DNA of 64,000 nucleotides, taken from assembly GCF_037811135.1 (NCBI RefSeq), contig NZ_CP149130.1, positions 3,220,501 through 3,284,500 of the forward strand, written 5' to 3'. Of the stretch, positions 1 through 64,000 are shown in pieces; the first letter of the stretch is position 1, and each line of letters begins with the position of its first letter. The notes beneath the pieces are model-generated. The model made no database searches. It was not told where the DNA came from and saw nothing but the letters and a program-made list of their open reading frames with translations. A program made the position numbers and the translations under genes. Source of the stretch: Aeromonas rivipollensis (GTDB lineage Bacteria > Pseudomonadota > Gammaproteobacteria > Enterobacterales > Aeromonadaceae).

Positions 1-466
1 CCCCGGACCCCTGGTTGGTGTGCACCATCAGGGAGAACTTGCGCGAGTCGAACACCGCATAGCCATAGGCCTTGTCAAACAGCAGCTTGGCGGAGGGTTG
101 CTCGTTGAACAAGCGCACCAGGGCGGTATCGGCCATGGTATCCAGGGCGGTTCTGGCCTCGGCGGGGGTCTTGGGTTCGAGCATGGTGTCGAGCTTCTTG
201 TCGGCGGCCGTCAACCACTCCTTGCCGGTGGCGGTGCTCTCTTCCGTCCAGGCGCCCGCCTTGTTGTAGGCATCGGCTCCCCAGCTGGAGACAGACTCCC
301 AGGTCGCCTTGGAGAAGTCGGTGATCCCCTGCCAGGCTTCCTTGCTGGTGTCGCTCACCGCGGTGCCAAGCTCGGAGGCCGCTTCCTTCAATTTCGCCCA
401 GTCGGCATGGCTGGGACCAGATGCAAGTGCCAGGACGGCGGCAATCAACCAGGATCGGCTCTTCAT
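1..466 (-). CDS. Secreted SYLF/YSC84-like protein, C-terminus outside window
   Basis: An open frame runs leftwards from an ATG at 466 and leaves the window still open after 155 codons. The start follows AAGGAG at good spacing. The first 21 residues look like a Sec signal peptide ending in SHA. A helical Ala/Lys/Trp-rich stretch follows, then a region ending in AYGYAVFDSRKF, which resembles the beginning of SYLF (YSC84-like) lipid-binding domains. The visible part is probably a periplasmic or envelope protein. It is divergent from rimO, with 296 bases between them. Family assignment rests on a short match because the diagnostic C-terminal half is missing. Confidence 0.55.
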   Translation of the reverse strand, partial: MKSRSWLIAAVLALASGPSHADWAKLKEAASELGTAVSDTSKEAWQGITDFSKATWESVSSWGADAYNKAGAWTEESTATGKEWLTAADKKLDTMLEPKTPAEARTALDTMADTALVRLFNEQPSAKLLFDKAYGYAVFDSRKFSLMVHTNQGSG

Positions 467-762
467 TGTGTGCTCCTTAAATATCCCATCAGCGGACATG
501 TCACCCTATCAGATTTAAGCCAACTCAAAGAAGTCCTGAGTGGTTGTCCCCTCGCCCCGGATCCACCAAGGCCAGGCTTCCCTGCCAGCGAGAGAAGAGG
601 CGGCCACCGCCATCATGAGCAGGCACCGCCTCCCTGACGACAAGGGACAGAAGCTGACCGTAAATATTGTTCGGCCTGACAACCTCGGTTGTATAGTTTT
701 TGGTTAGCCATTCCGGTAAAATCCGCGCCCTTGAATAAGAGCCACCTAAGAGTGATTGAGCG

Positions 763-2091
763 ATGTCCAACACAAAACAGGCCCCCAAAGTAGGATTCGT
801 CTCCTTGGGTTGCCCCAAAAATCTGGTCGATTCCGAGCGTATCCTGACCCAGCTGCGTACCGAAGGGTACGATGTGGTGCCCAGCTATGACGATGCGGAG
901 CTGGTGGTGGTCAACACCTGCGGCTTCATCGACAGCGCGGTACAGGAGTCGCTGGAAGCCATCGGCGAGGCCCTGGCCGAAAACGGCAAGGTGATAGTCA
1001 CCGGCTGCCTCGGCGCCAAAGAGAACCAGATCCGCGAGATCCACCCCAAGGTGCTCGAGATCACCGGTCCCCACGCCTATGAAGAGGTGCTGGGCCACGT
1101 CCACAAATACGTGGCGAAGCCGACCCACAACCCCTTCACCAGCCTGGTGCCGGCCCACGGCGTCAAGCTGACCCCGCGCCACTACGCCTATCTGAAGATC
1201 TCCGAAGGCTGCAACCACCGTTGCACCTTCTGCATCATCCCCTCCATGCGCGGGGATCTGGTGAGCCGCCCCATCGGCGAAGTACTGGCGGAAGCCAAGC
1301 GCCTGAAAGAAGCCGGCGTGAAGGAGATCCTGGTCATCTCCCAGGACACCTCCGCCTACGGCGTGGACGTCAAGCACCGCACCGGTTTCTACGACGGCAT
1401 GCCGGTCAAGACCAGCATGGTGGCCCTGTGCGAGGAGCTGGCCAAGCTCGACATCTGGGTACGCCTGCACTACGTCTACCCCTATCCCCACGTGGATGAC
1501 GTCATACCGCTGATGCGCGACGGCAAGGTACTGCCCTACCTGGACATCCCGTTGCAACACGCCAGCCCGCGCATCCTGAAGCTGATGAAGCGCCCGGGTA
1601 CCGTCGAGCGCACCCTGGAGCGGATCCAGAAGTGGCGCGAGATCTGCCCCGAGATCACCCTGCGCTCCACCTTCATCGTCGGCTTCCCCGGCGAGACCGA
1701 AGAAGAGTTCCAGATGCTGCTGGACTTCATCGACAAGGCTGAACTGGACAGGGTTGGCTGCTTCAAATACAGCCCGGTCGAGGGTGCCAAAGCCAACGAG
1801 CTGCCGGATCCTGTGCCGGAAGACGTCCAGGAAGAGCGCTTCCAGCGCTTCATGGAGCTGCAGCAGCAGGTCTCAGTTCGCAAGCTGGCCCGCAAGGTCG
1901 GCAAGGAGATGACTGTGCTGATCGACGAAGTAGACGAAGAGGGCGCCACCGGCCGCTCCTTCGCCGATGCCCCCGAGATCGACGGCCTGGTCTACCTGAA
2001 CGGTGAAACCGGCCTCAAACCCGGCGATCTGGTCAAGGTCCGCATCGATGAAGCGGACGAATACGACCTGTGGGCCAGCCTGATAGGCTAA
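763..2091 (+). CDS. rimO: Ribosomal protein S12 (Asp88) methylthiotransferase RimO
   Basis: RimO is a radical-SAM enzyme that methylthiolates the conserved aspartate of ribosomal protein S12. The 442-residue protein has the usual layout. The N-terminal UPF0004 domain carries cysteines at about 17, 53 and 82 for one iron-sulfur cluster. The radical-SAM motif CxxxCxxC lies at 150, 154 and 157. A TRAM RNA-binding domain occupies roughly the last 70 residues. Length and motifs match the family well. The gene stands alone and ends at a strong bidirectional terminator. Part of its coding sequence and a similar terminator recur about 1.2 kb downstream as a mosaic remnant (3081-3314). Confidence 0.97.
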
Positions 2092-2136
2092 GTCCGCAGT
2101 CCATGATGGCGCCTGCCCGGCAGGCGCCAATAAAAA

Positions 2137-2167
2137 AGCCAGTCAGTGACCCTGACTGGCTTTTTTT
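2137..2167. terminator. Bidirectional terminator between rimO and the GNAT gene
   Basis: A perfect 9-bp stem (2138-2146 with 2152-2160) is flanked by A6 on the left and T7 on the right, so it can end transcription from both convergent genes. The same stem sequence recurs at 3340-3363. Confidence 0.9.
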
Positions 2168-2253
2168 ATTGGCCGCACAAAATGGTTATGCGCGCTGAAG
2201 CAGGCCGCAAGCTGCTGCACCAGACGTCACCAGATCAGCGCTTCTGACGAGGG

Positions 2254-2721
2254 CTAGATGCCGGTATCCGCCACCATCACCAGAACATGAAGACCTTTAT
2301 CATTGACCTCCTCAAGGGCCTTGAAACCATGACGGCAATAAACGCCACCGGTCAGGTTCTCGGTTTGCAAGTACAGTTTGCTGATCCCCGCCCTGCGGGC
2401 ACGGCTGAGGATCTCTGTTACCAACAAGGAGGCGACCCCCTGCCCGCGCGCTTTTTCAACCACATATACCCCACCCAACCAATGCTCGTACTCGGGAAAT
2501 ATCGCCATTTCACGGATCTTGAGCTCGGCAGCCCCCACCCATTCACCGGCCTGGCGGGCCAGTACCATCAGCGGAGCCCGGTCAACCTGGGTGGCCGCCA
2601 TGACCTTGGCCAGCACCTGATCTTGAGTAAAGCGACCACTGTCGCGGCACCATTCGTCAAAATACCATGAGGCAACCACGCCTGCGGCAGATGGCGCATC
2701 CGCCAGTAACAACAACTCCAT
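2254..2721 (-). CDS. GNAT family N-acetyltransferase
   Basis: A 155-residue protein of the GCN5-related acetyltransferase superfamily. The acetyl-CoA loop is visible as RGQGVASLLV at roughly residues 95-104, after the strand containing GGVYVVE. The open frame extends further upstream, but the ATG at 2721 is preceded by AGAGGT at good spacing and begins the conserved domain, so it is preferred. The substrate cannot be told from sequence. It is convergent with rimO and shares its terminator. The upstream DNA contains gene debris rather than an operon partner. Confidence 0.85.
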   Translation of the reverse strand: MELLLLADAPSAAGVVASWYFDEWCRDSGRFTQDQVLAKVMAATQVDRAPLMVLARQAGEWVGAAELKIREMAIFPEYEHWLGGVYVVEKARGQGVASLLVTEILSRARRAGISKLYLQTENLTGGVYCRHGFKALEEVNDKGLHVLVMVADTGI

Positions 2722-2851
2722 AAAACCTCTTTTGCGTATAACCCATGACCTGCAGGGAGGAATGAACACGGCGAGGCGAAACCCAGGGTCGCACTCGCGA
2801 GCGGCGAGGCTCCGAGACCGGCATGTTCTAGACAAGGTTATCGAATGGATA

Positions 2852-3078
2852 TCATAACCAGCCGGGGAGTGGAAGGGATCGGGAGCCAAGGCGCACTTTC
2901 CCGCCATGACCCAGCAACCGGTTCTGCAGCTGGCGCGGCAGATCGGCCGGGATGAAGCTAAAGGTGGTCTTGGCCTGCCCGGTCGAGGTGACATGGAGTC
3001 GGACCCCAGACCGGCCACGGCAACGTTGAAGACCTGTTTCCCGTTGGCCTGGCGCAGATTGTCCACCCGGCTCAGAGG
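2852..3078 (-). pseudogene. Possible decayed coding fragment upstream of the GNAT gene
   Basis: On the minus strand, two adjacent frames read as plausible protein. Starting near 3066, one begins [18 protein letters not shown]. One frame away, the text continues with GVRLHVTSTGQAKTTFSF and IPADLPRQLQNRLL, stopping at TGA 2852-2854. A one-base frameshift near 3012 would join them into about 70 residues. No start codon or ribosome-binding site was found, and I do not recognise the family. It looks like the end of a lost gene, but coding-like composition by chance in GC-rich DNA is possible. Confidence 0.3.
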
Positions 3079-3080
3079 TC

Positions 3081-3314
3081 CCCAGCTATGACGATGCGGA
3101 GCTGGTGGTGGTCAACACCTGCGGCTTCATCGACAGCGCGGTACAGGAGCCGCTGGAAGCCATCGACGAGGCCCTGGCCGAGGCCAAGCGCCTGAAAGAG
3201 GCTGGCGTGAAGGAGATCCTGGTCATCTCCCAGGACACCTCCGCCTACGGCGTGGACGAGGTCCGCATCGACGAGGCGGACGAGTACGATCTGTGGGCCA
3301 GCCTGATCAAGTAA
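3081..3314 (+). pseudogene. Mosaic rimO remnant (three joined segments)
   Basis: This stretch is built from three pieces of rimO joined in frame. The first corresponds to parent bases around 882-980, the second to about 1290-1370, the third to about 2036-2091. The result stays open and ends in TAA at 3312-3314. Most differences from the parent are synonymous third-position changes. The clear amino-acid changes are S to P, G to D and G to K at the last codon. It lacks the radical-SAM cysteines and an ATG with a ribosome-binding site, so it is not a functional methylthiotransferase. A copy of the rimO-type terminator follows it. Confidence 0.85.
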
Positions 3315-3339
3315 TCCGCTAACGGATGTGGCGCCCGAA

Positions 3340-3369
3340 GCCAGTCAGTGAATGCTGACTGGCTTTTTT
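3340..3369 (+). terminator. Copy of the rimO terminator
   Basis: The same 9-bp stem as after rimO (3340-3348 with 3355-3363) with a slightly different loop, followed by T6. It was probably duplicated together with the rimO fragment. Confidence 0.8.
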
Positions 3370-3871
3370 ATTGCCCCAAATCAGCCAACACGAAAACCCT
3401 TGGCAGCCGGCGCCGGCTCCTTGCGCAAATAGGACGCCCCCCATCATCACCCGACTCAGCGGGATATGCCCCTTAGTGAGCCAGCGCACAGTTCTGCCCC
3501 GCCCCCCGGTTCGCTTGTTTCAAGCTCAAAATAAAGCCACTTAAGGGGAGCAAAAACGAGCACGATCCACTTCACACTATCGTCTTTGAATTGTCATAAA
3601 AGGTGACTTGGTACTTTGTGAGAATTAATGCAAGCGTATAATTTAAAAGGATTAAAAATAGAGTTTGACGATAATGACGAGAGAGTCCGAGTTTTTACGA
3701 TATCGACGAAATGAAGAGTTGTTGTTTTCCTGTTAACTCTGCTTTTCTAAGGGCGTTGGATGACACAACTACAAGGGTGCAAAACCTGACCAACATTGAG
3801 GGCCGGCATCCAAGCATGGGATCCGGTGCTCCATTCCAAAACCATGGAAGACCAATAAGAAAGGAAAAAAT
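3370..3871 (+). promoter_or_regulatory. Upstream region of the chitin operon, with a candidate -10 box
   Basis: About 500 bases without a gene. From 3580 onward it is distinctly AT-rich compared with its surroundings. A consensus TATAAT lies at 3637-3642, with only a weak -35 match (CTTTGT near 3614). This would leave a leader of roughly 220 bases before the binding-protein gene. AAGGAAAAA just before 3872 serves as ribosome-binding site. No operator could be assigned. Confidence 0.35.
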
Positions 3872-5554
3872 ATGCTTGCCAAAGTATCCAAAATCGCTAC
3901 CTCAGTCATGCTGGGAACCCTGATGCTAGGTGCCGCCGGCACCGCCATGGCCGCCGAGAACAAGACGGTGCTGACCCTGGTCGCGCAACAGGAGACCGCA
4001 TGGGTCAAGAACTTCAACCCCTTCCTGCAGGCCGGTCTGCTGCACACCACCCGTCACTTCATCTACGAGCCGCTGGTGATCTTCAACGATATGCAGGGTG
4101 GCAAACCCGTCTATCGTCTGGCCACCCACTACGCCTTCAGCGATGACCTGAAGTCGGTCACCTTTGACCTGCGCGAAGGGGTCAAGTGGTCCGATGGTGA
4201 AGCCTTCACCGCCGACGACATCCTCTTCTCCTTCAACCTGGTCAAGGCCAACAAGGCGCTGGACGAGCGCTCCATCTGGACTCAGATCAAGGGTGTCGAG
4301 AAGCTGGGTGAGCACAAGGTCAAATTCGACCTGGCCGAGGTCAACACCAACGTGGTGAACGACCTGGTGCTGGTGCCCATAGTCCCCGAGCATCAGTGGA
4401 AGTCGGTAAAAGACCCGGTTGCCTTCACCAACGACAAGCCGGTCGGCACAGGTCCCTTCACCGAAGTGGACAACTTCTCCGCCCAGCTCTATACCCAGTG
4501 CCGCAACCCGCACTACTGGGACAACGCCAACCTCGCCATCGACTGCCTGCGCATGCCGCAGATGGCCACCAACGACCAGGTACTGGCTGCTGTGATGAAG
4601 GGTGACGTGGACTGGTTCGGCTCCTTCGTGCCGGACATCGAGCGCCTCTACGTCGGCAACGATCCCAAGAACAACAAGTACTGGTTCCCCGCCTCCGGCA
4701 CTGTGGCGTTCAACGTCAACTTCCAGAGCAAGAACCCGGGCAATAACGAAGCCTTCAACGACATCAACTTCCGCCGCGCCTTCTCCATGGCGATGGACCG
4801 CCAGTCCATGGTGGACATCGCGGGCTACGGTTACCCGACCGTCAACGAATACCCCTCAGGTCTGGGCAAGGCATTCGCCTCCTGGGACAACCCGGACGTC
4901 GAGAAGAAATACGGCAAGTACAACAAGTTCGACCTGGAAGGTGCCAAGGCTCTGCTGAAGGAAGCGGGCTACAAGGACTGTGACGGCGACAAGTTCCTCG
5001 ACACCCCGAGCTGCAAGAAGATCGAGTTCAAGGTGCTGGTACCGAACGGCTGGACCGACTGGGTCAACACAGTCCAGATCGGTGTGGAAGGGCTGCAGGC
5101 CCTGGGTCTGAACGCCAAGACCTCCACCCCGGAAGCCACCGTCTGGACCGAGAACCTGATCACAGGTGACTTCGACGTCGCCCTGCAGGGGTACTTTGCC
5201 GGTGCCAACCCGCACAAGTACTTCGAGACCGCCTTCCACTCCCGCAACATGGGTGAGCGCGGCAACCGCTTCGCGGCGCCCCGTTACAAGGATCCCGAGC
5301 TCGACAAGCTGATCGATGACTTCACCCAGACCGCCGATGCGGCCAAGCAGAAGGAGATCATGTTTGCCATCCAGGAACGCGTCGGTGCCAACCAGACCAT
5401 CATCCCGGTGTTCAACAACCCGACCTGGTACGAATACAGCACCAAGCGCTTCAATGGCTGGTTCAGTGCCGACAACCCGGTCGCCAAGCCGCAGGTACAC
5501 CCGGACACCCCGGAGCGTCTGCTGCACGTGTTGTCACTCAAGCCAAACAGCTAA
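3872..5554 (+). CDS. Chitooligosaccharide-binding periplasmic protein of an ABC transporter
   Basis: A 560-residue solute-binding protein of the SBP_bac_5 (DppA/OppA-like) family. It has a clear signal peptide with an AMA cleavage site near residue 27. Family length and its place at the head of a block containing DppB/C/D/F-like components, a GH9 enzyme, a glucosamine kinase and a GH20 hexosaminidase match the Vibrio chitin oligosaccharide binding protein locus. The inferred role is to capture chitin oligosaccharides in the periplasm, and in Vibrio to take part in chitin sensing. A terminator directly after the gene should make it more abundant than the membrane components. Ligand assignment is from context, since peptide binders belong to the same family. 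Confidence 0.88.
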   Translation: MLAKVSKIATSVMLGTLMLGAAGTAMAAENKTVLTLVAQQETAWVKNFNPFLQAGLLHTTRHFIYEPLVIFNDMQGGKPVYRLATHYAFSDDLKSVTFDLREGVKWSDGEAFTADDILFSFNLVKANKALDERSIWTQIKGVEKLGEHKVKFDLAEVNTNVVNDLVLVPIVPEHQWKSVKDPVAFTNDKPVGTGPFTEVDNFSAQLYTQCRNPHYWDNANLAIDCLRMPQMATNDQVLAAVMKGDVDWFGSFVPDIERLYVGNDPKNNKYWFPASGTVAFNVNFQSKNPGNNEAFNDINFRRAFSMAMDRQSMVDIAGYGYPTVNEYPSGLGKAFASWDNPDVEKKYGKYNKFDLEGAKALLKEAGYKDCDGDKFLDTPSCKKIEFKVLVPNGWTDWVNTVQIGVEGLQALGLNAKTSTPEATVWTENLITGDFDVALQGYFAGANPHKYFETAFHSRNMGERGNRFAAPRYKDPELDKLIDDFTQTADAAKQKEIMFAIQERVGANQTIIPVFNNPTWYEYSTKRFNGWFSADNPVAKPQVHPDTPERLLHVLSLKPNS

Positions 5555-5561
5555 TCACCTC

Positions 5562-5584
5562 GGCCCCCTGCGGGGGGCCTTTTT
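5562..5584 (+). terminator. Intra-operon terminator after the binding-protein gene
   Basis: GGCCCCC pairs with GGGGGCC around a short loop, followed by T5. It lies between the binding protein and the first permease and would let only part of transcription read on, a common way to set binding protein above permease levels. Confidence 0.8.
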
Positions 5585-5671
5585 CCCCGCCATGTCTTCC
5601 ATCCCCCGTCTTTGCCGGGGTTGGGGGAGCTTTGCCCGGCGCGGGGCAGGCTTGCAGTAAAAGGTATCACC

Positions 5672-6655
5672 ATGGGATTTATACTTAGACGCTTCTCCTT
5701 CTATCTGGTCGCCTTCCTGGTGGCCGCCACCATCAACTTCCTGCTGCCCAGAGCCATGCCCGGAGATCCCGTCTCCGTCATGTTCGCCCGGGCCGGCGCC
5801 ATGATGGAACCAGCCGCCCTCGAGGCCCTCAAGGCCACCTTCGGGTTCGTTGACGGTCCCATCACCACCCAGTTTCTCGCCTATGTGAAGAGTGTCTTCA
5901 CCTGGGATCTCGGCACCTCGGTGCGCTACTACCCCCAACCGGTCGCTGACGTGCTCGGCCGCGCCATCGGCTGGACCCTGTTCCTGGTGGGCACCTCCAC
6001 CATACTGAGCTTCTCCATCGGCTCCATCGTCGGCATCTTCGCCGCCTGGTACCGGGGGGGACGCATGGACAGCATCCTCTCCCCGCTCACCCTGGTGATG
6101 CAGGCCATTCCGCCCGTGGTGGTCTCCCTGCTCGCCCTCTTCCTGTTCGGAGTCAGTCTCGGCTGGCTGCCCATCGGCTACGCCTACAGCCCGGAGATCA
6201 CCGCCGATTTCGGTTGGGAACACATCAAGAGCATCATGCTGCACGCCATCATGCCGGTGGGCACCCTGGCCATGGTGCAGGTGGGGGGTTTCCTCATCAC
6301 CATGCGCAACAACATGATCAACCTCCTGGGTGAGGACTACATCACCATGGCCAAGGCCAAGGGGCTCTCCAGCAACAGGGTCATCTTCAACTACGGCGCC
6401 CGCAACGCCGTGCTGCCCAGCGTCACCGCCCTCTCCATGGCGCTCGGCTTCGTCATCGGTGGCTCCCTCATTACCGAGGTGATCTTCAACTACCCGGGCC
6501 TGGGGCTCACCCTCTACCAGGGCATCCTGGCCCGCGACTACCCGCTCATTCAGGGGCAACTGCTCATCATGACCATCACCATGCTCAGCTTCAACTTCCT
6601 GGCGGACGTGCTCTATGTCTTCCTGGATCCCCGTCTGCGTACAGGAGGCAAATAA
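5672..6655 (+). CDS. Chitooligosaccharide ABC transporter permease (DppB-type)
   Basis: A 327-residue inner-membrane permease of the binding-protein-dependent transport family, DppB/OppB type. An N-terminal transmembrane helix (residues about 8-28) precedes a long periplasmic segment and five more predicted helices. The cytoplasmic EAA-type loop that contacts the ATPases is visible around EDYITMAKAKGLSSNRV. The frame is open 20 codons further upstream. The ATG at 5672 is preferred because AAGGT precedes it and the typical first helix starts there. It is followed within two bases by the second permease. Function is inferred from family and operon. Confidence 0.9.
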   Translation: MGFILRRFSFYLVAFLVAATINFLLPRAMPGDPVSVMFARAGAMMEPAALEALKATFGFVDGPITTQFLAYVKSVFTWDLGTSVRYYPQPVADVLGRAIGWTLFLVGTSTILSFSIGSIVGIFAAWYRGGRMDSILSPLTLVMQAIPPVVVSLLALFLFGVSLGWLPIGYAYSPEITADFGWEHIKSIMLHAIMPVGTLAMVQVGGFLITMRNNMINLLGEDYITMAKAKGLSSNRVIFNYGARNAVLPSVTALSMALGFVIGGSLITEVIFNYPGLGLTLYQGILARDYPLIQGQLLIMTITMLSFNFLADVLYVFLDPRLRTGGK

Positions 6656-6656
6656 G

Positions 6657-7565
6657 ATGCGTATGCCGACTATTTTAAAAATCCTGCTGGGCAACAAGAA
6701 GGCCGCCTTCGGCCTCGCCATCGTGGTCACCTTCGTGCTGATGGCCCTGTTTGCCCCGCTGCTCGCCAGCAACGAGCCCACCAAGCGCGTTGCCCGCCCG
6801 CACCAGCCCCCCAGCGTGGAGCTGGTGATGGGCTCCAACCGCATGGGCCACGATCTCTGGGCCCAGTTCACCAGCGGTGCCCGCATCTCCCTGATGGTGG
6901 GCTTCGGGGCTGGCCTGCTGGTGTGCGCCCTCGCCATCGGTATCGGCATCACCGCCGGTTACTTCGGCGGCGTGGTGGACGAGTGCCTCACCTTCCTGAT
7001 GAACGTGGTGCTGGTGATCCCCAACCTCCCCCTGCTGCTGGTATTGGCAAGCTTTATCGGGGAGGCGTCACCGACGGTGATCGCCCTCATCATCGGCTTT
7101 ACCTCCTGGGCCTATGGCGCCCGGGTGATCCGTGCCCAGACCCTGGCGCTGCGGGAGAAAGAGTTCGTCATCGCCGCCGAAGTGCTGGGGGAGCCGGCCT
7201 GGCGCATCATACTGGTGGAGATACTGCCCAATCTCATCTCCATCATAGGGGTGAGCTTCATCGGCTCCATCATCTACGCCATCGTCACCGAGGCGACCCT
7301 GGAGTTCCTGGGACTCGGCGACCCCACAGTGGTCAGCTGGGGCATCATGCTCTACAACGCCCAGACCTCCAGCGCCATCCTGGTAGGCGCCTGGTGGGAA
7401 ATCCTGGCCCCCTGCTTCGCCATCGCCACCCTGGGGGCGGGTCTGGCCATGCTCAACTTCGCCATCGACGAAATCGCCAACCCGCAACTGCGCTCCCACA
7501 AGGGCCTGCGTCGCTGGAAGCAGCTCGCCGTCCCGGTCACCGTCGCTCAGGAGAAGACAGCATGA
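6657..7565 (+). CDS. Chitooligosaccharide ABC transporter permease (DppC-type)
   Basis: A 302-residue DppC/OppC-type permease forming a heterodimer with the preceding gene product. An N-terminal helix lies at about residues 18-40 (LAIVVTFVLMALFAPLL). The EAA loop contains EFVIAAEVLGEPAWRI. The start at 6657 lies one base after the stop of the first permease and is preceded by AGGAGG, so the genes are translated together. Its stop overlaps the next start as ATGA. Some annotators might start 14 codons upstream, but the ribosome-binding site argues against it. Confidence 0.9.
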   Translation: MRMPTILKILLGNKKAAFGLAIVVTFVLMALFAPLLASNEPTKRVARPHQPPSVELVMGSNRMGHDLWAQFTSGARISLMVGFGAGLLVCALAIGIGITAGYFGGVVDECLTFLMNVVLVIPNLPLLLVLASFIGEASPTVIALIIGFTSWAYGARVIRAQTLALREKEFVIAAEVLGEPAWRIILVEILPNLISIIGVSFIGSIIYAIVTEATLEFLGLGDPTVVSWGIMLYNAQTSSAILVGAWWEILAPCFAIATLGAGLAMLNFAIDEIANPQLRSHKGLRRWKQLAVPVTVAQEKTA

Positions 7566-8584
7566 GCTCGCAACAACCCCTGCTGTCGGTACGCCAGCTC
7601 TGCGTCGACTACATCACCGAGAACGGCGACGTGCGCGCCGTCAACTCGGTCAGCTTTGACATCATGCCGGGTGAGGTGTTCGGCCTCGCCGGCGAGTCCG
7701 GCTGCGGCAAGTCCACGGTCGCCTTCTCGGTGGCGCGCCTGCACAAGCCGCCCGCCTACATCAGCGGCGGCGAGATCCTGTTCAAGGGGGAGAACATCCT
7801 CGCCTTCGACGACGAGCGGCTGCGCAGCTACCGCTGGCGCCAGGCGAGCGTGGTGTTCCAGTCCGCCATGAATGCCTTGAACCCGGTGCTGCGCATGGAA
7901 GAGCAGTTCTGTGACGTGCTGCTGGCCCACAACCCCGGCATGACCCGCTACGAGGCGATCAAGCGCGCCCAGGAGCTGCTGGAAATAGTCGACATCCACC
8001 CGAGCCGGCTCAAGGACTACCCGCACCAGTTCTCCGGCGGCATGCGCCAGCGGCTGGTGATCGCCATCGCCATGGCCCTCAACCCCGAGCTCCTGATCAT
8101 GGATGAGCCCACCACGGCACTGGATGTGGTGGTGCAGCGGGAGATACTGCAGAAGGTCTACGCCCTCAAGGCGAAGTTCAACTTCTCCATTCTCTTCATC
8201 ACCCACGACCTTTCGCTCATGGTCGAGTTCTGCGATCGCATCGGCATCATGTACGCCGGCGAACTGGTGGAGGTGGCGCCGGCCAAGGCGATACTGACCG
8301 CGCCCCTGCACCCCTACACCAAGGGGCTCGGCAACTCCTTCCCGCCCCTGCACGGCCCGAAAACCGTGCTGGAGGGGATCCCCGGCACCCCCCTCAACCT
8401 GCTGGAGGTGCCGGTCGGCTGCCGCTTCCAGGCCCGCTGCGGCAAGGTGCACGAGCGCTGCCGCCAGGAGTACACCCGGCTGGCCGAGATCCGGCCCGGG
8501 CAGCAGGCCGCCTGCCACCTCTATGACTCGGCCGAGGAACAACTGGACCACCCCATCTATCTGGACAAGGCCGCTGGCTGTTAA
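7562..8584 (+). CDS. ABC transporter ATP-binding protein (DppD-type)
   Basis: A 340-residue ATPase energising chitooligosaccharide import. It shows Walker [10 protein letters not shown], signature FSGGMRQR and Walker [13 protein letters not shown]. The oligopeptide-transporter C-terminal extension is present, with a cysteine cluster beginning GCRFQARC that binds an iron-sulfur cluster in related proteins. The start codon overlaps the permease stop by four bases (ATGA), indicating translational coupling. The long open frame upstream of 7562 lies antiparallel to no conserved domain and is only the other frame of the permease gene. Confidence 0.92.
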
Positions 8585-8586
8585 GG

Positions 8587-9588
8587 ATGTCTGTCATGCA
8601 AATCGCCCAAACCGACGCGCCCATCATCGAGGTCCAGCATCTCTACAAGGACTTCGCCGTCAACTCCAATGCCATCAAGAGCGGCAAGATGCGGGCCCTC
8701 TCCGACATCACCTTCAACCTCCACCGGGGCCGCGCCCTGGCGGTGGTGGGGGAGTCGGGCTCCGGCAAGAGCACCATCGCCAAGATCATCGCCAAGATGT
8801 ACAAGCTCTCCAACGGCCGCATCCTCTACCGGGGCCGGGATCTGGAGGAGTTCAACAAGGGCACCGCCCTGCTGGACTACCGCCAGAGCGTGCAGATGGT
8901 GTGGCAAGACCCGTTCGGTTCGCTCAACCCGACCCACACCATCTACCACCACATAGCCCGCCCCCTGCTGCTGCACAGCAAGGTGAGCGACAAGCGGGAT
9001 CTGCCCGACATGGTCTATGGCCTCCTTGAAAAGGTGGGGCTGACCCCGGCCAAGGCGACGGCGGCCAAATACCCCCACCAGCTCTCCGGCGGCCAGCGCC
9101 AGCGGGTCAACATCGCCCGCAACCTGGCGGTGGAGGCAGAAGTGGTGCTGGCGGACGAGCCCACCTCCATGCTCGACGTCTCCATTCGCATCGGCATCCT
9201 CAACCTGATGGAGCAGATGAAGAACGAGCTCGGCGTCTCCATGCTCTACATCACCCACGACATCGCCACCGCCCGCTACGTGGCGGAAGATCTCGCGGTG
9301 ATGTACGTGGGCCACATGGTGGAGTGGGGCGAGGTGGACGAGATACTGCACCACCCCCAGCATCCCTATACCCAGCTGCTCATCTCGGCGGTGCCGGATC
9401 CGGAGAAGAGCATCCATGCCGAGCTGGAGGGGGGCCGCAAGGGGGAGATCCCGCTCTGGACGCCGGAATCCCGGGGCTGCCCCTTCGCCGGTCGCTGCCA
9501 TCAGGCCATGGCGCGCTGCAAGGAGAGCCTGCCCCCCGTGACCAAGCTTGCCGACAACCACTTCGTGCGCTGCTACCTGCACGAATAA
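8587..9588 (+). CDS. ABC transporter ATP-binding protein (DppF-type)
   Basis: A 333-residue second ATPase of the same transporter. Walker A is GESGSGKST, the signature LSGGQRQR and Walker B VVLADEPTSMLD. The C-terminal region carries the cysteine motif GCPFAGRC typical of OppF/DppF-like subunits. It starts two bases after the previous stop. With the DppD-type partner it forms the heterodimeric motor. After it comes a 102-base gap with a GC-rich inverted repeat but no T-run, so transcription probably continues into the GH9 gene. Confidence 0.92.
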   Translation: MSVMQIAQTDAPIIEVQHLYKDFAVNSNAIKSGKMRALSDITFNLHRGRALAVVGESGSGKSTIAKIIAKMYKLSNGRILYRGRDLEEFNKGTALLDYRQSVQMVWQDPFGSLNPTHTIYHHIARPLLLHSKVSDKRDLPDMVYGLLEKVGLTPAKATAAKYPHQLSGGQRQRVNIARNLAVEAEVVLADEPTSMLDVSIRIGILNLMEQMKNELGVSMLYITHDIATARYVAEDLAVMYVGHMVEWGEVDEILHHPQHPYTQLLISAVPDPEKSIHAELEGGRKGEIPLWTPESRGCPFAGRCHQAMARCKESLPPVTKLADNHFVRCYLHE

Positions 9589-9690
9589 GCCAGCCCCCCG
9601 CTCAGGGGGCGGCCTTACCGGCCCGCGATACCTTCACCCGGGCCTCCTCGCGAGGCCCCTTCATTGCCCCAGACCAGGGAGTAAAGCTGG

Positions 9691-11406
9691 ATGGAACTCT
9701 TGATCAATCAGGTGGGTTACGATTGTGACGGACACAAGATTGCCCTGCTGCAGACCGCCGCCGACGTGGAAATAAGCGGCCTGGTGCGACTGCGCCGCCT
9801 GCATGATGACCGCCTCCTGCTGGAGGTTCCTCTCCAGGCCGCAGGCCAGGTGCCCGGCTGGCAGGGACGTGCCTACTGGCGTGCCGACTTCAGCGCCTTC
9901 AAGGAGTCCGGCCACTACCGGCTGGAGGCGATCACCGCACAAGGCATAGTCCGCTCCACCCGCTTCGCCATAGGTCAGGATCTGCTGATCGGCCGCTGCC
10001 TCTCCGATGTCATTCACTACTTCAAGGGCCAGCGTGCCAGCGGCGCCTTCGATAGAGCCGACCGCAGCGCCCGACTGTTTGGCACCGACCAGCGCAAGGA
10101 TGTGCACGGCGGCTGGTTCGATGCCAGCGGCGACATGAGCAAATACCTGAGCCACCTCTCCTACGCCAACTACCTCAACCCCCAGCAGACCCCCCTGGTG
10201 GTATGGAGCCTGCTCAAGAGCCGGGCGCTCCTGGCGACGCGCCGCGACATCGACGGGCTGAACCTCTGCAAGCGGCTCAGTGACGAGGGGCTGCACGGGG
10301 CGGATTTTCTCTGCCGGATGCAAGATGAGAGCGGCTTCTTCTACATGACGCTGTTCGACAAGTGGAGCAAGGATCCCGAGCAGCGCGAGCTGTGCGCCTA
10401 CGCCACCCAGCAGGGGCTCAAGTCAGCCAACTGGCAGGCGGGTTTCCGGCAAGGGGGCGGCATGGCCATCGCCGCCCTGGCCCGGGCCGCCCGCGAGCAG
10501 ACCGGCGGCGACTTCGATACCAGCCACTATGCCGAGGCGGCCAGGCGCGGCTACCTGCACCTGCGCGAGCACAACCTCGCCTATCTGGACGACGGTCGCG
10601 AGAACATCATCGACGACTATTGCGCCCTGCTGGCGGCGGTCGAGCTGACCCAGACCCTTGGCCGCGACTGGCTCGGGGAGGCAAGGGAGAGGGCCGGCAG
10701 GCTCTGCGCCCGCCAGCGCCCCCACCCCGAGCTCGGCCACTACTGGAGTGCCAACGACGACGGCTCGCGTCCCTACTACCACGCCGCCGAGGCGGGTCTG
10801 CCGGTGCTGGCCCTGCTGGAATACCTGGGGGTCGAGCCGGATCAGGATCGCCGCGCCCGGGTGAATGCCGTGGTGCAGCAGGCGCTGGCCGCCGAGCTGG
10901 CCCTCGCCGCCCGGGCGGGCAACCCCTTCGCCCTGGCACGCCAATATGTGAAGGGGGTGGACGAAGACCCCCGCATCAGCTTCTTTATGCCCCACCACAA
11001 CGAGTCCGGTTACTGGTGGCAGGGGGAGAACGCCCGGCTGGCCTCCCTGGCCGCCATGGCCTTCGCTGCGGCCCGCCACTTCCCCCAGCAGAGCCCACTC
11101 CTGATGACGTTCGGCCAGCGCCAGCTCGACTGGATCCTCGGGCAAAACCCCTTCAACGCCTGCATGCTGGCGGGGCACGGCATCAACAACCCGAGCTACA
11201 CCGCCGGTTATCCCAATGCCCTCGGCGGCATCTGCAACGGCATCACCGCCGGGTTCGATGACGAGGCTGAGGTCGCCTTCATTCCCGAGGAGTACAGGGA
11301 TCGGCTGGATCAGAACTGGCGCTGGGGGGAGCAGTGGATCCCCCACGCCGCCTGGTTCGCCCTGGCCATCAGTTGGCAGAGTGCGCCGGAGGCTCGTCAT
11401 GATTGA
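9691..11406 (+). CDS. GH9 family glycosidase, probable exo-beta-D-glucosaminidase
   Basis: A 571-residue glycoside hydrolase family 9 protein with an N-terminal Ig-like (CelD_N) domain to about residue 95 and an (alpha/alpha)6 catalytic domain. The catalytic-base motif DASGD sits at residues 144-148, and the acid region near the C-terminus reads NESGYWWQGEN. No signal peptide is seen, so it acts in the cytoplasm. In the equivalent Vibrionaceae locus this gene was long called endoglucanase-related; a Photobacterium GH9 homologue is known to be an exo-beta-glucosaminidase. The placement beside a glucosamine kinase fits release of glucosamine from partly deacetylated chitooligosaccharides. Its last ~110 bases gave rise to the 122-bp repeat array that follows. 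Confidence 0.88.
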   Translation: MELLINQVGYDCDGHKIALLQTAADVEISGLVRLRRLHDDRLLLEVPLQAAGQVPGWQGRAYWRADFSAFKESGHYRLEAITAQGIVRSTRFAIGQDLLIGRCLSDVIHYFKGQRASGAFDRADRSARLFGTDQRKDVHGGWFDASGDMSKYLSHLSYANYLNPQQTPLVVWSLLKSRALLATRRDIDGLNLCKRLSDEGLHGADFLCRMQDESGFFYMTLFDKWSKDPEQRELCAYATQQGLKSANWQAGFRQGGGMAIAALARAAREQTGGDFDTSHYAEAARRGYLHLREHNLAYLDDGRENIIDDYCALLAAVELTQTLGRDWLGEARERAGRLCARQRPHPELGHYWSANDDGSRPYYHAAEAGLPVLALLEYLGVEPDQDRRARVNAVVQQALAAELALAARAGNPFALARQYVKGVDEDPRISFFMPHHNESGYWWQGENARLASLAAMAFAAARHFPQQSPLLMTFGQRQLDWILGQNPFNACMLAGHGINNPSYTAGYPNALGGICNGITAGFDDEAEVAFIPEEYRDRLDQNWRWGEQWIPHAAWFALAISWQSAPEARHD

Positions 11407-11764
11407 GACGTACAAGGATCGGCTCGGACATCATTGGCGCAGGAGAGAGCAGTGGATCCTCCAATCATTCAGCCTGGTTTGCCCTGGCCATCAGCTGGCA
11501 GAGTGCGCCGGAGGCTCGTCATGATTGAGACGCACAAGGATCGGCTCGGACATCATTGGCGCAGGAAAGAGCCGTGGATCCTCCAATCATTCAGCCTGGT
11601 TCGCCCTGGCCATCAGCTGGCAGAGTACGCCGGAGGCTCGTCATGATTGAGACGTACAAGGATCGGCTCGGACATCATTGGCGCAGGAGAGAGCCGTGGA
11701 TCCTCCAATCATTCAGCCTGGTTGGCCCTGGCCATCAGCTGGCAGAGTGCGCCGGAGGCTCGTC
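11399..11764 (+). repeat. Three tandem 122-bp repeats at the GH9/gspK junction
   Basis: Copies occupy 11399-11520, 11521-11642 and 11643-11764. Each begins with ATGATTGAG, the start of gspK, and continues with a diverged copy of the GH9 gene's last ~110 bases. Each encodes a 41-codon micro-ORF that starts with MIE and ends GGSS. Each stop overlaps the next start as ATGA, the last one overlapping the gspK start. Relative to GH9 the first ~18 codons keep frame, then a small insertion shifts it. Differences between copies (Y/H, R/K, Q/P, C/R/G, C/Y) all change the amino acid, so protein-level conservation is not supported here. Confidence 0.95.
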
Positions 11765-12637
11765 ATGATTGAGTACTGGGTCGGGGTCGATGGCGGAGGG
11801 ACCCACACCCGCGCCCGCATTCGGGACAAGGGGGGCAGAGTGCTGGGAGAGGGGCGCGCCGCGGGCTCCAATCTGGAGCTCGGCATTGCGCTCGCCCACG
11901 CCAATGTGCTGGCGGCCATCGAGCAGGCCCGCCTTGAGGCAGGGCTCCCCCGGGAGAGTAAGCAGCAAATGGGGGTGGGGCTGGCGCTGGCCTCCGCCGA
12001 GCTGCCCGACTGCTACCAGGCCCTGCTCGAGATGCCCTTCCCCTTTGCCAGCGTGCGGCTCACCTCCGACGCCTTCGGCGCCTGCCTGGGCGCCTTTGGT
12101 GGTCGGGAGGGGGCCATCCTCATCGCCGGCACAGGGTCAGCCGGGCTCATCTACCGCCATGGCCAGCTCCATAGCTGCTCAGGGCGAGGCTTTCCCATCT
12201 CGGATCTCGGCAGCGGTGCCTGGCTGGGGCTGCGCGCCATCCAGCAATCCCTGCTCTGCCACGACGGTATCCTGCCCCCCAGCCTGCTCGCCGTGCGCCT
12301 GCTCGATCATTTCAAGCGGGATCAGGCGGAGGTGGTGCGCTGGGCTGCCCGCGCCATTCCCGCCGACTATGGCCGCTTCGCCCCCTGGGTGTTCGACGCC
12401 GCCAGCGACGGGGATGAGCTCGCCAACCAGCTGCTGGACGAAACCTGCGCCCAGTTGCAGACCCTGCTGGAGGGCATGGGGCAGCTGGGAGCCGACCGCA
12501 TCGCCCTGCTTGGCGGCGTCGGCATGCGCCTGGCCCCTCGCCTGGGACACCTCAACCTGGTTCCCCCGCAAGCCGATGCGCTGGAAGGCGCCATCCTGTT
12601 TGCCCAGTCGGAGGCCTACCCATGCCTGCATCCTTAA
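11765..12637 (+). CDS. gspK: Glucosamine kinase GspK (BadF/BadG/BcrA/BcrD family)
   Basis: A 290-residue ATP-dependent sugar kinase. The N-terminal phosphate-binding motif VGVDGGGTHTRA and the second ATPase motif around LIAGTGSAG are typical of the BadF/BcrA group, whose Vibrio member in the chitin locus is a glucosamine-specific kinase. The product would phosphorylate glucosamine released by the GH9 enzyme; activity on GlcNAc cannot be excluded. The ATG at 11765 is coupled to the last repeat micro-ORF by an ATGA overlap. A longer frame starting 29 codons upstream runs through repeat sequence and is rejected. Its 3' end was itself copied into the following junction. Confidence 0.9.
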   Translation: MIEYWVGVDGGGTHTRARIRDKGGRVLGEGRAAGSNLELGIALAHANVLAAIEQARLEAGLPRESKQQMGVGLALASAELPDCYQALLEMPFPFASVRLTSDAFGACLGAFGGREGAILIAGTGSAGLIYRHGQLHSCSGRGFPISDLGSGAWLGLRAIQQSLLCHDGILPPSLLAVRLLDHFKRDQAEVVRWAARAIPADYGRFAPWVFDAASDGDELANQLLDETCAQLQTLLEGMGQLGADRIALLGGVGMRLAPRLGHLNLVPPQADALEGAILFAQSEAYPCLHP

Positions 12638-12803
12638 GCCCTGCCCGGCGTGAACGATACGCTGGAGAGGGCACAGCCCCGTTTGCCCAGCCGGAGGACT
12701 ACCCATGCCTGCATCCCTTAGCACTGTCCACGCCGAGCCACCTGCGCGAGAGGACCCCATCTTGTTCACCCCATCAGAGGAATACCCATGTCTGCACCCC
12801 TGA
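12622..12803 (+). repeat. Duplicated gspK/GH20 junction sequence
   Basis: The end of gspK (from about 12572 to 12637) contains an out-of-frame ATG at 12622 that resembles the GH20 gene start. This stretch recurs at about 12655-12720 and again, shorter, at about 12762-12803. Each copy repeats the text coding SEAYPCLHP and the embedded CCCATG(C/T)CTGCA. In the first copy the stop has been lost by a one-base change in spacing; in the last it is kept. Confidence 0.85.
12705..12803 (+). CDS. 32-residue micro-ORF bridging gspK and the GH20 gene
   Basis: It starts MPASLS, like a diverged GH20 start (MSAPLI), and ends EEYPCLHP plus stop, like the GspK C-terminus. Its stop overlaps the GH20 start by 16 bases. 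This is the same distance by which the gspK stop overlaps the upstream ATG at 12622. The geometry suggests a duplicated coupled junction. There is no independent evidence of a stable product. Confidence 0.3.
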   Translation: MPASLSTVHAEPPAREDPILFTPSEEYPCLHP

Positions 12804-14653
12804 TCCATACCCAGATCGACCGTCGCGACGGTGAAGACGTCTGGTTCCGCTTCACCCTGAGCCAGCTCCCGGCCAGCCCTTGGAAGCTGCACTTCTGCCT
12901 GGCCCGTCAAATCGATCCCCAGTCGGTGGAAGGGGGATCCCTGGCACGCCAGAGCGGCAGCTACAAGGTGCTGGTGCCTCATGAGGGAGTCAGCGAGCTG
13001 CGTTTTTGCTGCCGCAACACCCCCATCAAGCGCTACTCCGACCTGCCCCAAGGCTTCTTCCTCAGCCTGACGGACGAAGGTGCCCAGCCGCTGCTGCAAC
13101 CCCTGGTGCAGGCGGGCCTGGATCTCGGCCTGCCGCCGAGTCCGGCGGCGGCCCCCGATCTGCCCGAGGTGGAGCCCGCCAACGGCATAGTGCCCCAGCC
13201 GACTCAGCTGCGACTGCCGGAAGGCAACTTCCGCCTGGCCGAGCGGGCCCATGTCAGCGGCCCTGTCTCCCTCGCCCCCCTGCTGGCCCATTTCAACGAG
13301 CTGACGGGGCTCGCCCTGACCCAGGATCACGACGCCGAGATCCACCTGGTCGAGGCACAGCTCCCCCAGGAGGCTTACCAGCTCGTCATCACCACAGAGG
13401 AGATCCGCATCCGGGCTGCCGGCGAGGCTGGCTGGCGCCACGGTCTGGTGACCCTGGCCCAGTGGGTCCTGCAACACGGGGAGAGCCTGCCCTGCCTCGA
13501 GGTGGAGGATGCGCCCAGGTTCGGTTTTCGCGGCATCTTCCTCGACTGCGCCCGCCACTTCCACTCCATCGCCACCCTCAAGCGCCTGCTCAAGCAGATG
13601 AGCCTCTACAAGTTCAACCGCTTCCACTGGCACCTGACCGATGACGAAGGCTGGCGCCTCGAGATCAAGGCCTTCCCCCGGCTGACCGAAGTGGCGGCCT
13701 GGCGGGGACATGGCCTGGCGGTGGGCCCCCAGCTCAGCGGCGGCCCCGAACCTTATGGCGGCTACTACACCCAGAGCGAGGTGCGCGAACTGGTGGCCTA
13801 TGCCGCTGGGCTCGGCATCACCATCATCCCGGAGATAGACATCCCGGGTCACTGCCACGCGGCCATCAAGGCGCTGCCCGAGCTGCTGCGGGAAGAGGCG
13901 GACAGCTCCCGCTACCTCTCGGTGCAATATTTTGACGACAACGTGCTCAACCCGGCCCTACCCGGTACCTATCGCTTCCTGGAGGCGGTGATCGACGAGG
14001 TGTGCGCGCTCTTCCCCGGCACTCAGGTGCACATGGGGGGGGACGAGGTGCCGACCGGGGTCTGGACCGACAGCCCCGCCTGTCAGCAGTTGATGGCAGA
14101 GCAGGGTTACTCCGATTGCCGGGAGCTGCAGGGCCACCTGCTGCGCCACTGCCAGCAATACCTGGCGGCCAGGGGCAAGCAGATGCTGGGCTGGGAAGAG
14201 ATACTGCACGGGGACAAGGTGAGCCGGGACGCCACCATCTTCGCCTGGACCAGCTTCCAGGCGGGGCTGGATGCCGCCTCCGCGGGCTACCCCGTGGTGA
14301 TGGCCCCGGCCCAGTCCCTCTATCTGGATCTCGCCTGGAGCCCGGACATCCATGAACCCGGGCTCTACTGGGCGGGGACCCTCAATCTGGAGCAGGTCTA
14401 CCGATGTGACCCTGCGCCGGCCGATTTCCATGCCAACGATAACATCCTGGGGGTGCTGAGCCCCTTGTGGTCGGAACTGATCACCTCTCGCGATCGTCTC
14501 GACTACATGTTGTTCCCGCGCATGCTGGCCACGGCCGAGGTAGCCTGGAGCGACCCCGCCCGCAAGGCCTGGGATCACTTCGCTGCCCGCCTGCCCGGCC
14601 AGCTGCAGATCCTCGATCAGTTGCAGGTGCGTTACCGGGTACCACAGAGGTAG
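12788..14653 (+). CDS. Beta-N-acetylhexosaminidase, GH20
   Basis: A 621-residue family 20 hexosaminidase. It has an N-terminal beta-sandwich region, a GH20b-type alpha/beta domain (about 150-250) and the catalytic barrel. The catalytic pair D419-E420 lies in HMGGDEVP. The substrate-pocket tryptophans and HWHLTDDEGWR are present. No signal peptide is seen, so it would act in the cytoplasm on imported chitobiose and longer oligomers, releasing GlcNAc. It ends the operon. The start at 12788 follows AGAGG and overlaps a repeat-derived micro-ORF. Unlike the Vibrio locus, no chitobiose phosphorylase or phosphoglucomutase gene follows. Confidence 0.95.
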   Translation: MSAPLIHTQIDRRDGEDVWFRFTLSQLPASPWKLHFCLARQIDPQSVEGGSLARQSGSYKVLVPHEGVSELRFCCRNTPIKRYSDLPQGFFLSLTDEGAQPLLQPLVQAGLDLGLPPSPAAAPDLPEVEPANGIVPQPTQLRLPEGNFRLAERAHVSGPVSLAPLLAHFNELTGLALTQDHDAEIHLVEAQLPQEAYQLVITTEEIRIRAAGEAGWRHGLVTLAQWVLQHGESLPCLEVEDAPRFGFRGIFLDCARHFHSIATLKRLLKQMSLYKFNRFHWHLTDDEGWRLEIKAFPRLTEVAAWRGHGLAVGPQLSGGPEPYGGYYTQSEVRELVAYAAGLGITIIPEIDIPGHCHAAIKALPELLREEADSSRYLSVQYFDDNVLNPALPGTYRFLEAVIDEVCALFPGTQVHMGGDEVPTGVWTDSPACQQLMAEQGYSDCRELQGHLLRHCQQYLAARGKQMLGWEEILHGDKVSRDATIFAWTSFQAGLDAASAGYPVVMAPAQSLYLDLAWSPDIHEPGLYWAGTLNLEQVYRCDPAPADFHANDNILGVLSPLWSELITSRDRLDYMLFPRMLATAEVAWSDPARKAWDHFAARLPGQLQILDQLQVRYRVPQR

Positions 14654-14670
14654 TGTTATCTTTCTCTTTT

Positions 14671-14697
14671 TGGCGACCTTTTGGTCGCCATTTTTTT
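14671..14697 (+). terminator. Terminator of the chitin operon
   Basis: TGGCGACC pairs with GGTCGCCA around a TTTT loop, followed by T7. Confidence 0.9.
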
Positions 14698-14853
14698 ACC
14701 ACCAAACAACAAAAATCCAACCTAGCCCCTACTTTTACTCTGCCTTTGTTGGCAAAATAAGGCCCCCGATGAGGCCGGGCAAGAGGCACTGCGCCCGGGC
14801 CTGCATCCGGTTCAACCACAATAACAACCAGCAACGCATCGGAGCTTATCCTT

Positions 14854-16407
14854 ATGGCCCGCAAACACGTCCAGATCCAGGACAGTGAAGTTGAGTTCCC
14901 CGCCGACGTGCAACTCGTCTCCACCACGGATCTGCGCGGCGTCATCACCTACGCCAACCCCGCCTTCTGCCGCATCGCCGGCTACCATGTCGATGAACTG
15001 GTCGGACACAACCACAATCTGGTACGTCACCCCGACATGCCCAAGGCCGCCTTCGCCGACCTCTGGGATCGCCTCAAGGAGGGCAACCCCTGGCGCGGCA
15101 TGGTCAAGAACCGCTGCAAGGATGGCCGCTATTACTGGGTCGACGCCTATGTGACCCCCATCTACGAGAACGGCAAGATAAGCGGCTACCAGTCGGTGCG
15201 CTGCAAGCCCGAACCCCAGCTCAAGCAGGTCGCCACCCAGGCCTATCAGGCCCTGCTCAAGGCCGAACAGGGCGGCGCCAGCAAGCTGCCCTCCCTGCAC
15301 AGTGCCAGACCCCTGCTGCTCGGCCTGCTGATGCTGGCCCTATTCGGTTGGGCGGCCTTCTCCCAGGGGGCCCTGACGGTGCTGCTGATGCTGCTGCCCC
15401 TGCTGGCCGTCGCCGGCGCTTACTGGCGCGAGCTCATCTCGCTGCCACGCTACCTCAAGCGGCTCGGCCAGCAATATGACAGCCTGACCCGGCTGGTCTA
15501 CTCGGGGGACGCCCCCGGCGCCATCGCCGATTTCCATCTCAAGATGCTGCAGGCCCGCATTCGTACCGTACTGGGTCGGGTCAACGACGCCACCCATCCC
15601 CTGCAGACCCTGGCGACCGACCTGCAGGACTCTTCCCATCAAGCCTTCCTCGACATCAACGAGCAGGACGCCCAGACCCAGCAGATGGCCGCCGCCATGA
15701 CCCAGATGGCCAGCACGGCCCACGAGATAGCGCGCAACATCCAGGACACCAACAGCCAGGTGACAGAGGCACGCAGCAGTTGCCAGCATACGGTGCAGCA
15801 GCTGGATCAGACCGAGCAGCAGATGGAGCTGCTGGCCAGGCAGGCGGAGCATGCCTTCCACTCCGCCGTCGAGCTGGCGAACGAATCCGAGCGGATCGGC
15901 AGCGTCATGGGCGAGATCCAGGGCATCGCCGAGCAGACCAACCTGCTGGCCCTCAACGCCGCCATCGAGGCGGCCCGGGCCGGTGAACAGGGACGTGGCT
16001 TTGCGGTGGTGGCGGACGAGGTGCGCACCCTGTCCACCCGCACCCACAAGGCGACCGAGCAGATCCAGGGCAGCATCCGCCAGATCCAGCAGACCCTGGG
16101 CCGCTGGCAGGGGATGATGCAGGACAACCTGGCCCAGACCCGGGAATGCGCCCTGATGACGCGCCAGGGGTCCGGCAACCTGCATCTGGTGCTGGGGGAG
16201 ATAGATCAGGTGACCGAGTTCTCCACCCAGATAGCCGCCGCAGCCGAACAGCAGCAAGCGGTGGTGGAGGAGATCAGCCGCAACATCCACCAGATCTCCC
16301 AGTACTCCCGCGCCAACAGCCAGAAGATACAGGCGGTGGACAACTCCAGCCAGGAGCTGCTCAAACGCGCCAGCGAGCTCAGGGGGCTGAGCCAGACCTT
16401 CGGCTGA
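14854..16407 (+). CDS. PAS-domain methyl-accepting chemotaxis protein (Aer-like)
   Basis: A 517-residue chemoreceptor of Aer type. An N-terminal PAS domain spans about residues 10-120 ([21 protein letters not shown]). A hydrophobic hairpin of two segments at about 150-190 anchors it to the membrane without a periplasmic domain. A long helical signalling domain follows with the hairpin tip [19 protein letters not shown] near 365. Such receptors sense redox or metabolic state through a PAS-bound cofactor and talk to CheA/CheW. No CheR-binding pentapeptide is seen at the C-terminus. Being next to the chitin operon may be coincidental, since it has its own terminator-separated unit. Confidence 0.93.
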
Positions 16408-16438
16408 GCCGGATCCCGTATTGCCCCCCAGACCACGG

Positions 16439-16467
16439 AAGCGCCACAATGGTGGCGCTTTTGTTTC
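16439..16467 (+). terminator. Terminator after the chemoreceptor gene
   Basis: AAGCGCCAC pairs with GTGGCGCTT around a 4-base loop, followed by a T-rich run (TTGTTT). Confidence 0.8.
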
Positions 16468-16484
16468 ACGTCGAGTAAGGCCCC

Positions 16485-16841
16485 ATGATGATGACTCCTC
16501 CCCCTCCCCCCTTGAACAAGGTGGCACGCATCGAGGCTATCCTGGCCCTGATCCCGGCCGGTCGCGTGGTGAGCTATGGCCAGGTCGCCGATCTGGCGGG
16601 CCTGCCCGGGCGGGCGCGGCTGGTGGGAAAAGTGTTGCGGGAGACGGACAAGACACTGCCCTGGCACCGTGTGCTGGGCGCAGGCGGTACCATCTCCTTG
16701 CCCAAGGGCTCGGCGGGTTTCGATGAACAGATAGGAAGATTGCAGGAAGAGGGGGTGCCGGTGATCAAGGGGCGGGTCAGGATGCGGGAGTGGCAGTGGC
16801 AGCCCGACCTCGCCGAGCTGCTCTTTCTGATCCCGTTCTAG
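16485..16841 (+). CDS. Alkyltransferase-like protein (MGMT DNA-binding family)
   Basis: A 118-residue protein with the O6-alkylguanine-DNA alkyltransferase DNA-binding fold only. The winged-helix signature IPAGRVVSYGQVADLAG is intact. At the active-site position the usual PCHR reads PWHR, so tryptophan replaces the alkyl-accepting cysteine. This defines the ATL group (E. coli YbaZ, yeast Atl1), which binds O6-alkylguanine and hands lesions to nucleotide excision repair instead of repairing them. Three ATG codons lie in a row at the start, with 16485 the first; a run of prolines follows. It is convergent with the small gene at 16863. Confidence 0.9.
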   Translation: MMMTPPPPPLNKVARIEAILALIPAGRVVSYGQVADLAGLPGRARLVGKVLRETDKTLPWHRVLGAGGTISLPKGSAGFDEQIGRLQEEGVPVIKGRVRMREWQWQPDLAELLFLIPF

Positions 16842-16862
16842 CGCCTGTCAGGGGCGCCGCCG

Positions 16863-17033
16863 CTAGTCGCTGGCAAGGGGGCCCAGGATGTCGTCGCAAC
16901 GTACCTGCACCGGTATGGTCTCGTCTTCCCGCTGCAGCAATACCAGCAGACTCTGCCTGTCCACTTCCAGCACATAGGCCGTTCCTTCCCGGGTCAGACA
17001 GGTCATGCCTGGCCGGATTTCATGTATCTCCAT
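16863..17033 (-). CDS. Small hypothetical protein, 56 residues
   Basis: It reads MEIHEIRPGMTCLTREGTA and on to GPLASD. The ATG at 17033 is preceded by AGGGAGGT, stronger than the alternative nine codons upstream. The alternating hydrophobic pattern (AYVLEVDRQSLLVLLQRED) suggests a small beta-barrel such as an SH3-like or KOW-like fold, but I do not recognise the family. It lies downstream of topA on the same strand, beyond the topA terminator. Codon composition agrees with neighbouring genes, which supports a real gene. Confidence 0.6.
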   Translation of the reverse strand: MEIHEIRPGMTCLTREGTAYVLEVDRQSLLVLLQREDETIPVQVRCDDILGPLASD

Positions 17034-17092
17034 GACAACCTCCCTGTCTTGTGCTGCCATCCATGCAGCCCTCTCAGTATACCGCCATCTCC

Positions 17093-17120
17093 CAATAAAA
17101 AGGCCCCTCGCAAGGGGCCT
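17093..17120 (-). terminator. topA terminator
   Basis: GGCCCCT (17102-17108) pairs with AGGGGCC (17113-17119). On the minus strand the stem is followed by T5. Confidence 0.85.
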
Positions 17121-17149
17121 CTTTCATCATGATGTGAGCGGTGACGCGA

Positions 17150-19771
17150 TCAGGACTTCTTCGCCTTAGCCAGGCTCTCCTGCCACTTCCCATTGTCGTA
17201 ATGGGCGGTCCAGCCCGTTGCCTTGCCGTTCACCTCCGTCATCACGTACTGCTCCTTGCTCTTGCGGCTGAAGCGCACCACGGATGCGTTACCGTCAGGA
17301 TCTGACGCCGGGGCGTCGGCCAGGTACTGATGCTTGGGCGAGAGGCGGTCGCGGAAGCGCTTGAGCTCCTCCACTAGTGGCGCACGAGTCTCACGGGATT
17401 TCGGGAAGTTGCTGGCGGCGAGGAAGAGACCGGCCGCCCCGTCACGCAGCACGAAGTGGGCGTCGGACTGGGTGCACTTGAGCTCGGGCAGCGGCACCGG
17501 ATCTTCCTTCGGCGGCGCTATGTCACCGTTTTTCAGGATCTTGCGGGTGTTCTTGCAGGTCTCGTTGGTGCAACCCATGTACTTGCCGAAGCGGCCGTTC
17601 TTGAGCTGCATCTCGGAGCCGCAGCGATCGCATTCGATGCTCGGCCCTTCGTAGCCCTTGAGCTTGAACTGGCCCTGCTCGATTTCGTAGCCGTCGCAGT
17701 CCGGGTTGCGACCGCAGACGTGCAACTTGCGGCTGTCGTCGATGATATAGGCATCCATGGCGGTGCCGCAGACGCCGCAGCGGTGCTTGGCGCGCAGCGC
17801 CTCGGTTTCCGCCTCGTCACCGTCGGTGGCGGAGACGAACTCGTCCGCACTGACCAGGTTGATGGTCTTCTTGCAGCGCTCTTTCGGCGGCAGGGCATAG
17901 CCGGAGCAGCCGAGGAAGACCCCGGTGGTGGCGGTGCGAATGCCCATCTTGCGGCCGCAGTCCGGGCAGTCGATGTCGGTCAGCACCATCTGGTTGGCAC
18001 GCATGCCCCCCTCTTCCGCCGGCTTGTCGGCCTGCTCCAGCTCCTGGGTAAACTCGGCGTAAAAGGCGTCCAGCACCTTCTTCCACTCCAGGCTGCCTTC
18101 GGCGATGCCATCGAGCTTGTCTTCCATCTTGGCGGTGAACTCGTAGTTCATCAGCTCGACGAAATTTTCCACCAGACGGTCGGTGACGATCTCACCCATC
18201 TTCTCGGCGAAGAAGCGGCGGCTCTCGACCCGCACATAGCCGCGATCGACGATGGTGGAGATGATGGAGGCGTAGGTGGACGGGCGGCCGATGCCGCGTT
18301 TTTCCAGCTCGCGCACCAGGGCCGCTTCGGTGAAGCGGGCGGGCGGCTTGGTGAAGTGCTGACGGGGATCCAGCTTGACCAGCTTCAGGATCTCGCCGAC
18401 GGTCACCGCCGGCAACTGGTTGTCTTCTCCCTTGCGACCCATGGGCGGCAGGGCCTTGGTCCAACCGGCGAAGCGCAGGGTGCGACCGCGGGCCTTGAGC
18501 TCGAACTCGCCCGCCTTGACGGTCAGGGTGGAGGAGTCGTACTGGGCCGGGGTCATCTGGCAGGCCACAAACTGGCGCCAGATGAGGTCATAGAGCCGCA
18601 TGGCATCCGGCTCCATCCCTTCCAGCATCTCGGCAGTCACCAGCACGTTGGAGGGACGGATCGCCTCGTGGGCCTCCTGGGCGCCTGCCTTGGAGCCATA
18701 GAGCGTCGGCTCGGCCGGCAGGTAGGCAGCGCCATACTGCTCGCCGATATATTCGCGCACCGCCTCGACCGCCTCTTTGCTGAGGTTGGTGGAGTCGGTA
18801 CGCATGTAGGTGATGTAACCCGCTTCATAGAGACGCTGGGCCATCATCATGGTCTTCTTGACCCCGAAGCTCAGTCGGGTGGAAGCCGCCTGCTGCAGGG
18901 TGGAGGTGATGAAGGGGGCGGATGGCTTGGAGCCGGTCGGCTTGTCTTCCCGGTTCACCACCTTGTAGTCGACCCCTTCCAGGGCGGCCACGGCGGCGAA
19001 GGTCTCGGCCTGGGTCACCGGCTTGAAATCGACGCCGTTGCGGCTGACCACTTCCATCCGCAGATCGGCCTTGTCACCGGTCAGCAGGTCGGCGTTGAGA
19101 TCCCAGAACTCAACCGGCACGAAGGCCTTGATCTCGCGCTCTTTATCGACGATGAGGCGCACAGCGACAGACTGCACCCGGCCGGCGGAGAGACCGCGGG
19201 CCAGCTTCTTCCACAGCAGTGGGGAGACCATGTAGCCCACCACCCGGTCAAGGAAGCGACGAGCCTGCTGGGCGTTGACGCGATGGATGTTCAGATCGGA
19301 CGGCTGGGCAAAGGCCTCCTGGATGGCGGTCTTGGTGATCTCGTTGAACACCACCCGCTTGTAGCGGCTGTCATCACCGCCGATGATCTCGCGCAGGTGC
19401 CAGGCGATCGCCTCTCCTTCTCTGTCCAAGTCGGTTGCGAGATAGATGGTGTCGGCCTTCTCGGCCAGACTCTGCAACTCGCTGACCACTTTCTCCTTGC
19501 CGGGCAAAATCTGGTAGTTGGCCTGCCAGCCTGCGGTCGGGTTGATCCCCATCCTGGAGAACAGGGCGTTGCGATCCTTGGCCGCCTTCTCGGATTCGCT
19601 GAGCTTGATGCCGCGAATGACAGGTTTTTTGGGCTCTGTGCTGGCGCTGCCGCTGGTCGGCAGATCGCGCACGTGACCGACGCTGGATTTCACCACGTAG
19701 TCCTTGCCCAAATATTTGTTGATGGTCTTGGCCTTGGCCGGAGACTCCACTATGACCAGTGATTTGCCCAT
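17150..19771 (-). CDS. topA: DNA topoisomerase I (omega protein)
   Basis: An 873-residue type IA topoisomerase that relaxes negative supercoils. The N-terminal TOPRIM domain begins [12 protein letters not shown], with the acidic triad D-x-D-x-E in [10 protein letters not shown] at about 113-121. The active-site tyrosine is Y322 in the TYMRTDST motif. The C-terminal region has three four-cysteine zinc ribbons, the first two with unusual spacing ([24 protein letters not shown]), followed by a basic tail. Length matches gammaproteobacterial TopA. In E. coli it lies next to sohB and yciK; here astB lies between them. Confidence 0.97.
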
Positions 19772-20131
19772 GCTGTAACTATTATCCTCATTGCACCCGA
19801 CGGGGTTGGCGTGCGGTTTTGTGGGGCTGTATAAGAGATTTGACGGGAAAAAGCAATCTTGTGAACAAATTTGCCATGCAGCCCGAACCGCCTTGCTTCT
19901 TTATTTATTAATGCGAAGGGGACGCGCGGGAAGCAACCGCTTTTTTGTTTTTATGCTATATCCCCCCCTTTTTTAGATTGGAAATGACATATCCAGCCAC
20001 CCCCGTCACATAAAAAACCACCTTGGTTATCAGCTTGTTACAAAGGATGAAATCTCTTTATAATGGCCGCACGCCGCAGCTTTGTGCGCGGAAGGAACCG
20101 CTCCCCATATAAAAATCGAAAGGATGTAGTC
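19772..20131. promoter_or_regulatory. Divergent topA/astB control region with an astB promoter candidate
   Basis: A 360-base gap between divergent genes, AT-rich around 19850-20060. On the plus strand TTGTTA (20035-20040) and TATAAT (20059-20064) are 18 bases apart, a good sigma-70 promoter for astB with a leader of about 60 bases. The topA side is not resolved. Confidence 0.45.
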
Positions 20132-21469
20132 ATGAAGCACTTCGAGGTCAACTTCGACGGCCTGGTCGGCCCCACCCACAACTATGCCGGCCTCTCCTAT
20201 GGCAATGTGGCGTCCCAAAGCAACGCCAAGGAAGCGTCCAATCCGAAGGAGGCCGCCAAGCAAGGGCTGCGCAAGATGAAGGCGCTGACCGAGCTCGGCA
20301 TGACGCAAGGGGTGCTGGCGCCCCAGGAGCGGCCGGATCTCGCCACCCTGCGCCGCCTCGGCTTCACCGGCAACGATGCCAGCGTCCTGGCCCAGGCCGC
20401 GAAACAGGCCCCCGCCGTGCTGGCCGCCTGTTACTCCGCCTCCAGCATGTGGACCGCCAACGCCGCCACCGTCTCACCGAGCGCCGACACCCAGGATGGC
20501 CGCATTCACTTCACCCCCGCCAACCTGACCAACAAGTTCCACCGCTCCCTGGAGCCCGAAGTGACAGGCCGCATCCTGCGCGCCGTGTTCAACAACGATC
20601 GTCACTTCAGCCACCATCAGCACCTGCCGGAGAACGACCACTTCGGTGACGAGGGGGCCGCCAACCACACCCGTCTGTGCCGCGCCTACGGCGAGGCCGG
20701 GGTCGAGCTGTTCGTCTATGGCCGCAGCGCCTTCGACGTCTCCCAGCCCGCCCCCAAGCGCTATCCGGCCCGCCAGACCCTGGAGGCCAGCCAGGCCATT
20801 GCCCGCCTGCATGGACTCGGGGAAGAGAGCGCCGTCTTCATCCAGCAAAACCCGGACGTGATCGATCAGGGGGTGTTCCACAACGACGTGATAGCGGTGG
20901 GCAACCAGAACGTGCTCTTCTTCCACCAGCAGGCCTTCCTCCATACCGAGGCGGCCCTGGCCGAGGTGCGCACCAAGTTCGGCGAGGGGGAGCTGCACTT
21001 TATCGAGGTGCCGACCAATGAGGTGTCGGTACAGGATGCGGTGAAATCCTATCTGTTCAACACCCAGATCCTGACCCTGCCGAGCGGCGAGATGGCGATC
21101 ATCGCCCCCACCGAGTGCCGCGACAATCCGGCGGTCTCTGCCTATCTGGCCAAGCTGGTGACCCTGGGCACCCCCATCAAGGGAGTGCACTTCATGGACG
21201 TGAAGCAGAGCATGAAGAACGGCGGCGGCCCCGCCTGCCTGCGACTGCGGGTTGCCATGAACGACGCCGAGCTGGCGGCGGTCAACCCGGCCTGCCTCAT
21301 CAACGACAGCCAGTTTGTCCGTCTGGACAACTGGGTCGAGCGCCACTACCGCGACAGCCTGTCGCTGGACGATCTGCGCGACCCTTCCCTGGTGCTGGAG
21401 ACCCGCACCGCTCTGGACGAGCTGACCCAGATCCTGAAGCTGGGATCCGTCTACCCCTTCCAGCGCTGA
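20132..21469 (+). CDS. astB: N-succinylarginine dihydrolase
   Basis: AstB hydrolyses N2-succinylarginine to succinylornithine, CO2 and ammonia, the second step of the arginine succinyltransferase pathway. The 445-residue protein begins with the family hallmark [19 protein letters not shown]. It carries HHQHLPEND and the C-terminal active-site region [13 protein letters not shown], where the cysteine is the nucleophile. The ATG at 20132 follows AAAGGATG, and length agrees with E. coli AstB. No other ast genes are in the window, so it is detached from astC, astA, astD and astE. It ends at a bidirectional terminator shared with sohB. Confidence 0.96.
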
Positions 21470-21487
21470 GACGCAGGAGAGACGGGA

Positions 21488-21518
21488 TCAAAAAAGCCGG
21501 GCTCCTGCCCGGCTTTTT
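21488..21518. terminator. Bidirectional terminator between astB and sohB
   Basis: GCCGGGC (21496-21502) pairs with GCCCGGC (21507-21513), flanked by an A-run and T5. Confidence 0.88.
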
Positions 21519-21542
21519 CATGTCGATGTCGACGGCAAGACC

Positions 21543-22550
21543 TCAGCGCCAGGGGCTCTGCTGCCACAGGCGACCGAGAGCCCCCTCCAGCGCCTGGGCC
21601 CCCTGCTGACCCAGCCGCTGGGTCAGGCTCTTTGGCTTGCGGTAGCTGATGCCGACCACCTTGTGGTGGCTGGCCTGGGCCAGCAGGTAGTCATCGCTGG
21701 TGCAGAGCGCATCCACCAGACCAAGCTGCTTGGCCTGGCTCGCCAGCCAGTGCTCGCCGGTAGTGACGCTTTCTATGTCGAGGTTGGGTCTGTGCTCGGC
21801 CACGAACCCCTTGAAACGCTCGTGGATGGCCGCCAGCTCCTCGCGAAACTTCTCCCGCCCCAGATCGTCGTTCTCGCCGAACATGGTGATGGTGCGCTTG
21901 TACTGGCCCGCGGTGTGCATCTCGAACTCGATGTCGTGCTTTTTCAGGAGTTTGTTGAAGTTCGGCAGCTGGGCAATAACGCCTATGGAGCCGACGATGG
22001 CAAAGGGGGCCGCCAGTATCTTGTCCGCCACGCAGGCCATCATGTAGCCGCCGCTCGCCGCCACCTTGTCGATGGCCACCGTCAGCGTGATGTCCTTGTC
22101 ACGCAGGCGCTGCAGCTGGGAGGCCGCCAGGCCATAGCCGTGCACCACGCCGCCGCCGGACTCGAGGCGCAGCAGCACCTCGTCCCCGGGCCGGGCGACC
22201 CCAATCACGGCGCTCACCTCTTCCCGCAGGGAGGCCACCTCCCTGGCGTCCATGCTGCCGTGAAAATCGAGCACAAAGAGCCGGCTGCGCTCGTCCTCGC
22301 TCTTGGCGCGCACCTTCTCTTCGGCCTTGCGCGCCTTGTCCATCTGCTTGCGCTCGGCCTTGCCGGCCAGGGCCGATTGCAGCTGATGACGCCCCTGCTC
22401 CAGCTCCCGGGAGAGATCGGTCACCACCAGCTCCCCCTTGCGGGCCCTGGGCTGACGGCTGCTCACCACCATCAGGACGACGGCGCCTATGGCCAGCAGT
22501 AAGGTGAGGGTCTTGGCCAGAAACAGGCCGTATTCGGTCAAAAATGCCAC
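21543..22550 (-). CDS. sohB: Inner-membrane S49 peptidase SohB
   Basis: A 335-residue member of the signal-peptide-peptidase A family. An N-terminal transmembrane helix at about residues 10-28 (LTLLLAIGAVVLMVV) is followed by a charged linker and the S49 protease domain. The nucleophilic serine lies in KVAASGGYMMA. The start is taken as GTG at 22550, because GGAG lies at ideal spacing and E. coli SohB begins at the same place (FLTEYGLFLAK). The longer frame upstream is not homologous. It is divergent from yciK, as in enterobacteria. Confidence 0.93.
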   Translation of the reverse strand: MAFLTEYGLFLAKTLTLLLAIGAVVLMVVSSRQPRARKGELVVTDLSRELEQGRHQLQSALAGKAERKQMDKARKAEEKVRAKSEDERSRLFVLDFHGSMDAREVASLREEVSAVIGVARPGDEVLLRLESGGGVVHGYGLAASQLQRLRDKDITLTVAIDKVAASGGYMMACVADKILAAPFAIVGSIGVIAQLPNFNKLLKKHDIEFEMHTAGQYKRTITMFGENDDLGREKFREELAAIHERFKGFVAEHRPNLDIESVTTGEHWLASQAKQLGLVDALCTSDDYLLAQASHHKVVGISYRKPKSLTQRLGQQGAQALEGALGRLWQQSPWR

Positions 22551-22774
22551 TTGATGCTCCGCGCTATGTTCGGTTTTTTCACATAGTAAGGAGTTTGGCG
22601 GTATGGTGCAAAAACTCTGCCATGGGCCAGGGGCAGACAGCGCCAATTCACGCTACCGCCCTGTTTTCTTCACATTTTTGCCGTCTCATACTGGTCAACG
22701 GCAGGGCCGGATCAGTACACTTGCCTCCTCTATGGTCGCGCCCATCCCTCACGGATTTGTTAACAGGAGTGCAC

Positions 22775-23530
22775 ATGCTCGATTATCAGGCCCCCCGGGA
22801 TCTGCTCAAGGACAAGGTCATTCTGGTAACGGGTGCCGGTGACGGCATCGGCCGCGAAGCGGCGCTCACCTATGCCGCCCACGGCGCTACAGTAGTGCTG
22901 CTCGGTCGCACCAGCGCCAAGCTCGAGGCGGTCTACGACCAGATAGAGGCGGCCGGTCACCCCCTGCCCGCCATAGTCCCTGTCGATCTGAAAGGGGGCA
23001 CCGCCGCTCACTACCGCGGTATGGCCGAGACCTTCGCCCAGCAGTTCGGTCGCCTCGACGGCGTGCTGTTCAATGCCGGTCTGCTCGGCACCCTCTCCCC
23101 CTTCGAGCACATCCAGGAGAAGGAGTGGGACGAGGTGATGCAGGTCAACGTCAAATCCGAATTCCTGCTGACCCAGGCCCTGTTGCCCCTGATCCGCCAG
23201 ACCGCCAAGGAGCACGGCGAGGCCTCCATCGTCTACACCTCCTCCAGCGTGGGCCGAAAAGGGCGCGCCTACTGGGGCACCTATGCCATCTCCAAGTTCG
23301 CCGTCGAAGGCATGATGGAGGTGCTGGCGGACGAGCTGGAGAATACCGGGGTGCGGGTCAACAGCCTGAACCCGGGCGGCACCCGCACCAGGATGCGGGC
23401 CAGCGCCTTCCCGGCGGAAGACCCCCAGTTGCTGAAGACCCCGGCCGACCTGATGCCGCTTTATCTCTATCTGATGGGGCCGGACAGCCGTGGCAAGACA
23501 GGCCAGACCTTCGTGGCCCAGCCCAAATAA
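22775..23530 (+). CDS. yciK: SDR family oxidoreductase YciK
   Basis: A 251-residue short-chain dehydrogenase. The NAD(P)-binding glycine motif TGAGDGIG is at about residues 20-27, the NAG motif near 95, and the catalytic Tyr-x-x-x-Lys reads YAISK near 172, with the serine in YTSSSVG. The ATG at 22775 follows AGGAG. The sequence and position opposite sohB match E. coli yciK, whose substrate is still unknown. The reading frame continues upstream of 22775, but that part overlaps the sohB start region and is not conserved. Confidence 0.93.
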   Translation: MLDYQAPRDLLKDKVILVTGAGDGIGREAALTYAAHGATVVLLGRTSAKLEAVYDQIEAAGHPLPAIVPVDLKGGTAAHYRGMAETFAQQFGRLDGVLFNAGLLGTLSPFEHIQEKEWDEVMQVNVKSEFLLTQALLPLIRQTAKEHGEASIVYTSSSVGRKGRAYWGTYAISKFAVEGMMEVLADELENTGVRVNSLNPGGTRTRMRASAFPAEDPQLLKTPADLMPLYLYLMGPDSRGKTGQTFVAQPK

Positions 23531-23617
23531 ATCAACAAACTAACCAGGTGGGGTTAAAGTGAAGAGGGGCGCCAGTCGCGCCCTGTTGAATCCCATCGGC
23601 CCCTGACAGGTTGCACT

Positions 23618-24502
23618 ATGTTTCGTCCAAAGAGCACGTTTGAGCAATGGCGGATCTTCCAGGCCGTGGTGGACTGTGGCGGTTACGCCCAGGCCGCCGA
23701 GGCGCTGAACAAGAGCCAATCCTCCCTCAATCATGCGGTCGCCAAGCTGCAACAGAGCCTGGGGCTGGCCCTGCTGGAGGTGAGAGGGCGCAAGGCGGTG
23801 CTGACGCCGGCGGGGGAGATCTTCCTCAAGCGGGCCCGTCAGCTCAGCCAGCAGGTGGAAGAGCTGGAGAACCTGGCCAACAATCTGGAGCGCCAGTGGG
23901 AGCCGCAAATCAACCTCTATGTCTCCGCGCTGCAACCCAGAGAGCGGCTCTACCGGGCGCTGGCGCACTTCCATCCCCGCAGCCGGGGTTGCCGCATCAA
24001 TCTGCACGAACGGATCCATTGCCACTTCAATGCGCTCCAGGTGGGGGACTTGATGCTCTCAGAACACCTGCCCCACGATCGCACCGGCCTGCCGCTGGAC
24101 GAAGTCTGCCTGCTGCCGCTGTGCGCGGCCGGGCATCCCCTCGCCGGGCAAGAGGAGCCCATCACGGCCGAGCTGCTCGCCAGCCATAACCAGATAAGCC
24201 TGCACCCGCCCATCCACCGCTCGGTGGACTGGAACGACGCGGACGACACCGGCTGGAAGGCGACCCACTATCACGAGGTGCTCAGCATGGTGCGCCTCGG
24301 CCTCGGCTACGCCTGGGTACCTGGCCACCTGGTGCGGGAGGAGCTCGCCAGCGGCGCCCTGGTGCAGCTCGATCTGGCCGGCGGCAGCGAGCGCTACCTC
24401 TACACCTACCTGCTCACTCTCTCCACCGATGCCCTGGGCCCGGCGGCCGAGCTGCTGCTGCGCTGCCTGCGCAACGAATACCAGGCCGACAACGGCAAGT
24501 AA
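23618..24502 (+). CDS. LysR family transcriptional regulator
   Basis: A 294-residue LysR-type regulator. The N-terminal winged helix-turn-helix is at about residues 8-66 (GGYAQAAEALNKSQSSLNHAVAKLQ), followed by the LysR effector-binding domain. It has its own start 87 bases after yciK on the same strand, so it may be cotranscribed. It is convergent with the MFS gene downstream and has no divergent partner to suggest a target. The C-terminal domain is rather short. Effector unknown. Confidence 0.88.
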   Translation: MFRPKSTFEQWRIFQAVVDCGGYAQAAEALNKSQSSLNHAVAKLQQSLGLALLEVRGRKAVLTPAGEIFLKRARQLSQQVEELENLANNLERQWEPQINLYVSALQPRERLYRALAHFHPRSRGCRINLHERIHCHFNALQVGDLMLSEHLPHDRTGLPLDEVCLLPLCAAGHPLAGQEEPITAELLASHNQISLHPPIHRSVDWNDADDTGWKATHYHEVLSMVRLGLGYAWVPGHLVREELASGALVQLDLAGGSERYLYTYLLTLSTDALGPAAELLLRCLRNEYQADNGK

Positions 24503-24576
24503 TGCTCCGCCGGCCTCCGCGGCCGGCCCCTGCTTATCCCGCCGGCGTCAATGCCGTGGCGACCGCCATGGGCGCC

Positions 24577-25749
24577 TCACACATTGGGCACCCGCCAGCA
24601 AGCGGCCAGTGCGGCCAGCGCCAATGCGGTGGCCACCATGAATACCCCGTGAAAACTCCAGATCTCCGCCACTGTGCCGGCGATGGCGCCCGCCATGATG
24701 GAGCCGGTGCGGATGCTGTTGGCAAACAGGGTGGTCGCGACCCCGGCCCGACCCGGCATCAGATCCTGGAAATAGGACATGCCAATGCCGGCGACAATGC
24801 CGATGAAGATGGCGTTGAGCAGTTGCAGCGCGATGAGGGCCCCCTGGCTCGACAGTGTCACCAGGCCGGCGTAGAACCCCACCCCGGCCAGCACCGCCAG
24901 CAGCATCATGGGCCGCTTGCCGAAGCGCCGGGTGTAGTAACCCGCCAGCAGCATGAAGGGGATCTCCAGGGCCGCCGCCGTGCCCATCAAGATACCGGCC
25001 AGCTTCTCCTCCAGCCCCAGCTCGCGGGTGATGTAGAGCGGCATGTTGATGAGGTACATGCTGTTGCAGGTCCACATCAGGGTGGAGGCGATGAAAAGCG
25101 CCCGTACCGAGGGATCTCGCCAGCTGCTGACCCGCTCCCCCCCGCCATGGCTGCTCGGCAGCGGCAGGGAGGGCAGCCAGCGCCAGACCACCAGGGCGCA
25201 GACCAGATAAGCCAGGGCGGAAGCCAGATACATCACCTCGAAGCCGTAGCCGATGGCGAGCGCGAAGGCGGCCGGCGGCCCTATCACCCAGGCCAGGGAG
25301 AACTGGGCCCGCAGCACCGAGCTGAACATGTCCGCCCGTTTGTTGCGGCTGTCGGCGTATTCGCGCGCCAGGGCAAACAGCTGGGGGCTGGCGGTGGCGG
25401 TCAGGCTCGCCAGCACCACCCCCAGGCTCACCAGCAGCCAGTATTGCCGGTTCCAGGCAAACAGCAGGGAGAGCACTATGCCGGCGACACAGCAGCGCAG
25501 GATCAGCTGCTTGCGATCCCCTCCGTTGTCGGAGCGATGGCCGAGCCACTGGCTGATGAGGATGCCGATCACCGCATTGACGGTGTAGAAGAGCCCGACC
25601 AGGAAGGGGCGCACCTGCACCTCTTCGGCCAGAAACAGGCTCAGGGTGGGCACCTGGAGTGCCACCGCCACCCCGGTCATGAAGGTCACGGCGAGGAAAG
25701 AGAGAGAGACGGGATCCGGCCTCTTGCGGGCAGCACTCAGCAAACTCAT
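24577..25749 (-). CDS. MFS sugar-efflux-type transporter (SetA/SetB-like)
   Basis: A 390-residue major facilitator protein with 12 predicted helices in two halves. The first half begins FLAVTFMTGVAVALQVPTLS and contains the loop QWLGHRSDNGGDRK, both typical of the Set sugar efflux family, which exports glucosides and some drugs. The inference is to the Set subgroup rather than to a specific substrate. It is convergent with a LysR gene and divergent from malY with about 160 bases between starts. No terminator with a T-run is seen at its 3' end, only a GC-rich inverted repeat near 24510-24528. Confidence 0.85.
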   Translation of the reverse strand: MSLLSAARKRPDPVSLSFLAVTFMTGVAVALQVPTLSLFLAEEVQVRPFLVGLFYTVNAVIGILISQWLGHRSDNGGDRKQLILRCCVAGIVLSLLFAWNRQYWLLVSLGVVLASLTATASPQLFALAREYADSRNKRADMFSSVLRAQFSLAWVIGPPAAFALAIGYGFEVMYLASALAYLVCALVVWRWLPSLPLPSSHGGGERVSSWRDPSVRALFIASTLMWTCNSMYLINMPLYITRELGLEEKLAGILMGTAAALEIPFMLLAGYYTRRFGKRPMMLLAVLAGVGFYAGLVTLSSQGALIALQLLNAIFIGIVAGIGMSYFQDLMPGRAGVATTLFANSIRTGSIMAGAIAGTVAEIWSFHGVFMVATALALAALAACWRVPNV

Positions 25750-25911
25750 AGAGATACCATTGATATGGAAGAGAAAAGGAAGCCAGAAGCCGGCGGATGT
25801 ACAGTATGACGGCGATTATTTTATGCGATTATCAACAGCCACCTCAAGGCTTGCGAGGCCAGGTCCAAGTCCGTACATTGGTAAACCCTCTGGCCAGTAC
25901 AAGGATTTCAC

Positions 25912-27054
25912 ATGTTTGATTTTGATCGGGAGATAGATCGCAGCGGCACCATGAGCCTGAAGTGGGACAAGTACAAGGGTCAGGATGTACTGCCCATGTG
26001 GGTAGCCGACACCGACTTCGCCTCGCCTCCCGCCGTCATCGAGGCCCTCACCGCGCGGGTGGCCCACGGCATCTTCGGCTATTCCCGCCCCTCCCCCCGG
26101 CTGATCGAACTCATCATCACCCGTCTGCAGCAGCGCTATGGCTGGACCATATCCCCGGAGTGGCTGGTCTTCCTGCCGGGGGTGGTGCCCGGTCTGAACC
26201 TCGCCTGCAAGGCCTGGAGCCAGCACGGCCGTGGCATCATCACCCCCAAGCCGGTCTATTACCCCTTCCTGCAGGCGCCTGGCTTCAACGATCGCCCCCT
26301 GCTGACCGTCCCCATGATGGAGGAGGCCGGGCGCTGGGTGCTGGATCTGGAGGAGCTGGAGCGCCAGGCCCCCTCCGCAGACCTGCTGCTGCTGTGCAAC
26401 CCGCAGAATCCGGGGGGCACCGTCTTCACTCGCGAGGAGCTGCTCGCCATCGACGCCATCGCCGAGCGCCACAACCTGGTTGTCTGCTCGGATGAGATCC
26501 ACTGCGATCTGCTGCTGGACAAGGATGCCCGCCACATTCCCTACGGCGCCCTGAGCCCGTCGGCCGCCGAGCGCTCTGCCGTCATGATGGCGCCGAGCAA
26601 GACCTTCAACATCGCCGGCCTGTGCTGCTCCTTCGCCGTGATCCCCAACGCCCGCCTGCGGCTCAAGCTGCAACAGGCGATGCGCGGCATCAGCGCCGAC
26701 GTCAACCTGCTGGGCTTCGTCGCCGCCGAGGCGGCCTACGAGAGCGGCGAGCAGTGGCTCAGTGAACAGCTCGACTATCTGAGGGCCAACCTGACCCTGA
26801 TCGAGCAGGCTGTGTCCCGCTGGCCCGGCGTCAAGCTGGCAAGGAATCAGGCGACCTATCTCGCCTGGATCGATGTGAGCGCCCTCGGGCTGGATGATCC
26901 CGTCGCCTTCTTCGAGCAGGCGGGGGTCGGTCTCTCCCCGGGCGCCCAGTTTGGCAATGGCCAGTTCGTGCGCCTCAACTTTGGCTGCACCAGGGCTCGT
27001 CTCACCCAAGCCTTGTCGCGCATGGAAAAGGCCATTCTCCAGCGCACCGCCTGA
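25912..27054 (+). CDS. malY: MalY/PatB family PLP-dependent cystathionine beta-lyase
   Basis: A 380-residue fold-type I PLP enzyme of the MalY/PatB subgroup. The PLP lysine lies in APSKTFNIAG near residue 227. The aspartate that pairs with the pyridine nitrogen is in SDEIHCDL, and PQNPGGTVF precedes it. These enzymes cleave C-S bonds in cystathionine and related thioethers. E. coli MalY additionally represses MalT, which cannot be inferred here. The start at 25912 overlaps no other gene and begins FDFDREIDRSGTMSLKWDKY, matching family N-termini. The last 78 bases are copied immediately downstream. Confidence 0.92.
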   Translation: MFDFDREIDRSGTMSLKWDKYKGQDVLPMWVADTDFASPPAVIEALTARVAHGIFGYSRPSPRLIELIITRLQQRYGWTISPEWLVFLPGVVPGLNLACKAWSQHGRGIITPKPVYYPFLQAPGFNDRPLLTVPMMEEAGRWVLDLEELERQAPSADLLLLCNPQNPGGTVFTREELLAIDAIAERHNLVVCSDEIHCDLLLDKDARHIPYGALSPSAAERSAVMMAPSKTFNIAGLCCSFAVIPNARLRLKLQQAMRGISADVNLLGFVAAEAAYESGEQWLSEQLDYLRANLTLIEQAVSRWPGVKLARNQATYLAWIDVSALGLDDPVAFFEQAGVGLSPGAQFGNGQFVRLNFGCTRARLTQALSRMEKAILQRTA

Positions 27055-27071
27055 CAAGGAACGCGCGCTCC

Positions 27072-27149
27072 AACGCTGGCTGCACCAGGGCTCGCCTCAC
27101 CCAAGCCTTGGCGCGCATGGAGAAGGCCATTCTCCAGCGCCGCGCCTGA
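27072..27149 (+). pseudogene. Tandem copy of the malY 3' end
   Basis: A 78-base copy of the last 26 codons of malY including TGA, offset by 95 bases and without indels. Differences are F to A, S to A, T to R and two synonymous changes. The frame and stop are kept, but there is no start codon in front. A shorter, degenerate third copy may follow at 27172-27203, where MVKAIQVHI plus stop resembles MEKAILQRTA plus stop. Confidence 0.85.
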
Positions 27150-27193
27150 CAAGGTCCCACCCCCTTGACGGGAATGGTGAAAGCCATTCAGGT

Positions 27194-27219
27194 TCACATC
27201 TGATATAGATAAGATGTGA
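27194..27219. promoter_or_regulatory. Inverted repeat of unknown function
   Basis: TCACATCT and AGATGTGA flank a 10-base AT-rich centre. It could be an operator or a hairpin just ahead of the malY terminator; the half-sites are in the opposite orientation to a CRP site. Confidence 0.4.
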
Positions 27220-27228
27220 CTCATGACG

Positions 27229-27254
27229 GGATGAGCCTGGCTCATCCTTTTTTT
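27229..27254 (+). terminator. Terminator between malY and the TAXI gene
   Basis: GGATGAG pairs with CTCATCC around a 5-base loop, followed by T7. It ends only 21 bases before the TAXI start codon. Confidence 0.85.
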
Positions 27255-27275
27255 CAGCCATTGTTCCGGTTCACT

Positions 27276-28604
27276 ATGCACCCACGAGCCCTGCGTCCCC
27301 TGTTGCGCCTCTCACTTGCCGCCCTGCCCTGGCTGGCGGCCATGCTGGCACAGCCCCTCTCTGCCACCCCCGCCTATGTCACCATAGGCACGGGGGCGCT
27401 CAACGGCGTCTACTACCCCACGGGGGGCGCCATCTGCCGTCTGCTCAACGACGACAGCAGCAACCACGGGCTGCACTGCACGGTGCAGAGCACCTCGGGC
27501 TCCATCGCCAACCTGGCCGCGCTGGCCAAGGGCGACATCCAGCTGGCGCTGGTGCAGTCGGATGTCTTGTACCATGCGGCCCAGGGCAGCGGCCCCTTCG
27601 CGGGCCAGACCCCGAACGATCAGCTGCGCAGCCTGCTGCGGCTCCACAAGGAGTCCCTGACCCTGCTCGCCAGCGCCACCAGCAACATCACCACCCTGGC
27701 GGACATCGAAGGCAAGCGGGTCGATCTGGGCGCCCCCAATTCAGGGGACAGGGTCACCAGCCGGGCGCTGCTCGACGCCATGGGCTGGCAGGAGAGCCAG
27801 TTTGCCGCGCCTCCCGTGGCCTCGGCAGGCAACCGGCTGGAGGGACTCTGCAACGGCACCCTGGATGCCGCCTTCCTGGTCGCCGGCCACCCCAACCAGG
27901 GGATAGGCGATCTGACAGGTCGCTGCCAGGCCCGCCTCATTCCCATCGAGGGGGAGCAGGTCGACAAGCTGCTCAAGCAGTATCCCTACTATGAGCACAG
28001 CCGCATTGGCGCCAACCTCTACCCGGGGCAGACCAGCTCCATCGCCACCTTTGCGGTAACCGCCGAGCTGGTGGCCGAGGCCAGCCTGCCCGAGGCAGAG
28101 GTACGCACCCTGCGCGACGTGCTGAGCCGCAATCTCAAGCAGTTCACTCGGCTGCACCCGGCGCTCACCACCCTCACCCCGGAATCCATGCAGGCGGGGG
28201 ACGTACTCCCGCTCCACCCCGGCATGCTGGATGCCGCTCCTACCCTGTTGCCCGACACCCTGGCCCCCTCAGGGGCCGAGGCCACCTCGGGGGCGCTCCC
28301 CACGGCACCGTCCGTCCCCACCAGTGCGGCCACCCCGCTGGAGGGGACAGAGGTGCTGCCGGAGCAACCCGCCGGCGCCACCCTGCCGGCCAGTTCGGAT
28401 GCGGTGACGACAGAGCAAGCCCCGGCGCTGACCACGCTCCCGACGCAGGCAGAGACAACGTCAGCGCAGGGCAGCCAGCCGGACGCGGCCGGGATCACCA
28501 CTCCCTCGGCGGCAAAGGGCACTGCACCGACCGCGACGCCCGCACCGGGCAGCCCAAGCGGCGCCTCGCCGGTCACCGGCGATACGCCCGCCCCCGCCCA
28601 ATGA
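27276..28604 (+). CDS. TAXI family TRAP transporter solute-binding protein with a long low-complexity tail
   Basis: A 442-residue protein with a signal peptide (cleavage near residue 30, LSATPAYVTIGTG). A TAXI-type periplasmic binding domain runs to about residue 325 (GALNGVYYPTGGAICRLLN, ALVQSDV, CNGTLDAAFLVAGHP). These proteins deliver small carboxylates to TRAP-T permeases, yet no permease gene is nearby, so it is an orphan receptor. The last ~115 residues are rich in Ala, Pro, Thr, Ser and Gly and have no family counterpart that I recognise; they may form a disordered linker. The ATG at 27276 lacks a clear ribosome-binding site; one 20 codons upstream lies before the terminator. Confidence 0.85.
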   Translation: MHPRALRPLLRLSLAALPWLAAMLAQPLSATPAYVTIGTGALNGVYYPTGGAICRLLNDDSSNHGLHCTVQSTSGSIANLAALAKGDIQLALVQSDVLYHAAQGSGPFAGQTPNDQLRSLLRLHKESLTLLASATSNITTLADIEGKRVDLGAPNSGDRVTSRALLDAMGWQESQFAAPPVASAGNRLEGLCNGTLDAAFLVAGHPNQGIGDLTGRCQARLIPIEGEQVDKLLKQYPYYEHSRIGANLYPGQTSSIATFAVTAELVAEASLPEAEVRTLRDVLSRNLKQFTRLHPALTTLTPESMQAGDVLPLHPGMLDAAPTLLPDTLAPSGAEATSGALPTAPSVPTSAATPLEGTEVLPEQPAGATLPASSDAVTTEQAPALTTLPTQAETTSAQGSQPDAAGITTPSAAKGTAPTATPAPGSPSGASPVTGDTPAPAQ

Positions 28605-28620
28605 CGGGGAGAGCACAATG

Positions 28621-28648
28621 CAAGAGGCCACCCCGGGGTGGCCTCTTG
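28621..28648. terminator. 28-base perfect palindrome between convergent genes
   Basis: Two 14-base arms meet without a loop (28621-28634 with 28635-28648). It sits between the convergent TAXI and LysR genes and probably ends transcription, though a T-run is missing. Confidence 0.5.
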
Positions 28649-28682
28649 TCATCCGGATGTGCGCCGGCGAGCGGCGCCGGCC

Positions 28683-29591
28683 TTATCCCTTGGGAAGCGG
28701 CAACGAGTCCGGGCGCTGGATCTCCTCCTCCACCCAGTGCAGCAACTGCTTGATGGCCCGCGACAGCACTTGGTTCTGGCGCACCACATACCCCAGGCTG
28801 GTGCCGGGGAAGTCGGTCAGCCGGGTCACGGGGGCACTGAGCTTGAGGCGCGGGTGGAGCGAGAAGTCCGGCACTATGGCGACGCCAAACCCCGCCTCCG
28901 CCCAGTCGAGCTGGGCATCCACGCTTCCCACCTCCATGATGCGGCAGCTCGGCAGCCCGAGCAGGGGCAAGGACGGGTCTATCAGTGCCCGGGTGCGGGT
29001 GTCGTGACCGAGCAGGATCAGGGTGGGCTCGTCGAGGGGATCGCTATCCCCGGCCTTGGCACGGGCCTGCCAGCGGCTGAGCCCCTGCCCCAGGGCACAC
29101 CAGGTCACCTGCTGCAATTCTGTGTAGAAGAGCGGCTCGCTGCGCTTTTGCGCCATCACGAAGCCGAGATCCGCCTTGCCCGCCCTGACCAGATCCGCCG
29201 CCTGATCCGAGGTGGTGTTGAACAGGGTGAGATCGATGCCGGGAAAGGCCTGCTTGAAGCGCTGGAACGGCTGGATCAGCAGCAGCCGCGAGATGATGTC
29301 GCTGGCGGCGATGGCGAGCGTCCCCTGGCTCAACTGGCTGAGGGCGTTGAGATCGGACTGGCAGAGCTGCAGCTCATTGATGGCGCGCTCGGCGCTTTGC
29401 AGCAACCGCTCCCCCGCCTGGGTCAGCCGAAAGGGGCTGCGCTCGATGAGCTTGACCCGGGTGGCCTGCTCCAGGTTCTTGAGGTGCAGGCTGACGTTGG
29501 GCTGGGTCATGTGCAATTCGGTGGCGGTCTGGCCGAAGTGCTGCAGGCGGGCCAGGGTGACGAAGGTATTTAACCAGTGAATATCCAGCAT
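28683..29591 (-). CDS. LysR family transcriptional regulator divergent from the PurA paralogue
   Basis: A 302-residue LysR-type regulator. The N-terminal helix-turn-helix is visible at about residues 1-60 (LQHFGQTATELHMTQPNVSLHLKNLE). The start is set at 29591 because LysR proteins normally begin just before this motif; an ATG 14 codons upstream is possible and neither has a strong ribosome-binding site. It is divergent from the purA-like gene with an AT-rich 170-base gap between them. This is the classic arrangement of a LysR regulator and its target, so control of the purA paralogue is likely but inferred. Confidence 0.88.
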   Translation of the reverse strand: MLDIHWLNTFVTLARLQHFGQTATELHMTQPNVSLHLKNLEQATRVKLIERSPFRLTQAGERLLQSAERAINELQLCQSDLNALSQLSQGTLAIAASDIISRLLLIQPFQRFKQAFPGIDLTLFNTTSDQAADLVRAGKADLGFVMAQKRSEPLFYTELQQVTWCALGQGLSRWQARAKAGDSDPLDEPTLILLGHDTRTRALIDPSLPLLGLPSCRIMEVGSVDAQLDWAEAGFGVAIVPDFSLHPRLKLSAPVTRLTDFPGTSLGYVVRQNQVLSRAIKQLLHWVEEEIQRPDSLPLPKG

Positions 29592-29761
29592 GAAGAGGTT
29601 CTCATCCAGCGCTGGCGCGGCTTGGCGCACCATGGCACGTTGTGTGCCGATAAATCGGTCATAATTATATGACTTCCTTATTGGAATTATAAAGATAATT
29701 AATTTTTCTAATCCACACAGGGCTCCTAGGATGGACGCCTAACGTCTTAGGAGAAAGAGTC
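29592..29761. promoter_or_regulatory. AT-rich divergent control region, LysR gene/purA-like gene
   Basis: An AT-rich centre (about 29655-29715) in otherwise GC-rich DNA. ATAATTATAT at 29661-29670 and GGAATTATAA at 29683-29692 form an interrupted inverted repeat that could be a LysR binding site. AGGAGAAAGAG before 29762 is a strong ribosome-binding site. Confidence 0.45.
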
Positions 29762-31018
29762 ATGTCGTCTATCGTAGTCGTAGGTGCTAACTGGGGTGAT
29801 GAAGGCAAAGGCCGCATCGTCGATTATCTGGCAGGCCAGTCCGCCGCCAGCATCCGTTTCCAGGGCGGCAACAACGCCGGCCACACCGTGGTCAACGATC
29901 TTGGCACCTTCAAGCTGCACCAGCTGCCAAGCGGCGTCTTCAACCCGGATTGCCTGGTTGTCCTCGGCCCTGGCATGGTCATCAGCCCGGAGCCGCTGAC
30001 CAAAGAGCTGGCTGAAGTAAAAGCCGCCGGCGTGACTCCGAAACTCGCCATCTCTGACAGAGCCACCTTCTGCCTGCCGATCCACGCCCTGGAAGACACC
30101 CTGGAAGAAGTTCGTCTGGGTGATGGCGCCTATGGCTCCACCCGTCAGGGCATTGCCCCGGCTTACGGTGATCGGGTCATGAAAAAGGCGATCCTGGTGG
30201 GCTGGCTGAAACAGCCGGAAGTGCTGGTCGAGCGCATCCAGTTCTTCCTCGACTGGAAACTGCCGCAGCTCAAGGCTCTCTACCCGAGCTTCGAGTTCAG
30301 CCAGACCGCCCAGGAGATGGCCGACTGGCTGCTGGAAGTGTCCGCCCCCTGGATCGACGCCGTCTGCAACGTCAGCGAGCCGCTCAAGGCCATCCAGGCC
30401 CAGAACGGCACCCTGCTGTTCGAAGCCCAGCTGGGCGCCGGCCGTGACCTCATCTACGGCGAGTACCCCTGGGTGACCTCCTCCCACGTTTCCGGCGCCT
30501 ACGCCGGGATCGGTGGCGGCCTGCCGGCCCTGCGCCCGGAGCGTGTCATTGCCGTGGCCAAGGCGTTCAGTACCTCTGTGGGTACCGGCACCCTGATCAC
30601 CGCCATGGAGAACCAGGAAGAGTTCCGCAAGTTCGCCAACGAGTTCGGCGCCACCACTGGCCGTCCCCGTGACATCGGCTATTTCGATGCGGTCGCCACC
30701 AAGCAGGGTCTGGAGATCCAGGCCGCCAACGAGATCGCCCTGACCAAGCTGGACTGCCTCTCCGGCATGCCTGACTTGAAGATCTGCGTGGCCTACGAAG
30801 GTGCCAACACCGAGAACCCGATCTGGCCGCAGACCGCTGGTCTCAAGCCGGTGTACGAGTCCATGGAAGCCTGGAGCGAAGACATCTCCCACATCCGCAA
30901 GTTCGAAGACTTGCCCAAGGCTGCCCAGCACTATGTGCTGCGCATCGAAGCCCTGCTGGGTGTGCCGGTGCCCATGGTCTCCGTCGGCCCGGGCCGCGAG
31001 CAGATGATACTGCGCTAA
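29762..31018 (+). CDS. Adenylosuccinate synthetase family protein, divergent paralogue
   Basis: A 418-residue PurA-family enzyme. PurA joins IMP and aspartate using GTP to make adenylosuccinate. The phosphate loop reads NWGDEGKG, keeping the catalytic aspartate. The catalytic histidine is present in NNAGHT, and the aspartate-binding loop reads ATTGRPR with both key arginines. It is clearly diverged from E. coli-type PurA: it is shorter, has NNAGHT rather than HNAGHT, and STSVGTGTLIT instead of the usual STRVGAGPFPT. It is not linked to hflX/hflK/hflC as housekeeping purA is, and it faces a LysR regulator. It is probably a second, conditionally expressed copy; the substrate may differ. Confidence 0.85.
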   Translation: MSSIVVVGANWGDEGKGRIVDYLAGQSAASIRFQGGNNAGHTVVNDLGTFKLHQLPSGVFNPDCLVVLGPGMVISPEPLTKELAEVKAAGVTPKLAISDRATFCLPIHALEDTLEEVRLGDGAYGSTRQGIAPAYGDRVMKKAILVGWLKQPEVLVERIQFFLDWKLPQLKALYPSFEFSQTAQEMADWLLEVSAPWIDAVCNVSEPLKAIQAQNGTLLFEAQLGAGRDLIYGEYPWVTSSHVSGAYAGIGGGLPALRPERVIAVAKAFSTSVGTGTLITAMENQEEFRKFANEFGATTGRPRDIGYFDAVATKQGLEIQAANEIALTKLDCLSGMPDLKICVAYEGANTENPIWPQTAGLKPVYESMEAWSEDISHIRKFEDLPKAAQHYVLRIEALLGVPVPMVSVGPGREQMILR

Positions 31019-31047
31019 GCCGCCTCGCTGCTGCCAGCAAGATGTCA

Positions 31048-31076
31048 AAACCGGCCTCATGGAGGCCGGTTTTTTT
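31048..31076 (+). terminator. Terminator after the purA-like gene
   Basis: A 9-bp stem (31050-31058 with 31062-31070) with a 3-base loop, followed by T6-7. Confidence 0.9.
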
Positions 31077-31284
31077 ATGGCCGCCCACCACTAACCGCAG
31101 CGGCGTTCCCAACCCTCTCTCAACCCCTCTCCTTTCCCCACAAAGCGCAGTTCGGCTCGAAACAGGCATTCTTTATTCCGATATTGAGCAGTAAGGTTGA
31201 ACCCGGCTCGTCCCCCGCCGCTAGACTGATCCCGTCATCAGGATCTCCCCATGGGGATCCCCTCATCCATAAAGGAGCACCACC

Positions 31285-31821
31285 ATGAAATTACCCCTGC
31301 GTTCTGCCCTGCTCTCCCTGCTGTGCCTGGCGGCCCTGCCAGCCACCGCCATGACCTTGAAGAGCACGGACATCCAGGAAGGCCAGCTGATGGACAAGGC
31401 ATTGAGCTTCAACGGCTTCGGCTGCAAGGGGGAGAACCGATCCCCCCAGCTGAGCTGGCAGGACCTGCCGGCCGGCACCAAGAGCGTCTCCATTACCGCC
31501 TATGATCCCGATGCCCCCAGCGGCAGCGGCTGGTGGCACTGGCTGGTGGTGAACCTGCCCGCCAACCAGAGCGAGCTGGCCAGCAACGCCTCCGGCAAGC
31601 TCAAGCAGGGGCTGGAGATTAAAACCGATTTCGGCAGCCAGGGTTACGGCGGCCCCTGCCCCCCGGCCGGGCACGGCATGCACCGTTACCAGTTCACCGC
31701 CTGGGCCCTGCCCCAGGATCTCGAGGTGAAGGCAGATACCCCGCCCGCCATGGTAGGCTACATGCTCAATGCCATGGCGCTGGGCAAAGCCACCCTGACC
31801 GCCACCTTCGTCACCCCATAG
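31285..31821 (+). CDS. Secreted YbhB/YbcL-type PEBP family protein
   Basis: A 178-residue phosphatidylethanolamine-binding-protein family member of the bacterial YbhB/YbcL type. It has a signal peptide to about residue 22 (ALPATAM). Core motifs are SPQLSWQDLP, the ligand-pocket sequence AYDPDAPSGSGWWHW and the late GPCPPAGHGMHRYQF. The family has small anion-binding pockets and no firmly assigned general function in bacteria. It begins a two-gene unit with the AraC regulator only 11 bases downstream. The regulator may control it. Confidence 0.92.
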   Translation: MKLPLRSALLSLLCLAALPATAMTLKSTDIQEGQLMDKALSFNGFGCKGENRSPQLSWQDLPAGTKSVSITAYDPDAPSGSGWWHWLVVNLPANQSELASNASGKLKQGLEIKTDFGSQGYGGPCPPAGHGMHRYQFTAWALPQDLEVKADTPPAMVGYMLNAMALGKATLTATFVTP

Positions 31822-31832
31822 GAGCCCGCCGG

Positions 31833-32636
31833 ATGAGCACTCCCCTGCTGCAACTGAATCACTATTTCGGGATCCGCCAGCAGCCCCTGCACAGGGTGCT
31901 CATCTATGCGCCGACCCTCATCTGGGTGCAGCAGGGCCACAAACAGCTGTGGTGGCAGGAGAGGCGCCTGTCCTTTGACAAGGGGAGCTGGCTGCTGATC
32001 CCGGCAGGCCACCAGCTCACCTTCGTCAACCAGCCCGAGCAGGGCAAGTTCAGCTCCCATGCCCTGACCCTGCTGGCCCCGCCCCCCGCCGAGTGGCTGA
32101 CTGAGGCCCCGACCACCCCGCAGCGGGAGCCACGCCTTGAGATAAGCCCGGCGCTGGCGTTCTGCTTCGAGCTGGTCTGCTCCATGGCCAGCCGCAAGCT
32201 GAGCGAGGCAACCCAGATCCAGCTGCTGCACGCTTTCTATGCCGAGCTGCACGCCGCCCATGCCCTCGACCTGCTGTTTCCCGCCAGCACCATGACGCTC
32301 GGGGAGCGGCTGGCTCGCTATCTCGGGGTCGAGCCCGGCGCCGATCACAGGCTGGAGACCCTGGCCCCCCACTTTTCCATGAGCCGCGCCTCCCTGGTGC
32401 GCAAGCTGGCCGCCGAGGGGCGCAGCTTTCGCCAGCTGCTGGCCCAAGTGCGTATGAGCCACGCCCTCACCCTGCTGCAACAGGGACTGAGCCCGCTGGA
32501 GACGGCCCTCGCCTGCGGTTACGACTCCCCCGGCCGCTTCGCCGCCCGCTTCAAGCAGGAGTTCGGTCTGACCCCCCACCAATATCTGCGCACCTGCCCC
32601 TCAACGGCCCCGCAACGCCAAGTAAATAGTTACTAA
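31833..32636 (+). CDS. AraC family transcriptional regulator
   Basis: A 267-residue regulator. A cupin-like N-terminal sensor domain (KGSWLLIPAGHQLTFVN) is followed by a C-terminal AraC/XylS DNA-binding domain with two helix-turn-helix motifs (MSRASLVRKLAAEGRSFRQLL, and ALACGYDSPGRFAARFKQEFG). It starts 11 bases after the PEBP gene and is probably cotranscribed with it. The GH63-like lipoprotein gene lies 184 bases downstream on the same strand and is another candidate target. Inducer unknown. Confidence 0.9.
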   Translation: MSTPLLQLNHYFGIRQQPLHRVLIYAPTLIWVQQGHKQLWWQERRLSFDKGSWLLIPAGHQLTFVNQPEQGKFSSHALTLLAPPPAEWLTEAPTTPQREPRLEISPALAFCFELVCSMASRKLSEATQIQLLHAFYAELHAAHALDLLFPASTMTLGERLARYLGVEPGADHRLETLAPHFSMSRASLVRKLAAEGRSFRQLLAQVRMSHALTLLQQGLSPLETALACGYDSPGRFAARFKQEFGLTPHQYLRTCPSTAPQRQVNSY

Positions 32637-32666
32637 TAATAATTCCTGTGTAACCTCATGTAACCC

Positions 32667-32682
32667 GGTGATCCCGATCACA
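32667..32682. promoter_or_regulatory. Candidate CRP site upstream of the GH63 lipoprotein gene
   Basis: GGTGA-N6-TCACA, one mismatch from the TGTGA-N6-TCACA consensus, centred 146 bases before the start codon of the next gene. Confidence 0.45.
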
Positions 32683-32748
32683 CCTCTCCCCGCCCGTACT
32701 GTGACGTAGCGCCAACCTTTCCGCTTTCTTTCCCCTAGAATGGCTTTG

Positions 32749-32758
32749 AAAACGTTTT
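32749..32758. promoter_or_regulatory. Candidate LacI-family operator
   Basis: The palindrome AAAACGTTTT with a central CG is typical of operators of LacI/GalR-type sugar regulators. No such regulator is encoded in the window. Confidence 0.35.
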
Positions 32759-32793
32759 TACTAAAATAACCACAAAAATAGCACCTTTCTTAA

Positions 32794-35301
<2,508 letters not shown>

Positions 35302-35330
35302 TCCCCGCTGACCCGGTAAATGACGCAACA

Positions 35331-35359
35331 AAAAGGCCTCCAGATGGAGGCCTTCTTTC
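35331..35359. terminator. Bidirectional terminator between the GH63 gene and tyrS
   Basis: AAGGCCTCC (35333-35341) pairs with GGAGGCCTT (35346-35354), with an A-run on the left and a T-rich run on the right. Confidence 0.85.
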
Positions 35360-35375
35360 TATCAGGGGAGCGCGC

Positions 35376-36575
35376 TTACTTGACGGTCACCCGGGCAAAC
35401 TTGCGCTTGCCGACCTGATAGACGGCGGTACCGGCACCGATGAGTGCCTTGCCATCGTCCAGCTTGTCGCCATCCACCTTGACCGCGCCCTGCTTGATCA
35501 TCCGCAGCGCCTCTGAGGTGGTCTCCACCAGACCGGCGTCTTTCAGCAGGTTGGCGATAGCCAGACCTTCCCCTTCCAGGGCCAGTTCGACTTCCGGCAT
35601 CTCGTCCGGGATGGCGTTCTTGGAGAAGCGCTGGGTGAAGTCTTCGTGGGCCGCTTCGGCCGCCGCTTCGTCGTGGTAGCGGGTGATGATCTCTTTCGCC
35701 AGCCAGATCTTCACGTCGCGGGGGTTCAGGGTACCGGCTTCGATACCGGCCTTGAAGCCTTCGATGTCCGCTAGCGGGCGGGAGGAGAGCAGCTCGTAGT
35801 AGTTCCACATCAGGGTGTCGGTGATGGACATGATCTTGCCGAACATCTCACCCGGGGCGTCGTGCACGCCTATGTAGTTGGCGGCGGACTTGGACATCTT
35901 CTTGACGCCGTCCAGACCCACCAGCAGTGGCATCATCAGCACGCACTGGGCGGCCATGCCGGCATCTTTTTGCAGCTCGCGACCCATCAGCAGGTTGAAC
36001 TTCTGATCGGTACCGCCGAGCTCGACGTCCGCCTTGAGCGCGACCGAGTCATAGCCTTGCAGCAGCGGATAGAGGAATTCGTGAATGGCGATGGACTGGC
36101 CGCCGCTGTAGCGCTTCTTGAAGTCGTCGCGCTCCATCATGCGGGCCACTGTCTGCTTGGCCGCCAGCTTGATCATGCCGGTCGCGCCCAGCTCACCCAG
36201 CCAAGTGGAGTTGTACTCGATGCGGGTCTTGGCGGGATCCAGGATCTTGAACGCCTGCTCGGCATAGGTGAGGGCGTTGTGCTTGATGGCCTCTTCGGAG
36301 AGCGGCGGGCGGGTGCTGTTCTTGCCGGACGGATCCCCCACCATGGCGGTGAAGTCGCCGATCAGCAGGATGATCTCGTGGCCCAGATCCTGGAAGGTCT
36401 TCAGCTTGTTGAGGATCACTGTGTGGCCCAGGTGAATGTCCGGAGCCGTCGGGTCCATCCCCAGCTTGATGCGCAGCGGGCGCCCTTCCTTCAACTTGGC
36501 GACAAGTTCTTCTTCAACCAGAATTTCTTCCGCTCCGCGCTTGATCTCGGCTAGCGCCACCTCGAGCTGGGACAT
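35376..36575 (-). CDS. tyrS: Tyrosyl-tRNA synthetase
   Basis: A 399-residue class I synthetase of the TyrZ-like clade. The HIGH-type motif reads HLGHT near residue 50 and the KMSKS motif is exact near 230. A C-terminal S4 RNA-binding domain follows ([14 protein letters not shown]). The ATG at 36575 is chosen because GGAGAG precedes it; a TTG five codons upstream lacks a ribosome-binding site. It faces the M23 peptidase gene with 114 bases between. No T-box or other leader was recognised. Confidence 0.95.
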
Positions 36576-36689
36576 TTTTTGACTCTCCAATCACGATTCC
36601 ACAGGGCCAGACATATTACTGGAATGGCAGGCCAATTGGAAAGGCGGTAAACTCCGACCTTCTTCTGGGTTCAACTTCGTCAGCTTCTC

Positions 36690-38009
36690 ATGGTCATTTG
36701 GCACGCCTTCAACTCTCTTCCTACCTGGCACCGCAAGATGGTGCTTATTCTGAGCATCCTGGTGATGATGCTGGCAGCCTGGCCAAGCGAACAGGCCGTC
36801 GCCACCCGGGTCGATGACAACGGCAACGAACTTGCCCTGCACCAGCCCGCCGACCCGGCCGCCGCGACCGATGAACTCGAGGACGCGCAGCCCCTCACCC
36901 CGCCCAAGCCGCGCTACATCACCAAGCAGGTGAAGGTGCGCCGGGGCGACAACATGGGGGTCATCTTCCAGCGCATCGGGCTCAATACCACTGATCTGCA
37001 CCTCATCGATCAGCTCGACGGCAGCGATCCCCTGCGCATGCTGCAGCCGGGACAGGAACTCACCTTCAAGCTCACCGAACAGGGCGAGCTGCACAGCCTC
37101 TATTACCCCCACAGCCTTGAGCAGGCGCTCAAGGTGAGCCGCAAGGACGACAGCTTCGTGGCCAGACCGGTGCGCCTCGAGCTCGACACCCGCGAGCAGG
37201 TGGCGAAGGGGGAGATCCGATCCAGCTTCTGGGGCGCCGCCAGCGAGGCGGGCATGACGGAGGATCAGATCATGGATCTCGCCGCCATCTTCGGCTGGGA
37301 CATCGATTTTGCCCAGGACCTGCAGCCGGGGGACAGCTTCAGGGTGGTCTATCAGGACAAGTATCAGGATGACGAGCGGGTGGCCTCCGGCGACATCCTG
37401 GCCGCCGAGTTCATCAACCAGGGGGCCATCTATCGCGCCGTGCTGAACCAGGATGGCAACTACTACACCCCGGAAGGCAAGGCGATGCGCAAGAGCTTCC
37501 TGCGCGCCCCGGTCAACTTCAAATACATCAGCTCCAACTTCAATCCGCGCCGCCTGCACCCTGTCACCGGCAAGGTGCGCCCCCACAACGGCATCGACTA
37601 CGTGGCCCCCGTCGGAACCCCCATCATGGCGGCGGGCTCAGGCAGCGTGGTGGCCGCCGGTTACAACCAGTTCAACGGCAACTATGTCTTCATCAAGCAC
37701 GCCGGCAACTACGTGACCAAGTACCTGCACCTCTCCAAGCGCACAGTGAACAAGGGCCAGCGGGTGAAACAGGGGCAGACCATAGGCCTGCTGGGGGGCA
37801 CTGGCCGCGTCACAGGCCCGCATCTGCACTATGAATTCGTGGTGGGCGGTGTGCACAAGAACCCGCGCACCCTCACCCTGCCCCAGGCCGAGACCCTCAC
37901 CGGGCGGGCGCTGGCCAGCTTCAAGGCCGAGGCCAGGCCGCAACTGGCCAAGCTCGACAGCACGGATCTGCAACTGGCCCAGAACAAGCGGGACAGCAAC
38001 GGCAGCTAA
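36690..38009 (+). CDS. M23 family murein DD-endopeptidase (MepM-like)
   Basis: A 439-residue peptidoglycan endopeptidase. An N-terminal signal anchor (about 17-33) is followed by an OapA/LysM-like region around VKVRRGDNMGVIFQRIGL and an intermediate domain. The C-terminal M23 (LytM) domain carries zinc ligands in NPRRLHPVTGKVRPHNGIDYVAP and the later HLHYEF motif. The motifs are complete, so it should be active on peptide cross-links in the periplasm. It lies between tyrS and anmK, as in many Vibrionales and Aeromonadales, which links cell-wall cleavage to anhydro-MurNAc recycling. Confidence 0.94.
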   Translation: MVIWHAFNSLPTWHRKMVLILSILVMMLAAWPSEQAVATRVDDNGNELALHQPADPAAATDELEDAQPLTPPKPRYITKQVKVRRGDNMGVIFQRIGLNTTDLHLIDQLDGSDPLRMLQPGQELTFKLTEQGELHSLYYPHSLEQALKVSRKDDSFVARPVRLELDTREQVAKGEIRSSFWGAASEAGMTEDQIMDLAAIFGWDIDFAQDLQPGDSFRVVYQDKYQDDERVASGDILAAEFINQGAIYRAVLNQDGNYYTPEGKAMRKSFLRAPVNFKYISSNFNPRRLHPVTGKVRPHNGIDYVAPVGTPIMAAGSGSVVAAGYNQFNGNYVFIKHAGNYVTKYLHLSKRTVNKGQRVKQGQTIGLLGGTGRVTGPHLHYEFVVGGVHKNPRTLTLPQAETLTGRALASFKAEARPQLAKLDSTDLQLAQNKRDSNGS

Positions 38010-38054
38010 GGCTCGCCCCACTTGGCGGTAATGAACAGAGAACAAGGAGAGGCC

Positions 38055-38274
38055 ATGAGCGAGCGCTATATCGGATTGATGTCGGGTACCAGAGCTTGGC
38101 ATGGGATAGATGCCGTGCCCTCCTCCACTCCTTGGTCAGGTTTCTCGTCACAGAAGGGCATGTCATGAGCGAGCGCTATATCGGATTGATGTCGGGTACC
38201 AGAGCCTGGCATGGGATAGATGCCGCGCCCTCCTCCACTCCTTGGTCAGGTTTCTCGTCACAGAAGGGCATGTC
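38055..38274 (+). repeat. Two tandem 110-bp copies of the anmK 5' end
   Basis: The copies occupy 38055-38164 and 38165-38274 and run straight into the true anmK start. Each encodes a 37-residue micro-ORF that begins with AnmK's own first residues MSERYIGLMSGT. It then diverges to AWHGIDAV or AWHGIDAA and ends GFSSQKGMS. The stop of each overlaps the next start as ATGA, so ribosomes could pass from one to the next and then into anmK. The catalytic MDG of AnmK is altered in both copies. The copies differ by one synonymous and one V/A change. Confidence 0.95.
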
Positions 38275-39384
38275 ATGAGCGAGCGCTATATCGGATTGAT
38301 GTCGGGTACCAGCATGGATGGGATCGATGCCGTGCTGGTCACTATGGATGGTGAAACCCTTCGGGTAGAGGATGCCCTCTGCCATCCCTGGCCAGAGGCA
38401 ACGGCGCACGAGCTCCACGCCCTCTGCACCCCGGGGGAGAACGAGATAGACCGCATGGGGGTAGCCGACAATCGAGTGGCGCAGGAATTTGCTGCCGCCA
38501 CCCTGGCGCTGCTTGCCAAGGCAGGGCTTGAACCCAAGGATATCCGCGCCATCGGCTCCCACGGCCAGACAGTGCGCCACCGCCCCCAGCTCGGCTTTAC
38601 CCTGCAAATAGGCAATGCGGCCCTGCTGGCTGCCCTCACGGGTATCGATGTGATTGCCGATTTTCGCACCCTGGACATGGCCCTCGGCGGTCAGGGGGCG
38701 CCTCTGGTGCCCGCCTTCCATCAGGCGATTTTTGCCAGACCCCATGCCCTTCGGGTGGTGCTGAACCTCGGCGGCATCGCCAATATCTCTGTGTTGCCGG
38801 GCCACGCCGAGGGCGTCTATGGCTTCGATACCGGCCCCGCCAACACCCTGCTCGATGGCTGGTATCGCCGCCATTACCCCCAGGGCGGCAGCTACGACGC
38901 CGGTGGCCAATGGGCGGCCAGCGGCCAGCTTGTTCCGGCGCTGCTCGAAAAACTGCTGGCTCACCCCTACTTCGCCGCCCCCTATCCTAAGAGCACGGGG
39001 CGGGAGATGTTCACCCTGGAGTGGCTAGACCACGAGCTGGCAGGCACGGCATACGCCCCGGTGGATGTGCAGCGCACCCTGCAGGCGCTCAGCTGCCACA
39101 GCATAGCCCGCCAGCTGCCTGCGGTGGATGAGGCACAAACCAGGCCCGAGCTCTTCGTCTGCGGTGGCGGCGCCCACAACGGCCCCCTGCTGGCGGAGCT
39201 CGCCGCCCTGCTGCCCCGCTGGCGCCTTGAAAGCACGGCGGCACTGGGGCTCGCCCCCGACTGGGTGGAAGGAACGGCCTTTGCCTGGCTGGCACAGCGC
39301 TTTATGACGCGCCAGCCCGGCAACCTGCCCGCCGTCACCGGCGCCAGCCGACCGGCCGTACTGGGTGCCCTCTATCCCGCCTGA
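38275..39384 (+). CDS. anmK: Anhydro-N-acetylmuramic acid kinase
   Basis: A 369-residue enzyme that hydrates and phosphorylates 1,6-anhydro-MurNAc to MurNAc-6-phosphate in peptidoglycan recycling. The ATP-binding motif GTSMDGIDAVL lies at the N-terminus and GSHGQTVRH near residue 100. GGIANIS and FDTGPANTLLDGW follow. Length equals that of E. coli AnmK when started at 38275. Two longer frames extend upstream, but they run through the tandem copies of the gene's own start. The last codons recur downstream at 39425-39502. Confidence 0.95.
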   Translation: MSERYIGLMSGTSMDGIDAVLVTMDGETLRVEDALCHPWPEATAHELHALCTPGENEIDRMGVADNRVAQEFAAATLALLAKAGLEPKDIRAIGSHGQTVRHRPQLGFTLQIGNAALLAALTGIDVIADFRTLDMALGGQGAPLVPAFHQAIFARPHALRVVLNLGGIANISVLPGHAEGVYGFDTGPANTLLDGWYRRHYPQGGSYDAGGQWAASGQLVPALLEKLLAHPYFAAPYPKSTGREMFTLEWLDHELAGTAYAPVDVQRTLQALSCHSIARQLPAVDEAQTRPELFVCGGGAHNGPLLAELAALLPRWRLESTAALGLAPDWVEGTAFAWLAQRFMTRQPGNLPAVTGASRPAVLGALYPA

Positions 39385-39424
39385 GGGAGCCAGCTAATCG
39401 ATTTTCACCCCGGGCCCGTCCATC

Positions 39425-39502
39425 AAGCCGGGCAACCAGCCCTCCCATTCTGACACCGGCGCCAGCCGACCGGCGGTACTGGGCGCCGTCTATCCCGCCT
39501 GA
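39425..39502 (+). pseudogene. Copy of the anmK 3' end
   Basis: About 26 codons resembling the AnmK C-terminus, with the same frame and stop. It reads KPGNQP, a short changed stretch, then TGASRPAVLGAVYPA plus TGA. The parent has QPGNLPAV then TGASRPAVLGALYPA. No start codon precedes it. Confidence 0.8.
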
Positions 39503-39599
39503 GCGCCTGAGTACCAGCGCCATTAACCCCTGAGCAATCACGTGCTCAAACAGATGCCGCCCAAAGGCGGCATTTGTGCATTGGGGTGGAAAAGGCCGG

Positions 39600-40013
39600 T
39601 CAGCGGGGGGTGAGCCGCTTGTTGAACAGCTTGAAGCTGGCTCTGGCGATCAGACCCTGCTCTATGAGGTAGATACAGAGCATCTCTATGGTGCCCAGCC
39701 CCTCCGGGAAGTTGCGGGTGACGCGCTCATGGTCGATGACCACATTGTCGTAGCTGTGGCGAGAGAGCAGGGGCGCATGCAGATCCGGCTCTGCGAAGCG
39801 CGAGACCATGTTCGCCGCCATCTGCGCCTTGTCCCGGGCGATGATCTCCCCCTCCAGGCTGTACTGGGCTGCATCATCGGCATAGGTGGCCAGCCAGGCC
39901 GCCACATCCTTGCTGTTATAGGCATCCAGCTGCGTCTGCACTATCTGTTCCATCTGTCCTATCTGCTGCGCTGCAACATCCTTGGCTTCCAGCTGCTCTG
40001 CTTCAACTCTCAT
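39600..40013 (-). CDS. SnoaL/NTF2-like protein
   Basis: A 137-residue protein with the alpha+beta cone fold pattern of the NTF2/SnoaL superfamily. An amphipathic helix (QMEQIVQTQLDAYNSKDVAAWLATYADDA) is followed by beta strands (YSLEGEIIA, NVVIDHERVTRNF, GTIEMLCIYLIEQGLI). Members include small isomerases and ligand-binding proteins; the function here is unknown. ATG codons at 40022 and 40013 are both possible. The second is better spaced from AGGG. It lies 72 bases downstream of the GNAT gene on the same strand. Confidence 0.8.
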   Translation of the reverse strand: MRVEAEQLEAKDVAAQQIGQMEQIVQTQLDAYNSKDVAAWLATYADDAAQYSLEGEIIARDKAQMAANMVSRFAEPDLHAPLLSRHSYDNVVIDHERVTRNFPEGLGTIEMLCIYLIEQGLIARASFKLFNKRLTPR

Positions 40014-40085
40014 TGATTCCATCCTGCCCTGGCGGGCGTGGTTAGCGTCGGGCGGTGCGCCCTGTGGTCAGCGCTCACTCTCCCA

Positions 40086-40547
40086 CTACCGGGCGCCAGC
40101 CTCGAGGGTGAGAGAGAGTCGCAGCATGTCCTTGTGCTGGATGCCGCTCTCGAAAATGGGGTCGGGGTAGTGGTGCAGAAAGTGATCCTTCACCACGGCA
40201 TCCACCCTAAAACCGAGGCGCTGATAACAGGTGAGCGGATAACCAAAGGTGCCCGTGCCCAGCTCCACCCGCCTGATGCCGCGGGCCGCAAGCTCGGTCA
40301 GCCCATGGCGCAGCAGACCGGAGCCTATGCCCCGGCGCTGGTGATCCGGCCTCACGGCGACATTGAAAATTTCGGCCGTCCCCGGGCTCAGGGTCCTGAC
40401 GACGCAGACCCCGACCAGGATGCCCTGGGCCCGGGCGGCAAAACACCAGGCCCCTGGGAGGTATGACCTTATCCGCTTCTCTGAGGGATCCGCCTCCAGC
40501 AACAAGGCGAGGGGGATCTCGGCCGCAGCTATATTTCCGTACTCCAT
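40086..40547 (-). CDS. GNAT family N-acetyltransferase
   Basis: A 153-residue acetyltransferase with the A-motif VRPDHQRRGIGSGLLRHGL and the downstream GFRVD region typical of the family. The open frame is 95 codons longer, but the upstream part has no domain. ATG 40547 follows AGAGAG at proper spacing and begins MEYGNIAAAE. Nearby ATGs at 40553 and 40568 cannot be excluded. The substrate is unknown. It probably shares a transcript with the SnoaL-like gene. Confidence 0.8.
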   Translation of the reverse strand: MEYGNIAAAEIPLALLLEADPSEKRIRSYLPGAWCFAARAQGILVGVCVVRTLSPGTAEIFNVAVRPDHQRRGIGSGLLRHGLTELAARGIRRVELGTGTFGYPLTCYQRLGFRVDAVVKDHFLHHYPDPIFESGIQHKDMLRLSLTLEAGAR

Positions 40548-41334
40548 CTTCATCTCTCTTTGCTTCATCGCCGCTCGTCGCCAGCCAGATGCCGATCGCA
40601 AATCAGGGCGTCTCGCCTCAGGATCTGCCGCCTCAGCCCAGAGGCGCAGTGGCGGTGCTGCCATGGCATGCTTCGGGTCTATGAGGCCAGATAAAAAATC
40701 ACCCCAGAGATTGCGCCATGGCGCTATTTCATGGCCCGTATGACTTTCCCATGCAGATATATTGCATGATATGCCAGCCATATCGCCATTCATATACTTG
40801 CCGAACATGGCTAGCATATTTTCAATCACCATAACAGCCCCATCGTCCGTGCATAAAATACATATCCATGCATGAACAATTGAATTAACTGCACGGCGTC
40901 ACCGCTGATTAACCTATGGTTCACAGCCTGGCTCCCTATCTGTCGGGAGTGAGCCCCCGTATCAGGCTGATCCTCCGAAAAATGGGGCTGATTGCACCAT
41001 CAGCAGGGCATTTATTCCCTGAATTGAATCGCAACGGGACTATATTTCAGTGCGTTGAGCCAACGCATAAAAACGAGATCCCGGTTTGCCCTCCCCCCTT
41101 GGCCACTCATAGAATCCCCCTGTCTGAGATATTTCACCCTGTTCCAGCCTCCTTTATCCACTCCCTCTCGGGCGCGGATTGACAATGATCACCGAGGACC
41201 CGACGCCCTTCTATATGCGGCAACGGGCCATCGGTTGCCATACCGGATCTGCCTTGTCGGGTATGGAGGAGCGCGATCGAATGGGGTGACCCATACCCTG
41301 CGATAACAACGAATAGCAAGAAGAGGAATATCCT
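40548..41334. other. 787-base region without a convincing gene; structured leader before the RidA fusion
   Basis: No ORF here has a ribosome-binding site and recognisable domain. Near the 3' end two hairpins lie close together: GGCAAC with GTTGCC at 41219-41239, and CCATACC with GGTATGG at about 41238-41266. They precede the RidA-fusion start by about 70 bases and may act at the RNA level. AAGAAGAGGA before 41335 is the ribosome-binding site. Confidence 0.4.
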
Positions 41335-42600
41335 ATGAGTGGCACCATCATCAAGGCTGCAAGAAATACCCCCCATGCCCCCCAGGATCTGGGCCCCTAC
41401 ACCCAGAGCGTGGCCTTCTCCCACTACAACAATATTGCCGCCCAGCTGCCGGTCGATCCCAGGACAGGCAAGCTGGTGAGTGGCGATATCCAGGCGCAGG
41501 CCAGACAGTGCCTGACCAATATCCAGGCCATCGTCGAGAGCATCGGCCACGTCATGGACGACATGGTGAAAGTCACCCTCTTCCTCAAGAACATGGGGGA
41601 TCTGGAGGCGGTCAACGCCGTCTATCGCGAATTCTTCCCCCGCAACCTGCCGACCCGTACCGTGCTGGCGGTGGCCGGTCTGCCGCTCGGCGCCGCCATT
41701 CAGATGGACGCCCTGCTCTCCAACGGGGAAGGCACCTTCCCGCAAGCCCCCTGCCCCCTTATCAAGCTCGCCCGAAACAGCTGCCGGGCACCGGCCGATC
41801 CCCTCTCGAACCATACGGTGGCCTTCTCCCACTACAACAATATCGGCGCCCAGTTGCCGGTGGATGCCACCACCGGCCAGCTGGTTGCCGGTGGCATCCA
41901 GGAGCAGGCAGCCCAGTGCCTGCGCAATATCAAAAACGTGCTGGAGAGCATAGATGTGCCCTTTGACGATATCGTCAAGGTGACTGTCTACCTGACCAGC
42001 CTCGCGGATCTGGAGGCCGTCAACGAGGTTTACACAACTTTCTTCCCGGACTCCGCCATCGCCCGCGCCGTCGCCTATCTGCCAGCCCGCAGCCTGATCG
42101 TGGCCTCTGCCCTGCCGCTCGGTGCCCGGGTGCAGATGGATGCGGTCATCTCCCACGGTGACGGCACCCCGCCCCAGCTGGTGGAAGACAGGCACAACCT
42201 GGTGATCCGCGCCCGTAACACCGACAAGGCACCACGCAGCCCGCTCCATTGCCAGAGCGTCGCCTTCTCCCACTACAACCATATCGCCAGCCAGCTGCCG
42301 ATCGACATGGCCACCGGCAAGGTGCTGACCGGCTGTATCCGTGAGCAGACCGCCCAGTGCCTCGGCCATATCAAGACCATCGTGGAGAGCATCGGCCATG
42401 TGATGGACGATATCGTCAAGGTCAATATCCAGGTGAAGAACATCGCGGATCTGGCGGACGTGGATGCCATCTACACCAAATACTTCCCGGCCTATCTGCC
42501 CACCCGCACCGTTATCGGCGTGAGCGATCTGCCCGCCGGCGCCCTGGTGCAGATGGATGCCGTGATGTCCAATGCGGAAAGTACCCCGCCGCAGGCATAA
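41335..42600 (+). CDS. Triple RidA-domain fusion protein
   Basis: A 421-residue protein made of three consecutive RidA/YjgF/UK114 domains, at about residues 1-140, 141-285 and 286-421. Each has SVAFSHYN (or TVAFSHYN), QLPVD (QLPID in the third), DD(I/M)VKV and a C-terminal strand with LPTRT or LPARS. The arginine that binds the substrate carboxylate in RidA is therefore kept in all three. RidA proteins work as trimers that hydrolyse reactive enamines and imines from PLP enzymes, so the fusion could form a single-chain trimer. The glutamate of the usual IEIEA motif reads as aspartate (QMDA). No partner gene adjoins it. Confidence 0.92.
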   Translation: MSGTIIKAARNTPHAPQDLGPYTQSVAFSHYNNIAAQLPVDPRTGKLVSGDIQAQARQCLTNIQAIVESIGHVMDDMVKVTLFLKNMGDLEAVNAVYREFFPRNLPTRTVLAVAGLPLGAAIQMDALLSNGEGTFPQAPCPLIKLARNSCRAPADPLSNHTVAFSHYNNIGAQLPVDATTGQLVAGGIQEQAAQCLRNIKNVLESIDVPFDDIVKVTVYLTSLADLEAVNEVYTTFFPDSAIARAVAYLPARSLIVASALPLGARVQMDAVISHGDGTPPQLVEDRHNLVIRARNTDKAPRSPLHCQSVAFSHYNHIASQLPIDMATGKVLTGCIREQTAQCLGHIKTIVESIGHVMDDIVKVNIQVKNIADLADVDAIYTKYFPAYLPTRTVIGVSDLPAGALVQMDAVMSNAESTPPQA

Positions 42601-42617
42601 AGTTTATTATTTATGGT

Positions 42618-42648
42618 AAAAAGACACCGGCTTAGGCCGGTGTCTTTT
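42618..42648. terminator. Bidirectional terminator between the RidA fusion and the membrane-protein gene
   Basis: A 10-bp stem (42622-42631 with 42636-42645), A-run before and T4 after. Confidence 0.85.
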
Positions 42649-42654
42649 ATCTCG

Positions 42655-43476
42655 CTATTTAAAGAGTAAGTCGTTGGGCTGACTATTTTTACGTCTAGAC
42701 ATTCTCATTTTTTTAATCACGGAACCCATTAGACCAATGCAGCCAGAAAAGAAGAACATCCCTCCGACTATGAACCCGGTGAGTAATACCGCATTGAATT
42801 TCGCAGGATCATCCATAGCAGTGACAGCATAAGTATGATCTTTACCGAAACCAGCCTTTCCTAACAGTAACTCCTCGAATGTTAAAGATAGAATGAAGGT
42901 CCCAAACCCTATCATGGCAAGACAACCCAATATAGGGCACAGATATTTATATTTTCCTCCTTGAAACTCTTCTAGGGGCTCGATTATTAATGCTAAGCCG
43001 CACGCCCCACCCATAATATAAAGAGCATTATCTGAAATAGGGGTTACATATATAAGCAGGTCTCGCATACCTGGAGTGTGATATGAAAAAGTCTCAGCAA
43101 ACCCATGAAACTTAGGGAATATATCTATCCCATTTCTCATCAAAACCGCTTCTAATATTCCAACAAGTGGTGCCCCCAGAAGCATATAGAGTGCAACGTT
43201 GAATATAATACTCTTTCCTATTGAATAAACCTTTTCATTATCTCTCTTGTCATAGTGATCTATTATGCACAATGCAGCGACAATACAGAATAAAAACGAT
43301 GAGATGGCGATAATTAATGTTGGAATGCCAGAGATAAAGAAACCACCTCTTTTCGCTGGAATATAGGTATACCCATTAGCCAGCTCGGCAACACCGTAGG
43401 CCACACTAACGAGCATTAAAAAAGCACATACCAGACGTACTCTAAGTGGTATGTGATTAGGCTTATACTGTGACAT
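42655..43476 (-). CDS. Hypothetical multi-pass membrane protein, AT-rich
   Basis: A 273-residue protein with about six hydrophobic segments (near 14-34, 47-70, 90-110, 150-165, 180-200, 230-255) and a basic C-terminal tail (KKMRMSRRKN). I do not recognise a family. The DNA is far more AT-rich than its neighbours (roughly 40% GC by eye against over 60%). It uses codons rare elsewhere in the window, such as ATA, AGA and TTA. This points to recent acquisition. No transposase or integrase flanks it. Confidence 0.75.
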   Translation of the reverse strand: MSQYKPNHIPLRVRLVCAFLMLVSVAYGVAELANGYTYIPAKRGGFFISGIPTLIIAISSFLFCIVAALCIIDHYDKRDNEKVYSIGKSIIFNVALYMLLGAPLVGILEAVLMRNGIDIFPKFHGFAETFSYHTPGMRDLLIYVTPISDNALYIMGGACGLALIIEPLEEFQGGKYKYLCPILGCLAMIGFGTFILSLTFEELLLGKAGFGKDHTYAVTAMDDPAKFNAVLLTGFIVGGMFFFSGCIGLMGSVIKKMRMSRRKNSQPNDLLFK

Positions 43477-43836
43477 GCAAACTTCTTTCCCTTGAGCAGA
43501 ACATGTTGTGTCTACTAAATGAACTATTTAAAAACACAGCCGGATATGACAACGCTCTCTTCAACGCTCACTCATCACTACAGCTTAAGTGTGAAAAGTT
43601 CCATTCAGCATTAGGCTGAATCAGAGACAAGTAGACTCGTAAGAGCATTGTACGCATATGCGTCCATCTAATAAATGGTCTCTCTCACAACTACACTGTT
43701 TGGAGCCCGTTTTTCATTAAGCCTTCTGCAACACTCTCAGGATCATAAAAAACGCCCCCCATCTTGCGATGGAGGGCGTTTTATTGTTCTAGCTATTGGG
43801 CCTAGGCGACCCAATGTTCAGCGTTTACAGGGGCTA
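43477..43836. other. AT-rich 360-base gap before tkt, with the tkt terminator
   Basis: The AT-rich composition of the membrane-protein gene continues to about 43740 and holds its promoter region. No gene is seen. The tkt terminator lies at 43747-43785. Confidence 0.5.
43747..43785. terminator. tkt terminator
   Basis: AAAACGCCC...ATC pairs with GAT...GGGCGTTTT around TTGC, with one mismatch in the stem. On the minus strand it follows the tkt stop. Confidence 0.8.
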
Positions 43837-45828
43837 TTACAGGGACTCTGCGGTCGCAACCACGTTTTCCACGGTAAAGCCGAATTCCTTGAACAGCAGC
43901 TCGGCCGGGGCGGACTCACCGAAGGTGGTCATGCCGATGATCTTGCCGCCGAAGCCCACGTACTTGTACCAGTAGTCGGCGATACCCGCTTCGATGGCGA
44001 CACGCTTGGTGACGCTGGACGGCAGGACGGACTCCTTGTACTCGGCAGATTGGGCGTCGAACACGTCGGTGGCCGGCAGGGAGACCACGCGCACGGCGCG
44101 GCCCTTGGCGGTCAGCTGCTCATAGGCGGCCACGGCCAGCTCCACTTCGGAACCGGTGGCGATCAGGATCAGCTCCGGGGTACCGGCGCAATCCTTCAGC
44201 ACGTAACCACCCTTGGCCACATCGGCCAGTTGCTGGGCGGTGCGGTCCATCTGGGGCAGGTTCTGACGGGAGAAGATCAGGGAGGTCGGGCCGTCATGGC
44301 GCTCGATGGCGTGCTTCCAGGCGATGGCAGACTCTACCTGGTCACAGGGGCGCCAGGTGCTCATGTTCGGGGTCAGACGCAGGGAGGCGATCTGCTCGAC
44401 CGGCTGGTGAGTCGGGCCATCTTCACCCAGACCGATGGAGTCGTGGGTGTAAACGAAGATGGCGCGCTGCTTCATCAGGGCGGCCATGCGCAGGGCGTTG
44501 CGGGCGTACTCCATGAACATCAGGAAGGTGGCGCCGTAGGGGATGAAACCACCGTGCAGGGCGATGCCGTTCATGATGGCGGACATGGCGAATTCGCGCA
44601 CGCCGTAGTGGATGTAGTTGCCTGCGGCGCTCTCGGGAGTCAGAGACTTGGAGCCGGACCACATGGTCAGGTTGGACGGGGCCAGATCGGCGGAACCACC
44701 CATGAATTCCGGCAGCAGCTTGCCGAAGGCTTCCAGGGCGTTCTGGGATGCTTTACGGGTCGCGATCTTGGCCGGGTTGGCTTGCAGGGTCTCGATGATC
44801 TTGGCAGATTCAGCGGCCCAGTTGGCCGGCAGCTCGCCTGCGGTACGGCGCTTGAATTCGGCAGCCAGGGTCGGGTGCGCGGCTTCATAGGCGGCAAACT
44901 TGGCAGCCCAGTCGGACTCCAGCTTGGTGCCTTTCTCCTGGGCATTCCACTCGGCGGCGATCTCGGACGGGATGACGAAGGGCGCGTGATCCCACTTCAG
45001 GAAGGCACGGGCGGCGGCGATCTCGTCGTTGCCCAGCGGTGAGCCGTGGCAATCGTGGGAGCCGGACTTGTTCGGGGAGCCGTAGCCGATGATGGTGCGG
45101 CAGCAGATCAGGGTCGGCTTGCCGGTCTCGGCCTTGGCGGCTTCGATGGCGGCGTTGATGGCTTCCGGGTTGTGACCGTCAACAGCCGGGATGACGTGCC
45201 AGCCGTAGGCTTCGAAACGCTTGGGGGTGTCGTCGGTGAACCAGCCTTCCACATGACCGTCGATGGAGATGCCGTTGTCATCCCAGAAGGCGATCAGTTT
45301 GCCCAGCTGCAGGGTACCTGCCAGAGAGCAAGCCTCGTGGGAGATACCTTCCATCAGGCAGCCGTCGCCCATGAAGGCGTAGGTGTAGTGGTCGACGATA
45401 TCGTGACCCGGCTGGTTGAACTGCTCGGCCATGGCCTTCTCGGCGATCGCCATGCCCACGGCATTGGTGATGCCCTGACCCAGAGGACCAGTGGTGGTTT
45501 CGATGCCAGGGGCATAACCGTACTCCGGGTGACCCGGGGTGCGAGAGTGCAGTTGGCGGAAGTTTTTCAGATCGTCGATGGAGAGGTCGTAACCGGAGAG
45601 ATGCAGCAGGGAGTACAGCAGCATGGAGCCGTGGCCGTTGGACAGCACGAAGCGGTCACGGTCGGCCCACTTGGGGTTGTTCGGGTTGTGCTTGAGGTGG
45701 CCACGCCACAGCACTTCGGCGATATCTGCCATTCCCATGGGGGCGCCCGGGTGACCGGAGTTGGCTTTTTGAACGGCATCCATACTCAATGCGCGAATGG
45801 CATTGGCAAGCTCTTTACGAGAAGGCAT
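43837..45828 (-). CDS. tkt: Transketolase
   Basis: A 663-residue thiamine-diphosphate enzyme of the non-oxidative pentose phosphate pathway, the same length as E. coli TktA. The ThDP-binding motif [13 protein letters not shown] near residue 155 ends in FWDDN, as in the family. Active-site histidines lie in [17 protein letters not shown] and [16 protein letters not shown]. The start at 45828 is supported by CAGGAG, and the longer upstream frame is not conserved. It is divergent from metK. The other pentose-phosphate gene in the window, tal, is 12 kb away. Confidence 0.97.
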
Positions 45829-46080
45829 CTGTATCTCCTGCGATTGCTTCATTTGATGGCCAAGATTAAGGCGCGTTATTGTCCCAGCAGGGCGGGCGCG
45901 GTGCAAATATTATCTGGGCGAATAAAGTGGCTTTGGGAGCACAATCGCTTTTCTGGCCCGGGAAAACGATTCAATCCGCCCCCTCTCTTACCTCCATCGG
46001 GGTGGTTGCCCCCTCAGCCTTGGTCCGGGCGGGTCCAACCCCAAATAGTGCTGGCAATCACCCTGTGACCTAATTAAAAT

Positions 46081-46104
46081 AGACGTCCAGATGTAGATAC
46101 CTCT
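46081..46104 (+). promoter_or_regulatory. Candidate MetJ operator: three tandem met boxes
   Basis: AGACGTCC, AGATGTAG and ATACCTCT follow directly on each other, matching the 8-base met box AGACGTCT at 7, 5 and 6 positions. MetJ binds such tandem boxes upstream of metK in enterobacteria. The array ends 65 bases before the metK start. Confidence 0.65.
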
Positions 46105-46169
46105 ACAGTCATCCTGTCATTTTCCGGTTATGGCCAAGGCGATAACCCCATACGAATCGAGAACCAATC

Positions 46170-47321
46170 ATGGCAAAGCTGTTTACTTCCGAGTCGGTCT
46201 CCGAAGGCCATCCCGATAAAATCGCCGACCAGATCTCCGATGCGGTGCTGGACGCCATCCTGGTGCAAGACACCAAGGCGCGCGTCGCCTGCGAGACCCT
46301 GGTCAAGACCGGCATGGTGATGGTGGCCGGTGAAGTAACCACCTCTGCCTGGGTCGACATCGAGCAGATCGTGCGCGACACAGTGCGCGAGATAGGTTAC
46401 ACCCACTCCGACATGGGCTTCGATGCCGACTCCTGCGCCGTGCTGAACGCCATCGGCAAGCAGTCCCCGGACATCAACCAGGGCGTCGATCGTACCGATC
46501 CGCTGGAGCAGGGTGCCGGTGACCAGGGCCTGATGTTCGGCTACGCCACCAACGAAACCGACGTGCTGATGCCCGCCCCCATCACCTACTCCCACCTGCT
46601 GGTGAAGCGTCAGGCCGAAGTGCGCAAGAACGGCACCCTGCCGTGGCTGCGCCCGGATGCCAAGAGCCAGCTCACCTTCGCCTACGACAACGAAGGCAAG
46701 ATCCTGGGTGTGGATGCCGTGGTGCTCTCTACCCAGCATTGCGACTCCATCAGCCACAAGGATCTGGTGGAAGCGGTGCGCGAGGAGATCATCAAGCCGG
46801 TGCTGCCGGCCGAGTGGATCACCAAGGACACCAAGTACTTCATCAACCCGACCGGCCGTTTCGTCATCGGCGGCCCCATGGGTGACTGCGGTCTGACCGG
46901 TCGCAAGATCATCGTCGACACCTACGGCGGCATGGCCCGTCACGGTGGTGGCGCCTTCTCCGGCAAGGACCCGTCCAAGGTTGACCGTTCCGCCGCCTAC
47001 GCCGCCCGCTACGTTGCCAAGAACATAGTCGCCGCCGGTCTGGCTGCCCGCTGTGAAGTCCAGGTCTCCTACGCCATCGGCGTGGCCGAGCCGACCTCCA
47101 TCAGCGTCGAGACCTTCGGCACCGGCAAGGTGGCCGAGGAGCTGCTGGTCAAGCTGGTGCGCGAGTTCTTCGAGCTGCGCCCCTACGGCCTCATCGAGAT
47201 GCTGGATCTCAAGCGTCCCATCTACCAAGCGACCGCCGCCTACGGCCACTTCGGCCGTGACGAGTTCCCCTGGGAGAAGACCGACAAGGCCGCTCTGCTG
47301 CGCGACGCCGCCGGTCTGTAA
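46170..47321 (+). CDS. metK: S-adenosylmethionine synthetase
   Basis: A 383-residue MetK that makes SAM from methionine and ATP. The start [21 protein letters not shown] and hexapeptide-type signatures GAGDQG and GGGAFSGKD are exact. Length matches E. coli MetK (384). The gene is preceded by tandem met boxes and followed by a terminator, so it is a single-gene unit under likely MetJ control. The order metK, sprT, endA, rsmE, gshB, yqgE, ruvX downstream matches that of E. coli apart from galP. Confidence 0.98.
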
Positions 47322-47336
47322 GGCTGGCCGTTGTGA

Positions 47337-47362
47337 TAAAAGGGGAGCCTGGCTCCCCTTTT
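47337..47362 (+). terminator. metK terminator
   Basis: AAAAGGGGAG pairs with CTCCCCTTTT around CCTGG. Confidence 0.85.
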
Positions 47363-47389
47363 GCTTATCCGCTACCCGACGAGACCTCG

Positions 47390-47929
47390 ATGTCTGCCAC
47401 CAGATCCCAACTCGACGCTTCCCTGCTCCAGCTGCTGCACCAGCGGGTCGACGCCTGCTTCATGCAGGCGGAGGCGCGCCTCGGCCGTTCCTTCCCACGC
47501 CCGCGCGTTCACTGCAACATGCGGGGCCGGGCGGCGGGGTCGGCGCGGCTGCAAACCTGGGAGCTGCGCTTCAACCCGGCGCTCTATGAAGCCAACCAGC
47601 AGGCCTTTCTGGCCGAGGTGGTGCCCCACGAGGTGGCGCACCTGCTGGTCTATGCCCTCTGGGGGGAAGGGCGCGGCAAGTCGCGGGTGCTGCCCCACGG
47701 TCGCCAGTGGCAGTCGGTGATGCGGGAGCTGTTCGCGCTCGCTCCCAACACCACCCACAGCTTCGATCTCACGGTGCTGGCCCAGCGCACCCATGCCTAT
47801 GCGTGTGCCTGCCAGCAGCATCAGCTCTCGGTGCGCCGTCACAACAAGGTGGTGCGCGGCGAGGCCCGCTATCACTGCCGCCGCTGTCGCCAGCCCCTGG
47901 TGTTGCAGCCGGGGTCGCCAGCGGATTGA
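47390..47929 (+). CDS. sprT: SprT family zinc metalloprotease-like protein
   Basis: A 179-residue SprT. The zinc-protease motif HEVAH lies near residue 83, and the C-terminal zinc ribbon has CAC at about 140 and CRRC near 164. E. coli SprT has this size and position between metK and endA. Its physiological role is not well defined; the eukaryotic relative Spartan degrades DNA-protein cross-links. The ATG at 47390 is preferred to an upstream one that falls inside the metK terminator. Confidence 0.93.
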   Translation: MSATRSQLDASLLQLLHQRVDACFMQAEARLGRSFPRPRVHCNMRGRAAGSARLQTWELRFNPALYEANQQAFLAEVVPHEVAHLLVYALWGEGRGKSRVLPHGRQWQSVMRELFALAPNTTHSFDLTVLAQRTHAYACACQQHQLSVRRHNKVVRGEARYHCRRCRQPLVLQPGSPAD

Positions 47930-48002
47930 GTCAACCCCTGTCGTGCCCCTGTGTTAGGGTGCGCAGCTTCTTCAGCCAACCGTTTCATTGCCAAGGATCT
48001 TC

Positions 48003-48701
48003 ATGTTTCGCTCTCTGTTCACCCTCAGTGTCGGCCTGCTCATCAGCCTGCCGTTCATCAGCTCGCCCCTGCAGGCCCAGACCTTTCGCGCCGCCAAGCA
48101 GGATCTGAACAAGCTCTATCAGAGCCACCCCACCACCTTCTATTGCGGCTGCAACATCAAGTTCAGCGGCAAGCAGATGGCCCCCGACTGGGAGAGCTGC
48201 GGCTACCTGCCGCGCAAGCAGGCCAATCGCGCCTCTCGCATCGAGTGGGAGCACGTGGTCCCCGCCTGGGAGTTCGGCCACCAGCTCCAGTGCTGGCAAG
48301 AGGGCGGGCGCAAGAACTGCGGCAAGAGCGACGAGTTCAACAAGATGGAGGGGGACATGCACAACCTCTTCCCCGCCATCGGCGAGGTCAACGGCGATAG
48401 GGCCAACTACCGCTTCTCCGACTGGAACGGCAAGCCGAACCAGTACGGCAAGTGCCAGATGCTGGTGGACTTCAAGGATCGCCGGGTACAGCCGCCCAAG
48501 GGGCCGGTACGCGGCCAGATAGCCCGCGCCTACCTTTACATGGGCCAGCAGTATGGGCTGCGCCTGGCCGCCCAACAGCGTAAACTGTTCGAGGCTTGGG
48601 ACAGGCAGTACCCGGCCGACCGCTGGGAGTGCGAGCGCAACAGCCGCATCGGCAAACTGCAGGGCAACACCAACCCCTTTATTGAAAAGCAGTGCCGATA
48701 A
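48003..48701 (+). CDS. endA: Periplasmic/secreted endonuclease I
   Basis: A 232-residue EndA/Dns nuclease with a signal peptide to about residue 25 (SPLQAQTF). The catalytic region reads RIEWEHVVPAWEFGHQ near 80, and NKMEGDMHNLFPAIGEVNGDRANY follows (in two short blocks), both diagnostic. Multiple cysteines suggest disulfides. In Vibrio and Aeromonas such nucleases are periplasmic or secreted and degrade DNA during natural transformation and biofilm turnover. AAGGAT precedes the ATG at 48003. It is followed 63 bases later by rsmE. Confidence 0.95.
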   Translation: MFRSLFTLSVGLLISLPFISSPLQAQTFRAAKQDLNKLYQSHPTTFYCGCNIKFSGKQMAPDWESCGYLPRKQANRASRIEWEHVVPAWEFGHQLQCWQEGGRKNCGKSDEFNKMEGDMHNLFPAIGEVNGDRANYRFSDWNGKPNQYGKCQMLVDFKDRRVQPPKGPVRGQIARAYLYMGQQYGLRLAAQQRKLFEAWDRQYPADRWECERNSRIGKLQGNTNPFIEKQCR

Positions 48702-48764
48702 CCCCATCTATGGGCACAAGGGATTTAAAATCCCTCTTCTTGAACCAGAGACTGACACTGAGCC

Positions 48765-49496
48765 ATGCGCATTCCACGTATCTATGAACCGGCCGCCCTG
48801 CAGGTGGGCCAGACTCTCGCCCTGTCGGAAGACGGTGCCAACCACATCGGCCGGGTGCTGCGCATGCAGCCGGGTCAGCAGCTCGAGCTGTTCAACGGCG
48901 ACGGCAACCAATATGCCGCCACCATCACCGGCGTCGGCAAGAAGTCGGTGGACGTGACCATCGACAGCTGCGAGGCCCGCTCGGTGGAGTCCCCCTTCGC
49001 CATCCATCTGGGCCAGGTGATCAGCCGTGGCGACAAGATGGATTTCACCATCCAGAAATCCGTCGAGCTGGGTGTCACCTGCATCACGCCGCTCTTCTCC
49101 GAGCGCTGCGGCGTCAAGCTGCCCGCCGACAGGCTGGAGAAGAAACGCGAGCAGTGGCAGAAGGTGGTGATCAGCGCCTGCGAGCAGTGCGGCCGCAATG
49201 TGGTGCCCGAAGTTCGCATGCCGATGGAGCTCGATGCCTGGCTGGCCGAAGAGACCCAAGAGCTCAAGCTCAACCTGCACCCGCGCGCCCCCTACAGCAT
49301 CAACACACTGCCGGTGCCGGAACACGGGGTGCGCCTGCTGATCGGCCCGGAAGGGGGCTTGTCGAGCGACGAGATCGCCCGTACCGTGCAAGAAGATTTC
49401 AAAGAGATGCTGCTGGGGCCGCGGGTGCTGCGCACCGAAACCGCCGCCCTGACCGCCATTACCGCGCTGCAGTGCCGCTTTGGCGATCTGGCCTGA
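48765..49496 (+). CDS. rsmE: 16S rRNA (uracil1498-N3)-methyltransferase
   Basis: A 243-residue SPOUT-class methyltransferase. An N-terminal PUA-like domain is followed by the knotted SAM-binding domain with [14 protein letters not shown] near 190 and [15 protein letters not shown] near 218, both family signatures. It methylates U1498 of 16S rRNA. The upstream sequence has a weak ribosome-binding site. It lies in the conserved endA-rsmE-gshB-yqgE-ruvX order. Confidence 0.96.
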
Positions 49497-49547
49497 AACA
49501 GGTTTTAAGAATCTCACTCGCAATCGAGCCACAAGAAGGAAACTCGG

Positions 49548-50498
49548 ATGACCATTAAACTCGGCATAGTGATGGACCCGATTTCGGCCATCAATATCAA
49601 GAAAGATTCCAGCTTTGCCATGCTTGAAGAGGCGCAAAAGCGCGGCTATGAGCTCTTCTATCTGGAGATGTCGGATCTCTACATGGAAGCCGGTCGCGCC
49701 TTTGGCACCATGCGCCCGCTGACCGTCAAATATGACTATGCCGACTGGTTCAACCTGGGCGAGGTGATCGATCAGCCCCTCTCCACCCTGGATGTGATCC
49801 TGATGCGCAAGGATCCGCCGTTCGACACCGAATTTATCTACGCCACCTACATGCTGGAGCGAGCCGAGGATGAGGGCTGCCTCATCGTCAACAAGCCCCA
49901 GAGCCTGCGCGACGCCAACGAGAAGCTCTACACCGCCTGGTTTGCCGAGCATACCCCGACCACCCTTGTCACTCGCAGAGCCGATAAGCTGCGCGCCTTC
50001 CACGCCAAACACAAAGACGTGATCCTGAAGCCCTTGGACGGCATGGGCGGCGCCTCCATCTTCCGCATGAAGGAGGATGACGCCAACGTGGGGGTCATCA
50101 TCGAAACCCTCACCGCCCACGGCAGCCAGTACTGCATGGCACAGACCTTCCTGCCCGCCATCAAGGACGGCGACAAGCGGGTGCTGGTGGTGGACGGCGA
50201 GCCCGTGCCCTACTGCCTGGCCCGCATTCCGGCCCAGGGAGAGACCCGTGGCAACCTGGCGGCCGGCGGCCGCGGCGAGGCGCGTCCCTTGAGCGAGGCC
50301 GACTGGGCCATCGCCCGTGCGGTGGGCCCTACCCTGAAAGAGAAGGGGCTGATCTTCGTCGGGCTCGACATCATAGGCGATCGGCTGACCGAGATTAACG
50401 TCACCAGCCCGACCTGCATCCGCGAGATCGAGGCGGCCTTCCCGGTGCATATCACCGGCATGCTGATGGATGCCATCGAACGCCGGCTGGGAAAATAA
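49548..50498 (+). CDS. gshB: Glutathione synthetase
   Basis: A 316-residue prokaryotic GshB with ATP-grasp fold that adds glycine to gamma-glutamylcysteine. It begins KLGIVMDPISAINIKKDSS, and the ATP-binding and glycine-rich loops DGMGGASIFR and GETRGNLAAGGRG are exact. INVTSPTCIREIE closes the active site. AGAAGGAAA precedes the ATG. It has an inverted repeat after its stop but lies in a block that is otherwise cotranscribed. Confidence 0.97.
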   Translation: MTIKLGIVMDPISAINIKKDSSFAMLEEAQKRGYELFYLEMSDLYMEAGRAFGTMRPLTVKYDYADWFNLGEVIDQPLSTLDVILMRKDPPFDTEFIYATYMLERAEDEGCLIVNKPQSLRDANEKLYTAWFAEHTPTTLVTRRADKLRAFHAKHKDVILKPLDGMGGASIFRMKEDDANVGVIIETLTAHGSQYCMAQTFLPAIKDGDKRVLVVDGEPVPYCLARIPAQGETRGNLAAGGRGEARPLSEADWAIARAVGPTLKEKGLIFVGLDIIGDRLTEINVTSPTCIREIEAAFPVHITGMLMDAIERRLGK

Positions 50499-50546
50499 CC
50501 CCAGGAGACGCCCCCTCGAGGCCGTCACCCAGGCAGTGACACCACA

Positions 50547-50572
50547 GGGGCCAGCGCGGCCCCTGCTCTTTT
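50547..50572 (+). terminator. Probable terminator after gshB
   Basis: GGGGCC pairs with GGCCCC around AGCGC, followed by TGCTCTTTT. The T-run is imperfect. Confidence 0.55.
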
Positions 50573-50693
50573 CTGTTGCGCGACGATGTGAGCCAGCCCC
50601 CGGACTTCCGGCTTTTCTGCGCGAAAAAGCGGTTTTGCCCGCCGCCGTCAACTGCCATAATCACCCCAAATACCTTTGCACTCTTTGATATCT

Positions 50694-51248
50694 ATGCAAA
50701 CACTGCAAAACCATTTTCTGCTCGCCATGCCGAGCCTCACGGACCTCTACTTCGAACGCTCCCTGGTCTATCTGTGCGAGCACAGCAGCGAGGGAGCCAT
50801 GGGACTGGTGGTCAACATCCCGGTGGACATGTCCCTGGACGCCATGCTGACCAAGCTCAAGCTGAGCCCCCCTGCCACCGCCGAGATGAAACAGCCGGTG
50901 CTGCAAGGCGGCCCGGTCCATGCTGATCGCGGCTTCGTGCTGCACAGCTTCAGGCCCGGCTTCAACTCCACCCTGCAGGTGAGCGACGAGATGATGGTCA
51001 CTACCTCCAAGGACATCCTCGAAACCCTGGGCACCGCCGAGGCGCCGGACCACTGGCTGGTGGCGCTGGGTTACGCCGGCTGGAGTGCAGGGCAGCTCGA
51101 GCAGGAGCTGGTGGATGGCGCCTGGCTGGTGATCCCCCCCAACCCCAGGCTGGTGTTTGACACCCCCATTCATCAGCGCTGGCAGCAGGCCGCCGCCAGC
51201 ATCGGCGTCAATCCCCTGCATCTCTCCAGCCAGGTGGGACATAGCTGA
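50694..51248 (+). CDS. yqgE: YqgE/AlgH family protein
   Basis: A 184-residue DUF179 protein. It shows LAMPSLTDLYFERSLVYLCEH, GAMGLVVN and the later LVALGYAGWSAGQLE, all diagnostic. Biochemical function is unresolved; the name AlgH comes from an effect on alginate in Pseudomonas. In E. coli it is followed directly by ruvX (yqgF). Here 452 bases intervene, made of two copies of the gene's own 3' end and a REP-like pair. The stop TGA shares its A with the start of the first copy. Confidence 0.94.
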   Translation: MQTLQNHFLLAMPSLTDLYFERSLVYLCEHSSEGAMGLVVNIPVDMSLDAMLTKLKLSPPATAEMKQPVLQGGPVHADRGFVLHSFRPGFNSTLQVSDEMMVTTSKDILETLGTAEAPDHWLVALGYAGWSAGQLEQELVDGAWLVIPPNPRLVFDTPIHQRWQQAAASIGVNPLHLSSQVGHS

Positions 51249-51352
51249 TGGTGTTTGACACGCACATTCACCAGCGCTGGCAGCAGGCCATTGTCGTCAT
51301 CAGCATCGGCGTCAACCCTCTGCATCTCTCCAGTCAGGTGGGGCACAGCTGA
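51248..51352 (+). CDS. 34-residue micro-ORF, first copy of the yqgE 3' end
   Basis: It begins MVFDTHIHQRWQQA and ends NPLHLSSQVGHS, and copies the last 32 residues of YqgE. The parent's P is changed to H and an insertion replaces AA with IVVI. The ATG is formed at the duplication joint and overlaps the yqgE stop as TGATG, so re-initiation is plausible. It has no separate ribosome-binding site beyond sequence inside yqgE. It is listed as a possible translated micro-ORF rather than an established gene. Confidence 0.4.
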   Translation: MVFDTHIHQRWQQAIVVISIGVNPLHLSSQVGHS

Positions 51353-51456
51353 TGGTGTTTGATACGCACATTCACCAGCGCTGGCAGCAGGCCATTGTCG
51401 TCATCAGCATCGGCGTCAATCCCCTACACCTCTCCAGCCAGGTGGGGCACAGTTAG
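51352..51456 (+). CDS. 34-residue micro-ORF, second copy of the yqgE 3' end
   Basis: It encodes exactly the same 34 residues as the first copy, although seven codons differ (D, N, P, L, H and two S). The stop changes from TGA to TAG. It overlaps the first copy's stop as TGATG. At some codons it matches yqgE where the first copy does not, and vice versa, so gene conversion may contribute. Confidence 0.4.
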   Translation: MVFDTHIHQRWQQAIVVISIGVNPLHLSSQVGHS

Positions 51457-51497
51457 ATCCCTTGTCACGCTCTTTAGTTGGTGCAGTTCCCATTTAG

Positions 51498-51662
51498 TGC
51501 CCCTCATCCCCAGCCCTTCTCCCGCGAGGGGAGAAGGGGGTAAATCGGCACGTTTCGGATATATCTGCGGCAACCAGTCAGCTAAAACGGAGTTAGCCAG
51601 ATTCGAGCGAACATAACCTCGGCAGGTGCCCTCTCCCTCCGGGAGAGGGCAAGGGTGAGGGG
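51498..51662. repeat. REP-like inverted pair between yqgE and ruvX
   Basis: The first hairpin has a 10-bp stem at 51514-51538 and the second a 9-bp stem at 51629-51649. The outer sequences CCCCTCATCCC and GGGTGAGGGG are inverted copies of each other. The two units thus face each other like a BIME. No ORF in this stretch is credible. Confidence 0.75.
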
Positions 51663-51700
51663 AAACGGCATCTTTTTATTCATCTATTTCAAGGACATCC

Positions 51701-52123
51701 ATGTCATCACGCAGCATCATGGGCTTTGACTACGGCACCAAGAGCATAGGCGTCGCCATCGGCCAGGAGCTCACGGGCACGGCCCAACCCCTTCGTTCCC
51801 TCAAGGCCAACGACGGTATTCCCAACTGGGACGAGATTGAAAAGTTGCTCAAGGAGTGGCAGCCGGATCTGCTCATTGTCGGCCTGCCGCTGAACATGGA
51901 TGGCACCGATCAGGAGATCACGGTGCGGGCCCGCAAGTTCGGCAACCGCCTCCATGGTCGCTTCGGCAAGCCGGTGGAGTTCAAGGACGAGCGGCTCACC
52001 ACCACGGATGCCCGTGCCCGCCTGTTCGAGCGCGGCGGCTACAAGGCGCTCGACAAGGGCAGCGTGGACGGAGTCTCCGCCCAGCTTATCGTCGAAGCCT
52101 GGATGGAAGAGCAGTACGGTTGA
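51701..52123 (+). CDS. ruvX: Putative Holliday junction resolvase / 16S pre-rRNA nuclease RuvX (YqgF)
   Basis: A 140-residue RNase H-like nuclease. The N-terminal catalytic strand reads [15 protein letters not shown], then [13 protein letters not shown] and the later [10 protein letters not shown] with the conserved acidic residues. YqgF is essential in E. coli and is implicated in processing the 5' end of 16S rRNA. The gene is normally coupled to yqgE, but here the junction has been lengthened by repeats, so it may need its own promoter. Its 3' end faces a LysR gene with a long perfect hairpin between. Confidence 0.95.
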
Positions 52124-52124
52124 G

Positions 52125-52149
52125 TTCAGGGGGCCATTGGCCCCCTGAA
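52125..52149. terminator. Perfect 11-bp hairpin between ruvX and the LysR gene
   Basis: TTCAGGGGGCC pairs with GGCCCCCTGAA around ATT. It lacks a T-run but lies between convergent stops. Confidence 0.55.
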
Positions 52150-53169
52150 TCAGACACCTCCCGCCGGCGCCAACACAGTCTCTCCCCCGCCCCACGGGAA
52201 CAGGGCAAGCCCCTTCGCCGCCAGGCCATAGAGCCGCTTCGTCTCATTGCGCAGCCACATCACCTTGGCATCCTGGTTATGGCGTTTGTGCCACAGCAGG
52301 ATGAAGGCTATCTCAAGTTGCTTGTAGAGTGATTCGGGGAGTGGCAGGGGCATGGCGATCAGGTTGTCGTGGTGTCTGGCGGCATAGCCAGCGCAATAGG
52401 ACGGCGCCACCGCGATCAGCTCATGGCTCGACTGGGAGGCGATGTGCAGGGCCTGCTCGAAACTCGCTACCATGATGGGCACCTCCCGCCTCTGCCCCTC
52501 GTCCTCCAGCAGATCGTCCAGCGCCCAGCTGTCGCTGGCCTCCCACACCACGCTTACCTGGGGACAGGCCAGGAAGTTCTCCAGGGACCAGGTCTGCTGG
52601 AGCAGGGGGTGATCTTTACGCAGGAACACCACGGGCCTGTCGCTGAACAGTACCTCGTGATCGATGTAATAGGGCAGCCGGTTGACCCTGGCCTGGGATC
52701 GACCGTGGGTCTCCCGGGCGCAGAAGCCGAGATCCGCATCCCCGTTGACTATGTCGTTGAGGGAGTGGTGATCCCACCCCAGCATCCTGACCACAGAGTG
52801 GGGGTACTTCTGGTAGATGGTCATGGGCAGCTCGCTCAGGAAGCTGGTGCTGAAGGGGGACTCCATCACCAGGCTGAAGCGGGCCCCCTCGGGGATCGCC
52901 TCGCTATTGAGGGAGGTGATGCTGTCCGTCAACATGAACCAGGCCTTGAGCTCCTCCTCCAGGGTCAGGGAGAGCTGGGTCGGCTGCAGCCCCTGACGTA
53001 CCCGCACCAGGAGGGGATCGTCAAACCAGTCCCGCAGCTTGGCGAGCGCCTTGCTCACCGCCGAGGGGGTGACGCAGAGCTTCTTGGCCGCCCCTGTCAC
53101 GCTGCGCTCCTGCATCAGGTGCTTGAAGACCACCAGCAGGTTCAAATCCAGTTCACCCAGGTTGCGCAT
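52150..53169 (-). CDS. LysR family transcriptional regulator
   Basis: A 339-residue regulator with the LysR helix-turn-helix at about residues 5-65 (RSVTGAAKKLCVTPSAVSKALAK in two parts) and a substrate-binding domain. The start at 53169 follows AGAGGAAAG; the frame is open 12 codons further upstream but without domain. It starts 13 bases after the end of the mdtL-like gene on the same strand, so both are probably cotranscribed. It may regulate that exporter. Confidence 0.9.
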   Translation of the reverse strand: MRNLGELDLNLLVVFKHLMQERSVTGAAKKLCVTPSAVSKALAKLRDWFDDPLLVRVRQGLQPTQLSLTLEEELKAWFMLTDSITSLNSEAIPEGARFSLVMESPFSTSFLSELPMTIYQKYPHSVVRMLGWDHHSLNDIVNGDADLGFCARETHGRSQARVNRLPYYIDHEVLFSDRPVVFLRKDHPLLQQTWSLENFLACPQVSVVWEASDSWALDDLLEDEGQRREVPIMVASFEQALHIASQSSHELIAVAPSYCAGYAARHHDNLIAMPLPLPESLYKQLEIAFILLWHKRHNQDAKVMWLRNETKRLYGLAAKGLALFPWGGGETVLAPAGGV

Positions 53170-53182
53170 CTTTCCTCTCCCC

Positions 53183-54352
53183 CTATCCCCGCGACCGCGC
53201 TTCACGCAGCGCGAGCCATGGTAGCAGCCCTTTGACGGCCAGGTAACTGAGCAGGGTCAACAGCAGGGCAGAGATCAGCATCAAGGATGGGGCCACACCA
53301 AGCTGGCCCAGCAGCCAGATATAGAGGCCGGAGAGGCTGATCTGCATGATGCAGAGCAGGGCGCTGGCAAATGCCGCCTGGTGCTGACACTCCGCCAGCG
53401 CTTCCCCCATCGCCACCCCGAAGCCGCAGGAGAAGCCGATGCAGACCAGGGCAAAGCCCGGCAGCAGCAAGGGGATACCGCCCCCCAGCTGCCAGCTGCC
53501 GAGCAGGAAACAGGCTGCCAGCAGATAGGCCAGGTGGGAGAGCGCCAGCACCCTCTGCTTGCCCAGCCAGCGCAGCAGCAGCGGCGTCAGGAAGGAAGCT
53601 GACATGCTCACCCCGGCCATCACCATCATCACCAGGGAGTACTGCTCAGTGGTGAAGCCAAGCCCCTGCATCAGGATCAGCGGCGAGACGCTGACATAGA
53701 CCAGGATGGCGGTCACGCTGGCACTGGTCAGAAGCGAGTGCAGCATGAAGCGCGGGGAGCCCAGCAGGGCAAGGGGCCGGGTCGCGCCACGCTGCTGGCG
53801 GGTCGGGCGAGTCTCCCTGAGCAGCAGCAGGTTGACCAGGCCGCTGACGGCCGCCACCAGCGCCATCGCCACGAAGATCCCGCGCCAATCGAAATGCGAC
53901 AGTATGAGATAACCGAGCACCGGCGCCAGCACCGGAATGACGCAGATCACCCCGTTGATCATGGAGAGCGCCATCGCCAGCCGCTCCTGGCTCAGCACAT
54001 CCCGCAGCACGGTAAAGGTCATGATATAGAGCGCCCCCGCCCCGACCCCCTGCCAGAAGCGGCCGAAATAGAACTGGCTGATCCCCGCCGCATTGGCCGC
54101 CACCAGGGAGGCGAGGACAAAAATCAGGGCGCCCCCCAGTACCACCCAGCGCCGCCCATGGCGATCCGCAATGATCCCCCCCAGAAGCACTGTGGCCGCC
54201 ATGCCGAACAGGTAGATGGAGAAGGCGGTGTGGATCTGCGCCTCGCTCGCCTGCAGGGCATCGGCAATCTGGGGCACGGCCACCAGATAGAGATCGATCC
54301 CGACCGGGTAGAGGATGATCATCAGGAAAGTGCACAGCAGGAAAATGCCCAT
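53183..54352 (-). CDS. mdtL: MdtL-like multidrug efflux MFS transporter
   Basis: A 389-residue DHA1-family drug/H+ antiporter. It begins FLLCTFLMIILYPVGIDLYL and shows the loop motif ADRHGRRW between helices 2 and 3, and the antiporter motif C region PVLAPVLGYLI. It aligns by eye along most of its length with E. coli MdtL, which exports chloramphenicol. The start at 54352 follows GGAG; the frame continues 87 codons upstream without homology. Substrates in this organism are unknown. Confidence 0.9.
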   Translation of the reverse strand: MGIFLLCTFLMIILYPVGIDLYLVAVPQIADALQASEAQIHTAFSIYLFGMAATVLLGGIIADRHGRRWVVLGGALIFVLASLVAANAAGISQFYFGRFWQGVGAGALYIMTFTVLRDVLSQERLAMALSMINGVICVIPVLAPVLGYLILSHFDWRGIFVAMALVAAVSGLVNLLLLRETRPTRQQRGATRPLALLGSPRFMLHSLLTSASVTAILVYVSVSPLILMQGLGFTTEQYSLVMMVMAGVSMSASFLTPLLLRWLGKQRVLALSHLAYLLAACFLLGSWQLGGGIPLLLPGFALVCIGFSCGFGVAMGEALAECQHQAAFASALLCIMQISLSGLYIWLLGQLGVAPSLMLISALLLTLLSYLAVKGLLPWLALREARSRG

Positions 54353-54574
54353 GGATGCTCCATTGCGAAAGGCCCGCCCACGCAGACCATGCCAACCAGC
54401 GTCGGTGGCCTGAGCATGGGGGACAGGTTGAATATGGGCAGCACTATAGGAGGGGCGCCCGCTCGCACCTAGTGACGAGATGGCGATCGGTAGATTCCAG
54501 TTTGGAAATTCGGCGGCGGGGGGCACGCCATTGGGGCCATCAGGTGACGCCTGACTGTGCCGGGAAGCACCAAA

Positions 54575-54602
54575 GAGTACGCCGGGCAATCCCGGCGTAC
54601 TC
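54575..54602. terminator. 12-bp perfect hairpin downstream of ampC
   Basis: GAGTACGCCGGG pairs with CCCGGCGTACTC around CAAT. On the minus strand only a short TTT follows, so it is a weaker terminator candidate. Confidence 0.5.
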
Positions 54603-54626
54603 ACCTCAATCAACGGGGCCGAGCTG

Positions 54627-55931
<1,305 letters not shown>

Positions 55932-55975
55932 CTATCCACCCGTGCCATCGTTCCGGTGGGCATGGCCCATATAGC

Positions 55976-56003
55976 AGAGGGGAGCCCATGGCTCCCCTCT
56001 TTC
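55976..56003. terminator. Hairpin after the alanine symporter gene
   Basis: AGAGGGGAGCC pairs with GGCTCCCCTCT. The T-run on the minus strand is weak; on the plus strand TTTC follows. Confidence 0.5.
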
Positions 56004-56029
56004 ATTACCCAACCGGATCAACCCAGGGC

Positions 56030-57469
56030 TCAGGCCTGCTTGCTCTTGGGCGGGTTGTCCCAGATCCCCTCTTCCAGCTGACTGCGCAGCTCGGGGTACT
56101 TGTTGGCATCGAAGGTGGGGACGCGACCCAGCTTGAGCTGGTCGTTGTAGTCCTTGGCCAGCTTGATGGCAACCCCTGAGAGCAGCAGTATGGCGATCAG
56201 GTTGACGATGGCCATCAGCCCCATGGAGACATCCGCCAGGGCCCACACTGTCGGCAGCTCACCCACTGAACCGAACATCACCATGCCCAGCACGAACATC
56301 CGGAACAGCATCAGGCCGCCCTTGTGGTTGTGCTCGAGGAACACCAGGTTGGTCTCGGCGTAGGAGTAGTTCGCCACTATGGAGGTGAAGGCGAAGAAGA
56401 AGATGGCCGCCGCGATGAAGATGTTGCCACCACCACCGACCTGGGAGGAGAGTGCACGCTGGGTCAGCTCGACCCCGGTGACCCCTGACCCCGGCTCGAA
56501 CTGGCCGGACATCAGTATGATGGCGGCAGTACAGGTACAGATGACGATGGTGTCGAGGAAGACCCCCAGCATCTGCACATAGCCCTGGGACGCCGGGTGC
56601 GGCGGATAGGGGGTGGCGGTCGCGGCGGCGTTGGGGGCTGAGCCCATGCCGGCTTCGTTGGAGAAGAGGCCGCGCTTGATGCCGTTGATCATCGCCTGGG
56701 AGATGGCGTAACCCATGGCGCCGGAACCCGCCTGCTCGATGCCGAAGGCCGACTTGATGATGAGGACAAAGACCCCGGGCAGCTCGCTGATGTTCATGGC
56801 TACCACGAACAGCGCCATCAATATGTAGGCCAGCGCCATGAAGGGCACTACCAGTTCGGCGAAGCGGGCGATGCCGCGGATGCCGCCGAAGATGATGAGG
56901 CCGGACAGCACCACCAGTGCCAGACCGCTGACCCAGTCAGGGATGCCGAAGGCGACGTTCATGGCCAGGCTGATGGAGTTGGCCTGCACCGCATTGAACA
57001 CCAGACCGAATGCCAGCAGCAGACAGAGGGAGAAGACCACCCCCATCCAGCGCATGCCGAGGCCACGCTCCATGTAGTAGGCGGGACCGCCACGGTAGTT
57101 GCCGTCTTCATCCTTGACCTTGTAGAGCTGGGCCAGGGTGCTCTCGACGAAGGCGGTGGCCATGCCGATGAAGGCGATCAACCACATCCAGAAGACGGCG
57201 CCTGGGCCCCCCAGGTAGATGGCGACGGCCACACCGGCCAGGTTGCCGGTGCCCACACGGGCGGCCAGACTGGTACAGAGTGCCTGGAAGGAGGAGATGC
57301 CGGCACTGTCGGATTTGCGGCTATTGCGCAGTACCGAGAACATGTGGCCGAAGTGGCGGATCTGGATAAACCCCAGGCGGAAAGTAAAGAAGAGTCCGAC
57401 CCCGATCAGCAGGTAAATGAGCACGGCTCCCCACATCAGGTCGTTAATCATTGCAATCAAGGTGTCCAT
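56030..57469 (-). CDS. Sodium:alanine symporter family protein (AGCS)
   Basis: A 479-residue transporter of the alanine/glycine:cation symporter family with about 10-11 helices. Family signatures include SSFQALCTSLAARVGTGNLAG near residue 65 and the later GIKRGLFSNEAGMGSAPNAAA near 265, both very well conserved. It imports alanine or glycine with sodium. GAGAG precedes the ATG at 57469. It has a long upstream region and stands alone. Substrate specificity within the family (alanine, glycine, or D-alanine) is not visible. Confidence 0.94.
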   Translation of the reverse strand: MDTLIAMINDLMWGAVLIYLLIGVGLFFTFRLGFIQIRHFGHMFSVLRNSRKSDSAGISSFQALCTSLAARVGTGNLAGVAVAIYLGGPGAVFWMWLIAFIGMATAFVESTLAQLYKVKDEDGNYRGGPAYYMERGLGMRWMGVVFSLCLLLAFGLVFNAVQANSISLAMNVAFGIPDWVSGLALVVLSGLIIFGGIRGIARFAELVVPFMALAYILMALFVVAMNISELPGVFVLIIKSAFGIEQAGSGAMGYAISQAMINGIKRGLFSNEAGMGSAPNAAATATPYPPHPASQGYVQMLGVFLDTIVICTCTAAIILMSGQFEPGSGVTGVELTQRALSSQVGGGGNIFIAAAIFFFAFTSIVANYSYAETNLVFLEHNHKGGLMLFRMFVLGMVMFGSVGELPTVWALADVSMGLMAIVNLIAILLLSGVAIKLAKDYNDQLKLGRVPTFDANKYPELRSQLEEGIWDNPPKSKQA

Positions 57470-58194
57470 AATTCTCTCGTTGTTATCACATCCATGGTCA
57501 GTCTGCGCTGACCGCTCTCTGTCAATTTCCGAATTAGCATTGCGCCGAAGGGGCGGAATCTAGCATAGGGAGGGAATTCAGAATAGTGATTAGGCTCACT
57601 GGAAAGACAAAAAACGAGCGATTTGATGCAAAAAAGCTTCATTTAGCACGCAAATAATCAACAAAACTTGATGTGCGATTCTATAGCCGACGAATAAGAC
57701 CCAAAAGGGACTTTCCTGTCGATATTCCCATGAAGGTAAAAAACAGATGCCTTGGCGGGCGGCGGCAAGGCAAGCGTTTGCCTCTGATGTCGCCCAGCCA
57801 GGGGCTTGTCACGCCAAACGTTTTACACGTAATTAAATTTCAAGTAGCTGACAAGAGTATTTGTGTGACCCACTGCACAAAATGAAGAATCAACTAAAAA
57901 AGTTGCTTTTGTGCCGGCCGCCTGCCGTTGCCAAAAGATAAGTAAAAGTCGTTTTTTATCAGACACTTTGCTCCTGACACTCCCCCCCCTCCCGCCACCT
58001 GGGTGATTCACGTACAAGGCCCCCTATTGCAGGAAGCGTCACATCCGTATTAATTAGGCAGGCAGTGGCGATGGGCCACCCCCATCGTGCTTTTCTGAGC
58101 CTGAGTCGCCGGGATTTTGTAATTTTATTTCAGAACGGCCGTCTCACGCCCGCAACCCCTGGGATTGCTCCCTCATATAGAGATGATATTTGCT
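57470..58194. other. 725-base divergent region, symporter gene/tal
   Basis: No gene is supported. The stretch 57590-57960 is more AT-rich than its surroundings and should contain both promoters. A 70-codon frame at 57673-57885 has no ribosome-binding site or domain. Confidence 0.4.
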
Positions 58195-59145
58195 ATGGCC
58201 GATAAATTAACCCAGCTGAAAGCCCTGACCACGGTAGTTGCCGACACCGGCGACATCGAAGCCATCAAGCGCTACCAGCCCATCGATGCCACCACCAACC
58301 CCTCCCTGGTGTTGAAGGCATCCGAGATCCCCGAGTACGCGGCTCTGATCGAAGACGCCATCAACTGGGCCAAGTCCCAGAGCCAGGACAAGGCACAGCA
58401 AATCATCGACGCGGGCGACAAGCTGGCGGTCAACATAGGTCTGGAAGTACTGAAGATAGTCCCGGGCCGCATCTCCACCGAGGTGGATGCCCGTCTCTCT
58501 TTCGACACCGACGCCAGCATCGCCAAGGCCCGCAAGCTGATCCGCCTCTACAACGAAGCCGGCATCACCAACGATCGCATCCTGATCAAGCTGGCCTCCA
58601 CCTGGGAAGGCATCCGTGCCGCCGAAGTCCTGGAGAAAGAGGGCATCCAGTGCAACCTGACCCTGCTGTTCTCCTTCGCCCAGGCCCGTGCCTGTGCCGA
58701 AGCCGGCGCCTTCCTGATCTCCCCGTTCGTGGGCCGCATCCTCGACTGGTACAAGGCCAAACACAACCGTGACTACACCGCGAGCGAAGATCCGGGCGTG
58801 GTCTCAGTCACCGCCATCTACGATTACTACAAGCAGCACGACTACCAGACAGTGGTGATGGGTGCGAGCTTCCGCAACACCGGCGAGATCCTGGAGCTGG
58901 CCGGCTGTGACCGCCTGACCATAGGCCCTGCCCTGCTGGAAGAGCTGAGCAAGACCGAAGGCGCCGTGGTGCGCAAGCTGAACTACACCGGCGAGCGCAA
59001 GGCAAAGCCGACCCCCATGACAGAAGCGCAGTTCCGCTGGGAGCTGAACCAGGACGCCATGGCGGTCGAGAAGCTGGCCGAAGGCATCCGCATGTTCGCC
59101 GTCGATCAGGGCAAGCTGGAAACCATGCTGGCCAGCCGTCTGTAA
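58195..59145 (+). CDS. talB: Transaldolase
   Basis: A 316-residue class I transaldolase of the TalB type, transferring a dihydroxyacetone unit between sugar phosphates in the pentose phosphate pathway. The motif [12 protein letters not shown] is near residue 35. The Schiff-base lysine lies in [16 protein letters not shown] near 132. VVMGASFRN follows. Length matches E. coli TalB. ATG 58195 corresponds to the E. coli start (MADKLTQLK); another ATG four codons upstream is possible. No tkt gene adjoins it. Confidence 0.96.
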
Positions 59146-59199
59146 ACAGACGGGCCGAAGCCATCTCGGCCAGCCCCTCCACAGGAGGTGTTGCGCCGA

Positions 59200-59236
59200 T
59201 AAAACCGGGCTCCCGAAAGGGCAGTCCGGTTTTTTT
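59200..59236 (+). terminator. tal terminator
   Basis: AAAACCGG and CCGGTTTT enclose an inner CTCCCGAAAGGG hairpin; T8 follows. Confidence 0.75.
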
Positions 59237-59338
59237 TATCCACCTTTCCGATTGTCACAACTAGGTCATAAAAACGTTTTATTTTCAAATGCGTCGTGTT
59301 ATACGAATGGTGAAAACCATAAAACCAAGGAGGGAGCC

Positions 59339-59518
59339 ATGGACATGTTCAACTTCGATTTTGACGAGGTCGTTGAGCTGGGTTCACGTAGCCGCGGGAC
59401 AACGGGAAAGAAACGCAAATGGCGTGAGATAGAGGCGCTTAAAGACAAGCACCGCCTGCAAAAGGAGCTGCAAGCCATCGACATCGCCTATGAAGGTTCG
59501 GAAGAACTGGAGCTCTAG
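59339..59518 (+). CDS. DUF3545-like small protein
   Basis: A 59-residue protein: an acidic N-terminus (MFNFDFDEVVELGSRS), a basic centre with KKRKWREIEALKDK, then a helical KELQAI and an acidic end. This matches my recollection of the DUF3545 family, found mainly in Vibrio, Shewanella and Aeromonas. Function is unknown; the basic helix might contact nucleic acid. AAGGAGGGA precedes the ATG at 59339. It has its own terminator and so forms a monocistronic unit. Confidence 0.8.
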   Translation: MDMFNFDFDEVVELGSRSRGTTGKKRKWREIEALKDKHRLQKELQAIDIAYEGSEELEL

Positions 59519-59569
59519 TGTCACCGGCGTCGCCGATGGCGACACAGACGCGCTGACAGAGTAAAACAA

Positions 59570-59601
59570 GACGCCCCGGCCAAGCCGGGGCGTCGTTTTT
59601 T
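59570..59601 (+). terminator. Terminator after the DUF3545-like gene
   Basis: GACGCCCCGGC pairs with GCCGGGGCGTC around CAA, followed by GTTTTTT. Confidence 0.9.
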
Positions 59602-59616
59602 GGCCCGCCTGCCATT

Positions 59617-60165
59617 TCAGGATGAGGGGGGCAACGAGAGCTGCTTGGCCAGCGCCTGAAAGTGCTGGCTCACCTCGGCCCCAAACAGGGGATCATTGAT
59701 GGCCCTGTTCTGCCAGAGCTGCTCGAGCTGACGCCAGTCATCCTCGGTCAGGGAGTCACGCAGATGGGGGAAGATCACCCCCTCCTCGTAGTTCATATGG
59801 GCCTCCTGCTGCTCGATGAACTGCTCCAGCTTGGCGGTGAACTGCTCAAGCGGAATGACGGCGTCCATCAGTATCATCTCCACCATCTCCTTGAGCTCGG
59901 TGCCGGCCACCAGCAGGCGGGCGTGCTCCTCATGCAGCCGGTTGGCGACCTCCCCTTCCACCACCCTGTATTTCAGGTAGTAGTCATAGATCATGTCTTC
60001 CTTAGGGTGATGGAACTTGTCGGAGACCTCCCGCAAGTAGTCCACCACGTCCCGGAGCAGGAAATAGCTCACCGGCTGCTCATTGCGGATGGCTGCCAGC
60101 TTGTGCTTGAGCAGTGTCAGCAACCTGGCGATGTTGAGGTGGTCCTTATGGAGACTGGATAACAT
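59617..60165 (-). CDS. Hemerythrin domain protein
   Basis: A 182-residue four-helix hemerythrin-like protein. Candidate diiron ligands are H7 and H10 in SLHKDHLNIARL, H54 and E58 in FHHPKEDMIYDYY, H81 and H85 in RLHEEHARLL, and the final E-H pair in QQEAHMNYEEGVIFP. Such proteins bind oxygen or nitric oxide or protect iron-sulfur clusters. AGGAG lies six bases before the ATG at 60165. It is preceded by the divergently distant ung gene on the same strand, with no shared transcript evident. Confidence 0.9.
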   Translation of the reverse strand: MLSSLHKDHLNIARLLTLLKHKLAAIRNEQPVSYFLLRDVVDYLREVSDKFHHPKEDMIYDYYLKYRVVEGEVANRLHEEHARLLVAGTELKEMVEMILMDAVIPLEQFTAKLEQFIEQQEAHMNYEEGVIFPHLRDSLTEDDWRQLEQLWQNRAINDPLFGAEVSQHFQALAKQLSLPPSS

Positions 60166-60331
60166 GAGCACTCCTTGCGCTGAATTGAAAAAGAGACTGT
60201 CTCGAGTATACGGTCATTTATTACCCGAACTTTGCACTCAATCAAATCAGTTGCAGACAACCCCCACCCCGGCGACGCAGACAAGCGGGCAAGCCTGCGC
60301 GCCCTGGCCACTCGCAGAGGCGGGAGAACGG

Positions 60332-61018
60332 TCAGGCCGGCACAGGCAGGTCATGGCAGACCGAGAGCCAGTCGATGGGGCTCATCCCCTGCTCTACCAG
60401 CAGGCGGTTTGCCTCCGAGAAGTGACCACAGCCGATGAAGCCGCGGTGGGCGGACAATGGGCTGGGATGGGGAGCCGTCAGCACATGGTGACGCGACCGG
60501 TCGATGAAGCGTCCCTTCTTCTGGGCATGGGCTCCCCACAGCAGGAAGACCACCCCCTGACAGTGGGAGTTGATCCGCTCTATGACCCTGTCGGTGAAGG
60601 TCTCCCAGCCCAGGTGGGCATGGGAGTGGGCCATGCCCGCCTGCACCGTCAGCACCGTATTGAGCAGCAGCACACCCTGGGTGGCCCAGGACTCCAGGAA
60701 GCCATGACTGGGTGTGACAAAACCCGGCAGATCCCGCTGCATCTCCTTGTAGATGTTGACCAGGGAGGGAGGCGTGCGCACCCCGGGCAGCACGGAGAAG
60801 CAGAGGCCGTGGGCCTGACTCGGCCCGTGATAGGGGTCTTGCCCCAGGATCACCACCTTGACCTGATCCAGCTCGGTCAGCTTGAAGGCATTGAACACCT
60901 CGGTGGCCGGGGGGTAAATCACCTTGCCCGCTTCCCGCTCCTCCCTGACGGTCGCCAGGGTTGCCTTGAAATAGTCCTGCTCTTTCTCAGAACCGATCAC
61001 ATCCTTCCAGGTCAGCAC
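60332..61018 (-). CDS. ung: Uracil-DNA glycosylase
   Basis: A 228-residue family 1 UDG that removes uracil from DNA. The catalytic motif GQDPYHGP (Asp activates water) is near residue 62 and the leucine loop [11 protein letters not shown] near 187. The start is a GTG at 61018, with AGGAG six bases upstream, matching E. coli Ung (ELTWHDV against VLTWKDV). The longer frame upstream runs into the grcA control region. The ung/grcA adjacency is as in E. coli. Confidence 0.96.
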
Positions 61019-61366
61019 GCCAGTCTCCTCTCTCTGTGAATCCACTACCTCTGGCACCCCAATATCCTCGATGAATGCCGCAAGGGGCTCAGGATAGGGG
61101 GCCGGGCAGCAAGACGCAACCGCGACTCGGCGCTGAGGGATGGCAACACCTGCGCCCCTGCGTCCGCCAAAACCCCTGGTCCCCTGCCTGTCGAGATGAC
61201 GGCCGCACACCTGGCCACCCAGCGAGGTCCTGCCCTGATCTTGCAAGACGCCCGACCCTGACCTTATAAAGAGAATAACGGCTAAAGATGTAGTTAAATT
61301 ACTAGATATACCCAATAAAAAATGCATAATTTATATATCTTACAAAATCATAAAAATGATCTATTT

Positions 61367-61380
61367 TTGATTAATCTCAA
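61367..61380. promoter_or_regulatory. Upstream FNR box of grcA
   Basis: TTGAT-TAAT-CTCAA, one mismatch from TTGAT-N4-ATCAA. Its centre is exactly 53 bases from the centre of the downstream box. Confidence 0.6.
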
Positions 61381-61419
61381 TGAATTAATCCCTTTTCTCG
61401 CGCGCAGAATGCGCTTTTA

Positions 61420-61433
61420 TTGATTTGGATCAA
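61420..61433. promoter_or_regulatory. Downstream FNR box of grcA
   Basis: TTGAT-TTGG-ATCAA, a perfect FNR consensus. A -10-like TATATAT lies at 61457-61463. A start near 61467 would place the box at -40.5, the classical activating position. Confidence 0.8.
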
Positions 61434-61585
61434 TTTTCGTATTATTACCATCGTGGTATATATGACCCCAACGAAGTAAAGGTGTAAGGCAAGGCCCCGT
61501 TAAATCATCCCGTCATCAAGGTGGTTTAAAAACATCAGGGTAATGTGCTTACCGTTGAATCCGCTTTCCTATGAGGAGTCATACC

Positions 61586-61966
61586 ATGATCAAGGGCATC
61601 CAAATCACCCAGTCCGCCAACGCCGCACTGCTGAACTCTTTCTGGCTGCTGGATGAAGAGAAGCAGCAAGCTCGCTGCATCTGCGCCAAGGGCGACAGCT
61701 TCGTCGCCGATCAGGAAGTCGCACTGTCCGACCTGGGCCAGTTCGAATACCGTGAACTGCCGGTCCAGACCGAGCCCGTGGTCGAGGGTGGTCAACACCT
61801 GAACGTCAACGTGCTGCGCCGCGAGACCCTGGAAGACGCCATCGCCAATCCGGAAAAGTACCCGCAGCTGACCATCCGCGTGTCCGGTTATGCAGTGCGT
61901 TTCAACGCCCTGACCCCGGAACAGCAGCGTGATGTGGTCACCCGCACCTTCACCCAGAGCCTGTAA
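61586..61966 (+). CDS. grcA: Autonomous glycyl radical cofactor GrcA (YfiD)
   Basis: A 126-residue protein resembling the C-terminal domain of pyruvate formate-lyase. The glycyl-radical motif [12 protein letters not shown] is near residue 100. GrcA replaces the oxygen-damaged radical domain of PFL and restores activity after microaerobic exposure. AGGAG precedes the ATG at 61586. FNR boxes upstream indicate strong anaerobic induction, as for E. coli yfiD. It is a single-gene unit with a good terminator. Confidence 0.96.
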
Positions 61967-61993
61967 TTCCCTCTGCGGTCATCTGCACCATGA

Positions 61994-62020
61994 AAAACGG
62001 CCCACCCGGGCCGTTTTTTT
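61994..62020 (+). terminator. grcA terminator
   Basis: AAAACGGCCC pairs with GGGCCGTTTT around ACCC, T7 run. Confidence 0.9.
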
Positions 62021-62072
62021 ATGGGCAAGCCACGGTGCCTGCCCATCTCGCCTTGCAGACCGCGCCTGCCGG

Positions 62073-63356
62073 CTATCCGTGCTGGTCGACCTTCTGCACG
62101 GCGACCGGGTTGGCGAGCACCTCGTTCATCTTCTGCTCGTCGAGCTGATCGCAGTAGCGCGCCACCACCAGAGTTGCCACACCATTGCCGATGAGGTTGG
62201 TCAGGGCCCGCGCCTCCGACATGAAGCGGTCTATCCCCAGGATCAGCGCCAGCCCGGCCAGCGGCAGGTGCCCCACCGCCGAGATGGTGGCCGCCAGCAC
62301 GATGAAGCCGCTGCCGGTGACCCCGGCCGCCCCCTTGGAGGAGATGAGCAGCACCACCAGCAGGGTGAGCTGCTGGAACAGATCCAGCGGCGTATTGGTC
62401 GCCTGGGCGATGAAGACGGCCGCCATGGTCAGGTAGATGGAGGTGCCATCCAGGTTGAAGGAGTAACCGGTCGGGATCACCAGGCCCACCACCGACTTCT
62501 TGCAGCCGAGCGCCTCCATCTTCACCAGCATGCGCGGCAATACGGATTCGGAAGAGGAGGTGCCCAGCACGATCAGCAGCTCTTCCCGGATGTAGGAAAT
62601 AAAGCGCACTATGCTGAAGCCATTTGCCCTGGCGATGCTGCCCAGCACCATGAAGATAAATAGCAGGCAGGTCACATAGAAGCAGGCAATTAGCTGACCG
62701 AGCTGGACCAGCGAGCCGATACCATATTTCCCTATGGTAAAGGCCATGGCACCAAAGGCGCCAACCGGTGCCAATTTCATGATCATGTTGATGATGCCGA
62801 AAATAACCTGGGAGAAGCTGTCTATCATATTGAAGACCAATTTCCCCTTCTCGCCGATATGATGCAGGGAGAAGCCAAACAGCACCGCAAACAGCAACAC
62901 CTGAAGAATGTTGCCGCTGGCAAAGGCGCCGATCACGCTGCCCGGGATAACATCAAGCAGGAAGGCGATGATGCCCTGCGACTTGGCTTGCTCGGCATAG
63001 GCCGAGATGGCGCTGGCATCCAGCGTGGCAGGATCCACGTTCATGCCTACCCCGGGTTGCAGCAGGTTCACCACGCACAGCCCGATGACCAGGGCGATGC
63101 TGCTCACCACTTCAAAGTAGAGCAGCGCTATGGCACCTGTCTTGCCCACCGCCTTCATGCTCTCCATGCCGGCGATGCCGGTCACTACGGTGCAGAAAAT
63201 AACGGGGGCAATGATCATCTTGATTAATTTCACGAAGCCATCACCCAAAGGCTTCATATCTGCACCAAGGTCGGGATAGACATGTCCCAGAAATACCCCC
63301 AGGGTGATAGCAAGCAGCACTTGGAAATAAAGGCTGCTGAATATTTTCTTGTGCAT
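62073..63356 (-). CDS. dctA: C4-dicarboxylate transport protein DctA
   Basis: A 427-residue dicarboxylate/cation symporter (DAACS family) that takes up succinate, fumarate and malate aerobically. It closely matches E. coli DctA in length and sequence, with [18 protein letters not shown] near residue 45, the serine-rich loop [12 protein letters not shown] near 270 and [12 protein letters not shown] near 300. The ATG at 63356 follows AGGA and equals the E. coli start; the frame continues 11 codons upstream. It stands alone, divergent from nothing close. DctB/DctD-type or DcuSR regulators are not in the window. Confidence 0.96.
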
Positions 63357-63660
63357 GATTAACGTCCTGTTAATTAATTGGCATCTCATATGGCAGAAAT
63401 AGGCATGCTGGGAGCCGTCACGAGAAAATATCCTTCTCTCGCTGGCGTCATGCTATTTCGTCATCGCAACGGCGCCACTTTCACACGTTATAAGGCGCAA
63501 TTAAGAGACATCAATCACACAACATATTTAACATCATTAACACCACGGCAACCGTGATATAGTTGGTCGGTGATGTATTTAAGACCCTAATGAAAATACT
63601 CTGGATAAAAAAATGCCCCGCATGGCGGGGCACTTTTTATCAAGACCGTCGGCCTGGAGA
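63357..63660. other. 304-base gap, dctA upstream region and kdsA terminator
   Basis: An AT-rich stretch at about 63480-63600 likely contains the dctA promoter. No gene or clear operator is seen. The kdsA terminator lies at 63607-63637. Confidence 0.45.
63607..63637 (-). terminator. kdsA terminator
   Basis: TGCCCCGC pairs with GCGGGGCA around ATG; on the minus strand a T7 run follows. Confidence 0.88.

Positions 63661-64000
<340 letters not shown>

Follow-up and report, generated by a model that had tools for sequence, protein, structure and literature searches.

Why should the ends of ordinary genes stand beside short copies of themselves at several places in one stretch of a bacterial chromosome? 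This question is raised by a 64,000-nt window of Aeromonas rivipollensis (GCF_037811135.1, NZ_CP149130.1, forward-strand positions 3,220,501 to 3,284,500), by which we mean the whole stretch of DNA analysed. We confirmed that the repeats are real and that they extend past the window. Repeated gene ends are far commoner in Aeromonas than in the other bacteria sampled, and gene starts are repeated less often. We somewhat favour the view that the sites are small hypervariable tandem arrays, in which duplications of about 100 bp recur at gene ends and are reshaped by unequal recombination. If this is correct, ordinary gene ends in the genus, such as those of recG, anmK and yqgE, would hold about a hundred repeats that change fast. 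Such arrays would preserve a record, made by nature, of the places where short duplications form and last. They could be used as strain-typing markers, and they would be an annotation trap of spurious mini-ORFs and misplaced starts. They would also provide a testable case for a lasting mark of replication-transcription conflict at gene ends.

Repeated sites in the window

An initial annotation had listed seven sites with short copies of gene termini and had treated them as instances of one thing. Self-comparison of the sequence found all seven, close to where they had been placed. In six of them a gene end or gene start is copied in tandem or nearly so, with periods of 81-122 bp, and these do belong together; the seventh, at rimO, is of another kind. 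The units of the six arrays, all on the + strand and all identified by self-match, are as follows, with Pfam matches in brackets.

11287..11403, +, parent unit, GH9 3' end (Glyco_hydro_9)
11405..11526, +, GH9/gspK copy 1, 122 bp, 41-codon ORF, ATGA joint
11527..11648, +, GH9/gspK copy 2, 122 bp
11649..11770, +, GH9/gspK copy 3, 122 bp, running into the start of a kinase-like gene at 11765
12584..12832, +, gspK 3' end/GH20 start, three periods of an 83-bp unit
26967..27059, +, parent unit, 3' end of a malY-like gene (Aminotran_1_2)
27062..27154, +, malY 3'-end copy
38044..38153, +, anmK start copy 1, 110 bp, 37-codon ORF, ATGA joint
38154..38263, +, anmK start copy 2, 110 bp
38275..39384, +, anmK, parent gene (identified by Pfam AnmK)
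39426..39503, +, anmK 3'-end copy (parent 39314-39385)
51151..51248, +, parent unit, yqgE 3' end (DUF179, AlgH-like)
51249..51352, +, yqgE copy 1, 34-codon ORF, TGATG joint
51353..51452, +, yqgE copy 2

Head-to-tail direct repeats were detected by Tandem Repeats Finder at four window sites and by self-BLAST at six. The ATGA and TGATG joints described previously are present at GH9/gspK, anmK and yqgE. The same description had the repeated unit combine an upstream gene end with a downstream gene start at three junctions. This is the case at GH9/gspK and gspK/GH20, but not at anmK, where the unit begins 35 nt past the stop of the upstream gene. Slippage at microhomology, one of the mechanisms offered at the outset, gains some support from GAGTAC, seen by eye at both edges of the GH9/gspK repeat region (11290 and 11771). 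This is one joint; no joint motif is common to the arrays, as the best 6-mer reached p=5e-4 without correction for the many words compared.

The initial annotation had also suggested that copy number be compared between related strains. Six of the eight arrays that could be compared between the present strain (G000) and a further genome of its species (G023) differ, with flanks that are 94-98% identical, or 88% in one case. The span between matching flanks at GH9/gspK is 482 nt in the present strain and 238 nt in G023, the one genome with which the gspK junctions were compared. G023 has no anmK start copies, no anmK 3'-end copy and no yqgE copies. Its malY array is longer, and arrays are found at malY in G012, G002 and G018 as well.

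The rimO remnant

Two features on the + strand describe the seventh site.

763..2091, +, rimO, parent of the remnant (ORF; Pfam Radical_SAM/TRAM_2/UPF0004)
3077..3345, +, remnant of a deleted rimO copy, own terminator included (matches to rimO pieces)

The remnant consists of pieces that match rimO at 876-980, 1271-1369 and 2030-2084, with 97, 92 and 89% identity. As it lies about 1 kb downstream of rimO, it is not tandem. Over 93 nt, its 3' end together with the terminator is 96% identical to the end of rimO in G023, a closer match than resident rimO shows, and G019 has the same remnant (98/97%). These matches suggest that the remnant is the leftover of an allele exchange. Allele replacement, one of the options put forward for the seven sites, may well apply to rimO, but is not favoured as the general reading of the six arrays.

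Density of arrays in Aeromonas and in other bacteria

We sampled forty evenly spaced stretches of the present strain's genome (800 kb) and 1.2 Mb from other Aeromonas, 2.0 Mb in total. The own-genome sample contained 19 arrays. Aeromonas overall had 44 arrays in 2.0 Mb, or 38 in 1.8 Mb once the contiguous G023 contig is set aside. The controls had 11 in 1.83 Mb, of which E. coli K-12 contributed 2 (in 250 kb) and the other non-Aeromonas sequence 9 (in 1.58 Mb); those with at least 57% G+C had 4 in 568 kb. Copy frequency is thus higher in Aeromonas than in other bacteria, a comparison the initial annotation had called for and which is made here on sampled stretches rather than whole genomes. 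The density lies well over that of the sampled controls, in line with the suggestion that a process found across the lineage acts on gene boundaries. A single third-order Markov simulation of 864 kb of own sequence produced 0 arrays, in agreement with the claim that the copies exceed chance. The window itself, which was selected for its density, holds 6 arrays where the genome sample predicts 1.5 (Poisson p=0.005).

By extrapolation, we estimate 65-169 sites per genome. The spread between genomes is wide, from 0 arrays in 260 kb (G011, G016 and G035 pooled) to 5 in 100 kb (G032), and several Aeromonas samples had few arrays or none. An earlier 400-kb sample of other Aeromonas gave 3 arrays outside ORFs, one of which was left after a tRNA-array filter. 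Among self-similar pairs outside single ORFs in the own sample, 38 had an offset of 40-499 bp and 18 one of 500-3000 bp. Arrays within ORFs (10 in 800 kb of own sequence) were excluded from all counts; over the sets used for period analysis there were 24, and 16 of these had a period divisible by three.

The same genes are repeated across the genus: 19 of 37 genomes have recG copies (only partial ones in 3 of the 19), and 11 of 30 repeat the anmK start. Where half of the genus shows arrays at one gene, they could have formed repeatedly, been selected or persisted for a long time. In alignments, the divergence between neighbouring units is about 4-33%. Because the units have diverged and same-gene arrays occur in many separate assemblies, assembly error is unlikely in general. 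Taken with the empty simulation, the probability that assembly error or chance similarity accounts for the arrays is practically negligible.

Placement at gene ends

With gene-end classes assigned from codon-scored ORF calls, 43 of 44 Aeromonas arrays took in a gene end, compared with 1 of 11 control arrays. The 25 own arrays comprised 15 at 3' ends only, 3 at 5' ends only, 7 with both, and no intergenic ones. Units placed at random outside genes would be purely intergenic in 35% of cases, with 5'-only slightly more frequent than 3'-only; a rerun with the tolerance and gene-length limit of the observed classes did not change the outcome. Additionally, the stop codon lies late in the unit, at a median position of 0.78 versus 0.52 under random placement. 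Thus, the 3'-end bias, the lack of intergenic own arrays and the late stop argue that plain survival of random duplications is insufficient. Faster decay of intergenic copies could conceal some arrays, but among the 18 arrays at or above 88% identity only 1 was classed as intergenic, and this is a malY array truncated at the locus edge. One of two intergenic Aeromonas calls (L045, 206-543) groups with the malY array.

Copies start a median of 11 nt and a maximum of 107 nt past the parent stop (43 alignments; rimO lies outside this range), and we rejected the attachment duplication of an integrative element for this reason. Periods fall within 58-133 bp in 54 of 58 arrays, and a scan for shorter units found few under about 60 bp. 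The size of about 100 bp is not special, because a period of 100-101 bp is seen in intergenic arrays of E. coli too. Eleven of the 58 arrays lie between convergent genes. Lagging-strand (head-on) genes account for 26 of 39 arrays, against a baseline of 47.8% (p=0.024, in an exploratory comparison uncorrected for relatedness). This excess weakly hints at replication-transcription conflict.

Evolution of the copies

Array periods show no preference for any of the three phases (20/20/18). Mismatches between copy and parent occur at rates of 0.104/0.108/0.185 by codon position, which is what a freely drifting copy beside a parent with changes mostly at third positions would be expected to give. 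Among copies with indels, 14 of 29 had a net change that was a multiple of three (p=0.07). At recG, inspection by eye showed that most copies are shifted by +1 relative to the parent and that start codons and frame are not conserved. The even phases, the codon pattern and the recG frames give no support to coding mini-proteins. Folding of ten units gave z-scores from -2.06 to +1.89 with no consistent stability, and Rfam had 0 matches over the window, so a structured RNA element was rejected. From their sequence, the copies look like non-coding by-products; a function is not needed to account for them, and none is indicated.

The 3' block of recG copies is closer to the parent in the same genome than to the average copy of other species in 20 of 25 copies, and the 5' block in 12 of 25. 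The copies thus have a copy-specific piece in common across species, and the remainder tends toward the local parent. Concerted evolution at recG would be a tendency, as 5 of 25 copies are not nearer their own parent. The present strain's single recG copy is 90% identical to its best match in another genome, G015, and 87% to its own parent.

A model for the arrays and its alternatives

We propose that tandem duplication first takes a segment of about 60-130 bp that covers a stop codon or, in some cases, a gene start or operon joint; replication that misaligns at short direct repeats is the probable cause. As the parent gene is left intact, the copy may then survive and drift as non-coding DNA. 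Copy number would shift as parent and copies undergo unequal recombination and gene conversion with one another. These exchanges would often match part of a copy to its own parent and leave another part copy-specific across species. Transfer of alleles from one species to another is probable as well. Finally, 3' ends may be favoured for the origin or survival of duplications, perhaps where forks and transcription meet head-on, although this last step is weak. The review PMC7451550 describes indels from head-on replication-transcription collisions that lie close to the collision sites, as in this last step, and that are mostly gene-destroying; in Aeromonas the gene is intact, and the link is a modest strand bias only. 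A bolder version holds that a lineage-specific mutation process makes 3'-end copies of about 100 bp, mostly at head-on genes, leaving about a hundred fast-changing, minisatellite-like ends per genome that recombine with neighbouring genes. We consider this version possible but doubtful.

A process dedicated to 3' ends in Aeromonas, either fork-transcription conflict or an enzyme copying gene ends in lengths of about 100 bp, would explain the 3'-end bias, the near absence of intergenic arrays, the narrow size range, the enrichment over controls and the head-on excess. We nevertheless think it rather unlikely: the head-on effect is weak, no joint motif is shared, E. coli has intergenic arrays of the same period, and several Aeromonas samples have few arrays or none. 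Moreover, the title of PMC8510543 states that replication-transcription conflicts in E. coli are no significant source of replication-error mutations. Scars of allele replacement, left by recombination with foreign DNA through homology on one side and microhomology on the other, seem quite improbable as the general origin. The rimO remnant fits such an origin, and by eye the anmK upstream flank is G023-like while the tail of the copies resembles that of a G025 copy. However, the arrays are tandem and often multiple, their codon pattern is not what a complete, working foreign gene would show, and most recG 3' blocks are nearest their own parent, the G015-like copy of the present strain aside.

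It had also been suggested that the copies are translational-coupling or leader devices under maintenance, with mini-ORFs relaying ribosomes through the ATGA and TGATG joints. The intact ORFs of 34-41 codons at GH9/gspK, anmK and yqgE, and the borderline excess of indels in multiples of three, are in keeping with this idea. Against it stand the even phases, the non-coding mismatches and the shifted recG frames without a conserved start, none of which fits the conserved start, frame and coding constraint of a translationally coupled leader ORF. Arrays also lie mostly at 3' ends, some between convergent genes, and G023, of the same species, does without the anmK and yqgE copies. Maintained coupling is therefore very unlikely, and lacks support as a general rule.

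Comparison with known systems

In bacterial minisatellites (VNTRs), a unit of tens to about 100 bp is repeated directly in tandem, and strains differ in the number of copies. The hypervariable arrays proposed here resemble them in their head-to-tail order and in copy numbers that differ between strains (6/8). They differ in that the unit is the adjacent gene's own end, directly past its stop, at the extrapolated number of sites per genome given above. Dispersed REP, BIME or ERIC repeats were rejected, since a search of the own genome gives 1 match for the GH9/gspK array and, for the recG unit, its own locus only (two arrays). So was a CRISPR array, as the units at those window sites that were read abut without unique spacers. 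A literature search over titles and abstract openings, with most subscription papers out of reach, found no description of such arrays.

Silent cassettes, such as pilS and orphan CDI tips, are partial gene copies downstream of a parent with which they recombine. The Aeromonas copies share this position and appear to recombine as well, but their parents are housekeeping genes, with no sign of variation reaching the parent protein. Achaz and colleagues reportedly described, in 2002, close direct repeats that arise by slippage between short repeats. The Aeromonas arrays would likewise be tandem duplications bounded by short repeats that diverge later; they are set apart by their placement at gene ends, their recurrence at the same genes across the genus and their partial concerted evolution.

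Results

All seven duplicated gene termini that the initial annotation described in the window, and took to suggest a mechanism or selection acting on gene boundaries, are real, but they are not all of one kind. Six (GH9/gspK, gspK/GH20, malY, anmK start, anmK end and yqgE) are copies of a gene end or start, tandem or nearly so, with periods of 81-122 bp; we call these arrays, and one period a unit. The seventh lies about 1 kb downstream of rimO: a deleted copy of this gene that carries its own terminator. The last 93 nt of this remnant, terminator included, are 96% identical to the rimO end of G023, a genome of the same species, whereas the resident rimO matches this part of the remnant over 55 nt only, at 89%. 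All three matches of the remnant in G023, among the matches listed, fall within its rimO, and the remnant is present in the genome G019 as well. These alignments suggest that the remnant is an old end left behind by an allele exchange. The interval between rimO and the remnant (2254-3066) holds a GNAT acetyltransferase gene (Pfam) and, judged by eye, a stretch resembling a helicase gene fragment.

Gene-end arrays are frequent and occur across the genus. Self-BLAST (hits of 45 nt or more at 70% identity or better, offsets 40-500, E no higher than 1e-3), with arrays over at least two tRNAs or within one ORF of at least 150 aa excluded, found 19 arrays in 40 evenly spaced 20-kb stretches (800 kb) of the genome carrying the window, a single contig of 4.55 Mb in which the window occupies positions 3,220,501-3,284,500; this extrapolates to ~108 (65-169) for the whole genome. 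Other Aeromonas gave 25 arrays in sixty 20-kb stretches (1.2 Mb), of which the ten from G023 are contiguous, lie on its anmK-carrying contig and overlap the window's orthologous region. Two of these 44 arrays are orthologues of window arrays. Non-Aeromonas controls, mostly sequence surrounding anmK, yielded 9 arrays in 1.58 Mb, controls with a G+C content of at least 57% 4 in 568 kb, E. coli K-12 2 in 250 kb, and one simulation of the own sequence none. Counts were uneven among Aeromonas: 0 in 260 kb pooled from three genomes (G011, G016 and G035), 1 in 120 kb of G015 and 5 in 100 kb of G032.

Both E. coli arrays (L352:8581-8818 and L356:25805-26387) are intergenic, with periods of 100-101 bp and identities of 96-98%; thus, periods of about 100 bp also occur outside Aeromonas. 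The distant gammaproteobacterium G052 also has intergenic arrays, with periods of 141-146 bp (L213, L215).

Across all sets, including the window and the anmK-centred loci, a codon-scored gene caller placed a gene end in 56 of the 58 Aeromonas arrays. Of these, 36 included just a 3' end, 10 just a 5' end and 10 both, and they correspond to 44 distinct loci. The sampled stretches alone gave 43/44 (31 3' only, 4 5' only, 8 both, 1 without a gene end). Among control arrays, the two from E. coli being placed from annotation, 1/11 contained a gene end and one lay inside a gene. Dropping the same unit sizes at random on the own genome, with positions wholly inside a gene excluded, predicts 35% intergenic, 28% with a 5' end alone, 25% with a 3' end alone and 12% with both, whereas the 25 own arrays comprised 0, 3, 15 and 7, respectively (0, 2, 12 and 5 once the window's six are left out). 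The stop codon falls late within the unit, at a median of 0.78 of its length versus 0.52 (KS p=5e-5). The longest unit among the own arrays, ~200 bp in almost four copies, adjoins a gene end at L181:10904-11658.

The same gene ends recur as arrays across the genus. Of 37 genomes, 19 repeat the final ~100 nt of recG, three of these only partially (G002, G005 and G010), in 1-3 copies with a stop-to-stop spacing of mostly 112-113 bp (117 in the own strain); several genomes lacking full copies carry, by eye, a ~28 nt remnant past the stop. A protein search of 61 family genomes, less sensitive than this DNA search, found partial recG copies in 10/23 Aeromonas and in 0/38 genomes from other genera, among the matches listed (E to ~2e-6). 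A 30-genome table gave extra copies of the anmK start in 11 genomes, the anmK end in 5, malY in 5, yqgE in 3 and recG in 20, counted as BLAST pieces, so that copies may be split (own-strain malY scored 2, its true copy number being one) or missed (a diverged anmK start copy at the A. tecta locus).

Copy number differs between the own strain and G023 in 6 of 8 comparable arrays. In two cases one gene end bears arrays of different periods in two species (64 and 113 bp at L244:15827-15996 and L277:1012-1199; 96 and 167 bp at L267:14447-14630 and L280:11131-11358), pointing to repeated formation or else to strong remodelling.

The recG copies have a 5' piece that is copy-specific and common to different species, and 3' 70 nt that tend toward their own parent. 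Mean identity of the 3' part was 0.877 to the own parent versus 0.809 to other species' copies (own parent closer in 20/25), and that of the 5' block 0.780 versus 0.784 (12/25). A comparable mix was seen by eye in malY and yqgE and, among the matches listed, at the anmK start. Mismatches at codon positions 1, 2 and 3 (0.104, 0.108 and 0.185; 43 parent-copy pairs) are as expected of a freely drifting copy beside a constrained gene. Periods were spread 20/20/18 across the three phases, and the net indel was a multiple of three in 14 of 29 indel-bearing copies (p=0.07). No function of the copies is indicated.

Discussion

The ingredients of these arrays, tandem duplication, copy-number variation and conversion, are of known kinds; what is new is their placement at gene ends and their recurrence. 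The titles and abstract openings of the literature searched held no description of such arrays. At GH9/gspK, GAGTAC at 11290 and 11771 brackets the unit, which is what slippage between short repeats would leave. As the observed placement departs from the random expectation, random duplication followed by survival is not a full account.

Replication direction may bear on this. The sign of the GC skew switches near position 0 and again at about 2.25 Mb, which we take as origin and terminus. Of the 44 sampled arrays, 39 remained once one lacking a gene end and four of ambiguous skew were set aside. Lagging-strand genes carried 26 of these 39, where the baseline is 47.8% (p=0.024, one test among several, on arrays not all independent), and all 13 arrays from the window and the anmK-centred loci, a set with few distinct loci. 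This excess fits the 3' bias because the fork reaches the 3' end of a head-on gene first. One review states that head-on conflicts yield indels near collision sites (PMC7451550), another treats their role as contested (PMC10710837), and the title of a further paper says that conflicts are no significant contributor to replication errors in E. coli (PMC8510543).

By GC skew, the parent genes of all six tandem arrays in the window are on the lagging strand, i.e. transcribed against replication. Repeat families D2, D3, D5 and D7 from the window's self-comparison are due to a single ORF at 41335-42600, a triple fusion of tandem RidA/YjgF-like (Ribonuc_L-PSP) domains that Pfam matches in three stretches.
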